From: Nereocystis luetkeana
Taxonomy: Eukaryota; Sar; Phaeophyceae; Laminariales; Laminariaceae
DNA length: 64,000 bases
Assembly: GCA_031213475.1 (NCBI GenBank)
Contig: JARUPZ010000008.1
Coordinates: 12,971,393-13,035,392 of the forward strand
Reading direction: 5' to 3'
Shown one piece after another: positions 1-64,000 of this stretch (position 1 is its first letter; each line of letters begins with the position of its first letter). A program made the position numbers and the translations under genes. Below the pieces are notes generated by a model. That model searched no databases. It saw only the letters and a list, made by a program, of their open reading frames with translations, and was not told the origin of the DNA.

Positions 1-10
1 GTAGCGCACC

Positions 11-161
11 ATGGTGGGTTTTGTGGTTTCAGGGGAGGAGCTTCCTTGGATGACAAGGATCCTTGATCAGGAGAGGCGACACCGCGAGGGAGCGGGCATC
101 GGGTTAGGGATATGGACTCCTGAAGAATGGAGTGAGCTACAGGAAACAGCAGCAGCCCCAT

Positions 162-197
<36 letters not shown>

Positions 198-1054
198 CAG
201 CGGCGGCAGCGGCAGCAGCAGCAAAGCAGCAGAAGCAGGAGCAGGAGCAGGAGGAGCGTCACGGTAGGCCGGGCGCAGGATGCCGCATGGATTTATCATC
301 TTTCCACTTGCTTACCGTCAAGGAGCAACAAGAAGCCATTGAAAAATATGTTGACCAGCAGCTGAGAGCTAGGAGGGGTTACGCAACCGCCGCGAATGCA
401 CGAGAGGAGGCAAGGAAAAAGACAGAGAACACGCACCAAGCCCAGGACAATGGTTCGAGGAGCTGCGACAACTCGTCACCCGCCGACCCAGTGCTATCGA
501 GAGCAAAAAGTGCGGCCCAACAGCAACAGCAGCAGCAACAACAAGTACGGGCTTCTACGTACGTCAAGAAAGGCGACGAGGAGGAGTTGATGGATATTAC
601 TGAGGAGGAGGAGTCGGATGAGGAGGAGCAGCACGGTTTGGAGCGTGAAGTGGTACCGGTGGATGGCATGGGAATGGTGAGGGAGACGGAACTGGAGGAG
701 TCGGATGAGGAGGAGCAGCATGGTTTGGAGCGTGAAGTGGTACCGGTGGATGGCATGGGAATGGTGAGGGAGACGGAACTGGAGGAGTCGGATGAGGAGG
801 AGCAACACGGTTTGGAACGTGAGGGGGTCCCAATGGATGGCATGGGTCTGGTGGGGGAGATTGGTGTCACGGAAGGAGCTGTCGGGTGTTCGGAGAACAT
901 TGACGAGGACGACGGTGCGCCGAATGGAAGCGCTTGGGAGCGAGTTGGGATCGGTACGGGTTGGTCATGCAGCGGCACCTTCGTGGGGTGGGGGTATGAG
1001 GTGGCCGGTCGGCGTCCGACTCGGCTACGGCGGGCGCGCGTGCGAGAAAAGTGA
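11..1054 (+). CDS. accessory ORF of copia copy A, 347 aa, function unknown
   Basis: The frame starts at an ATG in a CACCATGG context, the same start as copy B's ORF at 10871. The protein has a short N-terminal segment, an Ala-rich tract (about residues 48-72), a Lys/Glu-rich helical-looking stretch, a poly-Gln run near residue 170, and then three copies of a 29-residue acidic repeat built on EESDEEEQHGLERE. I recognise no domain, zinc knuckle or catalytic motif. It occupies the place where gag would be, but it does not resemble the gag of the two other copia elements here. It could be a captured host gene segment or a much diverged gag. It is open over its full length in both copies, which suggests either recent origin or constraint. 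Confidence 0.55.
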
Positions 1055-1432
1055 AGGACCATCATCTTCGAGCAATTGCTCATCAGGCACGTTCTTGCTG
1101 TCTGTGTTTGGTTTGTTTTTAGAAACGTGATACTCGTACGAGTACGAGTAGTCTAGTCTTCGCTGTGGATTTGATCTTGTGTTTTTTTTGTTTTGCAGCG
1201 TTTCGAGACTTGTCATAATTTGGTGATGGCCATTTGATGCGTGGCGTGTGTGACTGCAACTTTTGGAACTTTGAGCTTTCATTTACGAGTATACGTATCA
1301 AGTTCCGGACATACGTACGATTCACGTAATATACGATACACGTAACGTGTTGGATAACAAAAACGCAGTTCGTATACGAGTAAAAACTACTGAGACGAGC
1401 GCGGCTGGAGGATAGAAAACTTGACTGGTATA

Positions 1433-1441
1433 TACCAGGTA
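1433..1441. other. TACCAGGTA scar (absent from copy B)
   Basis: Copy A reads TATA-CCAGGTA-TATTG where copy B (12188-12200) reads TATATATAATG. Removing 7 bp (CCAGGTA) restores the copy B sequence with one mismatch. This is a gain of CCAGG plus a duplicated TA and is read as a transposon excision scar. Confidence 0.6.
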
Positions 1442-1859
1442 TATTGTTTGCGATGGGCACAAACTAGGGAGGGTAGTATGAGAGTTCAGTTTGAGCACAT
1501 CGGAAATTCACACGGAATACCGGGTATCTTGATTGATAGTTTGCATGACCCTGGTTGCTCCCCCCACAGGCAATATTTGAGGTGTACACAGGCCATGCGG
1601 GTGATATCCTCTTCCAACTATCACCAAGCTATAAATGTTTCGTCCGATAGGATGAAGAGTCACCAGATTCCCTCATTCGAGTACCCTTGCTTTTCCCCTC
1701 TTTCGCTGTCGATGATTTGCCGAATCTCTGCTTGGAGACTGCACTGCGTTGATTGCATCAGGTGGACGGTTGACGAGAGGACCAAATCACGACCGGGCAT
1801 GGTGAACGGAGAAAATGAGGTGGATGCTCGACGGTCGTGATGTGTGGTTGTAGTGCTAC

Positions 1860-1867
1860 TATTAATA
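1860..1867. other. TATTAATA scar (absent from copy B)
   Basis: Copy A has an extra TTAATA after a TA, compared with copy B near 12610. After removal, the two copies align with one or two substitutions. Confidence 0.5.
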
Positions 1868-2214
1868 TTATATTGGGTAACGGTTGGTATTGATAGTGTT
1901 TTTGTTGTGTCTTTTTTATTATTTTGCTCGGTACTGCTATGTAAAAAGCGCAGGTAGTGGTTCGTTTTTGCTTGAAATTGTGTGTGGCTTCTTCCAGTCA
2001 GATCTTGCCGACACAAGTTCTACCACCATCTTGACTGTTGAGCGATCAACCATCTTGATCTCTCACATATCTGCAGGATGGTATCATATGACGACTTGGG
2101 TATATAATACCGCAGCCGTATACTCAGCTGACAGGTGTCTCACTTGGTACCAGGAATCTGGTATTACGCATATATACCTGATGCTCACGTATGATAAGTT
2201 TCCTTTGGAGTTAA

Positions 2215-2291
2215 CCCCTTTAAGTCCCACGTATTTGGGGGCAAGCTACTTGGAATTAGTGTCGGGATCAGTTTTTCAGTTCTGCATGAGT
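2215..2291. repeat. possible diverged copy of the TTAA palindromic MITE
   Basis: TTAA at 2211-2214 is followed by CCCCTTTAAGTCCCACGT and TTTGGGGGCAAGCTACTTGG, which track the left half of the six better copies at 21-27 kb. A TTAA follows at 2292-2295. The right half is poorly conserved, so this call is tentative. Confidence 0.35.
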
Positions 2292-3131
2292 TAAGAAACT
2301 CGAAAATTTATATTTTTGAGCTTTTAATATTAAGAACCGGCGCACTTTCTCGTGATTTTTCAGTTAAGAAACGAGAAGATTGGTAAATCCGCTGGTAAAG
2401 TTTTTGGGCATGCCCTATTTCATGAAACGAGTCGAATCTCACCGTACAACTCTGGTGTGCTCTATACCCATACCCGGCTTGTAGGACCGCAGTGTGTTGG
2501 TCAATGAGATGTTTGACGCTTTTCTTGAATGTCATTAAATGTGTGCCCACAGAAGAGAGGCTATAGGCTTTGAGTGGTACATGGTTATTGAATGACAAGC
2601 TGGTATGATAGTTGAGGGAATAATATTGATTTGGTATTCGACTGATATGGATGAATTTCAGAGTCTTTCATTTTTGAGATTATATTGAGATTGATACTGA
2701 AATCTGGAAGGCCAATCTACTATTTTTCCTATTTCATGCAGTTGAACCTACCATAGGGAAGGCTGTATTTTGATTACCGGAAAGAGGTTGGAGTAAGGCC
2801 AATATTTTGTTTCACATTGATTGAATTGGTTTGAGTCTGGGTTTTGGAGGTTTTGGTATTTTGACAGCAGGGAGGCAGCTGTTTGGTTCTATAGTGGGTT
2901 TTGGAATTTCTGTTTTTGGGGTGAATACACTGCTACTTGTAGTGTCACGACAAGAGGATTTTTCTGTGTTGGATGAGTGTGGATCTGGTACGGAATAGGC
3001 ACAATTATCCTGACAGTGTGCTACGTCTAGGAAGGCTGTCGGACATGGTCGTATGATGTAGCCGTACACATGTCTGATACGTGTCATTGTCGTATTAGTT
3101 CAAGTGTCTTGAGTAACTGTTGTGTCACTCC

Positions 3132-3378
3132 AATATATCTACGGAGATTGCGGCGGGATTAGTGTTTCCCCGAGGAGTTGCATAAAATTGTGTTTGACCT
3201 GCTTTCAGGGGTCTTCTAGAGTCTAGGGGAACGTGGCCCCCTTGCTCTCAGTACACTATTAATTGTCCACCAGTACACTAAAATAATTGATACCTTTCTA
3301 CTCCTTCTACCCACCGCCTCATGGCAAGCCCCACCCACGCATCACCCAAGCGTACCCGGTGCTCGAATTGATCCCTTA
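3132..3378 (+). repeat. 3' LTR remnant of copia copy A
   Basis: Matches the LTR of copy B from its AATATATCTACGG section to the terminal CCCTTA. A short block containing TATTAATT (near 3250-3265) is present here and absent from copy B's LTRs. The first part of the LTR is not recognisable. Confidence 0.8.
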
Positions 3379-4244
3379 CATGTAATCTACTCGCCGTGAT
3401 CGTCCAAAGGGGTTTTCACAGACACTACCTAAAAGCGAGACCTCTGTGGCCTTTCACAGAAACACAGCTTCGAAACTTGTCATATGTATTCCGTATATTC
3501 TGAAGACCGTACAATCTCCCTTAAAGGCGCACGGCCTACAACGATGATGACCTGCAATACACTTTTTGACGTTGCAGCTATGACATATGGTTAGCTAGGG
3601 TAGGGACGATTGCTGTACTGGTTCTCAATAGGCCCAAGATGAGTCCGAGCGTAGGGAAAATTCGTGCAATAATCAACTTTAATTGATATAGCGTCACGCC
3701 AAGGTGTTCAGAACATAGCTATGCCCCACAAACCCTCTCAAGAAGTGTCGAAGTACTTGCTTTTGACTGGTATTGTGGCGAAATGGCCTTTTAGCGTGTA
3801 CATCTGGTACTCGTACATTGACTGGGTAAGCGAGCCTCTGTCTTCACCAGGCAGGTGCTTTGATCCTAACGCTCATTGAACTTCGGGTCATCACACGACG
3901 TTTCGAGCGTTCTTGCGGCTGCGTTGAATCCCATTGTAATGCTCATGGCCGGCTCCCAAGCTGAACACACCCCTCGAGTACCTCTGCACCTAAATTTCCG
4001 ATAGTTATTCTTCACCCTTACTCACCGCATATGTTGGCATCGTTGAGCCTGTTGTCCCTGCATTCACAAGCGTCAGATGCAGCCTCGCCAGGTAGCACCG
4101 ACTCCTCGTCAAGCGCTAGGGTAGGATCATCGACGAAATGTCACGACAAGGTCATCACTAGCTGTGAGACAACGAATAGAATAGCTGTCTTGAGACAATG
4201 AATAGCAAATAGGTGGGATCAAAACTAAACGTCAACTTGAAAAG
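3379..4244. other. unassigned DNA
   Basis: I see no long open frame, repeat or RNA signature here. It lies just downstream of the small secreted-peptide gene (minus strand) and may hold its 3' region. Confidence 0.4.
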
Positions 4245-4722
4245 CTATTTCACAAACACGACAGCAGACAGACCACAATCATTTCTCGTCACTTGTCCTT
4301 TGAAGGCCCCGGGACGTTGTTGCATGTGAGTTACGTCATTGCGTGGAATCTCCATTACGGCAAGATAACGCTTTGCGCAATCTGGAGAAAACCAACACCA
4401 TCGTAGGCAAACGTTCATGGGAAGGATTTCCCGATGCCATTTAAACACCTATCAAGCACATTGTCTACTGACTGTCAATGAGATACGGCTCGAATGTCGG
4501 CCGAAACTCTTTCCCACTCCAACAAACTGTTCGAGTGATATCGCGCGCAACATATGACAATTTTCCTCGTGGAAACGGTTTGACGACGTGGGGTTCCACG
4601 CCACACTCACCTGAGCACTGCGCGTTTGCCATGCAACACTTGTTTTCCGGGCATTCCGAGTTGAAAACACATCCTGCCACCGCACGCAGCACCACGATAA
4701 GGAAATACATGCAGAGACGCAA
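4245..4722 (-). CDS. small secreted cysteine-rich peptide, two predicted exons, 82 aa
   Basis: Exon 1 (4722-4611) begins MRLCMYFLIVVLRAVAG, a good signal peptide, and runs straight into a Cys cluster of spacing C-x5-C-x4-CC-x5-C. It ends at a textbook 5' splice site, CAG|GTGAGT. A pyrimidine-rich acceptor (GGTTTTCTCCAG) lies 229 bp on, and exon 2 (4381-4245) keeps the frame (phase 1, Asp-Cys at the junction) and ends with a stop. The predicted mature peptide has seven Cys. The six clustered ones, with a central CC pair, have the spacing of disulfide-knot peptides, but this is a pattern match and not a family assignment. If the intron is not removed, the frame reads 85 aa and ends at 4465. Its role is unknown; export through the secretory route is inferred. 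It is the best host-gene candidate in the window. Confidence 0.5.
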
Positions 4723-7700
4723 AATGTATAGGGGCGAATATGATGCACGTTTGCGTTACAAGAGCTATCAAAGGCATTTCGGCGAAACCAAAAAAAAAAA
4801 CCCTTGTTCGCCATCCGTCGTTCTGGGCCAGATCGCTGGGTAACGGCCATCTCGAAGACAGCAGCTGTAGCTGACATTCATATTCGAGGACGTGCGTGAT
4901 GGCGGTCGCCGCATGGCTACAGGCACAGACGTTTAAAACATCTAGTTACTTACGTCGATGTATGTATACCCGTATACGCAGTAGGCAGGCGTGCACTTGA
5001 GGAAAGCAAGAGTAGCACCAAATCATTGCTGCTCGGGCATTCTTTCAGTGTGAGGACTCATAGCAAGCGAGATACATAATTACACCACTTCAGGCCCCAC
5101 CCTTGGGTGTACCGAATCCGGTATGTTTATCAAAACTCCAGTATAATATTATGCATGGCGGCGGGCGTATGTGCTACCAGGTATCTATTTTAGGACTTGT
5201 CCAATACATGCATGCTACTATTCAATATTAATACTAGACCGGGAGAAATACGTATATCGTTGGCAGGTATATTGATTGGGGTTGTACTACGACCACCCGA
5301 GACGTGGCTCCTCATGGACGAATAAGCCCAAATCAAAACTATGTAATATGCTGCTGCCCAAAGCCGTGGGCTATCTAGGGGTATCGGCGCCACATACCGT
5401 ACATAGTTCTGAATACCAATTATAGCTACGCATCGAGTTCCACATGGGTAGGTATACCTGTAACCAAGCGAGATACGATCGCATCCTCGAATTACATGGG
5501 TGGCAACTGCGAATAAGTCAACTTCAACTGGGAAACCTATGCAATCGCACTCTATTGTCTCCCTGTTGATGTCTGCGGACGGATCTCTACTTAACCCGAA
5601 AGCGTGTCACAGATACTACAGTAGAAGCCACACGCATTTACACAAGAAACACCGCAACAAGCTCAGAACACCTAGGCAACAGAGGCTGCGTGTATCCAAA
5701 TCACAACAGGCACGCAGACATGACGGAACATCGCTGATGAGGTGCCATGCGAAGTAGAACGTTACAATATGTTTTCACTCCCCGCTATATTTCTGCGGCA
5801 GTAGCGATGTGCTTCACGTTCGGGTACGGGTCGTCGCGATCCCAGTGACATCAACACAACCACAGAAAAGGGTGGGGTCCACTTTTGACTCCCAAGTGTC
5901 GAGATGGCTCTTACACATGCAGCCAATAGCTTAGCCATGACATCCAAGGGGCATTGAACTTCATCGGGTACACACTCTTCGGGCAAATTCCATACCTTGT
6001 GCCAAGATCGTGGGTAGTACCGTCAGGATCAAGAGGCCTATCTGTCGTAGACTGGCTTGAACCATCTTCGTACTCCGATAAATCTCGGTTCCAGCACAGC
6101 TTTGACGGAGGACCAAGGGCAGAGGCGGTGAAGGGCAGGATGTACAAATACATACATATAACTCGTATATAAAGTTGTAGTCAGTATGGTCGTGGACACG
6201 TGGTGCAGGCCAAATACGGGCAATGGGAAGGTGTGCGTGTACCAATAATTGCGAGCGTAAAAGATTTCCCCTCGGAGTGGTAAGAAACGATTAAACCAAA
6301 GAAGCCTATATAGTGTGTTACAAGGTACCTGGTTTTACTTTTCAAGTCACAGCAGGCATGATAAAGTCCAAACCTATATGCGCGAACAAAGCCTCGGCTC
6401 TTTAGTACAATAGCAAGAAAGGTTTAGTGCGGGTGACCCAAGAGACATGGTACCGTATCTTTATTACTTCACAGATATGGATGCACCAGACAAGTCGAAA
6501 GTTGGCACACAAGAGAGGTAGACTTGGGGAATGGGTTTCCTTTGGTTGCCGAGGTTTTCTTTTTTCGGGAAAGCTGTGAGTGATCAATGTTCAAGATCCT
6601 GCTGCACGTTGTCGGATGGCAAGAGAAATAATAATATTGCATCAACAAATAGTACCAGTATGTACTAGATATAACTTTGTGCGAACGATAGCAGGGATGA
6701 TACTGTTGTGCTCTTGTGTCCCGAAGATACCTGATGGTGCCTATGTATATAGCCCACGGACTAGTCACAGCAACCACATCAGATACGGTAAAGAAAGACG
6801 TGCGAATCCTAGGTTTTTTCTTCCCAGACGGGGGGGGGGGTTGTACATGAATCAAGACGAACAATACTATTAAAAAAACCTCTTGCAGTTTTTACGAACG
6901 ATAAAAGAAGATTCATATTTTTTATAGAAACAATTATTATAATGCGCCATACTGCTTGCAGTTGATTCTTGAATTTGTTGTTCTGCGTTGGCTCGCCCTT
7001 CACCGTCGCCCACATTGCCGCTGTTTTCGTGGCGTAGATATATTCATCAAACACCGCGCAGATTGCTGTAGTACTGCTACTGCTGGTGTACTCACAGTTG
7101 CGTCGGATATGGTGGCCAACGGTGCTCCTCTGTGCCTCGTGTACCTTTATTGGTTCGTCTCTACCACCAGGTAGAGTATATGTTTAATAGGACACGTTCA
7201 ATTCCCCGTAGTATTTTTAACACGTTCAATTCCTAGTACTTTTATAGTCGACAATGCTTGCAGAAAGTATGGACATCACTATCGGCATTTATTTTTATGA
7301 ACCTAAAATGATAGGAAGCAATCAATATCCACCAGCAACGAAAACGATAACCCAACAACGATAGGGGTGTGTCTCCGCACTTGTCTTCATTTCTTGGAAG
7401 AGGGGGATCAGTTCTCCAGGGAGGGGCAGATAGACAGTCCCCAGTACGAAGGCAAATAAATATCTATACGGTCCCCTTGGCTTTCTCGAGTGACAAACTG
7501 CGAGGAAAGGCAAGAGGACCACAGCCAAAAATCTGGGCGGGGCTGTCGGAGCAATATACGGATTACTGACGACGCCCGTCGTACGATAAAAACACAATAA
7601 CCCACCCCATTCCGGGGGGATATGTTACATAGATAGGACATACGGTACGAACAACACGCCATACCAGGTATATTTGGCTATTTTTACCAACTCTCTTTGG

Positions 7701-8233
7701 TCCTATTTGCTATGGAGCCCCGCAATAGTCATACGGAAATGCTAGCCGAGTCGTACCGACCGCGCGGTACAAAATGCTTACTGGTACGTAGCTATCTATG
7801 TAGAAAGACACTGGAAGGGTTGAAGAGAGCGTGGGGAGCCACCTTGGTGGCTGCCCGGTATGCACGTAGAAACGTGCTCTGATTTTTTTGTGTATCTTTC
7901 ATGCAGTTGCGGTCTTTCTATTAATAGTAACTACTGCTGCTGTGGCTGCAAAACAGCTCGTTGTCGGTCTGGGGAAATCGCTTCTCCCCGGTAACGTCGT
8001 TTCTAATTGTCAGTGTTAAACAAATAAGTGCCCCACTACAATCATATTGGGTCGTTTTGAGGGTTCTGTTGAGTAAGATAATTACATATTTTTGAAATAC
8101 GGCAATATATCCGTCCGCGTTGTGAGAGATACAATGGCTGAATTGAAACATCGCACATCCAATTCGATAACAGCAAGCCAAACCAACATGAATAACACCA
8201 GGTATGTTTTTGAAAATATTTTTCTTCGTAGTA
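4723..8233. other. mostly unassigned DNA with scattered short scars
   Basis: Open frames are short and show no recognisable family. TACCAGGTA occurs at 5175-5183 and 7672-7680; near matches occur at 6326, 7165 and 8196. TATTAATA occurs at 5226-5233 and 7919-7926. A poly-G run lies near 6830-6840. No RNA gene is seen. Confidence 0.4.
5961..6065 (-). other. candidate signal-peptide exon
   Basis: A minus-strand ATG at 6065 opens a frame reading MVQASLRQIGLLILTVLPTI then LAQ, which has the charge and hydrophobic pattern of a signal peptide. It is followed by AAG|GTATGG, a possible 5' splice site. A different frame just beyond (5986-5762) includes a Cys-containing segment (PEECVPDEVQC). No convincing acceptor was found, so no gene model is offered. 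Confidence 0.2.
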
Positions 8234-8868
8234 TATTCTAATCGAGGAGTTTTTTCCCCCCAAATTTTCGACTTTGTTTTCGCGCAATTTTTTAATCTCC
8301 CATATTTTCCTGATTTTTTCTCCCCAAATATTGGAATGTTAACGAACTTGATCTTTTCGGTTCTGGAAAATTTCACGAATATAATAGTGACAGAACGCCT
8401 CCGTATATTGATACATATCTCCTCAATTATTTCCCAACTTTGGAAATTAACAGACAAAATTTAAATCGGAAAAATGGGAACGAAGCCAAAAATGAGAACC
8501 AAGCCGTATCTCCAGAACCATGTGGTGTATCAGAGAACCAAAATGATCCTGCGAAACCCCTTGGCCAGCCCTGTGAGAGGAGCTCGTCAGAACGGTCATG
8601 CTCCATCTCGTGCCTTCGGGTGGGCGCAAAAAGCGATATACGCTGGCTCTATTGTGATTTCTCTAGATGCTGGCTACCGCGGCGATGCCGAGGGCTTCCA
8701 GCCTGAGAGGCAGCTCATTCGAAAGCTGCTGTACAGCCCCACAGGACTGTCAACTTTTTTTCTTGGAGTTGTACACAATTGGTTTGCTTTCTAAGAAAAA
8801 CCGTCCGTTCCCATTTTTCCGTTTTGTCTGTTAATTACGGAAAAAACGCTTTCCGATAAGAATAAACC
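8234..8868. mobile_element. TA-flanked MITE (AGGGTCATTCTTATCGG family), holding a nested element
   Basis: The interior matches the 234-bp copy at 55075-55308, including ATATTGGAATGTTAACGAAC and GACAGAACGCCTCCGTATAT. The right end reads CGATAAGAATAAACC then TA; the left end is more diverged (TATTCTAATCG after TA). Without the 380-bp insert at 8451-8830 the element is about 250 bp. It has no coding capacity, so a non-autonomous DNA transposon is the natural reading. Confidence 0.7.
8451..8830. mobile_element. TTAA-flanked 380-bp inverted-repeat element, nested
   Basis: TTAA flanks both ends (8447-8450 and 8831-8834). The ends are inverted repeats: CAGACAAAA plus CGGAAAAATGGGAACG on the left, interrupted by a 7-base TTTAAAT, and CGTTCCCATTTTTCCG plus TTTTGTCTG on the right. 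The other copies of the host MITE lack it (GGAAATTATGGAAAAAACG), which confirms an insertion. TTAA targets are typical of piggyBac-like elements. It contains a 106-aa open frame (8474-8794) with no family I know, possibly chance or captured host sequence. Confidence 0.75.
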
Positions 8869-9313
8869 TAGCGAGAGTAATGACGTTCTGGAAGTTTCGT
8901 ACAATCAATATATTCTACTACTACTGTGTCATGTAGAGTCAAAATCTTTCAAGACCAAAACATTCAAAGCGTCGCTACTCGCTCGTCGGTTTGCGTACAA
9001 TCGAAAACCAAGCTCTAGTTGATTAGATTGACACTGCGGTGCAAAGCAGATCACGAGCCGGTGACACAAAACACGTAAGAGTCTTTCACCTTTGGGCCTC
9101 AACCCATTACGGTATTTCCGATTCAGGAACGTAGAACTCAAATTCGAAGTACAAGAGTGACTGCAGTACGAAAAGCGTTGAAACAACCGATACACCGAAC
9201 CAGCCAACCGTAGGATACCCACGGTACCACATCAACGTTCACCACACATAATAACAATGACACTGATTTGGCGTTCGGAGTTTATTGAGAATGCCAACTA
9301 TTAATACTGGTCT
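8869..9313. other. unassigned DNA
   Basis: Nothing recognised apart from TATTAATA at 9299-9306, just before the inverted-repeat element. Confidence 0.4.
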
Positions 9314-9626
9314 GGTATTGCTGGGGTTTTTATTGTCCTTTTTCGCGACCTGCCGTGGCAACATCTGCGGCAAAACCTTCCACGGACCCCCACGGCATGT
9401 AATGGAAAACCAACTCTAATCCTAACCCTAACCTATTGGTGCCATGGAGGTAGCCCTGACATGCCGTGGGATTGCCATGGGGTGCCGTGGCGGTTGCCGC
9501 TGGAGTTACCATCGTACAACCTTATCACGCTGGGCATTCCCCACGCGGTGCCGTGGAATCCTATGCGACGCCATGGGATGCCATGGTGTGCCATGAGTGG
9601 TACCATGACAGGGCCCCAGCAATACC
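9314..9626. repeat. inverted-repeat-bounded element rich in GCCATGG/GCCGTGG
   Basis: A perfect 13-bp inverted repeat, GGTATTGCTGGGG (9314-9326) and CCCCAGCAATACC (9614-9626), encloses a stretch in which GCCATGG, GCCGTGG and related motifs recur many times. A short telomere-like run, CCTAACCCTAACC, lies near 9421-9434. No target duplication is evident. It is probably a small non-autonomous element. Confidence 0.45.
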
Positions 9627-10505
9627 TTAATAGCGTAGAACCCTGCTTTGATGTTCACCAGTCCGACAAAAAATATGAGCCACTTTTGCGGTAGTCCTAC
9701 GATTACTTGAGATTGAAGACTTGGAAACAGACGGCCGCAGTTCGATTCCTGGCATGACCTCGATTTCCCCTTTTTTTTACACAGCTTTTTTTCGTTTTTT
9801 CGTTTTTTTTTTGTAAATAAATGTCGACACAATAACCAAGTAGCACTCCGACCAAAAACGTTATTTCCGCCGGTTGAGAACAATGATGTATGAGGAGTGT
9901 CGCAACGAGCAGTTCTTGAGATAGGTAAAAGTACCCAAAATACCATAGTAAAAACTGATGAAAAAAAACTCAATTTTTCGGCCTGGGGGAGCTCAGTAAA
10001 GCCCAGAAAAAATCCTGACAGGGAAAATTGCGCGAAATCCCAGGAATCAGGGAGGGGATGATATCTATCTAAACATCCCCGTGTCAGCGCAGGGTTTTTT
10101 TTAGCCCTTTGGCCTATTGTATGGTGATCCAAACATATACGATTGTTAGGTTGACGATAACTATACCCCATGGCCTCCATTTGGTATGATGTACCAGGTA
10201 TGTGGCTAATATTTGTTGTATTCCGAAAGTGGCTTATAATTTTTGTCGGAATGGTATCTTTTTTTCAGATGTAATGCTACACCGTGCTGTACACCTTTCC
10301 GTGACCTGATGAGGATGCATACCGCGACTATTAACATTAATAGTGCGTTCCTTACCGCAGCAGTAGAAGTAGATGTCTATGTTGCCGTCGAATTGAGAAG
10401 TGAGTGATAAATTGTTTTCGAGGATACAGCAGCTTACCAAGTTGTAGTTCAGAGGTGTAAATAGTATCAGTAGCAGTGTCGTAGAATGCAGGAACCACGA
10501 GCGAG
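9627..10505. other. unassigned DNA
   Basis: The stretch 9680-9760 resembles the 3' half of a tRNA (CAGTTCGATTCCTGG) but does not fold convincingly. TACCAGGTA lies at 10192-10200. The sequence CTATTAACATTAATAG near 10328 may be an altered scar. The remainder is the target DNA of the copia B insertion. Confidence 0.35.
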
Positions 10506-10510
10506 TACAT

Positions 10511-10811
10511 TGTGGGATTTGCTCGTACCAAAGTCTGATTTTCTGATTGTACTGAATTGTGTGATTCTTGTAAATGTAATATATCTACGGGGATTGCGGC
10601 GGGATTAGTGTTTCCCCGAGGAGTTGCATACAATTGTGTTTGACCTGCTTTCAGGGGTCTTATAGAGTCTAGGGGAACGTGGCCCCCTTGCTCTCAGTCC
10701 ACCAGTACACTAAAAATAATTGATACCTTTCTACTTCTTCTACCCACCGCCTCATGGCAAGCCCCACCCACGCATCACCCAAGCGTACCCGGTGCTCGAA
10801 TTGATCCCTTA
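10511..10811 (+). repeat. 5' LTR of copia copy B
   Basis: 301 bp, TGTGGGATTTGCTCG... to ...GATCCCTTA. The partner LTR is at 14243-14543. Confidence 0.9.
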
Positions 10812-10870
10812 CGCTAGCGTTAGCCTCTGACATATGGTCACGGTCGCTCGGGCACGGGGTGCAGCGCACC

Positions 10871-11812
10871 ATGGTGGGTTTTGTGGTTTTAGGGGAGGAG
10901 CTTCCTTGGATGACAAGGATCCTCGATCAGGAGAGGCGACACCGCGAGGGAGCGGATATCGGGTTGGGGACATGGACTCCTGAAGAATGGAAGGAGCTAC
11001 AGGAAACAGCAGCAGCCCCATCAGCAGCAGCAGCAGCAGCAGCAGCATCAGCGGCGGCAGCGGCAGCAGCAGCAAAGCAGCAGAAGCAGGAGCAGGAGAA
11101 GCGTCACGGTAGGCCGGGCGCAGGATGCCGCATGGATTTATCATCTTTCCACTTGCTTACCGTCAAGGAGCAACAAGAAGCCATTGAAAAACATGTTGAC
11201 CAGCAGCTGAGAGCTAGGAGGGGTTACGCAACCGCCGCGAATACACGAGAGGAGGCAAGGAAAAAGACAGAGAACACGCACCAAGCCCAGGACAATGGTT
11301 CGAGGAGCTGCGACAACTCGTCACCCGCCGACCCAGTGCTATCGAGAGCAAAAAGTGCGGCCCAACAGCAACAGCAGCAGCAACAACAAGTACGGGCGTC
11401 TACGTACGTCAAGAAAGGCGACGAGGAGGAGTTGATGGATATTACTGAGGAGGAGGAGTCGGATGAGGAGGAGCAGCATGGTTTAAAGCGTGAAGTGGTA
11501 CCGGTGGATGGCATGGGGATGGTGAGGGAGACGGAACTGGAGGAGTCGGATGAGGAGGAGCAGCACGGTTTGGAACGTGAGGGGGTACCAATTGATGGCA
11601 TGGGTCTGGTGGGGGAGATTGGTGTGATGGAAGGAGCTGTCGGGTGTTCGGAGAACATTGACGAGGACGACGGTGCGCCGAATGGAAGCGCTTGGGAGCG
11701 AGTTGGGATCGGTACGGGTTGGTCATGCAGCGGCACCTTCGTGGGGTGGGGGTGTGAGGTGGCCGGTCGGCGTCCGACTCGGCTACGGCGGGCGCGCGTG
11801 CGAGAAAAGTGA
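10871..11812 (+). CDS. accessory ORF of copia copy B, 313 aa, function unknown
   Basis: Homologous over its whole length to the ORF at 11-1054, with the same ATG in ACCATGG, about 60 bp after the 5' LTR. It has a shorter Ala tract, the same poly-Gln run and two rather than three 29-residue acidic repeats, so the protein varies in length by repeat number while the frame stays open. No known domain is seen. The region after it (11813-12630) holds pyrimidine-rich stretches ending in CAG (for example TTTGTTTTGCAG before 11960), which resemble intron ends. Captured host gene sequence is therefore possible, and a diverged gag is the alternative. Confidence 0.55.
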   Translation: MVGFVVLGEELPWMTRILDQERRHREGADIGLGTWTPEEWKELQETAAAPSAAAAAAAASAAAAAAAAKQQKQEQEKRHGRPGAGCRMDLSSFHLLTVKEQQEAIEKHVDQQLRARRGYATAANTREEARKKTENTHQAQDNGSRSCDNSSPADPVLSRAKSAAQQQQQQQQQVRASTYVKKGDEEELMDITEEEESDEEEQHGLKREVVPVDGMGMVRETELEESDEEEQHGLEREGVPIDGMGLVGEIGVMEGAVGCSENIDEDDGAPNGSAWERVGIGTGWSCSGTFVGWGCEVAGRRPTRLRRARVREK

Positions 11813-12631
11813 AGGACCATCATCTTCGAGCAATTGCTCATCAGGCACGTTCTTGCTGTCTGTGTTTGGTTTGTTTTTAGAAACGTGATACTCGTACGAG
11901 TACGAGTAGTCTAGTCTTCGCTGTGGATTTGATCTTGTATTTTTTTCTTTGTTTTGCAGCGTTTCGAGACTTGTCATAATTTGGTGATGGCCATTTGATG
12001 CGTGGCGTGTGTGACTGCAACTTTTGGAACTTTGAGCTTTCATTTACGAATATACGTATCAAGTTCCGGACATATGTACGATTCACGTAGTATACGATAC
12101 ACGTAACGTGTTGGATCACAAAAACGCAGTTCGTATACGAGTAAAAACTACTGAGACGAGCGCGGCTGGAGGATAGAAAACTTGACTGGTATATATAATG
12201 TTTGCGATGGGCACAAACTAGGGAGGGTAGTATGAGAGTTCAGTTTGAGCACATCGGAAATTCACACGGAATACCGGGTATCTTGATTGATAGTTTGCAT
12301 GACCCTGGTTGCTCCCCCCACAGACAATATTTGAGGTGTACACAGGCCATGCGGGTGATATCCTCTTCCAACTATCACCAAGCTATTAATGTTTCGTCCG
12401 ATAGGATGAAGAGTCACCAGATTCCCTCATTCGAGTACCTTTGCTTTTCCCCCCTTTCGCTGTCGATGATTTGCCGAATCTCTGCTTGGAGACTGCACTG
12501 CGTTGATTGCATCAGGTGGACGGTTGACGAGAGGACCAAATCACGACCGGGCATGGTGAACGGAGAAACTGAGGTGGATGCTCGACGGTCGTGATGTGTG
12601 GTTGTAGTGGTACTATTTTATTGGGTAACGG

Positions 12632-13984
12632 TTGGTATTGATAGTGTTTTTGTTGTGTCTTTTTTATTATTTTGCTCGGTACTGCTATGTAAAAAGCGCA
12701 GGTAGTGGTTCGTTTTTGCTTGAAATTGTGTGTAGGTTCTTCCAATCAGATCTTGCCGACACAAGTTCTACTGCCATTTTGACTGTTGAGCAGGCTTTCG
12801 TGCAGTCTGATCTTGAGGAAAATGTTTTCATGCGTTTGCCTCAAGGATGCGGTAGACTGTCGGGGAAGATAGTAAGACTGAACAAGAGCTTGTACGGTTT
12901 GAAGCAGGCATCGAGGCAGTGGCATGCTCACCTCACTAGGTGCTTACTGACTTTAGGGTTTGAGCAGTGTCTGGCTGATGCATGCGTTTTTCGTTTGATG
13001 GATGAGGGGAGAGTAGTGATGACTATAGTGGTGCATGTGGATGATATTTTTGCGGTAGGGGAGAAGGCAAGGTGTGACCAGTTTGGCAAGGAATTGGACA
13101 AGATGGTTCCAGTTAAGAACCTGGGAGAGTTGCGTTGGTATTCGGGGTGTTTCTACGAGAGGGATTGGGAAAAGGGGGTGCTGAAGATTTCCCAGCAGAC
13201 ATTCGCTGAACAATTGGCGGATGAATACGGGATAGAGTTTGGTAAGAGTGTTCCGCTCCCTGTTGGCACAAAACTTGCGGACTTTAACCAGGATGAAGCG
13301 CCAGGGAGCTGGCCGTTTCGCGAGTTGGTTGGCTCACTGATGTGGCTTTCAACTCAGACTCGGCCAGACATCTCCAACGCAGTAAGAGCAGTGGCTAGGT
13401 ACTGCGCTGCTCCCAAGTTAGTGCACTGGAGGGCAGCACTTGGTATTTTAGGGTATGTGAGGAGGACTAGTTCTTTCGGAGTCACTTTTCAGAGAGGTAC
13501 GGACGGGGGGCTGAGCTTGCAGGTGTTTGCTGACGCAGACTATGCAAGCAAGGCGGCTGACAGAAGGTCAGTTTCAGGAGGATTGGTGATGTGTGGGGGT
13601 GCATGCGTGTCTTGGTTTTCTAGGACTCAGAAATGCGTCACACTTTCCACGACGGAGGCAGAGTACGTGGCACTTGCAGACGTCATTAAGGAAGTGTTGT
13701 TCTTGAGGCAGGTTTGGCGCTTCATGTTGCCTGATGTAGGCATGCCGTGCATACCGGTGTTCGAGGATAATCAGGGTGCGGTGCAGCTTGCACAGAACCC
13801 TGTCACCAACTCAAACTCCAAGCACATCGACGTGCGACACCACTTCCTCAGGGAACTGGTTGGGAGGAAAGAGATATCGATCATCCACGTACCGTCCCCT
13901 TTTCAGCATGCGGATTTTCTAACCAAGGCCATCTCGCGAGAATCGTTCGAGTTCCACCGTAGCCTTGCGATGAATATGTGGTGA
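12632..13984 (+). CDS. copia-type reverse transcriptase/RNase H portion of copy B
   Basis: Shows typical copia pol motifs: YGLKQASRQW, VHVDDIFAVG (the catalytic Asp pair of the polymerase), DADYASKAADRRSVSG, TEAEYVALAD, EDNQGAVQLAQNP and KHIDVRHHFLREL of RNase H. Only the later part of the polymerase and the RNase H are represented. The first 50 or so residues of the open frame are not copia-like. It is part of a non-autonomous element. Confidence 0.85.
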   Translation: MVLIVFLLCLFYYFARYCYVKSAGSGSFLLEIVCRFFQSDLADTSSTAILTVEQAFVQSDLEENVFMRLPQGCGRLSGKIVRLNKSLYGLKQASRQWHAHLTRCLLTLGFEQCLADACVFRLMDEGRVVMTIVVHVDDIFAVGEKARCDQFGKELDKMVPVKNLGELRWYSGCFYERDWEKGVLKISQQTFAEQLADEYGIEFGKSVPLPVGTKLADFNQDEAPGSWPFRELVGSLMWLSTQTRPDISNAVRAVARYCAAPKLVHWRAALGILGYVRRTSSFGVTFQRGTDGGLSLQVFADADYASKAADRRSVSGGLVMCGGACVSWFSRTQKCVTLSTTEAEYVALADVIKEVLFLRQVWRFMLPDVGMPCIPVFEDNQGAVQLAQNPVTNSNSKHIDVRHHFLRELVGRKEISIIHVPSPFQHADFLTKAISRESFEFHRSLAMNMW

Positions 13985-14242
13985 CCCTATTGGTGTGGTA
14001 TTGATTCCATCGGGTACTGGTGATCGTTAGCCATGGCCAGTACCTTAGTAAAATTCGTGTTGATCCCAACGGGTGTCGATGATCGTTAGCCATGATTGAC
14101 ACTTTAGTGACCTTCCTTCGGACTGTGTTATTTTATTTTGAGATTTCAGGGTGTTATCATTAAAGGCGTTGGATGCATAGGTTTTATTTTTGATATTTTG
14201 ACCGGACGAGAGTTATCAGGACTGTGAAACGAGCAGGGGGAA

Positions 14243-14543
14243 TGTGGGATTTGCTCGTACCAAAGTCTGATTTTCTGATTGTACTGAATTGTGTGATTCT
14301 TGTAAATGTAATATATCTACGGAGATTGCGGCGGGATTAGTGTTTCCCCGAGGAGTTGCATAAAATTGTGTTTGACCTGCTTTCAGGGGTCTTATAGAGT
14401 CTAGGGGAACGTGGCCCCCTTGCTCTCAGTCCACCAGTACACTAAAAATAATTGATACCTTTCTACTTCTTCTACCCACTGCCTCATGGCAAGCCCCACC
14501 CACGCATCACCCAAGCGTACCCGGTGCTCGAATTGATCCCTTA
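14243..14543 (+). repeat. 3' LTR of copia copy B
   Basis: 301 bp, preceded by GAGCAGGGGGAA and followed by the target duplication TACAT. Confidence 0.9.
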
Positions 14544-14548
14544 TACAT

Positions 14549-16205
14549 GACATCACTTACTTCAAAATCGCTTGAATTGTTTTCGCGCTGAATATTAAAA
14601 TTGAGATCGAGATTGAGATGGAAGATTGGCGAAAGTATCAAGATTGCCTTTTCTCATTTTTTGAAGAATTGGCCGGCACTGTTTCTGGAGGCAATCCCCA
14701 ATACCAGTGGTACTCACTAAATGTGTACAATTAGTTTAAATCGGCCGTCAAAACCGCCAAGTCGATGTCGAATTTTTCCAAAAGATTGCAATCTCAAAAC
14801 TGCTATTAATAGTGGGACTTACTTACTTGTAGTTATACCATGAATCAGTCAACATGTCGCCCCAGTCGACACCAACCTGTGGGCATGATAGCACCAGCAA
14901 GAAGAGGCAGCCGTTCACATCGCAGCTCTGATCTTGTTTTGGGACTACTGCTGTACAGGGGGACTGATACAAAAAACCAAGGGGCTCTTTTCCCCCCCCA
15001 CGGTGAACCGGGACGATGAAGGTTTTCCCTCATCAGCGGAACGGGACGGAAAATACCGTATATTTTTCCTTGTTCCCGCTGCAAGGTCAGTTGTACGTCA
15101 AGAATTTCCAGCACTGTCCTCGCTGATTGAGAGAAGGGAGCCGCCCGCACGCAGAGTCTAGACGTGATTCTATTCGACCGACCGCCCAAGCTCCGAGAAG
15201 GAAGTGCTGCCACTATACGGGCGAAGTCTCCTAGTTTTTTCCCACCCCCGTTGTTGTGGTGCCAGCTGGTGGTTGTTCTGATGGTTGTGTTGGCGCTGTG
15301 TTCATGGCGGTTGTAGAGGTGGAAGTGGTGGTGGTGGCGGCGGGGATTCTCGTCGGTGCCGCTGCCGGTCGACCGACCCGCCCATGAGATAGGAAAACAC
15401 GGCGTCCGTGCCGGTCACACCAGACATGTTACGAGACAGCACTTTCATCACTGGACTCACGGGAAATTTGCTTGGAAATGCGTTGACTGACACCAAACTA
15501 CTACCCTGGTAGGGTTTAGTGTCGAACCCTCGGCCCTACATCTTTGACACGGCACGTTTTGCGTCTCGCTTGATGGCATGTCTCCCTACATCATTTTGTG
15601 CGACGCCAGTACTGGCGTAGCCGTGAGTTGAGTGGTCTATGTGCAGTTGTGTGTGTGTGGAGGCGAGCTTACGGCTTGTGGCAGGGATTTTTCGTGAAAA
15701 TAAGAAGTACGACTTCTTCTTTTTTTTCACAAACCACGAGGTTTACCACTTCTACTTCTTGGTATTGATAGTAATTTTATTTTTTTTCGTCCTTCGTACC
15801 ACATATACTTTCTTTTGAATATCTGAAAACAAATCATTCATCAGGTGCTGATCACCATCACCTGCTCAAACTTTTCTTCTAATAGTAAAAAAAGATGTAA
15901 TTGTGGTGCGGAGAGGAACAATTTTATACTAAAAACATTCAAGATTGGGATCATCATGAAAATCAAATACATCAGCTGTGTGTTCGGCCGATTAATCGAA
16001 TGTTTGATACTCAACTTTTTCGCTGTACATGCGGCGTACTACACTTCTTACTGCTGTCCTATACTCATTCATAGAATGGGAGTTGAGCACAATTTATGAT
16101 GTCATGTATATATAGATATATATACCGAACAAATAAGAACAGACGGCCACGAACGTATATCTTCGAGGGAAAGATGCAAGTAGTTGTGTGTGCATTTGTT
16201 TACGA
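14549..16205. other. unassigned DNA
   Basis: Contains TATTAATA at 14804-14811 and a GGTGGT-rich stretch near 15245-15350. Frames up to 122 aa show no known family. Confidence 0.35.
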
Positions 16206-16209
16206 TGCT

Positions 16210-16490
16210 ACGACAGAACGGGACGATCACTCTCAACGGGAGACAGTTTATCAGCAGTACCGGACAGCAGTACTTTTCGATGCGGCGAGACCGGACGGTA
16301 ATAACTTTTCGGTGTCACGGCGGGACGGGATAGTAAATTTTCGGCGTCACGACGGGACCGCATGGCACTTTTATCGGCGGGACGGGACGGCAAGTGACGA
16401 CGGTCATTGAGTTTGCCGGAGGGACCATTTTGACGGCGGTTTAACCCTTCCGTCTGGCCGTTACCACCGTCACCCTCTTTCCGAAATACC
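16210..16490 (-). repeat. CCGTCCCG-rich dispersed repeat, copy 1
   Basis: Read on the minus strand it starts GGTATTTCGG, then shows repeated CCGTCCCG(TCCCG)CCGATAA blocks about 35-45 bp apart. Its ends match the copies at 18138-18380 and 40061-40382. Confidence 0.6.
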
Positions 16491-18137
16491 GTCATGAATC
16501 TTGCAGTAAACTCTGGTCGAAGATCCAGCACACAATGCGTTAAAAAAAATAGAATAATGTATTGCATCCAATATTTCGTCGTTATTTTGCAACTTTTAAA
16601 ATAATCTCGGCTTCGGCACTTTCGGCCATGGTTTTCGAGAGTTGAAACAAAAACAAACGCGGGCACTGCTGTTCATGGCATTGTGAAAATTGTCGGCTGG
16701 ATTTGTCCGGTCGTTGTGCTGAAAGTTGATATTTTTCGGAATTTGATGGCATCTTCGTCTATCCGAATCACGACAAATACTTGACACAACCAAAAAGGGT
16801 TTGACAAAAACTCAGGTATACTTGGCCGCTTTTTCGCCAAAATCGGCTACATGCTAGACACAGGTACCAAACACACCTAGGAACCTTGCTATTATTGGCC
16901 ATCCATGCTGACGCATCGTGACTGACTCTGGCTTGAAACGGCCAACCAATGCACGCCTCACTTTTTTACTCTGTCTAGCATTCAACTGGTTTTAGTTGAA
17001 CCAATCAGAGAGGCCCTACCTACACGTTTTTTTCTCTCCACATTAACATGCATCTGCCCAGCCACGGCTGGAATTCTTGAGTTACCCCTAACATACGAAA
17101 TCTGCACTCGCACATCATGCGGAATAACGTATTGGTACATGCATACGCTGGTTTCACTTGTTTGTTTAGGGGGGGGGTGATGTGATGTGTATATATATGC
17201 TGTTGTTGTTTGAAATGATTGTGACAGCGGTCCATACAACACCATGGCCCCACCGTTTTGTCTTCTTTTGCACCACCCCGCGTCGAGGCGGTCTCACGGT
17301 TGGTACGGCAAGATCATTTCGTGCCGAGCAAGCGGTTCCGCGAGGACGGTCTAGAAGCTTTGAACCTGTCGACGGGGAGGAGGCGCCAAAGAAATACTCT
17401 TGGTGAAACAAACGACGCCTATATTAATAGTGACTCTCTGCTGGTCCAAGTGGAGGAGCCCGTGGTACCTACACCTTGAAGAAAACAGTACAATTCATAT
17501 TTTGAGGCGACGTGGCACGCTTGATGCTTTATTAGGTGCATTCTTTTAGTAGCGGATTTCATAGACGGACATAGTCAACCTCGCTCGTGGCCCGCGTTGT
17601 TTTACTTTTGGCCTTTGCCCCAACCAAAATGACCTACCCTGTCCCTTGTCTCGGGGGCATGAACGACGACGACAAATTTGTTTTCAAAGCATACTTTTCA
17701 GTACACAAGCGTTGGCTACTAATGAACCGCCTTGTACGCTCCCAGAATAACTAAACGCGACATGGACGTCTTCTCCAGAGACGCGTAGATGCCATCATGT
17801 CAAACCAAGACCTCTAGTGTACTGCGACTCGGCGTATTGACCCGATCTACGGTCCAGATATTATCGTCATATTCCCACGAGCTTGATCCAGGAAATTGCG
17901 CGAGAATCCACCTTCGGGCAATACAGAACCAGACACGATGTTTGTTTCAACACCAAAGATACCAGCAAGACCGAATCGAACAAGAGGAACACATAAGGTG
18001 AAGCAAGGTTCGGCGTGCGAGTATTAGTCCGTGATGTATCCGGTGTTTGTATTTCACTCTGGATTGAGGGGGCGGATCCCATACCCGTAGGGATTTCGGC
18101 CTTCCATGGGAAAAATCCAAAAAAAAAAGGCTCATCA
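16491..18137. other. unassigned DNA
   Basis: Contains TATTAATA at 17422-17429 and a poly-G run near 17170. A 74-aa frame at 17182-17406 begins with a hydrophobic stretch but is otherwise unremarkable. No gene is called. Confidence 0.35.
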
Positions 18138-18380
18138 CGGTATTCCGGCACAACGGTAACAACGGTGGTAACGGCGGCACGGGACGGTGAAACCGCTGCC
18201 AAACAGATCCCGCCGTCCCGTCCCGTCCCGCCGACAAATTCCCTGACCGTCGTCACAGATCATCCTGTCCTGCCGATAAATCTCCCGTTGAAAATTACCG
18301 TCCCGTCCCGCCGATAAAATCTCTCCCGCGAAGATATGGGCTCCGGCGGACATAACTTGGCTCTTCCCCTGCCTGGTACA
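18138..18380 (+). repeat. CCGTCCCG-rich dispersed repeat, copy 2
   Basis: GGTATTCCGGC at the left and CTCTTCCCCTGCCTGGTACA at the right, with degenerate CCGTCCCGTCCCGCCGATAA units between. Same ends as the 40-kb copy, so this is a defined element and not just low-complexity DNA. Confidence 0.6.
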
Positions 18381-19049
18381 TTCATTCATTCGTGGTCATC
18401 TGTTCCCATCCATTCCCACCACGAATCACGAAATTAATCAAAATAAAATCGAGATGTACTAAACTTTATTAATATTAATAGTAGTAATTCCTATAGAAGG
18501 GCCCATCTTAACGTTTTTTTTTTTCTGATACGCCGTTATTTTTTTTTTGCGTTTTATGTGATTTGCATCTGATCGGTCGAAAAGTGAATCGCCCATCATG
18601 CATTTTGATGTTTTATTCAAATTGAAACGAAAAAGCCGAATTCGACCAGACAGAAGTCTTTTTGGACTTATATTGCACTTCGTGCTATTCAAATCGGGGA
18701 GTTCGTCCAGCTCGACGTGGCATCTGCAGTGCTGTGCTGCGCGTTCTTGCTTGGCGAGGATGTGCCTTTACATGAAAAACATACCATAGAAACGTAGGGA
18801 CTTACGACAGCAACATCAAAGCACACTTCTTACTTGGTCGGGAAACAGTTTATTTACTGATTTAGATTAAAAACCATATATCATGCGGATCGTTTTGTTT
18901 GAGCAAAATTACATATTTTTTTGACACCGTAAGATGTTTTTTACTGCGATCGTAACTGCAGTCTGAATAATGTCTAGAGCTTGTATCCTGTAAAATTGAG
19001 AATCGAGATACACATTGGTTTCGCTGACGTGTTGACGGGCGGAAAAACA
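18381..19049. other. unassigned DNA
   Basis: Two overlapping TATTAATA motifs at 18478-18490. No gene seen. Confidence 0.35.
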
Positions 19050-19330
19050 CACACACCCAAAACCCCGCCGAATTTCGTTTTGCATTAAACCCCTCTTTCT
19101 TCCCGTCGACATCCCAGCGCGACCAGTGCGCGTGCCGTTTGTTCAGAGATACAAGGTCTCTGTGGTCACCAAACTACAGGAAGTACGACACAGCAGTCAG
19201 TGGTTCTAGGTTATGAAGTAAGCAGATTCGATACTACTGTATGGCAATGCGTACTGAATACGATGGGCACGACATACATACACTTTCTATGGAAAAGAAA
19301 AAAATACAGAAATGAAACAAGTCGACATAA
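19050..19330 (-). repeat. diverged LINE 3'-end fragment
   Basis: Retains pieces of the LINE 3' end (CCCGTCGACATCC, CGACCAGTG, GATACAAGGTC, GGGCACGACATACATAC) in the same order as the better copy that follows. Confidence 0.55.
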
Positions 19331-19366
19331 AATGAGAAAAAAGGGTCGTGGCCCCTCATGAAACAA

Positions 19367-20157
19367 GTGTGTGTGTGTTCTTCACATTAAACCGTCCTTT
19401 CTACCCGTCGACATCCAGCACAACCAGTGTCCGTGCCGATTCTCCAATCCTAGAAAAGATACAAGGCCTGTGGTCACAAAGCTACGCCACAGAGATACTA
19501 CGTTGCCACGTGTGCAGTAAGCACTGCAGCGGGCAATGCAAAGCCATGTCATCATACTAAAAAACGACAGGAACGACATACACAATCTAAGAAATAGTTA
19601 AACGAAAAGAAACAATCAAAGATAAAACAAGAACAAAGTAGACAAATCGAGAGAGAAAAGATGAAAAAAGAAAAGAAAAAACAAGGAGGAACAACATGTC
19701 GTGCCCCCCCCCCCCGCAGGCGAGGTGGCCAACAATTCAAAAAGAACGAGCTGACAAAAAAGGGAAAAAATAACAAAAACACCACTGCTTGTAAACAGAC
19801 TAAGACAAAGAACCAAGGAAAAAAATAACAAAGCGGAAATAACAGGCAGACCAAAGCCCAAAGCACCTTCCAGGTGGCGGCAGCAGTTTGTGGTACGAGT
19901 AGTATAGCCAGGTTCTCCCTACTAATCCGCCTGGTACCTTGCTACCCCGACTTCCGTCTCCGCCCTGCGTTCGTCAACTATGCCCATCCCCTTGACGTCA
20001 GACAATACGAGACGAGCAAAGCAGGTTCGTCATCCAACCACGCCACACGGCTCCTTCAGTACGGCTTATCAATCAGAAAAGGAAGATAAAAAATAAAATG
20101 AAAATCACGGAGAGTCAGCGCAGCAAAGAAAAAAGACAAAAAACAAAACAAGTGGCA
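19367..20157 (-). mobile_element. LINE 3'-end fragment with (CA)n tail
   Basis: About 790 bp of 3' untranslated region on the minus strand. It matches 29648-30360 and ends in GAACACACACAC (GTGTGTGTTC on the plus strand at 19367-19380). The coding part is not present. 5' truncation is usual for LINE copies. Confidence 0.75.
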
Positions 20158-20184
20158 GGCTACGTATACCTTTCTTCGTCACGT

Positions 20185-20338
20185 GTATTTTGAGGCAGCC
20201 GAATTTTCGTTATTTTTTCGTTTTTTTTATTGTTTTTCGGATTTTCCTAGGGCTCCAGCACATTTTGTGTGACCACAGACTCCTTCGTCAGAGAGTTAAT
20301 GTGAGAACAACAACAACAACAACAACAACAACAGAACG
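20185..20338 (+). repeat. LINE 3' terminus with (AAC)n tail
   Basis: Runs from GGCAGCCGAATTTTCG to GAGAGTTAATGTGAG followed by about eleven AAC repeats. The same end occurs in reverse at 55511-55665. Confidence 0.65.
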
Positions 20339-21060
20339 AGCTAGGGCAACAACATCACAGAACAGTGAAAAAAAAACATTTCTCGTAGGCGAACCGGAGC
20401 AAACGAACCACAAAAGCGCGCTCCGGAAAGCTGAAGCAGTTTGTCGTGCAAGGAGGATACACAGGTTTCTACCTACTATTAGTAATAGGTTAGGTTCCGT
20501 GCTAACCCGTCTGCCCTTTCCTTTGCGTTTTCGTATAACATGCTCCACCCCCGAGAACTCAGAAAATGCAAACAAGCAAAAACAGGCGTTTCCACGTAGG
20601 GGGGGGGGGGGAAACTTATGTCACGAGGACAAGAGAAATATGGTAGAAATAAAAATAAAACAAATGGGAAATTAACGAAGGACGAAGGCGCGAAAAAAAA
20701 GAAAAGAATGCCAAAGAGCACGCTCGAACCAGCTGCAGCAGTTGGCGGTAAGAGTATCATAGACATCTTCCACTCACCAATCGGCCTGGTGCGTTGCTAC
20801 CCTGTCTGCCGTTTTTTTACCACACTTTCGTCCAACGCGGTTTCCCCTCTATTTCGGTCGCATTCTTTGTCCCCATTCCTTACTGTACGTCGACTTTCCT
20901 TCTAGCCCACCCTCCTGTTGCCCCCCACCCTGGGCACCACTTAGTAGTAGTGCGGATGAGCGGCGCTCCTCGACTGTGTCTTATTTTTGCACCACTTCAA
21001 CCGCTATCGCAAGTTTTGGCCGCTGTGCCGCAACCAGCTCGTATAGGAAGGTAATCGCTA
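20339..21060 (-). repeat. LINE 3' fragments (untranslated region and ORF end), minus strand
   Basis: 20700-21050 aligns with the LINE segment at 30360-30620 (CCAGCTGCAGCAGTT..., GTTGCTACCCTGTCTGCC, CTCCTGTTGCCCCC). 20370-20570 is a second, more diverged piece of the same kind. No intact frame remains. Confidence 0.55.
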
Positions 21061-21135
21061 CACGGTAGGATGAGACAGCAGTGGCTCTCCAAGAATCGGG
21101 AAACACGTCCGCATCTCTACAGTCTGTAGTGGGCA

Positions 21136-21223
21136 CCCTTTAGAACCGCAGTCCCGTTTTGGGGACAAACTACTTGAAATTTGACTGGTTTGTCCCCAAA
21201 AGGGGACTGCGGTTCGGAAAGGG
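21136..21223. mobile_element. palindromic TTAA MITE, copy 1
   Basis: 88 bp, CCCTTTAGAACCGCAGTCCC ... GGACTGCGGTTC...GGG, followed by TTAA (21224-21227). The left flank is GGCA, not TTAA. The two arms pair over nearly their whole length. Confidence 0.75.
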
Positions 21224-21401
21224 TTAAGAAGCAATTTATGAAGAAAATGGGCACAAATCTCGCGAATAATAACAACCTTTTTCGGTTGAAAAACACAGCT
21301 CGAAAGTGAGACCAACCCTAAATCCCATAATAATGTACAGATATATATCCCAAGTTGGAAAAACGAAACAACGGTGAGCCTGGACAACAGATTCACGTTA
21401 A

Positions 21402-21492
21402 GCCTTTTAGGACCCCAGTCCCGATTTATTTGGGGACAAACCATTCTAATTCAAAGTGATTTGTCCCCAAAACGGGACTGGGGTCTTGAGGG
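21402..21492. mobile_element. palindromic TTAA MITE, copy 2
   Basis: 91 bp between TTAA at 21398-21401 and 21493-21496. Arms begin GCCTTTTAGGACCCCAGTCC and end GGACTGGGGTCTTGAGGG. Confidence 0.75.
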
Positions 21493-21496
21493 TTAA

Positions 21497-22539
21497 CACG
21501 GGGCGCCCACTTCTGTGACTCCAACTCGCGCACCAGCAACCTCTTCATTGATGTGATCTCCTGCCTTGTGCAGCAGGTGGACATGTATGTGCTCAGGGTC
21601 AAAACATCGCCGGACTCTGTATCTGATTTCCCGACGATTAAATATTCAAATTTTACCAGGCGGCACGCGCCTTCGTTTGGATTGCGCATAGGGTTCGGCA
21701 TGACCACTGCTCCCGTCGATTTTAGAAGAATGTGGCGAGCTCACGGTCTAGCGCTTGCCGCTACAGCAGGAAGCATAAAACATATCACGCGTGTGAAACG
21801 AAACGAATAGTTATACCTTATTTATGACGAACAACAACCGGATAATATAAATAGCAGCTTTTCGTGATTTTGGAACGAATATTTTGTTTGCAGAGATTTT
21901 CTGCCTGATCACAAGGGATTGCCGCCGGCGTCCAGTACTCAAAAATATGAAAACAAAACAGGTCAATATTCGGAGAGATAAACCGATTCTCACAGCAGCA
22001 GTGGTCGGTGCCAACACACGAAAATGGTCAGAAAATATTTGATGCCCTTTCTATTCACAATATCCACTTATATTATATATAGTATCCACTTATATTTGTT
22101 TGCAAGTCCATAAACGTTCCATGCCGATATCGATCGATCACCACACTCACGACTCGAAGTGAGATACTTGAACTACCAAGCACCGACTCCAAAATCACTA
22201 TATATATTGCCTCGACTCTTCTTTGCCGAATTTATATATAATAATACTAGCGATGAGTACATTAAAAAAACAAAATTCGTTTTGCAAGGAAAAATGTCCC
22301 GACGAGTTCTTCCTTGGTAATCAAACCCACGAAGTTGATCCTAGGTACGCGGACCGCCTACCTTGGCATTCTGCACGCGGGACATTCATAAAGAGACGCC
22401 GGTGAACCTCTTCATTTCGGTGCGTTGTCGTTTTGTTTTTCTCTCTTCCCACAAGCTTCCAATGCAATTTTGCGCTCATTGCATTATTCCGGTATTCTAT
22501 TGCCCCTATCACAACCAGCGTGCCTGCTCATCTTTGTGA
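21497..22539. other. unassigned DNA
   Basis: AT-rich stretches near 22070-22250 and short frames only. No gene or repeat recognised. Confidence 0.35.
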
Positions 22540-23093
22540 TTAAGGAACGAGGACACCAAGAACGGCGTCAAGGGGTGCGGTGGAGGGGCAGTCGTACCGA
22601 TACAGCTGTCGACGAATGCAGAAACGAAATGATAGATCGGGTGGCTAGGTATCGGTTCAACTAACCTCAACAGATTTTTGCCCGTATCTTCCTTTCCTTC
22701 GTGTCGCGTTGTCCGAGCAGCAGATGTCTGTCCTTGAGTACGTATGCTGTTCGTCTGGCAGCCGTTCGGAAGTCCTTGCGTCGTTTGTATCCTGTTTCGA
22801 TTCTTCAGATGTTTTGGTTTGGTTGTATTGTCTCCTTGTGCTTATCGTTCTGGTCTTTCTTGTGTTGTTGTGTTTTCGTACTCGGTACGCTGGCATTTAC
22901 TTCACTTGCTTCACACTTTACTTACTTGAATTTGCGACTCTTGTTAATGTTTTGGTCTTCTTTACTCTCACAGTCTGTGACCACAGAATCAGTACCTGTC
23001 TAGTATACGAAATCAGGACGGACACTGGGTGTACTGACACACCTGGGTAGAAAGGACGATCTAATGTGAAGACAACAACAACAACAACAACAA
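22540..23093 (+). mobile_element. 5'-truncated LINE, 3' end with (AAC)n tail
   Basis: Opens in the last codons of the LINE ORF (a stretch reading TAVDECRNEMIDRVARY, as in the copy at 37.6 kb), then runs through about 400 bp of 3' untranslated region to GGGTAGAAAGGACGATC, TAATGTGAAG and an (AAC)n tail at 23071-23092. Closest in the window to the copies ending at 37259 and 56427. Confidence 0.75.
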
Positions 23094-24189
23094 TAAAAAA
23101 CAAAAACAACATCCACAGTAGTACGGAGAATAGCGAAGACAATTAATTCCTGTCTTCGTGCTGGATACGGCGAGCTCAACATTCACCGGCCAGCAACCCA
23201 GATCGATCGATTAAACGAGAGATTGACGACAAAACAAGAAAAAACGGAAAACCCGTACAAACAAAAAATTGAAGGATCTGAAGAAACACATCCACGCCTG
23301 AGGCGAAGTATACCCCGTAAAATATAAATAGAGGCAAGAATAAGACGAAAACCAAACAAAAGTCCTGACCGAATCGAAATCAAAACTTATATAAATGGGA
23401 CAAAGACCGCACAAATGTCCGAACCGAATCGAAATCAAAACGCGTACCAGGTTAACCGCTCCAGAACCTCAGTTAACTTGTAGGAACAACTTACTCGAAA
23501 TTTGACTGGTTGGCCCCCAAAACGGGACGGGGTTTCAAAAGGGTTAACCGACGAGCAGGATCCGATGCAGAGGTGGGCGTGGGTCCCGACCGCAACTGGA
23601 AACATTGTCAGCTGTATTTCACCTCCGTAATATATCGTAACGGCGCCCACACCACGGCAATATATATCATCGCGACTCGATATGCCCACATGGATAACGT
23701 GAAACAGAAATATAAACATTACAGTAGTAGTAGGAGGAAACTGGAAAACGGTCGTGAACTAAATCACACAAAGATAGTAAACCTACAAATCGTACGACCC
23801 CGACAAGTCGCTGCACGTACGAAAAACCACGTTTCAAAAAAAGCTTCCAGGCGAAGGAAGTCGTGGGAACGCCCCGTCCTGCATGCCGAGGTGGTAGTAC
23901 CGGTGGTATATTGCTGCCAAGCCACTCCTGGAGATAGATGGGGCATGCCCCCCAAACCAAAACAGGTCAAAATAACCTACAACAAAAAGTACGCGAAAAC
24001 ACCACCACCTTGCCTCGCCTCCCCTACTACTTACAGTAGTATCATGGCTGTATGCGACTTGCGTAGCATGCAACAGAAGTACGAGCACCACCTTGACATC
24101 AAGAACACACAGTAGTAAGTAGATGGAATGAAGAAAATATCGCATGCAAAACATGCACTACAAAATTTTCCTGCAAAAAAAAAACATTA
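23094..24189. other. unassigned DNA with one MITE
   Basis: Apart from the TTAA MITE at 23456-23543 I recognise nothing here. The 201-aa frame at 23510-24115 starts inside the MITE and has no known family. Confidence 0.35.
23456..23543. mobile_element. palindromic TTAA MITE, copy 3
   Basis: 88 bp between TTAA at 23452-23455 and 23544-23547, the most diverged of the six. A TACCAGG stands directly before the left TTAA. Confidence 0.65.
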
Positions 24190-24718
24190 GCCGCACCCAG
24201 CAGTTTGCATTATATGAGTACAGCAGCAGTTACTGTAGCACACACAGGTTCCACTCTCGAGTCCGCCTCACGCGTTGCTGCCCTCACTGCCGATTGTGTG
24301 GCTTTGGTCAATCGCGTGCTCTCATACTGCACGTTTGCTCACCCACTCCTTACTCCCCTAGACGGTACCCATATCAGAGTCGTACCGCAGCTTCCGATGT
24401 TTTGCCTTTCAACCGTGCCACCTGGCCACAAACCGTCCGGCTGCGTCGAGGGCGCCTTCTCCGCTCCAGTGTTTTTAATAGTGGGCCAAAGCGTGGTCTC
24501 AACTTCGAACATAAACGGAGAGTGGTGCATTCACGCCATAATGGCTCCAGGTCGCCCACTCCCTACTACTGTTGTACGCTTCCATTCTACTGTTGTACGC
24601 TTCCATTCCAAGCCTTCGATTGCGTGCCATGATTTCGGACTCTCTCCACCGATCATCGTTGCGAATGTCCTCCAACTTGGTAATGATTAATTAAATTGCC
24701 ACGATACGGGCCAATTAA

Positions 24719-24807
24719 CCTTTTTAGAACCGCAGTCCCGTTTTTGGGACAAATTACTCAGAATTTGATAAGGCTGTCCTCAAAACGGGACTGCGGTTCC
24801 AAAGCGG
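24719..24807. mobile_element. palindromic TTAA MITE, copy 4
   Basis: 89 bp between TTAA at 24715-24718 and 24808-24811. The right TTAA also serves as the left TTAA of copy 5. Confidence 0.8.
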
Positions 24808-24811
24808 TTAA

Positions 24812-24900
24812 CCCCTTTAGAACCGCAGTCCCGTTTTGGGGACAAACCACTTGAAATTTGAGTAGTTTGTCCCAAAAACGGAACTGCGGCTCTAAAAGGG
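24812..24900. mobile_element. palindromic TTAA MITE, copy 5
   Basis: 89 bp between TTAA at 24808-24811 and 24901-24904; arms CCCCTTTAGAACCGCAGTCC / GGCTCTAAAAGGG. Confidence 0.8.
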
Positions 24901-25130
24901 TTAAAAGCTATCTCGTTGATTCTACTCGAGGGCCTCCGCGCATTAGAGGAAGACGAGGTGAGCACGTCGTCGAGGCTGAATTCCAACGACTCGCACGGAG
25001 CAAAACTTTGTGCGCCGTTCGGAGCTTTGTAGAGTGATTCGCGTGGGTCGACGTCACACCCGTACAACGAGGTCTGAAACACCTCGGTCTCAACTATACA
25101 TTCGTTCAGACCACGCGATTTTGTACAGCA

Positions 25131-26059
25131 GTGTCCCTCCGGGACTACCGAAGACCTGCAAAAATACTGGGTTGGCTGGATGTCGAAGTGCTGCGTGTAA
25201 AATAAAGTTGAAGAACATACACGCACATATATGTACCAGGTCTGTACGTGAATACACACGGGAAATAGAGCCAACGTACACACATACATACCTGGTGTAT
25301 CGTGGCTTGTCGCGAGAGGTAACCTTGTAGATTCCCTGACCTGTGGTGTCGCGGTAACGCACTTCGTGAGATTGTCCCTTGTTGTCTCGTTGCGATTGTA
25401 TCAAGGATGGCAGTCGATGGGTGTGCTGTGTCGATGACGGCGGTCGGGTAGTTGGCTGTGTCGATATGAGCGACGACTCTCTTATGGAAGTACTATCAAT
25501 AATCCTACTGTACGTCGTCAGCACCGGTTACGATGGCTGTGTTTCTTCTTCACCTACCTTTTGAACCTTAAACCGGTATTTCTACCCGTCTATATCGATG
25601 CCGAAGGGTAGACAAAAAGTATGAATGTTCAAATATGAAGAGCACCCAAACCCATACTTTTCGTAAGTACACACACGGGACGCAACAGAACTGACATACG
25701 TACATGTATATAATACCCGGTATATCGGAGGGAATATAAAGTAATCGTATATTCCTTCACCACGCCGTAACTACTGAACTTGGGTCGTCGTCACTTGTCG
25801 AAGCTGGTGTCTATCTTCTTTGCTTCTCTGGTGGCGGTTGGTGTTGATCGTTGCGTCCACAAAAGCGGTCGGGTGGTTGTGTCGACGTGAGCGGTGACTT
25901 CCGGCAGCACCACGTACCCTTGTTGTGGTATGTCGCGAGCACAATGTCATGCTGCGGTGAACGTGCGTTTTCATATTGTTTTTCTCAGAAATAATGGTTT
26001 CATGTATGCATACATGTGAAGAATACGCACACACGACAGGTACATACATACATACATGC
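25131..26059. other. unassigned DNA with a LINE-tail scrap
   Basis: 25556-25620 resembles the LINE terminus (ACCTTAAACCGGTATTTC, TACCCGTC). CATA/CACA-rich stretches lie near 25230-25290 and 26040-26060. No gene. Confidence 0.35.
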
Positions 26060-26067
26060 ATGAGTAT

Positions 26068-26850
26068 GTGTTCTTCATATTAAAAAGTTATTTCTACCCG
26101 TCGATATCCGGCACAACCAGTGTACGTGCCGATTTTTTAATCCGAGAAGAGATACAATAAGTTATGTGGTCTCAAAGCTACGCCACAGACATATTACTGT
26201 AATAACAGTACGTTGCCACGTATGCAGTAAAGCACAGCAGTGGGCAATGAATGCAATGCTATGTCAGCATACTAGATACGACAGGCATGACATACACATT
26301 CTATGAAATGGAGAAACGAAAGGAAATATAGAAAAAAAGACGAACCGGAAGACAAAAAAAAAAAAAAAAAACTGTCGTGCCCGCCCACCCGCACGCGATG
26401 TGGCAAACATTTGAAAATAACAAGCTTACCGGGCTATAAACATATATTTGTATCTATTACTATTGCGCACATAATTGTTCGTTTCCTTCCCTTTTGATAT
26501 GTTTGCGTTTCGTGTCTCATGATGGTGTGCGTGCGTTCTTCACATTCACGAAGATTGTGTATGTTCTTCACATTAAACCATTCTTTCTACCCGTCGACAT
26601 CAAATAGAAAAAAAAAAAAAAAAAACTGTCGTGCCTCACCCCCCCCGCACGCGATGTGGCAAACATTTGAAAATAACTAGCTTACCGGGGTATAAACATA
26701 TTTGTATCTATTTCTATTACGGACATATATTTGTTGGTTTCATTCACTTTTGATATGTTTGCGTTTCGTTTCTCATGATGATGTGCGTGCGTTCTTCACA
26801 TTCATGAAGAGTGTGTGTGTTCTTCACATTAAACCGTCATTTCTACATTT
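26068..26850 (-). repeat. LINE 3' ends, including a tandem duplication of about 245 bp
   Basis: 26068-26360 is a minus-strand LINE terminus. From 26360 to 26605 and again from 26606 to 26850 the same block occurs: an A run, CTGTCGTGCC, GCACGCGATGTGGCAAAC, a TATAAACATAT stretch, TTTGATATGTTTGCGTTTCG and a TTCTTCACATTAAACC terminus. The two units are about 90% alike by eye. Confidence 0.6.
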
Positions 26851-26871
26851 TGCGCCCAACAGACAAATACG

Positions 26872-26880
26872 TACCAGGTA
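26872..26880. other. TACCAGGTA scar inside LINE
   Basis: The related LINE (59.4 kb, minus) has CAACAGACACGTGCGTACGA, with a single TA, where this copy has ...ATACGTACCAGGTAGACC. Flanking similarity is moderate. Confidence 0.45.
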
Positions 26881-27309
26881 GACCGACAAAACGCCGAGAG
26901 TTCGACCGGCATCTCTTTATATCCGATGGGAAGTGTCGTGAACGAGTAGTCGCTAGGGTCATCTCCACTCTAAACCAGCCTATCCAGCCCCGTAATACGT
27001 CTGGTATGGTTGAGTGTTTCACTACGGCTGTTATTGATGCGGTCGAAAAAGAGGTACCACCCCCTGCACGTCGCCACCGCAGACATGGATGGTGTGAGTC
27101 TGCCGAAACCTTGGCCGCATTCATACCAGCATGGACAGCGAGGGAGGATGCACGACAATTCTTGCGTGCCCACCCCCGGGACAGAACCGCGTGGAAGACC
27201 CTAAGATCTTGCTTGCCGCAGGACTGCATGCGTACTTCGAAATATACCTTGCCGAAACCGAACGACTCCTAGCGAACAACGACCAGAGAGGCTTTTACAA
27301 GAACCTTGA

Positions 27310-27398
27310 CCCTTTTAGAACCGCAGTCCCGTTTTGGGGACAATTCACTCAAATTTCGAGTAGTTTGTCCCCAAAACGGAACTGGGGTTCTAAAGGGG
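27310..27398. mobile_element. palindromic TTAA MITE, copy 6, inside a LINE
   Basis: 89 bp; TTGA (27306-27309, an altered TTAA) at the left and TTAA (27399-27402) at the right. The related LINE at 58.93 kb reads on from GFYKHL to TVGLDGRKARSEQ with no insert, while here GFYKNL and the corresponding TVGLEGTRARSEQ are separated by the MITE. Confidence 0.85.
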
Positions 27399-27675
27399 TT
27401 AACGGTAGGATTGGAAGGGACTAGAGCGAGGAGCGAACAGTTCATTAGGGACGAGGATGGCACGCTCTTACGGGATAAGGTGCGAATTCGTGAACGATGG
27501 GCGGGGTTTTACCACAAACTCTTGAACACGAAGTCGCTGAAACTCGACCCCACGATCATGGACCTCTTTCTTGCCACCGCGACCGCCTAGACTGTCACTT
27601 AAAGATGAACCATATATAGACGAGATGACAAATTGAGGGGATGTCGAATTGGAGAGCTGTCGGGCCACGAACTCC

Positions 27676-27807
27676 TGTGTGTGTGTGTCTGTTCTTCACA
27701 TTAAACCGTTCTTTCTACCCGTCGACATCCAGCACAACCAGTGTCCGTGCCGATTCTCCAATCCTAGAAGAGATACAAGTTCTGTGGTCACAAAGCTACG
27801 CCACAGG
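27676..27807 (-). repeat. inverted LINE 3' tail within the LINE
   Basis: (GT)n, then TTCTTCACATTAAACCG and TACCCGTCGACATCCAGC up to AAGCTACGCCACAG: a LINE terminus on the strand opposite to its host, lying exactly where the polymerase core is missing. Confidence 0.75.
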
Positions 27808-28991
27808 ACTCGTGAAGCTGGAGTAGTTCGAACAGGGAAGGAGGAGCCATTGGCGTGCGTGCGAAGGTCTGTATGGGGCATGTTGTACGCCGATGATGCA
27901 GGAATTGTCTCGAAGTCGGCTGAAGGGCTCGCAAAAATGATGACAGTCATCGTGACTGTCTTCGAAGAAGCAGGCCTCACGGTGTCGGAAAAGAAGACTG
28001 AGACAATGGTCCTACAAACACCAGACCGGGCAACCCTCGCACCACCGCTCGTCATCGAAGCGGCAGGTCAGAGGTATAAGCAGACGACCCAGTTCTTATA
28101 CCTAGGCGGCGTTATCCACGAAAATGCTGCGCTCTCGCTCGAAATCGACCGACGGATCCGCCTCATGCGAGCATGCCTCAAACGGTTCGGCCCGGAGTTG
28201 TATGATAGGACGACCGCCCCCCTTAGCCTTAAAGTCCCAATGCTGAAGGCCGAGGTGATTGAGACCCTGCTGTACGGGTGTGTGACGTGGACCCTCAGAG
28301 CGGAACACTTTGCCAAGCTTCGAACGGCTCACCACCAAGTTCTGCTGCGAGTCATTGGCTTCCAGCGCCGACTTCATACTGATCATGCCACCCTCCCCTA
28401 CGCGAAGGCCCTCAAGATGACACGTTGCGAGAGCATCGAAACGACCATTCGTAAACGGCGGCTCTTCTTTGCGGGGGGCGTGGCACGGCAAAGCAAGGAG
28501 CGATTACCCAGTCGGGTAATGTTCGAGACGATAACTGGTGGGGAGAACCCGAGACCAGGCGGACAGTGTAAGACTTGGCATAGATGCATAGTCAAAGACC
28601 TTAGGGAGTTCCGAGCCACCGAAGGGTCAACGGAAGTTGCCCCCTTGGTGTTTGGAGTTGTGGCCGCGTTGTGGTCCACTGCAGCCAAACGAGGCGGGGA
28701 AGTGGTACCGGGGGATCCTTGAAGCAGCCGAACGGTTCATGGTGAGGTTGCACGAGGCTGAGGCTGAGATGAGTAGGCAGCGCCGCGCATCCGCCGTGGA
28801 TGGTGCCCAAGGGAACGGGGGGGGAGGGGGCAACAGGAGAAGTGGCAGAAAGCTCGACCGAGGGAGTGCGGAGAGCGGGGGGAACAGGAGGGGTAGAAGG
28901 GAAACGGCGTTAGACGAAAGTAGGAAGGATATGGCAGACAGGGTAGCAAGGCACCAAGTCGACTAGAACGTAGAACATGACCATACTACTA

Positions 28992-29097
28992 TTACGGGGG
29001 ACCATAGTTAATAGGACCCAATATTGTTGTGTAAAAATGGTTAAATATATAGGTTTGTATGTGTACCATAGGTCCTATTAACTATAGTCCCCCGTAA
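28992..29097. mobile_element. TA-flanked MITE, 106 bp, TTACGGGGG termini
   Basis: 27-bp inverted ends with one mismatch (TTACGGGGGAC(C/T)ATAGTT...) are flanked by TA at 28990-28991 and 29098-29099. The related LINE copy (30.38 kb, minus) has the empty site CATACTACTAGTGCTAC; this copy has CATACTACTA[element]TAGTGCTAC. A TA duplication points to a Tc1/mariner-like source. Confidence 0.9.
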
Positions 29098-29449
29098 TAG
29101 TGCTACAAACCGGTGCAGCTGGTTCGAACGTGGTCTTCCCTTGTCTTCTCTTCTTGTTTTTGTTTTTATTTCTTTCTTGCGCTGACTCTCCGTGATTTTC
29201 ATATTATTATTTCTCTTCCTCTTCCTTTTCTGATTGATAAGCCGTACTGAAGGAGCCGTGTGGCGTGGTTGGAAGACGAACCTGCTCTGCTCGTTTCGTA
29301 TTGTCTGACGCCAAGAGGCTGAGCATAGTTGACGAACGCAGGGCGGAGACGGCAGTCTGGGTAGCAAAGTACCTTGTTTTTGTTTTCTCTTCGATTGTTT
29401 TTTTTCGTTTCACTATTTCATAGATTGCGTATGTCGTGTCTGTCGTATC

Positions 29450-29457
29450 TATTAATA
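29450..29457. other. TATTAATA scar inside LINE 3' region
   Basis: Here the strand reads GTATCTATTAATAGGATGATG. Two related copies (29715 and 26275, read in reverse) have GTATCTAGTATGATG and GTATCTAGTATGCTG. The gain is TTAATA, that is TTAA plus a second TA. Confidence 0.6.
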
Positions 29458-29647
29458 GGATGATGACGTGGCTTTGCATTGCCCACTGCAGTGCACACTG
29501 CACACGTGGCAACGTAGTATCTCTGTGGCGTAGCTTTGTGACCACATAACTTGTATCTCTTCTAGGATTGAAGAATCGGCACGGACACTGGTTGTGCTGG
29601 ATGTCGACGGGTAGAAAGAACGGTTTAATGTGAAGAACACACACACA

Positions 29648-30660
29648 GAGATACTACGTTGCCACGTGTGCAGTATGCACTGCAGTTGGCAATGCAAAGC
29701 CATGTCATCATACTAGATACGACAGGCACGACATACGCAATCTATGAAATAGTGAAACGAAAAAAAACAATCAAAGAGAAAACAGAGACAAAAAACAAAG
29801 TAGACAAATCGAAAGAAAAAAAGAAGAAAAACGAAAGCAAAAACTAGGAGAAAAAAACTTTCGTGCCCCTCCCCCCGCAGGCGAGGTGGTCATCACTTGG
29901 AAAAGAACGAGCTGGAAAAAAATAAAAATAAAAAATAACAAAAAACACCACTAGTGACTGCTTGTAAACAGAGTAAGCCAAAGAACCAAGGAAAAAAATA
30001 ACAAGGAAAAATAATAAAGGGGAAATAACAGGCAGACCAAAGCCCAAAGCACCTTCCAGGTGGCGGCAGCAGCTTGTGGTACGAGTAGTATAGGCAGGTT
30101 CTCCCTGCTAATCCGCCTGGTACCTTCCTACCCAGACTGCCGTCTCCGCCCTGCGTTCGTCAACTATGCCCAGCCCCTTGGCGTCAGACAATACGAAACG
30201 AGCAGAGCCGGTTCGTCATCCAACCACGCCACACGGCTCCTTCAGTACGGCTTATCAATCAGAAAAGGAAGAGAAAACAAATAATATGAAAATCACGGAG
30301 AGTCAGCGCAAGAAAGAAAAAAAACGAAACAAAAAGAGAAGACAAGGGAGGACCACGTTCGAACCAGCTGCACCGGTTTGTAGCACTAGTAGTATGGTCA
30401 TGTTCTACGTTCTAGTCGACTTGGTGCCTTGCTACCCTGTCTGCCATATCCTTCCTAGTTTCGTCTACCGCCGTTTCCCTTCTACCCCTCCTGTTCCCCC
30501 CGCTCTCCGCATTCCCTTGGTCGGGTTTTCTGCCACTTCTCCTGTTGCCCCCTCCACCCCCGTTCCCTTGGACACCATCCACGGCGGATGCGCGGCGCTG
30601 CCTACTCATTTCAGCCTCAGCCTCGTGCCACCTCATCATGAACCGTTCGGCTGCCCTGCG
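29648..30660 (-). mobile_element. 5'-truncated LINE 3' half, minus strand
   Basis: ORF end at 30639-30412 (EAEMSRQRRASAVDGVQG ... DMADRVARHQVD, stop) followed by about 760 bp of 3' untranslated region. Its last 130 bp or so are absent. It meets the tail of the plus-strand LINE end to end. Confidence 0.8.
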
Positions 30661-31035
30661 ACGTGTTTTATGCCTTGGTTTCGCTGTGTTATTTTCCCTT
30701 GGTTCCTCTGTTGCTGTGTTTATATATAACTTGTGATGCTTGTTTCTTTCGCACGTTTTGTTTAGGTGTTTGCCACATGACCTGCGGGGAGGCCCGACAG
30801 TTTCGTTTATCTTCTTTGTATTTTTTCTCTTGTAAGTTGTTTTCTTTATTTCTTTGTTCTTGTTTTTGTTTTTTTTGTTTTATTTCTGTTTCTCTCCTCC
30901 ATGCAATATATATGTGTGTCGTGCCTGTATCCAGTATGATGGCATGGCCGTGCATAGTCTACTCTTGATACTACTGCTGTGCTCGTACAGCACACAATGT
31001 GCACAGAGTATCTCTCTGGCGTAGTTTTATGGACA
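30661..31035 (+). repeat. LINE 3' untranslated fragment, plus strand
   Basis: Matches in reverse the 60850-61160 fragment (TGTCGTGCCTGTATCCAG, GTATCTCTCTGGCGTAGTTTT) and stops at GGACAT against the tail of the next LINE. Confidence 0.6.
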
Positions 31036-31509
31036 TATTTGTTGTTGTTGTTGTTCTCCCATTAACTCACAATACAATGCAGTCCGTGGTCGCAGGACAG
31101 GCTCCAATAACTCTGGAGTGGAAGAAATACCTCGGTAGTGAAAAAGAGGCAAAAACAAAAAACAAGCATACCCACTCCACCACTGTGGACACCAGGGAAG
31201 CAAAAAGGAGACTATTAATAGCAGACAAAAAAGTAAAAAGAAGACGAAGCTAAGCAAAAAAAAACAAAACAAGACAAAACCAGAAGCAGATAGCAAAACG
31301 CATAAAAGGCAAAACGGACCATACTAACAAAGACACAAAGAGGTACAAACGGGAACGAAAGAAAAATGAAAAAAAAGAAGGGACAAAAAAGCGATAATCA
31401 CGGGCGGGGGGGAAAGAAAATATGAAAGGCAGGCACTGGAGCATACAGACACGCAAAGTTGCCCAGATGGCACCAAGCTAGTTTCTTGGGTCCCAAAGAA
31501 GTGAGTGCA

Positions 31510-33705
31510 TCATGACGATGATGGCCATAACCAGGCTTCAGTCTGTTGGGCAGACCGCCTCCCCCCCCCCCCCCCGCCATTCCCCCTCGTCCCCCTTTCG
31601 CCCCCCCCCTCTTCCCTGCCATTCTGCACACTCGCGTTGGCGTCAACGGCTGTGGTCGTTGTTGCAGCTATTCTATTCCGTTCTGCCGATGCCTCCTTCT
31701 CATATGTATGACATTTCCGCATGAAGGCCTCCGCCCCTTCCTCGACCCGTCGGAACCATCTGCTGGCTTTCTGTGCTGCCTCGCGCCACCCTTCGAGCTT
31801 AATGCCGAACTCCTTGAGGTCCTCCTCAAGGTACCTCATCCAGTCCCACTCCTGTCCTCCGGAGTAATCCTTACCCCCAACGATCTCCCCAAACATCACC
31901 GTCTTCGGCAGACGCTCCTCTCCCATGCGTGTCACAAAGCCCGCAAACAAGAGCCTACGTCTGCGTACCGTCGTCTCAACGCTTTCAGATTTTGTGTTGA
32001 GAAGCGCGCTAGCATAGGATAGAATGTGGTCTTCGCGCTTTCGTTTTCGCCACCCGATGCATCGGAGGAGCATCTTGTGGTGGACCTCCGGTAGCCTACC
32101 GTAATCAGGCTTGCTCGGGCTCCAAGTAACGCAACCGTAGAGCAACGTTTCGATCACCCCGGCTCTCAGCATTCGCACCTTCAGGCGTAGGCGCACACCA
32201 GGGCGGTCATAAATTTCCATCTTATACCGTCTGAAGCATGCCCATGCCCTCTGGAGTCGACGCGTTACCTCGACACTTCTGCCCGTCCAATCTGCGCTGA
32301 TAGCCCCGCCCAGATACACAAACTCGGTCGTTTGTTTGTACACTTGGCCGGCGGCGGTGACGGTGAACGGCACGTTCCCCCCATCTTTCGTTTGCAGACA
32401 CATTATCTCCGTCTTGGCCTCCGAGACCGTCAGGCCGAAAGCGGCACATGCAGACACGATCACCGTCATCATCCTCTCCAGGCCGTTGGGTGATCTCGAT
32501 ACTATGCCTGCATCGTCAGCATAGAGCATAGCCCACAGTGTCTGGGCCTCTTTATCATTCCCCTGTCCGTCGGCGTGCCCGACCCGTGCCTTCCCCCTCT
32601 TCTTTCTCTTCTTCTCTTGCTTTTGTTGGAGTTGCACCAAGCTGTCCGTGATGGCTTTATCAGCAGCGAAACGTTTCTCCGCCACACGCAGCACCGCTGT
32701 GAAAAACATGATGAACAACAATGGCGCGAACACAAACCCTTGCCGTAGGCCCTGTTTCACGTCGAACATATCTGAGCACTCGCCGTCATCCAGCCGCACG
32801 CATGCTCGCATACCGTCGTGGAATTGGCGGATAACTGTGAGCATTCTAGGTGGCACGCCAAAGCGAGCCAAGACAGCCCACGGGAGGGTTCGGTCGACGG
32901 AGTCATAGGCTTTGGTGAGGTCGACAAAGCACATGAACAGGGGAGTGTTCTTCTTCCTTGCCAATTCCTGCAAGCGTCGCACCACGAACATCATGTCGAC
33001 CGTCGATCGTTCGGGCCTAAAGCCACACTGCTCCTCTGGCAGGATGCCTTCCCGTTCGCAATAGTCGCCGAGTCGGCGCGCGATGACTTTGAGGAGTAGT
33101 TTGCCGGCATGCGCGACCAGGGAAATGCCACGATAGGTACCACACTCCGTCCTGTCTTTCTTCTTGTGCAGCACCTTAATCGTTGCATCCTTCCATTGCT
33201 GCGGCACGACCCCTCCCCTCCACACAGCGACGATAACCTCGTAGAAGCTTCCCAAGGTGTCCGAGTCTCCCTCGTCGGCCAGGACCTTCAGAAGTTCAGC
33301 TGGGAGACCATCAGGCCCAACCGCCTTGCGGTTCGCCATCGCCCTGATCGCGTCTTCCATCTCGTATCTAGACGGGACGTCGTCCAGCGAACTGCATGAG
33401 GGCCAGACCTTGAGCTCATCGACGATAGTCGGGTCGAGGGTCGATGACTCGGTGTTCAGCAGCTTATGGAACCACCTTACCTATCGTTCCCGGATGAGGC
33501 CTATGTCTCGTAGTAATCTACCTTCCTCGTCCCTGATGTACTGCGAATGGAATGTCTTCTTTCCCTCCACATTCATCCCCCTAAGGTGCTTGTAGAACCC
33601 AAACTGATCGCCTTCTTGGATACGCCTTTCGAGTTGACGGACGTATTCTTCGAAGCACGTCTGCTCTCCGTCCGTCTTCGCACGTTTGAGCTGTTTTATT
33701 GGCAA
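31510..33705 (-). pseudogene. LINE reverse transcriptase domain
   Basis: From 33705 to 31510 the frame is continuous except for one stop near 33481. Counting from the Met at 33360: [12 protein letters not shown] (13-24), [16 protein letters not shown] (76-91), [14 protein letters not shown] (109-122), [14 protein letters not shown] (144-157, with the first catalytic Asp), [14 protein letters not shown] (203-216; relatives here have GCVLSP) and YADD (280-283, the catalytic Asp pair). A Lys/Gln-rich insert lies just before YADD. The C-terminal part holds [12 protein letters not shown] and [10 protein letters not shown], as in the other LINEs of the window. It copies LINE RNA at the nicked target in active relatives. 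Confidence 0.85.
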
Positions 33706-33778
33706 TCTTCACAGTTTTTCGCAGATTTTTGTCTTCCGGGTTAGCACGTAGTTGCGTCCTCGCATTTTCCTTCTCCTG

Positions 33779-35140
33779 CTATCGTGAGTGCACCTCTGCT
33801 TTTACCTCTTCGGGCGTACACCAGCCCAGCGGCCCTTGTTTTCGACTGGTATGAGGTGCTAGTTTAGCAGCAGTCGACAGCACGGTCTCCACTAGAGCAG
33901 TTGCCTTATCATCGACACTCCCAATTGTACCAGGCGGTGGGGGGGTAAGTTTGGTTATCTCCCTATTATTGAGGTCAGCTCGGAGACCGGGGTCTGCCAT
34001 CAACCGTTGTAGATCAATAGCTCGTTTTCCGCTACCTGCTTTTACCCTCCGATTCGGCGCGAACCGACCCAAGAGGCGAATATTGCAGACCACGAGGTTG
34101 TGGTCAGATTCATGTCGATCCTCTGGGGTTTTCCGTACTGTCATGTTGCGGACCAGGCGTCGATCAACTTGCCAAGTAAGGATGTAGTCTAGCCTACACT
34201 GACCCTTCCCGGAGTTTGGAGATTGGAAAGTGTACGACACTCCGCGAGTAGGTGTGGCAAATAACGTGTTGAGGAGCGCAAGCCTGTTATCATCTGCGAG
34301 GAGGAGTAGTCGCTCTCCGTTGTTGTTCAATCCATCGCGCCCGTATTTACCCATCACCTTACTGCCGGCACATCCGCTCTCTCGCTTGCCGGTGCGAGCA
34401 TTTGCATCCAAGAGCACAAGTAGGTGATCCCCACTTGGGACCCCCTAGACGACTTTGATAAGTTCGTTCCAGAAGATATATATCTCGCGAACGGGTGCAT
34501 CCAGTATCGGCGCATAGCCGACAACAAAAGAAACATCAATTGATTTGCCCTCAGGTTGAATGCGAACTTTCATCAGTCTGGCACTAACGCACTCCACCTC
34601 GAGACCATCCTTGCCCACACCTGCCACAATAGACTTCCTGACAGCTAGTCCTACACCATGGGTGCCCTTCCTCTCGTATTTGCTGCCGTCAGCTCCAAAG
34701 CAAAAAATCGTGTATCCAGCTGCTGTGAACGTGCTATGCCCGTCTCGCCTAGTCTCTTGGAGACCTACGACATCGCGTCCTAGTTCCTGGCATACCTTCA
34801 TGATGACCTCGCTGTGGCCGATGCCATTTTTGCCGTTGAAGGCGAGTGTGCGAACATTGAACGTACCCACGACGAGTTCCCCAGCTTTGTACCTAGCCCT
34901 ACCATCTGAGCGTAACCTTCGAGCTTCTCTGCGACCTTTCCGACCTTGCCTCCTCTTATTCCGTGCTGCGTGTTTTTTCTCCTCTACCCTCCGCTTTTCC
35001 CAGGCGGTGGGTTTCTTCCGTTCCGTGTTTTTTCGCCCGGCCCGGTTCGTGCCGAGGTTCCGACGTGCTGGGGGCAGTAATCCCAACGCGCCTCGACGCC
35101 CATCATCTCCTAGATGACGTCGAATGGGGTGCTTACTCAC
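33779..35140 (-). pseudogene. LINE apurinic-type endonuclease domain
   Basis: 35140-34445 begins with a Lys/Arg-rich stretch and then GTFNVRTLAFNGKNG, VVGLQETRRDGHST (catalytic Glu) and VSFVVGYAPI. The same frame continues at 34417 after one TAG codon with LLDANARTGKRE, RLDYILTWQ and ESDHNLVVCN (the SDH catalytic end). A frame change near 33.75 kb separates it from the polymerase frame. The Asp/Asn/His residues expected for nicking are visible, so the loss of function is due to the stop and frame change and not to active-site decay. Confidence 0.8.
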
Positions 35141-35463
35141 GTGGATCCTAGCCTCTCTTCTTCGTTTGCTACGAGGCCCTTCGCTTTCCGCGACGGTGAT
35201 ACGACACGGCTACCGCAGGCAATACTGCCGCGTGGAAAAAATCCACGAGGAAAATTTCCGCCATATCGCTGGCCATCACCGCCGGCTCGACCATGCTCGA
35301 ACGCTAGTTAGACGCGCAAGCAAGGTCAAGGCCGCGCTCCACTGGGAGCTCTAGCACGTGTTGGGGAAGCCGCAGGCTGGAGCTCCATCCCGGCCGGGGA
35401 CCAGCCGAGGGAGGTATATAGCAAGGGTATTGGGATGTCGGGGTAACGAGTACCCCACCAATA

Positions 35464-35547
35464 CCACTTAACTTGTACCAGGTATCTGTCTAAAATTGAA
35501 GAGTCGGCAGGGAGACTGGTTGTGCTGGATGTCGACGAGTAGAAATA
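35464..35547 (+). repeat. LINE 3' end split by a 4-kb insertion (continues at 39515)
   Basis: The LINE terminus reads AACTTG...GGATGTCGACGAGTAGAAATA here and resumes at 39515 with TAACGGTTCAATGTGAAG and AACACACACA. An unsplit end at 54774-54790 reads GGGTAGAAATAACGGTTTAA. Confidence 0.8.
35476..35484. other. TACCAGGTA scar in LINE 3' end
   Basis: Related ends (for example 29549-29560) read AACTTGTATCTC; this one reads AACTTGTACCAGGTATCTG. The gain is exactly CCAGG plus TA. Confidence 0.65.
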
Positions 35548-36480
35548 CCCAGGGATCTTTACGGTTATCCGTCCGTGCACGGTGCGGTTTTTTCAAATCG
35601 AAATTCTTACGGTCCGGTTCGGTGCGGTTTTAGAAACTCGTACATCTAACGGTGCGGTTCGGGTTTTTATGAATTCCTACGGTGCGGTTCGGTGCGGTTT
35701 TCCTATTTCGTAAAAGCTACGGTGCGGTGCGGTGCGGTTTTCAGGGGAGGCAAAAAATCCTAATGTGCGGTGCGGTGCCGCACCGAACCGATAGGTAACA
35801 CCGCACAAAAAAGAACTCTGGAAAAACCCAGGGATCGCTACGGTTATCTACGTATCCGTGCACGGAGCGGTTTTTCAAATAGAAAATCTTACGGTCCGGT
35901 TCGGTGCGGTTTTACACAAACAATCGGAAATCGTAGGGTGCGGCTCTGTGCGGTTTTCAGGTATTATTGTAAAATCCTACGGTGCGGTTCGGTTTTGAGA
36001 TATATCCTATACGGTGCGGTTTGGTGTGGTTTTCAAAAATCGGAAATCCTACGGTGCGGTTCGGTGCGGTTTTCAGATACTACTGTGAATCCCACGGTTC
36101 GGTTCTATTTTGTGATTAATCCTACGGCGCGGTTCGGTGCGGATTTCAATAATCGGAAATCCTACGATGCGGTCCGGTGCGGTTTTAGAAAGTCGTAAAT
36201 ATTACGGTGCGAATCGGTTTGGTGATAGATCATACTGTCCGGTTCTGTTTGGTACCCCGTTGAATCGGTTTTCCTACGGTGCGGTTCCAATCCCCGCAGG
36301 GAAAACCGCACAACACATGTTTTTCGCTATGGTACACCGTATATATAAACCGTACTGAACCGCGGTTTCGTACGGTTCTCAGGCTATTATCGGGGCACTC
36401 TAACGAAACCGCTGTTTCTCCACGTTCCACCGTATGAATGAACCGTACAAAACCACGGTTTCGTACGGTTTCTGACGCTT
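35548..36480 (+). repeat. degenerate GGTGCGGTTCGGTGCGGTTTT tandem array, left
   Basis: Units of about 35-45 bp, each a GGTGCGGTT(C) doublet followed by a variable TTTCA...GGAAATCCTAC spacer. A larger repeat of about 280 bp is visible (35548 and 35827 starts). The pattern turns to ACCGTA...CCGCGG near 36320-36470. Confidence 0.8.
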
Positions 36481-36655
36481 TTTCTCGGGACTCTACGTAA
36501 CGAAGCGAGCGCTGCTGCGCGAGCAAGCTCTGCTGCCAGCAAGCGCTGCCGCCAGCAAACGCTGATGCTACTAAGAGCTGCTGCAAGCAAAAGAGCCACC
36601 TCGAGCAAGCGCTGCTGCTAGCGCTGTTCTGTTGCAGGCGCTGCAACTGCTTGCG

Positions 36656-36690
<35 letters not shown>

Positions 36691-37258
36691 AAGCGCGCCC
36701 ACCCTTGTCGCCACGCTCCTGTGATCTTCGCCGCTCTGATCTCTTTTCTCGGGCAGAGAAGACGACGAAAAAGAAGAAGGGCCAATATTCTCGTTGTGAC
36801 GGCGTTACTTGCACAGCGAGTGTGGAGGAGCGCAAGGTATATCGCACGTCTGCCTGTTGGTGCTTGTTGCTGCTTCCTACTTCTTTCTGCAGCTTGCTCC
36901 TGCTGCTGCTGTGCTGCAGATTAGTACTGCTGCTTGCTCGCCTTCTGTTCTGCTCGTTGGGTTCTGCAAAAATGCTGCCGCTGCTGCAAGTGTTAATTTT
37001 CCAACATACGAATTCAATACTTACACTAAATGTTTGTCTCCGATTATGCTCACGACGGAAGGCTTTCGATTTTGCCTATCTTTCCGACGGAAATCCTTGA
37101 AACACAAAAATATTATGCGCGGGCATTCGATCTAATGCTGCTGGCATTTTTTTCATATTTGTTTCTGGATTTTCTCGTATTTCATATTTCATATTTCATA
37201 TTTTCCGTATGGTGTACTTCTTCTGGAGACCCGTAGTAAATAGTCTATCAGAAATTTA
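36481..37258. other. CTG-rich interior DNA, no gene called
   Basis: Clusters of CTG/TGC with an uninterrupted run near 36658-36690, then ATTTCAT repeats near 37180-37207. Frames on both strands are low-complexity (Leu or Ser/Cys/Gln runs). No transposase motif. Confidence 0.4.
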
Positions 37259-38930
37259 TGTTGTTGTTGTTGTTGTCTTCACATTGAATCGTCCTTGGTA
37301 CCCAGCTTCATCAGTACACCCAGTGTCCGTCCTGATTCCCTATCCTAGAGAGATACTGATTATTATGTGGTCACAGACTGTGAGACAGAGGAAGACCAAA
37401 AAAAAAACCAAATCGCAAATTCAAGTGTCAAGCAAGTGAAATGTCAGCGTACCGGGTACGAGAACACAACGACACAAACAAGACAGGAAAAATAAGAGCA
37501 AAAAGACAATAAAAAAAATCTGAAATTAAAAAATGAAAACAAAACAGAATACAAACGACGAAAGGAATTCAGAAAGGCTGTTAGACGGACAGCATACGGA
37601 CTCAGAAAGGGCAGGTATCTGCAATGAAGGTGGACGAAGCAACACGAACGAGAGGGAGATACAGGCCAAAGTCTGTAAAGAGATAATCGAACTGATACCT
37701 AGCCACCCGATCTATCATTTCATTTCTGCATTCGTCGACAGCTGTATCAGTACAGCTGCCCCTCCCCCCTCCCTCCCTCCCCTTGTCGCCGTTCTTGGCG
37801 TCCTCTGCTGCGTGGTGCAGCCGGCTCTTCTCTGCTTCGTCCCTGTGCCACCTCGCCATGAAACAGCCCGCAGCTTCGACGACCCCCCGGTACCACTTAC
37901 CGCTCTTCTTAGCCGCCCTCGGCCATAACAACGTCTCTACTCCGAAGAGCAGGGGGGAGCTTTCTGTGGACACCTCGGGGGCTTGAAAAACCCTGAGGTC
38001 GTCTGCTAGGCATTGGGTCCAGTTCTTTTCCGGTCGGCCTCGTCCTTGGTTCTCCCGACCAGCCGTCGTCCCAAACATCACCCGGCGGGTCAGCCGCTCA
38101 TTGGTCGTCCGCTGTGCGGCCCCCGCAAAGAGGAGCCGTCGTTTGCAGATGGTCGTCTCAACGCTCTCACGTTGCGCCTTTTTGAGGGCCTTGGTGTACG
38201 AGATGAGATGGTCAATGCGTTGCCGGCGCTGGAAGCCAATGATCCGTAGGAGGAGTTTGTGGTGTGCCGTTATGAGTTCAGCGAAGTGCTCCTGACCAAG
38301 AGTCCACGTCACGCACCCGTACAGCAGGGTCTCCATCTCCTCGGCCTACAAGCAGGCGCCCTTTTAGAGTGAGCGGGGCAATCCTCCATATCATACCGTT
38401 CCCGTTTGGACGGATAGTAGCATGCCCATGCGAGTCGGATCCGTCGCATGATCTCTGGCATACTGTCAGCGCTTGCGACGACGAGACCACCCAGGTACAA
38501 AAACTGCATCATCTGCCTATGTTCTCTGTCCCGCGGCTTCGATGACGAGCGGTGAGGCCCGGGGTGCCTGATTCGGTGTCCGCAGCAGCATGGTCTCCGT
38601 CTTTGTTTCGGATACGGTGAGACCTGCTGCTTCGAAAACGGTCACAATCACGGTCATCATCTTCGCAAGGTCTTCAGCAGACTTGGACACAATGCTTGCA
38701 TCGTTCGCATACAGCATACCCCACACTGCCCTCCGTACGTAAGTTAGTGGGTCCACCTCCACCCGTCCTCGCCAAGGTCCTCCTCGAGGTGAACCAAGTC
38801 CTTCAAAATATCTGGGTCTTCACTCAAGCGTATCAGCACGGCGTGTATCACAGCAGCGAAGAAGACTTTGAACAGACGTGGTGAAAAAACACATCCTTCC
38901 GCAGCCCCTGAGTGACGTCGAACCAAGTAT
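37259..38930 (-). mobile_element. 5'-truncated LINE with (AAC)n tail
   Basis: Closely similar to 56427-58120. It retains the end of the polymerase core (AEGCVFSPRLF), a YADD variant (MLYANDASIVSKS, with Asn in place of the first Asp), [12 protein letters not shown] and the ORF end TAVDECRNEMIDRVARYQFD. The frame is broken at several points. The tail is at 37259-37275 (GTT repeats on the plus strand). Confidence 0.8.
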
Positions 38931-39039
38931 GATATGAATATAAACAATCAACCTTAAACAATAAACCTTTTTTCGTTTTTCAACCACAAAAATAATCAAA
39001 GTATGAAATACCATAAGATCAACCAAGCCAGCGAAAACA

Positions 39040-39505
39040 CGTTTGCCACGAAACCGCGCAGAAACCGTCATGACCCGTGCGAAACCGTGACCCTATTGCA
39101 TCGTTGCGAGGCCGATGGAACGGCGGTTTTCTACGGTTTCAAGTCAACTGCACCGTTATTTAACCGATCTCACGCTTTTCGGCACCGCATCTTGACGCAC
39201 ACGCTGCGGTGCGGTTTCGAAGGCATTCCTAGGGTGCGGTTCGGTTCGGTTTTAAGAAATCAGGAATCGCACGGTGCGGTTCGGGGCGGTTTTCAGATAT
39301 TGTGAATCCTACGGCGCGGTTCGGGGCTGTGATATATCCTACGGTGCGGTTCGGTGAGGTTTTCAGATGTCGGGAACCCGTCGGTGCGGTTCCGCTATAT
39401 GAAATCCTACGGTCCGCTCCGGCGCGGTTTTCATATTTCGTATTCAACCTACGGTGAGCAGCACCGAACCGGACCGAACCGATGGGAAAAACCGCATCGT
39501 GAAGA
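39040..39505 (+). repeat. degenerate GGTGCGGTT array, right
   Basis: Same unit as the left array; ends with the inverted form GCACCGAACCGGACCGAACC, then GGGAAAAACCGCATCGTGAAG. Confidence 0.75.
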
Positions 39506-39805
39506 ACCCTGAAGTAACGGTTCAATGTGAAGAACACACACATCCTAGTTTGTTTGCTTGAAACTGGCCAGGTGCATCCGGATATATATGTGTACTCGTC
39601 TACTTTTTCAATAATTCACCCGCTTTAACCCGAGTTTCAGATGATCAGTGAGGCGCTACGCACGTACACAATTGTCACAATTCTGCGCAAGGAGGTTACC
39701 GGTCCCTACAGCAGAAGTTTAGTTAAACTCTTACCAGGGGGTACAATTTTCTAAACAACTCTGTATGTACGTATCGTATTCATGTCTCAATACTTTTTCG
39801 ATTGA

Positions 39806-40060
39806 TAAGCCTTATTGAACGAGTCGTCTTGCGTGGGTGGATGACGATCCTGCGTTGCTTGTTTCATATTGTCTGGCGCCAAGGGGCTGGGCATAGTTGC
39901 CGAACGAAGGACGGAGACGGCACTCAGGGCAGCAAAGTACCAGCCGGACTAGCAGGGACCTATGCTACTCGTACCAAAAACTGCCGCCGCTACCTGGAGG
40001 GCGCTTTGTGCTTTGCTTTGGCTCTTATTGTTCCCTTGGTTTTTTTTCAAGGCTTGTCGC
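39806..40060 (+). repeat. LINE 3' untranslated fragment
   Basis: GATTGATAAGCC, TCATATTGTCTGGCGCCAAG and CAGCAAAGTACC match the 3' region of the LINE at 29230-29370. It stops against the CCGTCCCG repeat. Confidence 0.65.
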
Positions 40061-40382
40061 GGTATTTCGGCGGGATGGTAACGGCAGCAACAGCGGGACG
40101 GGACGGTAAAACCGCCGCCAAAATGACCCCGCCTTCCCGTCTTGCCCAGAAATTCCCTGGTCGTCGTCACTTACCGTCCCGTCCCGCCGATAACACCTCT
40201 CCCGTTAGAAGCCGTCCCGCCCCGCCGTGAGATCGAAGAATTACCATCCCGTCCCACCGTAACACCGAAACACTACCGCCCCGTCATGCAGATAAAATAT
40301 CTCCCGTTGGAAAATATCGTTGCGTCTCGTCGTGACACGGCCTCCGGCGGTCAAAACTTGCTTCTTCCCCTGCGAGGTACAT
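40061..40382 (+). repeat. CCGTCCCG-rich dispersed repeat, copy 3
   Basis: Same ends as copy 2 (GGTATTTCGGC...; CTTCTTCCCCTGCGAGGTACA). Contains about five CCGTCCCGCCG blocks on alternating strands. A partial copy lies at 60440-60560. Confidence 0.65.
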
Positions 40383-40390
40383 AGTCGACC

Positions 40391-40620
40391 ACCTCGTGAA
40401 ATGGGTTGCCTCGGTTACGAGGGGCAGTGGGTGAACATCCGGGAGTTGCCATGAGGCCAGAGAGAAGATGTTGAAATTGGGGTATATTAGAAACTACCAA
40501 ATATGGAGTGAACGAAGGGGGCTATCCCTTCGTCCCAGGATTCCATGAAGGTATCCTGATGATATTATTCCTAACCCATTCGAAAACTCCTAAATCCCGC
40601 CGCACGATCCAGTTTTACTA
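40391..40620 (-). repeat. 3' LTR of copia element D (approximate limits)
   Basis: Matches 54379-54612: GAGGGGCAGTGGGTGAACA, GCCATGAGGCCAGAGAGAAG, TCCCTTCGTCCCA. End points are not fixed. Confidence 0.65.
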
Positions 40621-41016
40621 ATCACGTACCCGCACGATCAGACACATCAGCCTTGCGGAATATCCACTTTTACAAAGCACACGTATCCACGATCAGACAC
40701 ACCAGACATGGGGGCGACGTATGACGAACGGTTATGGCTAGCAGCATCCCTAGTCGTAGCACACTTACTTGTCATGCTAACAGTGTCTACATACCGTACT
40801 CCAAGTTGGTCCCCAATCATCCGACACATAAATCCTCTTGTCGTAACACTACCAGTAGTACTGCTGTGGTGATATATTACCCCAAACACCGAAATTCTAA
40901 GACAAACAAATAGACCATAAAAAAAACAGCTGCCTCCCTGCCGTGAAATCCGAACAATAAAATTCAGTGTCGAAAAACCCAAACTCAAAACCGAAACATA
41001 TAAATATGTTTATACA

Positions 41017-41280
41017 TGTTGATTGATCTCTAAAGGTATAGACGCAGCTGGCACGGGAACGCGTGGTTGACTCCAGACAATAACACGAAACTTCTCTTAT
41101 ATATGTTATATATCCGTGCTGTCGAGTGACAGCAGGTAGGTAGGTGGCGGCGCATCCACGTGATTATCCATCACATTGCAGGCGCAATTATTCTCCCGCT
41201 TCCCACATCAATAATATATATATGGAACTCCCTGGTACTAAATGGAATATCTACGTCGTGTCTATTGAGCACAGTCAATA
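41017..41280 (-). repeat. 3' LTR of copia element C
   Basis: Plus strand TGTTGATTGATC ... CACAGTCAATA. On the minus strand it is preceded by the polypurine tract GAGCAGGGGGGA, nearly the same tract as in copia B. Partner LTR at 47529-47784, about 90% alike by eye. Confidence 0.85.
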
Positions 41281-42025
41281 TCCCCCCTGCTCACTATACA
41301 CGGACCTTACTTCAATATCCCCCCAGGTCGGTAACATGACAATGTACGACTTTGCTGGGTCGATTTATCTCTTCTTTATGACCAACTCATATGAACTTCA
41401 GAAACTCAAACACCCAATAATATGTGACTCAAAAATCAAATTCTCGAATCAACACTCAAATCCTCAAACCAGTATTCAAATGTTCAACTCCATAGCCTCT
41501 CTCTGTTGCAAACCTATAATAATACCGAAATCCAATGGCAGGTAAAACGGCATTCTTCTCGGATTCAGCCACGTAAAACGGCATTTTCCGCGGAATTGAT
41601 TCAAATATATCAGTATCTCTTCAGTCCTACCGACCTCTCTCTCAATTTCCGAATAATTATTACTATCCAGACCTTCCCTCGCAGAAACCCCTTTCATATA
41701 TGGACCGCACACGCCCCCAGGCGCTTCCTGGTCTCTCTCCAGTCTCAACAAAAAGGTGAATCACAAAATCCATCAGAAAAATACCACAGGAGTGGTCATG
41801 CCAATCAAAATAAAATCAAGTCAAGAACTTAATGCCAGAGATCGCGAGGAACCCCGTTCCTCCGGGCAAGAGTCTCCCCTTATCCCTTACTCCCGCCATA
41901 GATAGACAGATCGCGACGGTAATGCGAGATAGCACATAGGTTTCCCCACTTGAAAATTATTTGACGTTGAGACCACTCGGAAAACACCAAAAACCCTCAA
42001 AATCCATTACCAGAAACAAAACGAT

Positions 42026-43327
42026 TTATAGTTCAAACACATTCTTCACTCGAAGAATAAAATATAACATCTCGGAAACAAGGCGTCCAAGGTTCATCAG
42101 AAAATCCCGGTGGTCACGAAAAACCATGTTGTTGAGCAGCTTTGTTGAGAAGTCTGCACGCTGCTCCTCCGACTCTACATGGGTAATAACAAACTCCCCC
42201 TTGGAAATAAGTTCTCGCAAAAAGTGGTGTCGAACGTCGATGCGCTTAGAATTCGACGTGCACACTGGGTTTTGTGCCAGGTGCCTTGCCCCCTCGTTAT
42301 CCTCGAAAACCGTATTGCATCGCTCCCCAAACCCCGGAAAAAAGAAAATCCAAACGTAGTGCAAGAACATCGCCTCCTTGATCGTGGCTGCTAGTGCTAC
42401 ATATTCAGCCTCAGTGGTCGACAGCGTAACGCATTTCTGTGTCCTAGAAAATATGCACACACACGCCCCAGCACACATGACATCCCCACCTGAAACTGAC
42501 CTCCTGTCAGTGGCTTTGTTGGCGTAGTCCGCATCCGCAAACGCTACCAGTTCAAGCCCGCTACCCTTCTGAAACGTAATGCCGAAATCACTCGTAGAAA
42601 AAACATACTCTAAAATACCCACCGCTGTCTCCCAGTGTACTTCCCTCGGCCTATTCGTGTACCTCGCTACCGCCCTCACCGCGTTCGCAATATCTGGTCG
42701 TGTTTGGTTCGCAAGCCACATCAAGCACCCCAACAACTCGCGGAAAGGCCAATCAATCACGGGTTCATTCTCGTCGAACTCTTCGAGCTTCATACCAGTC
42801 GAAAGCGGATTATTCCTCCTAGAACTAACACCAAACCTCGCCGCGGTATTTTCAGCGAACGCCTGCTGCGGAATCGTCAAAGTACCAGCATCCCAATCCC
42901 TCGAAAAACAACAACCAGCATTCCACCGCACTTCGCCCAGATTGATTATCGGAACAAGGCTGTTCAGGTCTTCACAGAACTGATCGCACCTAGCCTCGCG
43001 CCCTACAGCAAAAATATCATACACATGAACCACTGTTACTATGGAGACAGAGCCCGACTCGACCAACCTCATGACACACGCATCAGCGGGGCTCTGCTCA
43101 AAGCCTAGACTCTTCATGTGAGTGAGAAGGTGGTTGTGCCACGAACTCGACGCCTGCTTCAAGCCATAGAGACTGCGGTTCAACCTGCCTACCTTACCGG
43201 ACATTTCGCCGCAGCCAGGGGGCAGTCGCATGAAAACATCATCATCCAAACTCGACTGCACGAACGCTTGTTCAGCATCAAAATGACACAAATCCAGACC
43301 CAACTCGCACGCAACGGCACCCAACAA
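42026..43327 (-). pseudogene. reverse transcriptase/RNase H region of copia C
   Basis: Copia-type motifs: CHFDAEQAFVQSSL, RLNRSLYGLKQASSSW, DADYANKATDRRSVSGG, STTEAEYVALAATIKEA, DNEGARHLAQNPVC and KRIDVRHHFLRELI. Converts element RNA to DNA inside the particle in active relatives. Fossil. Confidence 0.85.
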
Positions 43328-43500
43328 ACGAAAACAAAACGCTGCAGGGGTCGGAGCAAAAGTCTTTAGAAATCAATACCCTCACGCTGCTTGAAACCTC
43401 GTGCCACCAGCCTTGCTTTCGCCCGCACCACATCACCATGCTCGTTGGACTTCCAGGCGAACACCCACTTCGCCGAGATGACGTTGAGCCCCTCTGGTTG

Positions 43501-45765
43501 CTACGTCGCTCCAAACGCCCCCGCGTCCGCCAGTCCATGATATTCCTGGTCCATCGCCTTCCTCCAGATAGTCGAATACTCATCTACACACGCTTCAGCA
43601 TACGAGTTCGGCGTCGAAGGCTCGCTTGCCGGGCGCGTGGGAAGGGGAGGATTCTCGCGCGGTGGGGCTTGGTGGAAACGTACATGGCCTATACCTTCCC
43701 GTGCTGCCATCAGCGATAGCAGCCTATGCCCCATAGCCTCGCGGTTCCGCGCGGTATCCCCTCTTGTCCGCCCCCTCAGGACGTCCCCTTCCTCCGGGTG
43801 TCGTCCAGCTTCCCCCACTGTCCGACCACCCTGCACACCGCCACCACCTTCCTGGTGCCGTGCAGTCTCCCCCCTGGTCCGCCCCCTCAGTACGTCGCCA
43901 TCCTCCGGGTCCGGGATATAAGAACCCAGTTCCCGGGCAGCACGCTGCGAAAGCTGTGGCTGCGATGACTGCTGCGGCGGCGACGGCGATGATCTCGGCG
44001 GCGACGGCGGCAGCGGCGGCGGCGGCGGTGGCGACGGCGGTGGCGGTGACGGTGGCAGTGGCGGCGGTAGCGGCGGTGATGACGGCGGTAGCGGCGGCAG
44101 CAGTGGGGATAGGGACGGTAATCCGTGCCATACGTCAGGGCCTCTCAGAGGCTCCCGCGTACCCGGGGGCGGTGGTGACGGCGATAGCGGCGGCGGGGAG
44201 CTCTCCTCCTCCGAAAGCAGTAACCCCACGAACGGCTTCCTCGGGTGCTCCCAAGTGACATCGCGGGAGAACGACCACCGGCCAGATACCAGCAGAATCT
44301 TGCTGCAGTCAGCTGCGTGGTGGTGGCCGCCGTTGAGGTAGGAACAAGCCTCCGCCTTCGGCTCGGTCTTCAAGCTCCTCCTGACGTGGTGGAAACCTGG
44401 CTTCAAAAATGGGAGCAGCCGCGCAAACGGTGCTCTCCCGTAAAATTTGCGGTACGACGAGTGCATTTCCGGCTTGTCCCTCACCCTTGCCGTCATGTTG
44501 ATGACGTCGCTCGCGTACACGCAGGACTCAGCCCAAAGGGGCTGCGTCGCCGGCATCCTTGCATCGCCGAACAGGCGGGGGGGCTCCAGGCGGGACGCCA
44601 TTGCAAGCTCCAGCGTCATCGCAATTCGCCGCTCGACCACGCCGTCAGGCTTCGGAGAATCGACGGGCGTGTGCTCGCGGCGGATACCGTGATGGTTGAG
44701 AAGCTCCACGAACTCCGCCTTGGTGAACTCGGTGCCGTTGTTCGAGCGAAGGCACTCCACGATGGACGGAACACCCTTGGCGTTGATGTCGGCCAGAAAA
44801 CCAGCGGAGACCTTCGGGACGTCGGACTTCCGCTTCAAGAAATAGGGCCCTCCCAGTCGCGAGTAGTCGTCGACGATCATCATCATGTACTGCGCACCGC
44901 CAGCAGACGTCGACTGCTGTCCCGACAGATCCACGAACAGACGTTCCGGAGGCCTGGTGGAGCGGCACTTGGTCGTCCACGGCACCGCCATCCTCCTCCC
45001 CTTCGCTTCAGAACATCCAGCACACGAAACCAACTCCCCAAAAACCTTAATGCCCATCTGGCGTGCCGTCTCACGGAGAGTGTCAGCATGGGAGTGGGCA
45101 AGGGGAACGTGAAGGTCGTTAATATCAATCCTCCGCATTTTTCCGGGGGCCAAAACAGCGGCAGCAATCGGGGTCTCTACTGTCCGCGTGGCGTCTACGT
45201 ACGAACCTGCGTCCTTACGCATAAAGTACAATTGCCCATCCAACAAGTAAGCTCCCTGGGAATCTAAAGCCACCGGGCATTTCAGCATTACTGCGTGAAG
45301 TGAAAACAGGTTGAACCGAACACCGGGCACGTAGGCTACGTCCAAAAGCCTAACTCGAACATCACACTGCGGGCTGTGCATTACCATCGGAATCTATCCG
45401 AAGTACTCGACCTTCAGTGACCTCATGTCACCGACGACCAAACTATTCTTACCGGGGGGAGGGGGGTAACAGCCTACCATACCAAAGGGGTTACCAGTTG
45501 CGTGAAAGGTTGCTCCCGAATCCGCTACCCACTCTTCCCTCCCACTAGCCCAAAACAAACCGTCGCTAAAAGTACTCTTGGCTTGGGGCGCAAACTGCGC
45601 GGTGAGGAGGTGCGGGTCGAACGTAGGCGTAGGGTTGCCGTTGTTTGCTGGGCCAGGGCAAGGGAAAGTGCTCGAAGAGGGTTGTTGTGACGGGAAAGCT
45701 CCGGCCGAGGTATACCCACCACTACCGTAGGGCGTCTCCTGCTGCCAGCCACCTCCGTAGTACAT
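43501..45765 (-). pseudogene. protease/integrase region of copia C with Pro-rich linker
   Basis: Protease-side text includes WVADSGATFHATG (Asp-Ser-Gly active site). Then a GAG-pre-integrase-like stretch (LPLAHSHADTLRE-like, CAGCSEAKGRR), the integrase core (PPERLFVDLSG, MIVDDYSRLG, NNGTEFTKAEF) and a long PPPLPPSPPP linker before the polymerase. Fossil. Confidence 0.8.
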
Positions 45766-45768
45766 CTG

Positions 45769-46302
45769 TTAAGGGGGAGGGGCAGCCGTACTCGGGACCG
45801 CGACGTTCATCTGCGGGGCGGCTACTGGGCAAGCTGCGACGTAGTGGCCGTGTTTGCCACACCGAAAGCAGACCCCCTTGCTCCTCGGTTGCGTGTTGCT
45901 CGGCGGGAGACCCCAGCCTGCCGGATTCATTACGGGCGGCGGGGGCATAGAGGGCATTGTCCCTGGTGGTGGCTCGGTAGGTACCCAACCCATGGGCGGA
46001 ACCGCCCCACCCGTACCCAAGGGGTCGGGACCGGAGTCATCCCAACGGTACCTGCAGGCCGCGGCATCACAACGCCATTTGGGGCCGGTAATTCCCCCCC
46101 GGCGAAGCTCCTCCCCGGTTGCCATCATGCTGACGGGGACGATGCTGCTGCTGCTGGTACTGCTGTTGCTGGGGTTGTTGCTGCTGCTGCTGCTGTTGAT
46201 GATACTGCTGCTGCTGCTGGGGTCGCTGCTGCTGCGGCTGCTGCTGCGGTTGCTGCTGATACTGCTGCTGCTGCTGCTGCGGATACTGCTGCTGCTGCCG
46301 CG

Positions 46303-46340
<38 letters not shown>

Positions 46341-47504
46341 GGATACTGTTGCTGTTGCTGCTGCTGCTGCGGCTGCTGCTGTTGCTGCTGCTGCTGCGGA
46401 TACTGTTGCTGCTGCTGCTGCTGCGGCTGCTGCCCACCCTTGTACCTCCCTCCTCTCCTGCCCCTCCTTTCCCTTCCTGGAGCCGCACCTCCACCACTGG
46501 CAGGCTGCGCACCTCCGGCGTACAAATCATGCTGATTTCCCACTCCCTGCACACCCAACGCCTTGGAAACCATCTTATTATCTGCCCTATCGTTTGCGTA
46601 CGCATCGCGAATGATCTCATCGATTTCGGAACGGCGGATGGACGAGCGGGAAAGAACGGACTTACTTTGTATCATATATAGAGGCGGGAGGTTCGTCACG
46701 ATATGTCGGTTAACCTCTTCCACACTCATACCACAGCCAAGCATGGCCAGCTCATCTGCTGCCTATTCCACCCTCCCTAGGAACAGCACGGGGTTTTCGT
46801 CCTCGACCATTCTGATGGTCTCGAACTCTCTCTTCAGCCTATGGGTGGCCGCTATCGTCCTTGGCATGTTATCGTCCTCTCATTCCTTCCATGCACCACT
46901 TGGCGATATTGCCTTCTGCATTCTGAACTCAGCCATTGCGTATCCAGTCATTGCTTCCATCATTAATCCATAAACTAATCGCGCATCCCTAATCTCTTGA
47001 GGAGAGTGCCTCGATGCTAGCTCCTCCTCCGACACCCTCACGTCACCAACCATAACAGGGGTTGACGTGCTTAACACATGAAGGCACCCTAGGGATGACA
47101 GGTACGCTTCGAACTTACTACGCCACATACTAAAGTGGGCTTCTATGTTATCGAATTTTGGGGGTCTCGACTGGGATAATCTAGGGCGGTACAAAGGAGT
47201 GTTTGGTGACATGCCTGGACGGGCTCCCAGCCCAGGTGTCGTCACCGTCGGTGCTGCTGGTTCCCTCGCAGCTGCTTCTCCTCTCGCCCCCCCGCCGGCC
47301 CCCCCCTCCATTCCTTCTCGCGGCGCGTTCCTCTCGGCGCCCAGCTTCTGCTCTTCTATCATCTTCTCCAGGACCTCGATTTTCTCTTAGCATCCTCAGC
47401 ATCTTCTCAATGGCCACGCTTGCTTCCTGACACCACATGCCGTCTGAACCAGACATGTCGGAAGGTTCCCACCTCTCTAGGTTGGCCTCGGCTACGCTTG
47501 CCAA
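45769..47504 (-). pseudogene. gag region of copia C, poly-Gln rich
   Basis: Contains a zinc knuckle CFRCGKHGHYVAAC (CX2CX4HX4C) near 45850-45890 and, between about 46130 and 46440, a long CAG/CAA tract that reads as Gln in one frame. Upstream is a gag core (SQSRPPKFDNIEAHFSMWRS, LTGYAMAEF-like). Fossil. Confidence 0.8.
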
Positions 47505-47528
47505 TAGAAGATCACCGGTTCACTAGTG

Positions 47529-47784
47529 TGTTGATCGATCTCTAGAGGTATAGACGCAGCTGGCACGGGAACGTGTGGTTGACTCCAGACAATAACACGG
47601 AACTTCTCTTATATATATTTTACATCCGTGCTGTCGAGTGACAGCAGGTGGCGGCGCATCCACGTGATTATCCATCACATTGCAGGCACAATTAATCTCC
47701 CGCTCTTATAATCCAACATCAAAATATGGAACTCCCTGATACTAAATGGAACATCTACGTCGTGTTTATTGAGCACAGTCAATA
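47529..47784 (-). repeat. 5' LTR of copia element C
   Basis: TGTTGATCGATCTC ... GAGCACAGTCAATA on the plus strand, followed by ATACA. Confidence 0.85.
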
Positions 47785-47998
47785 ATACAGCATAAAAATT
47801 ATATTTTTATTTGCCTTCTGACAATGTGCAGGGCGATATTCATTCAAAATGAAAAAGCTGACATAATTCATCGAATACCACTAACTTCATCCAACCAATT
47901 CTCCTTCCCTGCGTGCACTCACTTGAATAGGCACCCCCGCTATTTACTGGGATATTTTACCTACTATGTATCTATACGCCATGCTTCCTACTCCGCAT

Positions 47999-49500
47999 CT
48001 ACATTCCACCCCCACGCCATGGGAAGTAGTCCTCCCTCCTCCTCCCTTCTGCCCCTTGCGGCCTGGCGGTCTCGCAGGGCAAGCTTATATCGGTGCACTC
48101 TGCGCGAGATCGCGACCTGGGTAGCCACCGATATGACCTGGAAAAGGTGCTCCTTACAAACCCCTTTTCTTGCTTAAGATCCCCCGCCCGTTCCTCCAAC
48201 GGTGCTCGCCGCCAGCTGGTCGATAAAATCGCTACCTTCCTTCCCGAGGCGTCCAAAGCTTTCCACCGCGAGGGTGACAAGTGTTTGGCTGCGTTCGTCG
48301 ACGGACGCTTGTCCTGCACGAGCGTAGTGGTTGCGCTTTCGCGCCTCAGAATACAGCAGAAAATCATAAAATCATCACATGGTTGTAGATAAACTAAGGC
48401 GAAACTCAAAAAGTCCCGAGGTATCACTTTGGTTAAGTAATCCGCGTGCTGGTAAGAGGATGGTACGTGGATGATCGATATATCTTTCCTACCTACAAGT
48501 TCCCTGAAAAAGTGGTGCCGTACGTCAAAGTGCTTAGAGTTGGACTTGGTGATAGGATTCTGCGCAAGCGGTACCGCACCCTGGTTATCCTCGAACGTCG
48601 GTATGCAGGTCACGCCGACAACAGGCAACATGAAACGCCACACCTGCCTAAAAAACAAGACTTTCTTAACGACGTCTGCAAGCGCCACGTACTTTGTCTG
48701 CGTCGTAGAGAGTGTGACGCAATTCTGTGTCCTAGATTATCAAGACACACAAGCACCCCCACATACCACTATCCCCCCCGAAACTGATCTCCTGTCGGCC
48801 GCTGCACTTGCGTAGTCGGCGTCAGCAAACAGCTGCTAGCTCAGGCTCCCTACCGTACCTTTCTGAAAGGGAATCTCAAAGGAACTAGTCCGTCTTACAT
48901 ACTCTAAAATACCAAGTGCTAACCTCCAGTGAACTAAGCCGTACCCGTCCGTCAACTGGTCAGCAAATGTTTGCTGGGAAAGCTTCAAAACTCCCTTATT
49001 CCAATCCTTCTCACAAAAACAACACAAATACCACCGCAACTCTCCCGGGTTTTTGACCGGACCCATCTGATCCAATTCCATTCCCCACTGGTCACACCTG
49101 GCTTTCTCCCCTACCGAAAAAATGCGTCATCCACGTGTACCACTATGGTCATCACAACCCTCCCCTCCTCCATAAACCAAAACACGCACGCATCAGCCAG
49201 GCACTGAATAAAACCCAACGACAGCAAACTCCTAGTAATATGCCCATACCATTGTCTTAATGCCTGCTTCAAGTCGTACAAGCTCTTGTTCAGCCTTACT
49301 ATATTTCCCCACTACCCACCTCAATCTTGAGGCAAAACGATGTACATATTTTACTCGAGATCAGATTGCACGAACGCCTCTTCCATATCAAAATAGCACA
49401 AGTCAAAATCCTGTTCACAAGTCATCGATGTCAACAAACCAACACTGGAAGCAGCAACAGCAGAGGCAAACAATTATTCGAACTCAAAATTAGCTCTCTG
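47999..49500 (-). pseudogene. reverse transcriptase/RNase H remnants of copia D
   Basis: Blocks of copia pol, for example FRQVWRFMLPVVGVTC, DNQGAVPLAQNPITKSNSKH and LGILEYVRRTSSFEI, spread over more than one frame. Fossil. Confidence 0.75.
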
Positions 49501-49730
49501 TTCATCACCCCGCGCTACAAGCCTCTCCTTAATTTTCGTAGGGCAATCGTACACATCGGTTTTCCAATCAAAAACCCACATTTCATTCATGTAGTTATCC
49601 ACTGATTGATACCCCGGCACAAACGTCCCCGCATCCAGCAACCCGTAAAAACTCCCGCCACATAGAATCCTCCCAAAGATGAGCGTGCTCCAACCGTATG
49701 GCTTCCCTGTGGCTTCGTGTTACCTTGAGG

Positions 49731-52263
49731 TCAGCGGCGTAGCAGGGCGGCTATTCCGGAGGCTTGTAGGGCGGCCGCTGATAGCCCAGGGCGGCGTCGA
49801 TGTCCTCCCGAGTGGGAAGCAATGTCGACAATGCACATGGTATCCTCCTGGGCCCCCCAGCAGACGATGTTCGCTCTCGGTCTCCAAAAGTGCGTGACGG
49901 CTGCTTGTGACCCCCAACACTCGCCGACTCCTTCACGGCGCCCGGTGTGGACCGCTCCACGAGAAGTCAACATCGACAACAGCTCCGTCTTGCCCATCAT
50001 AGATAGGAGTCCGATGCTATGGTTAAATCCCTGGTCGCTTTTCGGAGGCGCCTCCGGCGTGGCTGAGAGCTGGACAGCCGGCGTGTCGGAGAACTGGACA
50101 GTCTTCGAACGGGAACGGGTACGCCCTGATATCCGTTGCGGCACCGTGTGCGGCCGTGGAAATGTGTCGATGAGGGGCGATAGTGAGTTCTCGGGTGGTG
50201 GTGCCGGCGGCGACGGGGGCTGAAACGGCGGTGGCGCTGGCTCAATCGTCAGTGGCGACGGCGGCGACTGGATCGGCAGTGGCGGCGGCGGTGACTGAAG
50301 CGTCGGTGGTGACTGCACGTAGCTGGTCCTTAAGTCCTGCGTTGCCGGCGCGGTGGCGTCCATTAACCCCCCCGCGCCCGCTGGTGCCCGCAATGGGAGC
50401 ACGGGGGCACGGCGGACCGTCGAAACCACGTCACTGGTGCCGCATACGCCCCTCGTCGACGCCCTAATCACCTTGATGGCGGACGTGGGGTGGTTATAGC
50501 CGTTATTCAGATAGTAGCACGGCAATGATTGGACGTCGGATTTCCTGCTGCGGTCCACCCGCATCATGCCTTCCTGGAAGAACGGTACCATCTGCGGTTC
50601 CGGAAGCTGCGAGAAGAACACCTCGCGCGGTGATCGCCAACCGATGTTGGCCTTGGTCGCGGAGCGGTTAAAGCAGTCGGCAGCCCAAAGGACAGCCTGC
50701 AGCCACAGGTGGTTACCACTGGCACCGAGATTAGAGATTCGGCCAAGGTCGACGCTCGGGAAGAGTCCCCGAATCTTGTGACGAGCCGCATGGCCCCCCT
50801 TCATAGCGCGCCAATCGCACTCTCGACAACCTCGTTCCGTTTTGGCTTACCCAGGGCTGTGTCGTCCTTGCGGATCCCAGCGGAGTCGCAGAATTCGATG
50901 TAGCTGCGACCGGTGGACTCCAGAGGAGTTGTCCGCGCGGAAGCAGAGCGGCGTCCCCACGTGGTATACATGTCGGCGATGAACTTCTTCACATGCGCGC
51001 TGGTCTCCGAATTCGTCTTCACCCCGTACGGCCGCATCCACCTTGAGGCGCTGTCGACGAACATAATCAGGTAAACAGACCCGCCCATAGACGCCTCGTA
51101 GGGGCCGGCCAGGTCGATATGCACGGTCTCCATGGGCCTCCCCGCACGCGAAGTCGTCTTCCGGGGCACCCCAGCGCACACCCTTGGCCTCCAAACATCC
51201 ACTACATGGCTGCGGTACTCCCGTCAAGGTGATACCATGCTGCCGAGCCGTTTCCCTCAACAACGCTCGTTCAGGTGATGGAAGGGGAAGGGAAAGTGGG
51301 TAATATCAATATTCTCGGCAGGTTTCCCAGCGGTAAACGGACGCCTATTCGGAGCGAGCACAGCTGCAGCAGCCATGCTTACGTTCCCAACGTAAAAACC
51401 ATTCCGATCTGACTCTGTTAGGGCTTGCGCTGCCGTAACGTTGAGGGGATTAGGGTAAATTTCCGTGTACACAGTGTCATCGCAAACATGCAAAAGTCTA
51501 ACGTACGAACACACGCTCATGTTTGGCTCTTGCGTGCCGGGGGCAGCGACAAGAGGCCTAATCCTTACCGCTCCGTGCTCTTTCCCTAGGGACGACACAG
51601 TGGGAGGCTCCGTCGGGGAGCTGCGCCGATGGTACTACACTTACTTCACCTGACGTCATGGGCGGGAAACCAATGTCCGCAGGCACTACGCCTCGAATCA
51701 GGTACACCATGCTCAGGAAGGATGGGGGGGGCAACACCAGACAAAGCAGAAATAGCTCTATGTCCTGTAGGGGGGGTCGGATCCGTGCGAGTCTCATACA
51801 AACTTGCCCCAGTCGCGTCACAAGCGAAAGTCGGACGGTTATCAATCAAGTGTGCGCCATCCTTGTGAAGGGTGATGGATTGTCTCGCTTGCGCATCATG
51901 GAGGGAACACCGGTTGAATCTGATCCCCTCCATTACGTACACGTCATTTAGCTTTACATTGAAATCAGGTTTGGAGTGCATCTTCACATTGAGACTAACT
52001 ACGCCAAGCACTCGCATCGCCTTACCATGACCAATCAAAACCTTCTCTTTTCCACGAGGGATCTTTACCCAGTCATACATGTTACGAGACCTGCTGGAAT
52101 GATAGTTAGTGGCCCCGTTATCCGAAACCAAAAACTCACTACATGCTGGGTCTACCCCACACCCCCCGACTGTCTCACTGAGAGACTGACTAGCAAGCCC
52201 CAACCCAGCTCCTACCCTATCTAAACTAGAATCAAACTCGCCTTGTAGCACTGAATGTGCCAT
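49731..52263 (-). pseudogene. protease/integrase remnants and Pro-rich linker of copia D
   Basis: Shows MLRETARQHGITLTGVPQPC, CSGCLEAKGVRW, METVHIDLAGPYEASMGGSV, IMFVDSASRWMRPYGVK, SDNGATNYHSS and a PPPLPIQSPPSP linker near 50050-50330. Fossil. Confidence 0.75.
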
Positions 52264-53135
52264 GAGTAGATGCAGAGCACTCTGGGGGGATGAAGATGCT
52301 CGGGGAGAAGGCGACGAGGAACAGGACAGGGCAAGGCCGGGGAGGTATGATATTGGTGGGACGGCGGCGGCGGTGGTTGATGTTGTTCGTAGATATAGGG
52401 CGCGGTCTGCTGCTGGTGCGGTGCCGGCGGTGGTGGTGGCGCCTGGTACTGCTGCGAAGCTGGTAGCTGATACTGCTTCGAAGGTGATGGCTGGTACTGC
52501 TGCAGCTCTTCCTCGTAGTAGTAGTATTCACCGTAGTCGTCGTAGTAGTAGCTGCCTTCGGCGGCGGCGTCGGTAGTGTCAGTACCATAGGCGTCACCAT
52601 AGGCGTCACCATAGGCGGCGGCAGCGGCAGTGGAGGCGGCGGAAGCGGAGACGGCGGCGACGGTGGCAACGTTTGCTTGACCGTACGAGTATGGCCCCGG
52701 CGGCTGCCGGCCAGGTGTTGCAGACGAGACGTGGGGGGCCCCGCCGGGGGCGGTACGCCCGGGGACAGGTGGCGCGGGTCCGGGGGGGTGAGGGTGCCCA
52801 GGGGTATCCACTCGCCACGCACAATACTGATGCACGTGCTTCAACTCGTTGCAGTTCTGCCATCGCTAGCCAAGGTCCGCCCCATGCACTGGCGGCTGAT
52901 TACCAAACGGGCTGGGAAGGTTCGGTGGGTGTAGGGAGTAGTCACTGCCGCCGGGATGGGGGGGGGGGATGATAGCAAGCCTCTCCCTCTACCTCCGACC
53001 GGTTGCCCACGACCGCCCACATACCTTCCTCTGCCTCCCCTGCCGCCGGGCCTCTTCCTCCAGGGCCCCACGGCTGTGATGTTTCGCTCCGACCACCACC
53101 ACCGCGGCCGCTGACGTGCTGTTGTTGCTGGTGTG

Positions 53136-53174
<39 letters not shown>

Positions 53175-54291
53175 GTGGCAGCTATTGTATTTGCTCCTGC
53201 TGCTGCAGCTGCCGCTGATGTCGGTGCTGTTGGTGTTGCTGCTGCTGAGGCTGATGATGTTGCTGCTCCTGCTGTTGATGTTGCTGCTGCTATCCGCCCC
53301 TATTGTCGTTTCTCCTACTCCTGCCTCGTCCGCCGCGTCCTCTTCTCCCGCCATGTCGAACACCCCCGTTGCCCCGGCCAGACCAATCGGGAGCAACGAG
53401 GGCGTGTCCCGTCCCAGTCCTCTTCTCCCTCTCCCTCGCCATCTCGCTCTCGCCATGGCCACTGAGCACCTCGTCGTCAAGGACTTTTCATGCCAACTCT
53501 GCGTTCGTGAGTTAAAAGCTCTTTTGCACCCCAATCGTGGGTGAAAGGTTACGGTACAAATGTTGGATAGTACCTACATTAGGGAATACCACCCAATGGA
53601 AAGCAAGCCGGCTTTAAGAATACTACCTCTCGCAAAGTACTCGTAGGGGGGTCCGTTCTCTTTCATTCTCAGGCTTTACCACGCTTGAGTCGGCCTGGCC
53701 GTCTCGGCAGCAGATTGAGGAGCATAAAAAAAGTCGTGGAAGATTTTCCATCCCTCACTTGGGCTACCAGCTGCCAAAATAAGGTTCAGTATGGCCAAGT
53801 ATGTAATCTGGTTGATCAGTATCCTCCATGCTACGCGTGCCCTCCGCCCCAAACTCTCTATTGAGGGCCTCACTGTTGGACCCCGCCAATCATATTTAAT
53901 AGGACCATCCGTGCCTATTGTTTGTAGGCAACCCTTCTCCCCCAAAATGTGCTATCATCTGACCCTCAAACACCATAAACTCTCTGCTGTACCTCCTCCC
54001 CGTTCTTGAAAATACCATCAAACACTTTGGGACTACTGCTGCGGCAAATACACAACGTGCCTGGCGGGAGGCCTGCAGCCCATCCCTGCAGTTGAGCTCG
54101 AGCGTGGTCCTGCGAGAATTGCTCTGGGACTGGACGGTGCTCCTCCTAGGCTTGTTCTCCTGGGCTTGCTCTCTTTCCCTGTCTCTTCTTGCTTCTTCCT
54201 CGCGGCTGGTGGCACGATCTTCGTGCTGAACTTTGACCAGTCCTGTGGCGTAGCTAGCGAAATTCGCTTGAATCGCATTCCGAGCTTCCAC
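52221..54291 (-). pseudogene. gag-region remnants of copia D
   Basis: Pro/Tyr/Gln-rich and Gly/Asn/Ser-rich low-complexity segments with CTG/CAG runs (53110-53290). A conserved-looking gag N-terminal part lies near 54291-53676 (NAIQANFASYATGLVKVQ; RILINQITYLAILNLILAAG in another frame). Fossil. Confidence 0.6.
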
Positions 54292-54378
54292 AGGAAGGCC
54301 CGCGATGATCGACGGGTCCGTCTTGCAACCTTTACACGAGTTATCTTTGATATATCAATCGTACTAGCAGAATCAATG

Positions 54379-54612
54379 ACCTCGTTAAATCAATCACCTC
54401 GGTTACGAGGGGCAGTGGGTGAACACCCGGGAGTTTGCCATGAGGCCAGAGAGAAGATGCTGAACCTGGTGTATATTAGAAACCACCGAAGATCAATTCA
54501 ACGAAGGGAAGTATTCCTTCGTCCCATGATCCCATAAAGGTGTCCAGATGATATTCATACCAAAACCCATTCCGGAAATTTTAGATTCCGCAGCATTTTT
54601 CCAGTTAGTTAC
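54379..54612 (-). repeat. 5' LTR of copia element D (approximate limits)
   Basis: Partner of 40391-40620. Confidence 0.65.
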
Positions 54613-54689
54613 ACATTACGCAGCTCGCAAAGTTGAGTATCAACTATATATCAGTCGAGCTCACAGCTGACGTATTTCATAATCTCTGT

Positions 54690-54795
54690 GACGTAGGTTT
54701 GTCACCACATAAGTTGTATTCTTCTAGGATTGCAGAATCGTCTCGGACGCTGGTTGTGCTGGATGTCGACGGGTAGAAATAACGGTTTAAGGTAA
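54690..54795 (+). repeat. LINE 3' terminus fragment
   Basis: GTGACGTAGG...CTTCTAGGATTGCAGAATCG...GGATGTCGACGGGTAGAAATAACGG. Useful as the empty-site reference for the 35548 insertion. Confidence 0.7.
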
Positions 54796-55074
54796 AGAAC
54801 GAACATATACAAGTACATCTGTATACTTATACATGCGTACGCTCATTAAACTTTTTCGCCCTTGGGGTGTACGATATGATGGGTACTCCGTACTCGTTAG
54901 TTTTACGTACAGCATCGTGAACGCAGGAGGCAGTCCGCCTGCGTAAACTCGCCTCGTGGCGGTCCCTGGTTCCGTATTGAAACACGTTTGCGCCGAGCAG
55001 GCCGTTCTGCATGGATCGTCCACAGGCTTCAAAGCTGGCAACAAGGGGCAGGCGCCAGCTCTTAGGTTCATTCT

Positions 55075-55308
55075 TATCGGAGAGCGTTTTTTCCATAATT
55101 TCCAAAATTAGAATAAAAATCGAGATATGTATCAATATACGGAGGCGTTCTGTCTCTTTTCGTGAAATTATCCAGAACCAAAAGTATCAAGTTCGTTAAC
55201 ATTCCAATATTTAGAAGAAACAAAACAGGAAAATATGGAAGATTGAAAAATTGCGCGAAACAAATGTCGAAAAATTGGACTAAACAGCTCTCCGATAAGA
55301 ATGACCCT
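55075..55308. mobile_element. TA-flanked MITE, AGGGTCATTCTTATCGGAGAGC family, reference copy
   Basis: 234 bp between TA at 55073-55074 and 55309-55310. Inverted ends (left GGTTCATTCTTATCGGAGAG, right CTCTCCGATAAGAATGACCCT) of about 22 bp. No coding capacity. Relatives at 8234, 61172 and 63820. Confidence 0.85.
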
Positions 55309-55510
55309 TACACTACTGGCGCGCCCGCTGTGGCGAATACAACGAAGCCTGTGACTACTACTCTCTGCAGATCTAAGTTAAGCCCGTTTCGCCTACACCC
55401 TAAAAAAAACAAAACAATTCTGATTTGGAGGCCGCACGCTGAATCTTCAGGGGGAAAAACACTATTTGTGACTTCTTATTGCCAGACACACCTGACGTGT
55501 GATTTTTACT

Positions 55511-55665
55511 TGCATTATGTTGTTGTTCTCACATTAACTCTCTGACGAAGGAGTCCGTGGTCACACAAAGGTGCTGGAGCCCTGGGAAGATCCGAAAAAC
55601 AAAACAATCGAAAATTCGGCTGCCTCAAAATACACGAGACGAAGAAAACGCACACGAGCTAAAAC
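55511..55665 (-). repeat. LINE 3' terminus, (AAC)n tail
   Basis: Reverse copy of 20185-20338: GTTGTTGTTCTCACATTAAC, TCTCTGACGAAGGAGTCCGT, then TTCGGCTGCCTCAAAATACA. Confidence 0.65.
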
Positions 55666-56426
55666 CAATGTGCAAACTGAACTAACATGACCGCGGGTAT
55701 ATCCTCTCAACTACCTGGTATAAAATAGAGTACCCCCGTTCCCACCACTAACCAACTCGTGGCCGCTGATTACAGCGGATGCTGTCTGAAGTGCTGCCTG
55801 CACCCTACGAAACGTACGGTAGTCGTGAAAACGAAAGAGGAACACACCTGCCTGCGATCTGGAGTGCTGTCAGAGTGAAGACTCGCGGATATGCAGTGAA
55901 AAAAGGAGCAATCGAACCTTACTCCCACACGAATATCAACGATCGCCATCTCTTCCTGGACTGTATGACACATAAAGGTGCAGCACAGTTATGATACCAC
56001 GCCCCTGATAATTGCGTGGGTTATTCCCTATGAAGGGTATACAACTCGTTAAACTACAAAGACCAGTGACGACGTTAATACCACGTAAGTACCGGTAGAT
56101 ACTGTTCTGCCTCGTGAAAAACAATACCAGGAAAAGACAAACTATGACTGCTTCTCCCGTGGTGATAGTGTGCGAGCAGATCATGGGTCTCCGTGCACCG
56201 TCTTCCTGCCGCGCTTCATGGCCGCCTCACCGCCTTGGTCCAATCCACCCGCCCCTTTGCGCGTGCACTTGTTGTCATTCCCTTCTATTAAGAGTCGATT
56301 CCCTCTCTCCGTCATCCTGAAAAACAAAATGCTCCTCGCACTTATGTAGGTATTGTTTACTCTAATTGAATAGGTGTACCTGATTTTGGACGAAACCCAA
56401 AATAATTATCTACCAGGTACGTTGTA
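55666..56426. other. unassigned DNA
   Basis: TACCTGGTA at 55712-55720 and TACCAGGTA at 56411-56419, the latter just before a LINE tail. Short frames only. Confidence 0.35.
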
Positions 56427-56462
<36 letters not shown>

Positions 56463-59400
56463 CTTCACATTAAATCATTAAATCGTCCTTTCTACCCAGC
56501 TTCATCAACACACCCAGTGTCCATCCTGATTCCCTATCCTAGAGAGATACTGATTCTGTGGTCCCAGACTGTGAGACAGAGGAAGACCAAAAACAAAACC
56601 AAATCACGAATTCAACTGTCAACCAAGTGCAGTGTCAGCGTACCGCGTACGAGAACGAAACAACACAAGCAAGACAGGAAAAATAAGAGCAACAGACAAT
56701 AAAAAAAATAAAAAACAATCTGAAACGAAAAAAAGAAGAAAGAGAAAAATAAAAAACAGAATGCAAACGACGTAAGGACTTCAGAAAGCCTGCTAGACGG
56801 ACAACGTACGTGCTCAGGAAGGGCAGGTATCTGCTGCACGGACGAAGCAGCACGAAAGAGAGGGAGATACAGGCAAAAGTCTGTAAAGAGCTAGTCGAAC
56901 CGAAACCTAGCCACCCGGTCTATCATTTCGTTTCTGCATTCGTCGACAGCTGTATCAGTACAGCTGCCCCTCCACCCTCCCCCCCTCCCTTTGTCGCCAT
57001 TCTTGGCGTCCTCTGCTGCGTGGCGCAGCCGGCTCTTCTGTGCTTCGTCCCTGTGCCACCTCGCCATGAAGCAATCCGCCTCTTCGACGACCCCCCGGTA
57101 TCACTTCCCGCTCTTCTTAGCCGCCCTCGGCCATAACAACGTCTCTATTCCGAACAGCAGGGGGGAGCTTTCCGTGGACCCCTCGGTGGCTTGGAAAACC
57201 CTGAGGTCGTCTGCTAGGCATTGGGCCCAGTTCGTTTCCGGTCGGCGTCGTCCCGGGTTTTCCCCACCAGCCATCGTCCCAAACATCACCTGACGGTTCA
57301 GCCGCTCATTGGTCGTCCGCTGTACGGCTCCCGCAAAGAGGACGCGTCGTTTGCGGATGGTCGCCTCAACGCTCTCGCATTGAGCCTTTTTGAGGGCCTT
57401 GGCGTACGACATGAGGTGGTCAGTGCGTTGCCGGCGCTGGAAGCCAATGATCCGTAGGAGGAGTTTGTGGTGTGCCGTTCTGAGTTCAGCGAAGTGCTCC
57501 TGACCAAGCGTCCACGTCACGCACCCGTACAGCAGGGTCTCCATCACCTCGGCATTTAGCATGCGCACTTTTAGGGTGAGCGGGGCCTCCATATCGTACA
57601 GCTCCCGTTTAAACCGATAGTAGCATGCCCATGCGAGTCTGATCCGTCGCATGATCCCTGGCATACTGTCAGCGCTTGCGACGACAAGGACGCCCGGGTA
57701 CAGAAACTGCATCGTCTGCCTATACCTCTGGCCTGCTGCTTCGATGACGAGCGGTGAAGTCCGGGGTGCCTGATTCGGTGTCCGCAGCAGCAAGGTCTCC
57801 GTCTTCGTTTCGGATACGGTGAGACCTGCTGCTTCGAAAACGGTCACAATCACGGTCATCATCTTCGCAAGGCCTTCCGCCGACTTGGACACAATGCCTC
57901 CATCGTCCGCGTACAGCATACCCCACACTGCCCTCCGTACGTAAGTTAGTGGGTCCACCTCCACCCGTCCTCGCCGAGGTCCTCCTCGAGGTGAACCAAG
58001 CCCTTTAAAATATCTGGGTCTTCACTGAAGCGTATCAGCACGGCGTGTATCACAGCAGCGAAGAAGATATTGAACAGACGTGGTGACAAAACACATCCTT
58101 GCCGCAGCCCCTGAGTGACGTCGAACCATTCCGAGTGCTCGCCGTCATCCGTACGCACGCGGGCTCGCATGCCTTCGTGGAACTGGCGAATAACGGTAAG
58201 CATCTTCTCTGGTACGCCGAAGCGTGCGAGCACCACCCACAGTAGCTCACGGTCGACGGAGTCGTACGCTTTCTGCAGATCGATGAAGCAAATGTACAGG
58301 AAGATTGTTTTAGCTCGTCCGGGTTCTTGCAGTCGGCGCACAACGAACAGCACGTCGACCGTTGATCGTGCTGGGCGAAAGCCGCACTGTTCCTCGGGGA
58401 GTATCCCTTTGGCCTCGCAGTAGTTACTGAGGTGGGACGCGACCATTTTCAGGAAACCTTTGCCTGAATGGGCAACAAGTGAAATCCCTCGGTAATTTTT
58501 GCAATCAGAGCGATCCTTCTTTTTATGAAGGACCTTAATGGTCGCATCTTTCCATTGCTGAGGGGCGTCACCCGTTCTCCACACGTTGGCAAGTAGGTTG
58601 TGAAAATACCGGATAGACTAGGGGTGGTCGATTTTCAGTAACTCGGCCGGAAGGGAGTCTGGTCCCACCGCTTTCCAGTTTGGCATACCCCGAATTACCG
58701 CCGTCATATCATACATGGTCGGTTCATCTCCAAGCGATGGTGCCAACGGCCGTTGTCGAAATAGGGCGCAAATGGTTGGGTCAAGCTTAGACGACTTCGT
58801 GGTCAGGAGAGTGCCGAAAAACCTCGCCCACCGTTCAAGAATGCGTACCTTGTCCGTTAGTAGCGTGCCCTCCTCGTCCCGGATGAACTGTTCGCTTCTC
58901 GCCTTTCGACCGTCCAACCCCACCGTGGCCTTCAGGTGTTTGTAGAAACCCCGCTGGTCGTTGTCGGCGAGCAGTCGCTCCGTTTCAGCGAGGCACTTTT
59001 CGAAGTAGGCGTGCAACGCTGCATCAATCGCCCTTCGTAGATTCGCGCACGCCATCCTCAGCGTCTTCCACGCGGCTTTGTCCTTTTTGATGCGCATGCC
59101 TCGTCGGGCATCCTCCCTCGCATCCCATGCTAGTTGTATGGCAGCTGAGGTTTCCGCGGTCTCGCACCACCCGGGTTTGTGTGAGTGCCGTGGTGGGGGG
59201 CGTACGTCTTTCGCTACTGCATCAAGAATAGCATCAGCAAAGGATTCAGCCATCTCAGAGATACTGTTCGGTTGCGAGGGAAGGAAGGGCAGCTTTGAAA
59301 GGATCCACACCACCACTCGCTGCCTGCAATCTCTGTCGGATCGAAATTTCTGCCGGTCGAAAGGCCGAATTTTGTCTTTCGTTCGTACGCACGTGTCTGT

Positions 59401-59650
59401 TGGGTGCGAAACGACCGCAGAGGGGGACCATTGCATATACGATATTATGGTGTGAATCCGCCTTGGCTGGGGGCGGAGGCTGGGGGTGAACCTTAACATC
59501 ATGCACGCGAGATCGGTGTGCTTGGCGGGTTAGGATGTAGTCGATCCGTTTTTGGTCGTTGCGGCTGCTGATGCCGTTGAACGTATGGGACATTCCATCC
59601 TTGCGAGCGCTAAACAACGTGTTCATGAGATCCCTGTAGACAATGTCACA
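56427..59650 (-). mobile_element. 5'-truncated LINE, long copy, with (AAC)n tail
   Basis: Starts inside the endonuclease domain (59.65 kb) and runs through inter-domain region, reverse transcriptase, C-terminal domain and 3' untranslated region to (GTT)n at 56427-56461 on the plus strand. It serves as an uninterrupted reference for the LINEs at 26.9 kb and 37.3 kb. The junction with older LINE 3' DNA near 59.65-59.70 kb marks its truncation point. Confidence 0.85.
57101..59640 (-). pseudogene. LINE ORF remnants: endonuclease end, inter-domain, reverse transcriptase
   Basis: 59640-59255: MNTLFSARKDGMSHTFNG, RIDYILTRQAHRS and CGRFAPNRHVR, endonuclease C-terminus. 59502-58618: inter-domain region ending NWKAVGPDSLPAELLK. 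58584-57946: [47 protein letters not shown] and [15 protein letters not shown]. 57964-57101: MLYADDGGIVSKSAEG (YADD intact) and [17 protein letters not shown]. The pieces lie in different frames, with stops or frame changes near 59.3-59.5, 58.6 and 57.96 kb, so it is inactive although the catalytic motifs are well kept. Confidence 0.85.
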
Positions 59651-60774
59651 CACCAACGATGCAATTTCACATGCCACAGATCTTCGTACTGGACTACGAC
59701 CTACGATAGGCACGACATATACACGCTTGTAATTATATGTAGTGAAACATAAAACACGACAGAAACAAGGAAACAGGGGAACGAGAAGAAAATGAATACA
59801 TGTCGTGCCCCCGATGCGACAACTACTACTATATATAGCTGTATCGGCTCTATACGTACAGCAGGAGTCACAGTAAATTAAAAAAGTATGCAACACAACA
59901 AATACGAACTACAAACTACACAAAGCACTTTGAAAAACACCTACACTTTCTACGAAGCAGGATGAAACCATCAAGACGTCGTTTGCATAAAGAAGAGCAT
60001 AATCCTAACCCAATAACACAAAAGGAAATATGGGTAGGAAAAACAAAGCCCAGCGAAAGCAAATGCCACAAACGTAGAGCTAACACACACGATATGCATA
60101 TCCGGCATATTATATCGCGGTGTACCCAACGCAAACCGCATAGATGCCGTAACTGCTCTTGTGTCCACGTAACTTCACTAGTTGGGTGTGGATCCTCCGC
60201 GCTGTATCAATACTGTGTTTAGATGGAGGGAGGCAGTCGATGCATTTTTTTTTGTTGGTGAGGGCGGACGGGTGTTTGTGTCGACATGATGGGCCGTTGG
60301 CTCCCTTTTGGCCGTACTACGTGTGCGTCCCAGGACCTGGCACGTCCACATTTTTCACATCAGAGTGGAACTTTGTATCCGTCGATATCCAGCCCCATTG
60401 CATGTACTGTCTCATTCCGTCGATACAACGCCTCCCGTTGTACTTTCCCCCCCCATCCCGCCGATGTCCTCCATCCCGTTGGAAATTACGGTCCCATTCC
60501 GTCGCGACACCATATATTTACCGTCCCGTCACGCCGTCGACAAATTTCATCGTGATCATATACAGTCACCCTCCGACACACGCTGCCACGTCCCGTCCAA
60601 GATACAGAGTTATACGGGTGCCTGCTGCATGTTCCTGTCCAATTCTCCCAAGAAAGAAACTACGATATTACGACATTTCGAGTTTTACAAGTAAGAAGTT
60701 ATGTTTACTTTTCATTTTCGTAGACGCTGCTGTACTGGCGTTGATGTATTTAATAAATGAACTGGAATTGTGTG
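59651..60774. other. LINE 3' scraps, unassigned DNA and a partial CCGTCCCG repeat
   Basis: 59690-59800 resembles LINE 3' untranslated DNA (TACGATAGGCACGACATATAC, CATGTCGTGCCCCC). 60340-60400 resembles a LINE terminus (CACATCAGAGTGG...CCGTCGATATCCAGCC). 60440-60560 is a partial CCGTCCCG repeat. No gene. Confidence 0.45.
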
Positions 60775-61168
60775 TGTCCTTTACAATCATAAACCGTTAT
60801 TTCTACCCGTCAACATCCGGCACGACCAGTGTCCGAGCCGATGCTTCAAGAGGTACAAGTTAATTGGTCACAAAACTACGCCACAGAGATACTATATTGC
60901 TACGTACTGTATGCAGTAGGCACACGTGGTGTAGGCAATGCTATCATGACGCATGGTCATGCCATCCTCCTGGATACAGGCACAACACACATTTTCTACG
61001 CGAGAAAGAAAACGAAAGTAGACAAACTCAAACAAAAAACAAATAAGGAAAAGAAGGGAACACATCAAAAGAGAAAAATAAAACGAAAATGTCTTGCCTC
61101 CCCGCAGGGGATGTGGCAGACACTTGAAAAAAAGCGTGCTAAAGAAAACACCACTACTTATGAACCGA
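60775..61168 (-). repeat. LINE 3'-end fragment
   Basis: AAACCGTTATTTCTACCCGTC, then ATCCGGCACGACCAGTG, ACTACGCCACAGAGATACTA and CCCCGCAGGGGATGTGGC, in the order of the 19.4-kb copy. Confidence 0.65.
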
Positions 61169-61171
61169 GTA

Positions 61172-61769
61172 AGGGTCATTCTTATCGAAGGCCTTCCCCC
61201 CCCCCCCAATGTTTCAACCTTTTTATCGCGCAATTTTTCAATCTTCCATGTTTTCCTGATCTTTTTTTCCAAACGTGTGAAATTTAACCAACTTGATTCG
61301 TTTGCTTGGGGAGAATTTCACGAATAATGACAGAACGCTTCAGTATAGTGTTTTTTTTTGTTTTTGCTCATCCCATTTTTTTTCTTCGCACATCTTCTTT
61401 TCTCTCTTCTCCTCCCAACTCGTAACTCAGATCCGGGGTAACATAGCGGGCTCTTCTACCCCCTTTCCGCTACGGTACGTGCCTTCATTTTTATCACGAG
61501 AAGATTTCAGCCTTTTCTTCCCTCGTCGACTGGCATCGAATTGTGCCTACCCACGCTGCAAGGCGCTCTCAACAATTGAATCCTTTTTTATTATATATTT
61601 TGCAAATAAAGTCAAATGTCCGACCCACCTGGGGCTCGAACCCAGGACTCAAACACAAGTAGAACTCGAGGTTAACCACTTGAACCACCGGAGCGACCGG
61701 TACATATCTCCAATTGTTTCCAAGTTTTGAAAATTATGGAAAAAACGCTCTCAGATAAGACGAAGGACC
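61172..61769. mobile_element. TA-flanked MITE (AGGGTCATTC family) split by a SINE
   Basis: The left end AGGGTCATTCTTATCG follows TA (61170-61171). The right end GGAAAAAACGCTCTCAGATAAGACGAAGG is diverged. Interior matches 55075-55308 read in reverse, with the SINE placed between AGTATAG and TACATATCTCC, which are adjacent in the other copies apart from a few bases. Confidence 0.7.
61350..61700 (-). mobile_element. tRNA-derived SINE, about 350 bp
   Basis: On the minus strand the 5' end (about 61700) is tRNA-like: GGTCGCTCCGG, an A box TGGTTCAAGTGG, and a B box GGGTTCGAGCCCC within a good T-arm (CTGGG/CCCAG). The acceptor arm does not pair, so it is not a working tRNA gene. A unique body follows and then a purine-rich end and an A-rich tail (AAAAACAAAAAAAAACA at about 61351-61367). 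Transcription by RNA polymerase III from the internal boxes is the family rule. Both limits are set by the uninterrupted MITE copies. Confidence 0.7.
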
Positions 61770-61774
61770 AAGGG

Positions 61775-62960
61775 GGAATAATAGGCATGCCCTACCGCGA
61801 AGCACCCGCCAGGTAACCCTAACCCTTTGCGGTACTAGTAGCATAGCCAGGCTCACCCTACTAGTCCGCGGGGGACCTTGCTACCATTTCTGCCGTCTCT
61901 GCCCTGCGTTCGTCAACTATGCCCCGTCTTTCGGCGTCAGACAATAATATACGAAACAAGCAAAGTAGGCTCGTCACCCACCCACGCCACACGTCTCTTT
62001 TCTCGAGGCTTATTATCAATAATATATGAAAATATGATAAAAGAGGAAACACGAAATCACAGAGGATGAAGCTCAAGAATGAAAAGAAAAACAAAGAAAG
62101 ACCACGTTCGCTCCAGCTGCACCAGTTGTCGGCACGAGTATAATAGACCTGTTCTACTTCCTTGTCGCCCTGGTGCTTTGCTACCCGGTTGCCATCTTCT
62201 TCCTACCTTTGTCCACCGCAGTTTCTATTCTCTCCTATCTGTCCCCCCCCTCCCCGCATTCCCTTGGTCGGGTGTCCTTCCACCCCTCTTCCCATTCCTC
62301 TGGACACCACCCACGGCGAATGCGCGGCGCTGCCTACCCAGGTGTGTCGTATCCTCGCGATACCTCACCATGTATAGTCCAGCTGATTCGAGGACCCCTC
62401 GGTACCACTTCCTCGTGTTTTTGCAGCAGTGGACCACAATGCGGTCTCAGCTCCAAAACCGAAGGGGGAAAGTTCCACTCACCCTTCGGTGGCTCGGAAC
62501 TCCCCAAGGTCTTCGACGATGTATTTATGCCAAGTATTTAATTTTCAGCCAGTCTTGGGTTTTCCCCACCAGCCATCGCCCCGAGCATCCCCCACCTGGG
62601 CTATCGCTCCTTGCTTTACCGTGCCACGGCGTCCGAAAAGACGAGCCGCCTTTCACGGATAGTTTTTTCGATGCTCTCTCAACGTGTCATCTCGAGGGCC
62701 TTCGCATTAGAGAGGGTGGCGTGGTCAGTACAAAGTCGGCGCTTGAAGCCAATGATTCGCAAAAGGGCTTCGTGCTGAGCCGTTCGAAACAGCGCAAAGT
62801 GTTCCACTCTGAGGGTCCGCGTCACACACCCGGGCAGCAGGGTCTCAGTCACCTCGGCCTTCAGCTTTCGGTCCAAAGTACCAGTACGACGTTTTTCCAC
62901 CGGTACTCCCAGGTATTGGTTCTGCTCTGTCTTTCCCCATGTTTTGTCATGGATCTGCAT
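61775..62960 (-). pseudogene. LINE C-terminal and 3' fragment
   Basis: The minus strand shows VTETLLPGCVTRTLRVEHFA, RTAQHEALLRIIGFKRRL and KWYRGVLESAGLYMVRY in different frames, followed by LINE 3' untranslated DNA down to about 61785 (CCTTTGCGGTACTAGTAGCA). Several frame breaks. Confidence 0.7.
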
Positions 62961-63184
62961 GATTCACATTTGAGCAATCTAAAAACAGGTACTCGTATAT
63001 CTAAACCTTTTGGCCCATTGACAGGTACACTGCGCATTGTACCGCGGGAAAAGCTTCCTGGCGCCGCCTGATATTTGGTCTGCACTCCATAGTACCTACG
63101 AATGGTTCAAAATGTCATGGTATACCTACTATCAGCTCTTCAACGTCCGTGTCATCTAGTATTTGGCTTCAATTATTGCCATAG

Positions 63185-63355
63185 ATGGCTCGAACGATCA
63201 CGTTTTCGTTACTGAAATATAGACAGTCGGCCACACCAGATGCCGAGACTGCCAACCAGCTGACCGTGCCTGTCAACACAAGCGCCCGAAACGACTGCGG
63301 AAACAACACGTACGCAAGTGGCACCGGAGACAACACAGGTCACCTATTCTGCTGA
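63185..63355 (+). CDS. possible small ORF, 56 aa
   Basis: ATG to TGA, starting MARTITFSLLKYRQ and rich in Asn/Thr at its end (NTSARNDCGNNTY). No family recognised, no signal peptide. It could be a chance frame or one exon. Confidence 0.2.
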   Translation: MARTITFSLLKYRQSATPDAETANQLTVPVNTSARNDCGNNTYASGTGDNTGHLFC

Positions 63356-63364
63356 ACTTCATAT

Positions 63365-63460
63365 CAATCCACGTATCCGAACTTCCAATATTTATTCGAG
63401 AAGCCCAGCTTGCAATCCACGTATCCGAACTTCCAATATTTATTCGAGAAGCCCAGCTTG
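63365..63460 (+). repeat. perfect 48-bp tandem duplication
   Basis: CAATCCACGTATCCGAACTT ... AAGCCCAGCTTG occurs twice without a gap (63365-63412, 63413-63460) and without a difference. Confidence 0.95.
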
Positions 63461-63819
63461 CCTCGTGTCCTTATGATGCCCTTGTTCTTAACAGAGCCGG
63501 TGGCGGCACGCTTGTGTAGTACCAGGCATATATGGTGAAGAGTCTGAACCTTAGTGTGTGAATTGCCCTATTTTTGATTGACGCCCTTTACTGCCACCGC
63601 CACGCCTCATCATCCAGCAGCTCACGCTAACCCTGACCCATCACTACCACTCATCGTTCACCCATACCATCATGTCTGGGGCAGTGGTGGTGCCGACACC
63701 GCCGTCACGTTTTGATGTGCTCATTACAGATGATGTCCGAGAAACATGACTACAGTCCTACAAGGGTGAAGCAGCTGCATGTACGCACGAGTACGGTATA
63801 CAAGTAGGCGTGGAACTAA

Positions 63820-64000
63820 GGGTCATTATTATCGGAGAGCTTTTTTTCCATATTTCCCATGCTTTTATCGCGCAACTTTTTAATCTTCCAGATTTTCCTG
63901 ACCTGTTTTTTCCCCCCCCATAATATGTGAAATGTAACAACCCAATTATTTTTCTTCTGGAGAATTTCACGAATAGTGGCAGAACGCCTCCGCGTCTTGA
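63820..64000. mobile_element. TA-flanked MITE (AGGGTCATTC family), cut by window end
   Basis: TA at 63818-63819, then AGGGTCATTATTATCGGAGA and an interior (CGCGCAACTTTTTAATCTTC; GAGAATTTCACGAATAGTGG) that matches the other copies. Confidence 0.8.

What the first reader, a model, noticed from the sequence alone, without database searches (positions are those of the whole stretch)
1433..56419. TACC(A/T)GGTA: a 9-bp excision scar of an unknown TA-targeting transposon?
Seen: by eye, exact copies lie at 1433, 5175, 7672, 10192, 26872, 35476, 55712 and 56411, with one-mismatch forms at 6326, 7165, 8196, 23445, 25234 and 25289. Random expectation for this 9-mer and its reverse complement in 64 kb is about 0.5. 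In three places a related repeat copy in the window has just TA where this motif stands: 1433 against copia copy B, 35476 against other LINE ends, and 26872 against the LINE at 59.4 kb. The change is therefore TA to TA-CCWGG-TA. Known: Sleeping Beauty scars are TAC(A/T)GTA, because two CAG overhangs pair with a central A:A mismatch. Inference: two CCAGG overhangs would pair the same way and give exactly CC(A/T)GG, implying an element that starts CCAGG and is cut five bases inside its ends, longer than the two or three bases of known Tc1/mariner elements. The scar could serve as a genome-wide tag of past excisions.
Basis: partly seen in the sequence, partly recalled or inferred. Interest (0 to 1): 0.85.

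Follow-up and report, generated by a model that had tools for sequence, protein, structure and literature searches.

The report
Transposon scar repeated 182,000 times
A nine-letter DNA motif occurs about once every 2.5 thousand letters in this genome and looks like the mark left when a jumping gene cuts itself out, although the jumping gene itself was not found.

Summary
TACCWGGTA occurs 182,395 times in the 465 Mb home genome; the pattern read backwards occurs 1,744 times. Paralogues show a 7-bp insertion at a TA: 21 of 34 sampled sites with an informative paralogue have a bare-TA copy, against 25 of 236 control TA-N5-TA sites. At two TA positions in high-copy repeats some copies carry centre A, some centre T and others bare TA. 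Other transposase-like signs: a palindromic target preference (T at +6), scars inside scars (15,917; control 2), and a centre that is nearly always A/T. A second scar, TATTAATA, accompanies a TA-flanked 105-bp MITE. Best reading: excision footprints of a cut-and-paste, TA-targeting DNA transposon with ends CCAG(G). Not shown: the element. None was recognised in about 220 kb or among three candidates at one hot-spot TA. DDE_3 (Tc1/mariner) had no match, and 2 of 28 pogo-like loci were read without finding matching ends. A five-base stagger is one of several fits.

The parts
1433..1441 (.). TACCAGGTA scar inside a copia-type element
   Evidence: window copy TACCAGGTA; of the 10 best other genome copies read at this TA, 8 have bare TA and 2 have TACCTGGTA; window copy B bare TA
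5175..5183 (.). TACCAGGTA, presumed scar
   Evidence: exact match; no paralogue spanning the site was listed
7662..7670 (.). TACCAGGTA scar, inside a decayed copy of the 105-bp MITE family (reader wrote 7672)
   Evidence: aligned MITE copies (about 72-75% identity) lack the insert
10192..10200 (.). TACCAGGTA, presumed scar
   Evidence: exact match; no paralogue spanning the site was listed
26872..26880 (.). TACCAGGTA, presumed scar
35476..35484 (.). TACCAGGTA scar at a LINE end
   Evidence: related ends at 27788, 29541 and 54704 and in L007 (82-88% identity) have TA without the insert
55712..55720 (.). TACCTGGTA scar in a high-copy repeat (2,326 first-look candidates genome-wide)
   Evidence: of 10 other copies read: 5 bare TA, 3 TACCAGGTA, 1 TACCTGGTA, 1 unclear
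56411..56419 (.). TACCAGGTA, presumed scar
   Evidence: exact match; no paralogue spanning the site was listed
6326..6334 (.). one-mismatch form TACCTGGTT, candidate decayed scar
   Evidence: no paralogue test
7165..7173 (.). one-mismatch form CACCAGGTA, candidate decayed scar
   Evidence: one-mismatch forms are in modest excess in the sample
8196..8204 (.). one-mismatch form CACCAGGTA, candidate decayed scar
   Evidence: no paralogue test
23445..23453 (.). one-mismatch form TACCAGGTT, abutting a TTAACC fold-back element; candidate decayed scar
   Evidence: no paralogue test
25234..25242 (.). one-mismatch form TACCAGGTC, candidate decayed scar
   Evidence: no paralogue test
25289..25297 (.). 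one-mismatch form TACCTGGTG, candidate decayed scar
   Evidence: no paralogue test
1860..1867 (.). second scar type TATTAATA
   Evidence: paralogue 97.5% identical has TA without the insert here
29450..29457 (.). second scar type TATTAATA
   Evidence: four paralogue alignments listed have TA without the insert
28992..29097 (.). 106-bp member of a TA-flanked MITE family with ends TTACGGGGGAC...GTCCCCCGTAA, the likely source of TATTAATA scars
   Evidence: flanks CTAC-TA and TA-GTG resemble the TATTAATA target preference

Best explanation
TACCWGGTA is the footprint left when a cut-and-paste DNA transposon that had inserted at a TA (and doubled it) was excised and the break was rejoined. The element's ends probably begin CCAG(G). 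The two flanks kept complementary single-stranded ends that paired around a central A:A (or T:T) mismatch, as in Sleeping Beauty, and repair fixed A or T. This happened of the order of a hundred thousand times, including in recent copies, because retroelement copies 97-99% identical differ by it. Shown: insertion at TA, scars with either centre at the same TA, target preference, nesting, genome-wide scale. Inferred: that a transposase did it, the end sequence, the overhang length, and that few intact elements remain.
For: 182,395 copies against 1,744 for the reversed pattern. Empty-TA paralogue at 21 of 34 informative sites (93 sites, 43 with a paralogue, 9 unclear) against 25 of 236 control TA-N5-TA sites (774 sites, 321 with a paralogue, 85 unclear), Fisher p about 2e-10. 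Of 23 position-binned 7-bp indels between paralogues in the first sample, 12 are this insertion, one site being counted twice. Ten other copies read at each of two sites: copia site 1433 has 8 bare TA and 2 T-centre, against A-centre in the window; the 55712 repeat has 5 bare TA, 3 A-centre, 1 T-centre and 1 unclear, against T-centre in the window. Symmetric flank preference: T at +6 in 50% of 128 flanks (64 de-duplicated sites) against 24% background, A/T at +7 in 79%, A at +1 in 6%. Scars in scars: 15,917 TACCWGGTACCWGGTA, control 2, about six times a uniform-TA expectation of 2,581. Centre A/T 182,395 against centre C/G 10,882. A second motif of the same form, TATTAATA, has an empty-TA paralogue at 6 of 9 informative sites, its own target preference and a TA-flanked MITE with similar flanks. 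TACWGTA, equally TA-bounded, mostly fails the same test: 2 of 15.
Against: No intact element recognised. Non-scar TACCWGG ends in the sample (80 against 64 expected) need little beyond decayed scars. A TA-flanked inverted-repeat scan (ends matching exactly over 7 bases, 30-6000 bp) gave CC-starting candidates only as pairs of scars or inside large inverted repeats. Two-ended candidates of 26-55 bp are not in excess (349 against 404 for the control; ends continuing with T left out). One hot-spot TA shows no intact copy among three candidates read (ends continuing with T not tested). No DDE_3 match in the genome. 13 of 34 informative sites have only paralogues that share the scar, as inherited scars would; so the number of events is below the number of scars. 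Adjacent nested scars share the centre base more often than chance (40 same, 19 different among the 59 listed + strand places), so some tandem scars may be local duplications.
Confidence: 0.82

Rival explanations
1. The same excision-scar process, but with overhangs other than five bases: a 4-nt overhang CCAG pairing as CAG/CAG with one base filled on each side, or 2-nt CC ends filled in and joined with one untemplated A.
For: All give TACCWGGTA. Minor forms fit: TACCGGTA 22 against 7.4 expected (a palindrome counted on both strands, so 11 places), one of them nested in a scar where four paralogue alignments have only the first scar; TACCAGTA 16 against 7.3 while TACCTGTA is 9 against 10.6, a weak sign that the end is CCAG, not CCTG.
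Against: Minor forms are few; nothing here measures the cut positions.
Confidence: 0.5
2. The elements were removed by programmed DNA elimination in the tissue that was sequenced (like ciliate internal eliminated sequences), so the assembly shows scars and no elements.
For: Many scars, TA boundaries, no intact element recognised.
Against: Some scars are shared by duplicated copies (13 of 34 informative sites have only such paralogues) and one-mismatch forms are in excess (90 against about 50 expected), so scars are inherited and decay; the MITE with the other scar is present intact.
Confidence: 0.05
3. A fixed functional or highly iterated palindrome (protein-binding or methylation site), comparable to cyanobacterial HIP1 (recalled), not a scar.
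For: Palindromic, very frequent, spread over the genome.
Against: Paralogues lack it as an exact 7-bp insertion at TA; centre nearly always A/T.
Confidence: 0.03
4. Microsatellite-like slippage or local duplication spreads a 7-bp unit TACCWGG.
For: Tandem units exist (15,917), with an excess of equal centres.
Against: In the sample 60 of 67 scar chains are single, and they arise at a bare TA in paralogues.
Confidence: 0.03

Closest known systems
Sleeping Beauty / Tc1-mariner excision footprints (TA-C(A/T)G-TA)
   Same: TA target doubled, part of the element end left between two TAs, A/T ambiguity at the centre; footprint C(A/T)GTA and 2 or 3 bp 3' overhangs are given in PMC3878927 (passages read) and three nucleotides for SB in PMC7827188 (passages read)
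   Different: Five bases rather than three between the TAs; no DDE_3 transposase match in this genome; element not found
Stowaway / plant mariner-like footprints
   Same: Footprints with 1-4 bp of the element ends beside the TA duplications, and reinsertion at the TA of an old footprint, are described in PMC1925063 (passages read); PMC4561436 passages describe Stowaway-like footprints as coming from element-derived overhangs
   Different: Those footprints vary in sequence and, in the passages seen, come from single loci or yeast assays; here one footprint recurs 182,395 times and no source MITE was found
Minos (Tc1 family), 4-nt footprints
   Same: A Tc1-family element said to leave four element bases between two TAs (recalled, from no call)
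   Different: Different sequence; not compared with data here
Mos1 mariner
   Same: Its terminal repeat is recalled to start CCAGGT (from no call), like the inferred end
   Different: Three-base cut, different footprint (recalled); PF01359 gave no match here, but nothing rang in the controls either
HIP1 of cyanobacteria
   Same: Very frequent short palindrome (recalled)
   Different: Here the paralogous state is a bare TA

Membership tests
Tc1/mariner superfamily | insertion at TA with TA duplication | tested here: met
   scars have TA on both sides where paralogues have one TA; indirect, since no intact insertion was seen
Tc1/mariner superfamily | DDE transposase of the DDE_3 (PF13358) type | tested here: not met
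   0 matches in 465 Mb, 30 candidates scored; the control rang in 3 of 14 genomes; introns or strong divergence could hide it
Tc1/mariner superfamily | mariner transposase (PF01359) | tested here: inconclusive
   0 matches, but no control genome rang
Tc1/mariner superfamily | 2-3 nt 3' overhangs at the excision site | tested here: inconclusive
   five bases lie between the TAs, more than the C(A/T)G of SB, but the overhang length was not measured and CC ends with an added A are possible
Tc1/mariner superfamily | terminal inverted repeats matching the footprint | tested here: inconclusive
   no intact TA-CCWGG element recognised in the sampled sequence
pogo-like (DDE_1) elements | DDE_1 transposase inside a TA-flanked element whose ends match the scar | tested here: inconclusive
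   28 DDE_1 matches; 2 of 28 loci read, neither shows such ends
MITE / Stowaway-like source | many short non-autonomous copies with ends CCWGG | tested here: inconclusive
   no excess of two-ended candidates of 26-55 bp whose 6th base is not T (349 against 404); other lengths only through the 220-kb sample
programmed elimination (IES-like) | elements present in germ line, absent from soma | not testable with these tools
   one assembly only

The most novel reading that the evidence does not exclude
A TA-targeting transposase outside the known Tc1/mariner cut geometry, making 3' overhangs of four to five self-pairing bases, has been excised of the order of a hundred thousand times in one eukaryotic lineage while staying at very low copy number. 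That would make its scars a genome-wide clock and tag of excision, and the transposon family itself undescribed.
Probability: 0.3. Interest if true: 0.85.

Novelty: new variant of a known kind. Interest (0 to 1): 0.7.

Why it matters
In the papers seen, excision scars are studied at single loci. Here one footprint occurs once per 2.5 kb, recurs at the same TA in paralogous copies, keeps a target-site signature and decays with time. Rates, target choice, repair outcome and age of cut-and-paste excision become measurable from a single assembly. The gap between scars and recognisable elements suggests that copy number can say little about how much a transposon has moved. For annotation, a 7-bp frame-shifting insertion at this density is a major source of small indels in this genome.

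Tried and rejected
Leads that went nowhere. (1) A common inner sequence behind non-scar TACCWGG ends: none seen among 62 listed rows. (2) CCTGGCAY as terminal repeat, suggested by a few lines: these fit T-to-C decayed scars, a form in excess. (3) CCAGGAACC as a longer end, suggested by one 14-bp insert (L049) and two places: TACCAGGAACC is 249 per strand against 96 and 87 in the control, but my rough estimate is that decayed nested scars can give that many, so it is not claimed. (4) TACWGTA as a Sleeping Beauty-type scar: over-represented (74 against about 30), but only 2 of 15 informative sites have an empty paralogue. (5) DDE_1 loci as source: L026 and L027 show no matching ends and look like genes in pieces rather than TA-flanked elements. 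(6) The triple-nested motif in viral contigs: 0. (7) Literature for the motif itself: 119 papers hold the letters, 20 listed, which look unrelated from title and abstract. Searches for genome-wide footprint counts and for algal mariner or MITE work showed nothing on point in their listings; one request was malformed. (8) The organism was not identified. A guess of a brown alga or other stramenopile, which guided, rests on no call.

Rows dropped or doubled: de-duplication by flank (67 chains to 64 sites, tandem pairs taken as one chain; one search leaves 74 single sites); locus L008, which overlaps L007, left out and the variant counts but kept, where the overlap of about 1.2 kb can add a few 'filled' control sites; 9 'unclear' sites left out of the 43 with a paralogue. 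The ten copies read at site 1433 are the ten best after the window itself; those at 55712 are rows 2-9, 11 and 18, the last two picked by hand, so neither set is a random sample. The tally of centre bases was counted by eye from its 59 listed + strand places.
Full report
What was checked first. The window holds eight exact TACCWGGTA, all at the stated places except that 7672 is 7662; shuffles expect 0.28. The window lies in a 465 Mb assembly of 1,987 contigs that carries copia-type and LINE reverse transcriptases here. There the pattern occurs 182,395 times, and its reversed form 1,744 times. With C or G at the centre the count is 10,882 (control 1,899). In the first sample of 224.5 kb the next most frequent odd palindrome of nine letters had 15 copies against 78. 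Against a trinucleotide model in the sample the excess is 74 against 2.4.

It is an insertion at TA. I compared every site in the sample with paralogues in the sample. Of 93 motif sites (members of tandem pairs counted apart), 43 have a paralogue and 34 of those are informative; 21 of the 34 have at least one copy that fits a bare TA better than the full motif, without a gap near the site. For 774 control TA-N5-TA places, 321 have a paralogue, 236 are informative and 25 have such a copy (Fisher p about 2e-10). A list of small indels between paralogues gave 203 position-binned events; 23 are 7 bp long and 12 of these are this insertion, one site counted twice. The other 13 informative motif sites have only paralogues that share the scar, as expected when a scarred copy is duplicated.

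Scars with either centre at the same TA. At the copia site 1433, I read the ten best further copies: eight have bare TA, two have TACCTGGTA where the window has TACCAGGTA, on a background with a linked base difference. At site 55712, in a repeat with 2,326 first-look candidates, ten further copies (rows 2-9, 11 and 18 of the list) gave five bare TA, three TACCAGGTA, one TACCTGGTA and one unclear, where the window has TACCTGGTA. The two T-centre copia copies resemble each other and may be one event. Each site needs at least two events, or one event plus an exact A/T change at the centre.

Signs of a transposase. Flanks on both sides of the scars (tandem pairs taken as one) prefer T at +6 (50% of 128 flanks, background 24%) and A/T at +7 (79%), and avoid A at +1 (6%). 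The preference is palindromic: when 74 single scars are oriented by centre base the two sides do not differ, apart from one position of eight at p = 0.02. Scars also sit in the TA of other scars: 15,917 adjacent pairs, control 2, about six times what random choice among TAs would give (2,581). Part of that is expected because the scar itself fits the preference (C at +1, T at +6, A at +7). Equal centres are in excess (40 of 59 listed pairs), so some pairs may be local duplications.

A second scar type supports the logic. TATTAATA occurs 93,112 times (control 10,689). It has its own target preference (TA followed by G, T, A, G on both sides), is nested once in the window, and has an empty-TA paralogue at 6 of 9 informative sites (36 sites, 14 with a paralogue). 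A TA-flanked inverted-repeat element of about 105 bp with ends TTACGGGGGAC is present in the window (28992-29097) and elsewhere in the sample, several copies in CTAC-TA or GTAC-TA contexts. Ends beginning TTA, joined through the two bases TA, would give TATTAATA; that joining is inference. TACWGTA, the classic Sleeping Beauty scar, is over-represented but mostly fails the paralogue test (2 of 15).

How the main scar most likely forms. An element inserted at TA and doubled it. On excision each flank kept a few bases of the element's end as a 3' overhang. If these were CCAGG, two of them pair around one A:A mismatch, which repair resolves to A or T; CCAG overhangs pairing as CAG/CAG with one filled base on each side would do as well. 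Weak evidence that the end is CCAG and not CCTG: TACCAGTA is in excess (16 against 7.3) and TACCTGTA is not (9 against 10.6). TACCGGTA, a minor form (11 places, 22 against 7.4 counted on both strands), was seen once as an extra insertion in a scar whose paralogues carry only the first scar. The excess of one-mismatch derivatives (90 against about 50 expected) is about half the number of intact scars in that sample (74), so scars are not old on average.

The element was not found. Non-scar TACCWGG ends in the sample, 80 against 64 expected, are little more than decayed scars explain. The inverted-repeat scan gave CC-starting candidates only as pairs of scars or inside large inverted repeats. 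Two-ended candidates of 26-55 bp are not in excess (349 against 404), a test that leaves out ends continuing with T. At the 55712 hot spot only three places in the genome have the exact flank and then TACCWGG followed by a base other than T; two are decayed scars and one carries a 14-bp insert. DDE_3 gave no match, mariner Transposase_1 none but without a working control, DDE_1 28 matches of which two were read, without matching ends. A low-copy, very active element would be missed by all of this.

Known and new. Tc1/mariner excision leaves 2-3 nt overhangs, and Sleeping Beauty C(A/T)GTA (PMC3878927, PMC7827188, passages). Stowaway footprints carry 1-4 bp of the ends, with reinsertion at the same TA (PMC1925063, passages). 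So the kind of process is known. What did not appear in the listings of the searches made here is a single five-base footprint at this scale; most subscription papers are not in that library. I do not file it as Tc1/mariner, because the DDE_3 test was not met and the overhang and end tests are open; it works like one.

Noticed in passing
window 1860, 5226, 7919, 9299, 14804, 17422, 18467, 18473, 29450, 31213: Second TA-bounded scar TATTAATA, 93,112 genome-wide, with its own target preference and a nested pair at 18467/18473.
   Followed up: partly
window 28992-29097; L003 828-932; L007 1252-1348: TA-flanked MITE family of about 105 bp, ends TTACGGGGGACCATAGTTAATAGG.
   Followed up: partly
window 21131-21227, 23452-23548, 24715-24904, 27306-27402: About 95-bp fold-back elements with TTAACC...GGTTAA ends, two of them head to tail at 24715-24904.
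   Followed up: no
G000 C1:228637 to about 233780 (L020-L021): Near-perfect inverted repeat about 5.1 kb across. A smaller one at about C1:218565-220110 carries the same scar, next to a decayed second one, at mirror positions.
   Followed up: no
C8 end (L017-L018): Contig C8 ends in TAACCC-type units, probably a telomere; the window ends about 92 kb from the contig end.
   Followed up: no
L045: One repeat copy carries both scar types a few tens of bases apart, TATTAATA and TACCTGGTA.
   Followed up: partly
window 35580-36186 and 39230-39440: Arrays of a CGGTGCGGTTCGGTGCGGTTTT-like unit, not examined.
   Followed up: no
   Followed up: no
C1 and C8: Scar density is uneven: 0.68 per kb on C1:210-260 kb against 0.21 per kb over the last 156 kb of C8, window included.
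   Followed up: no
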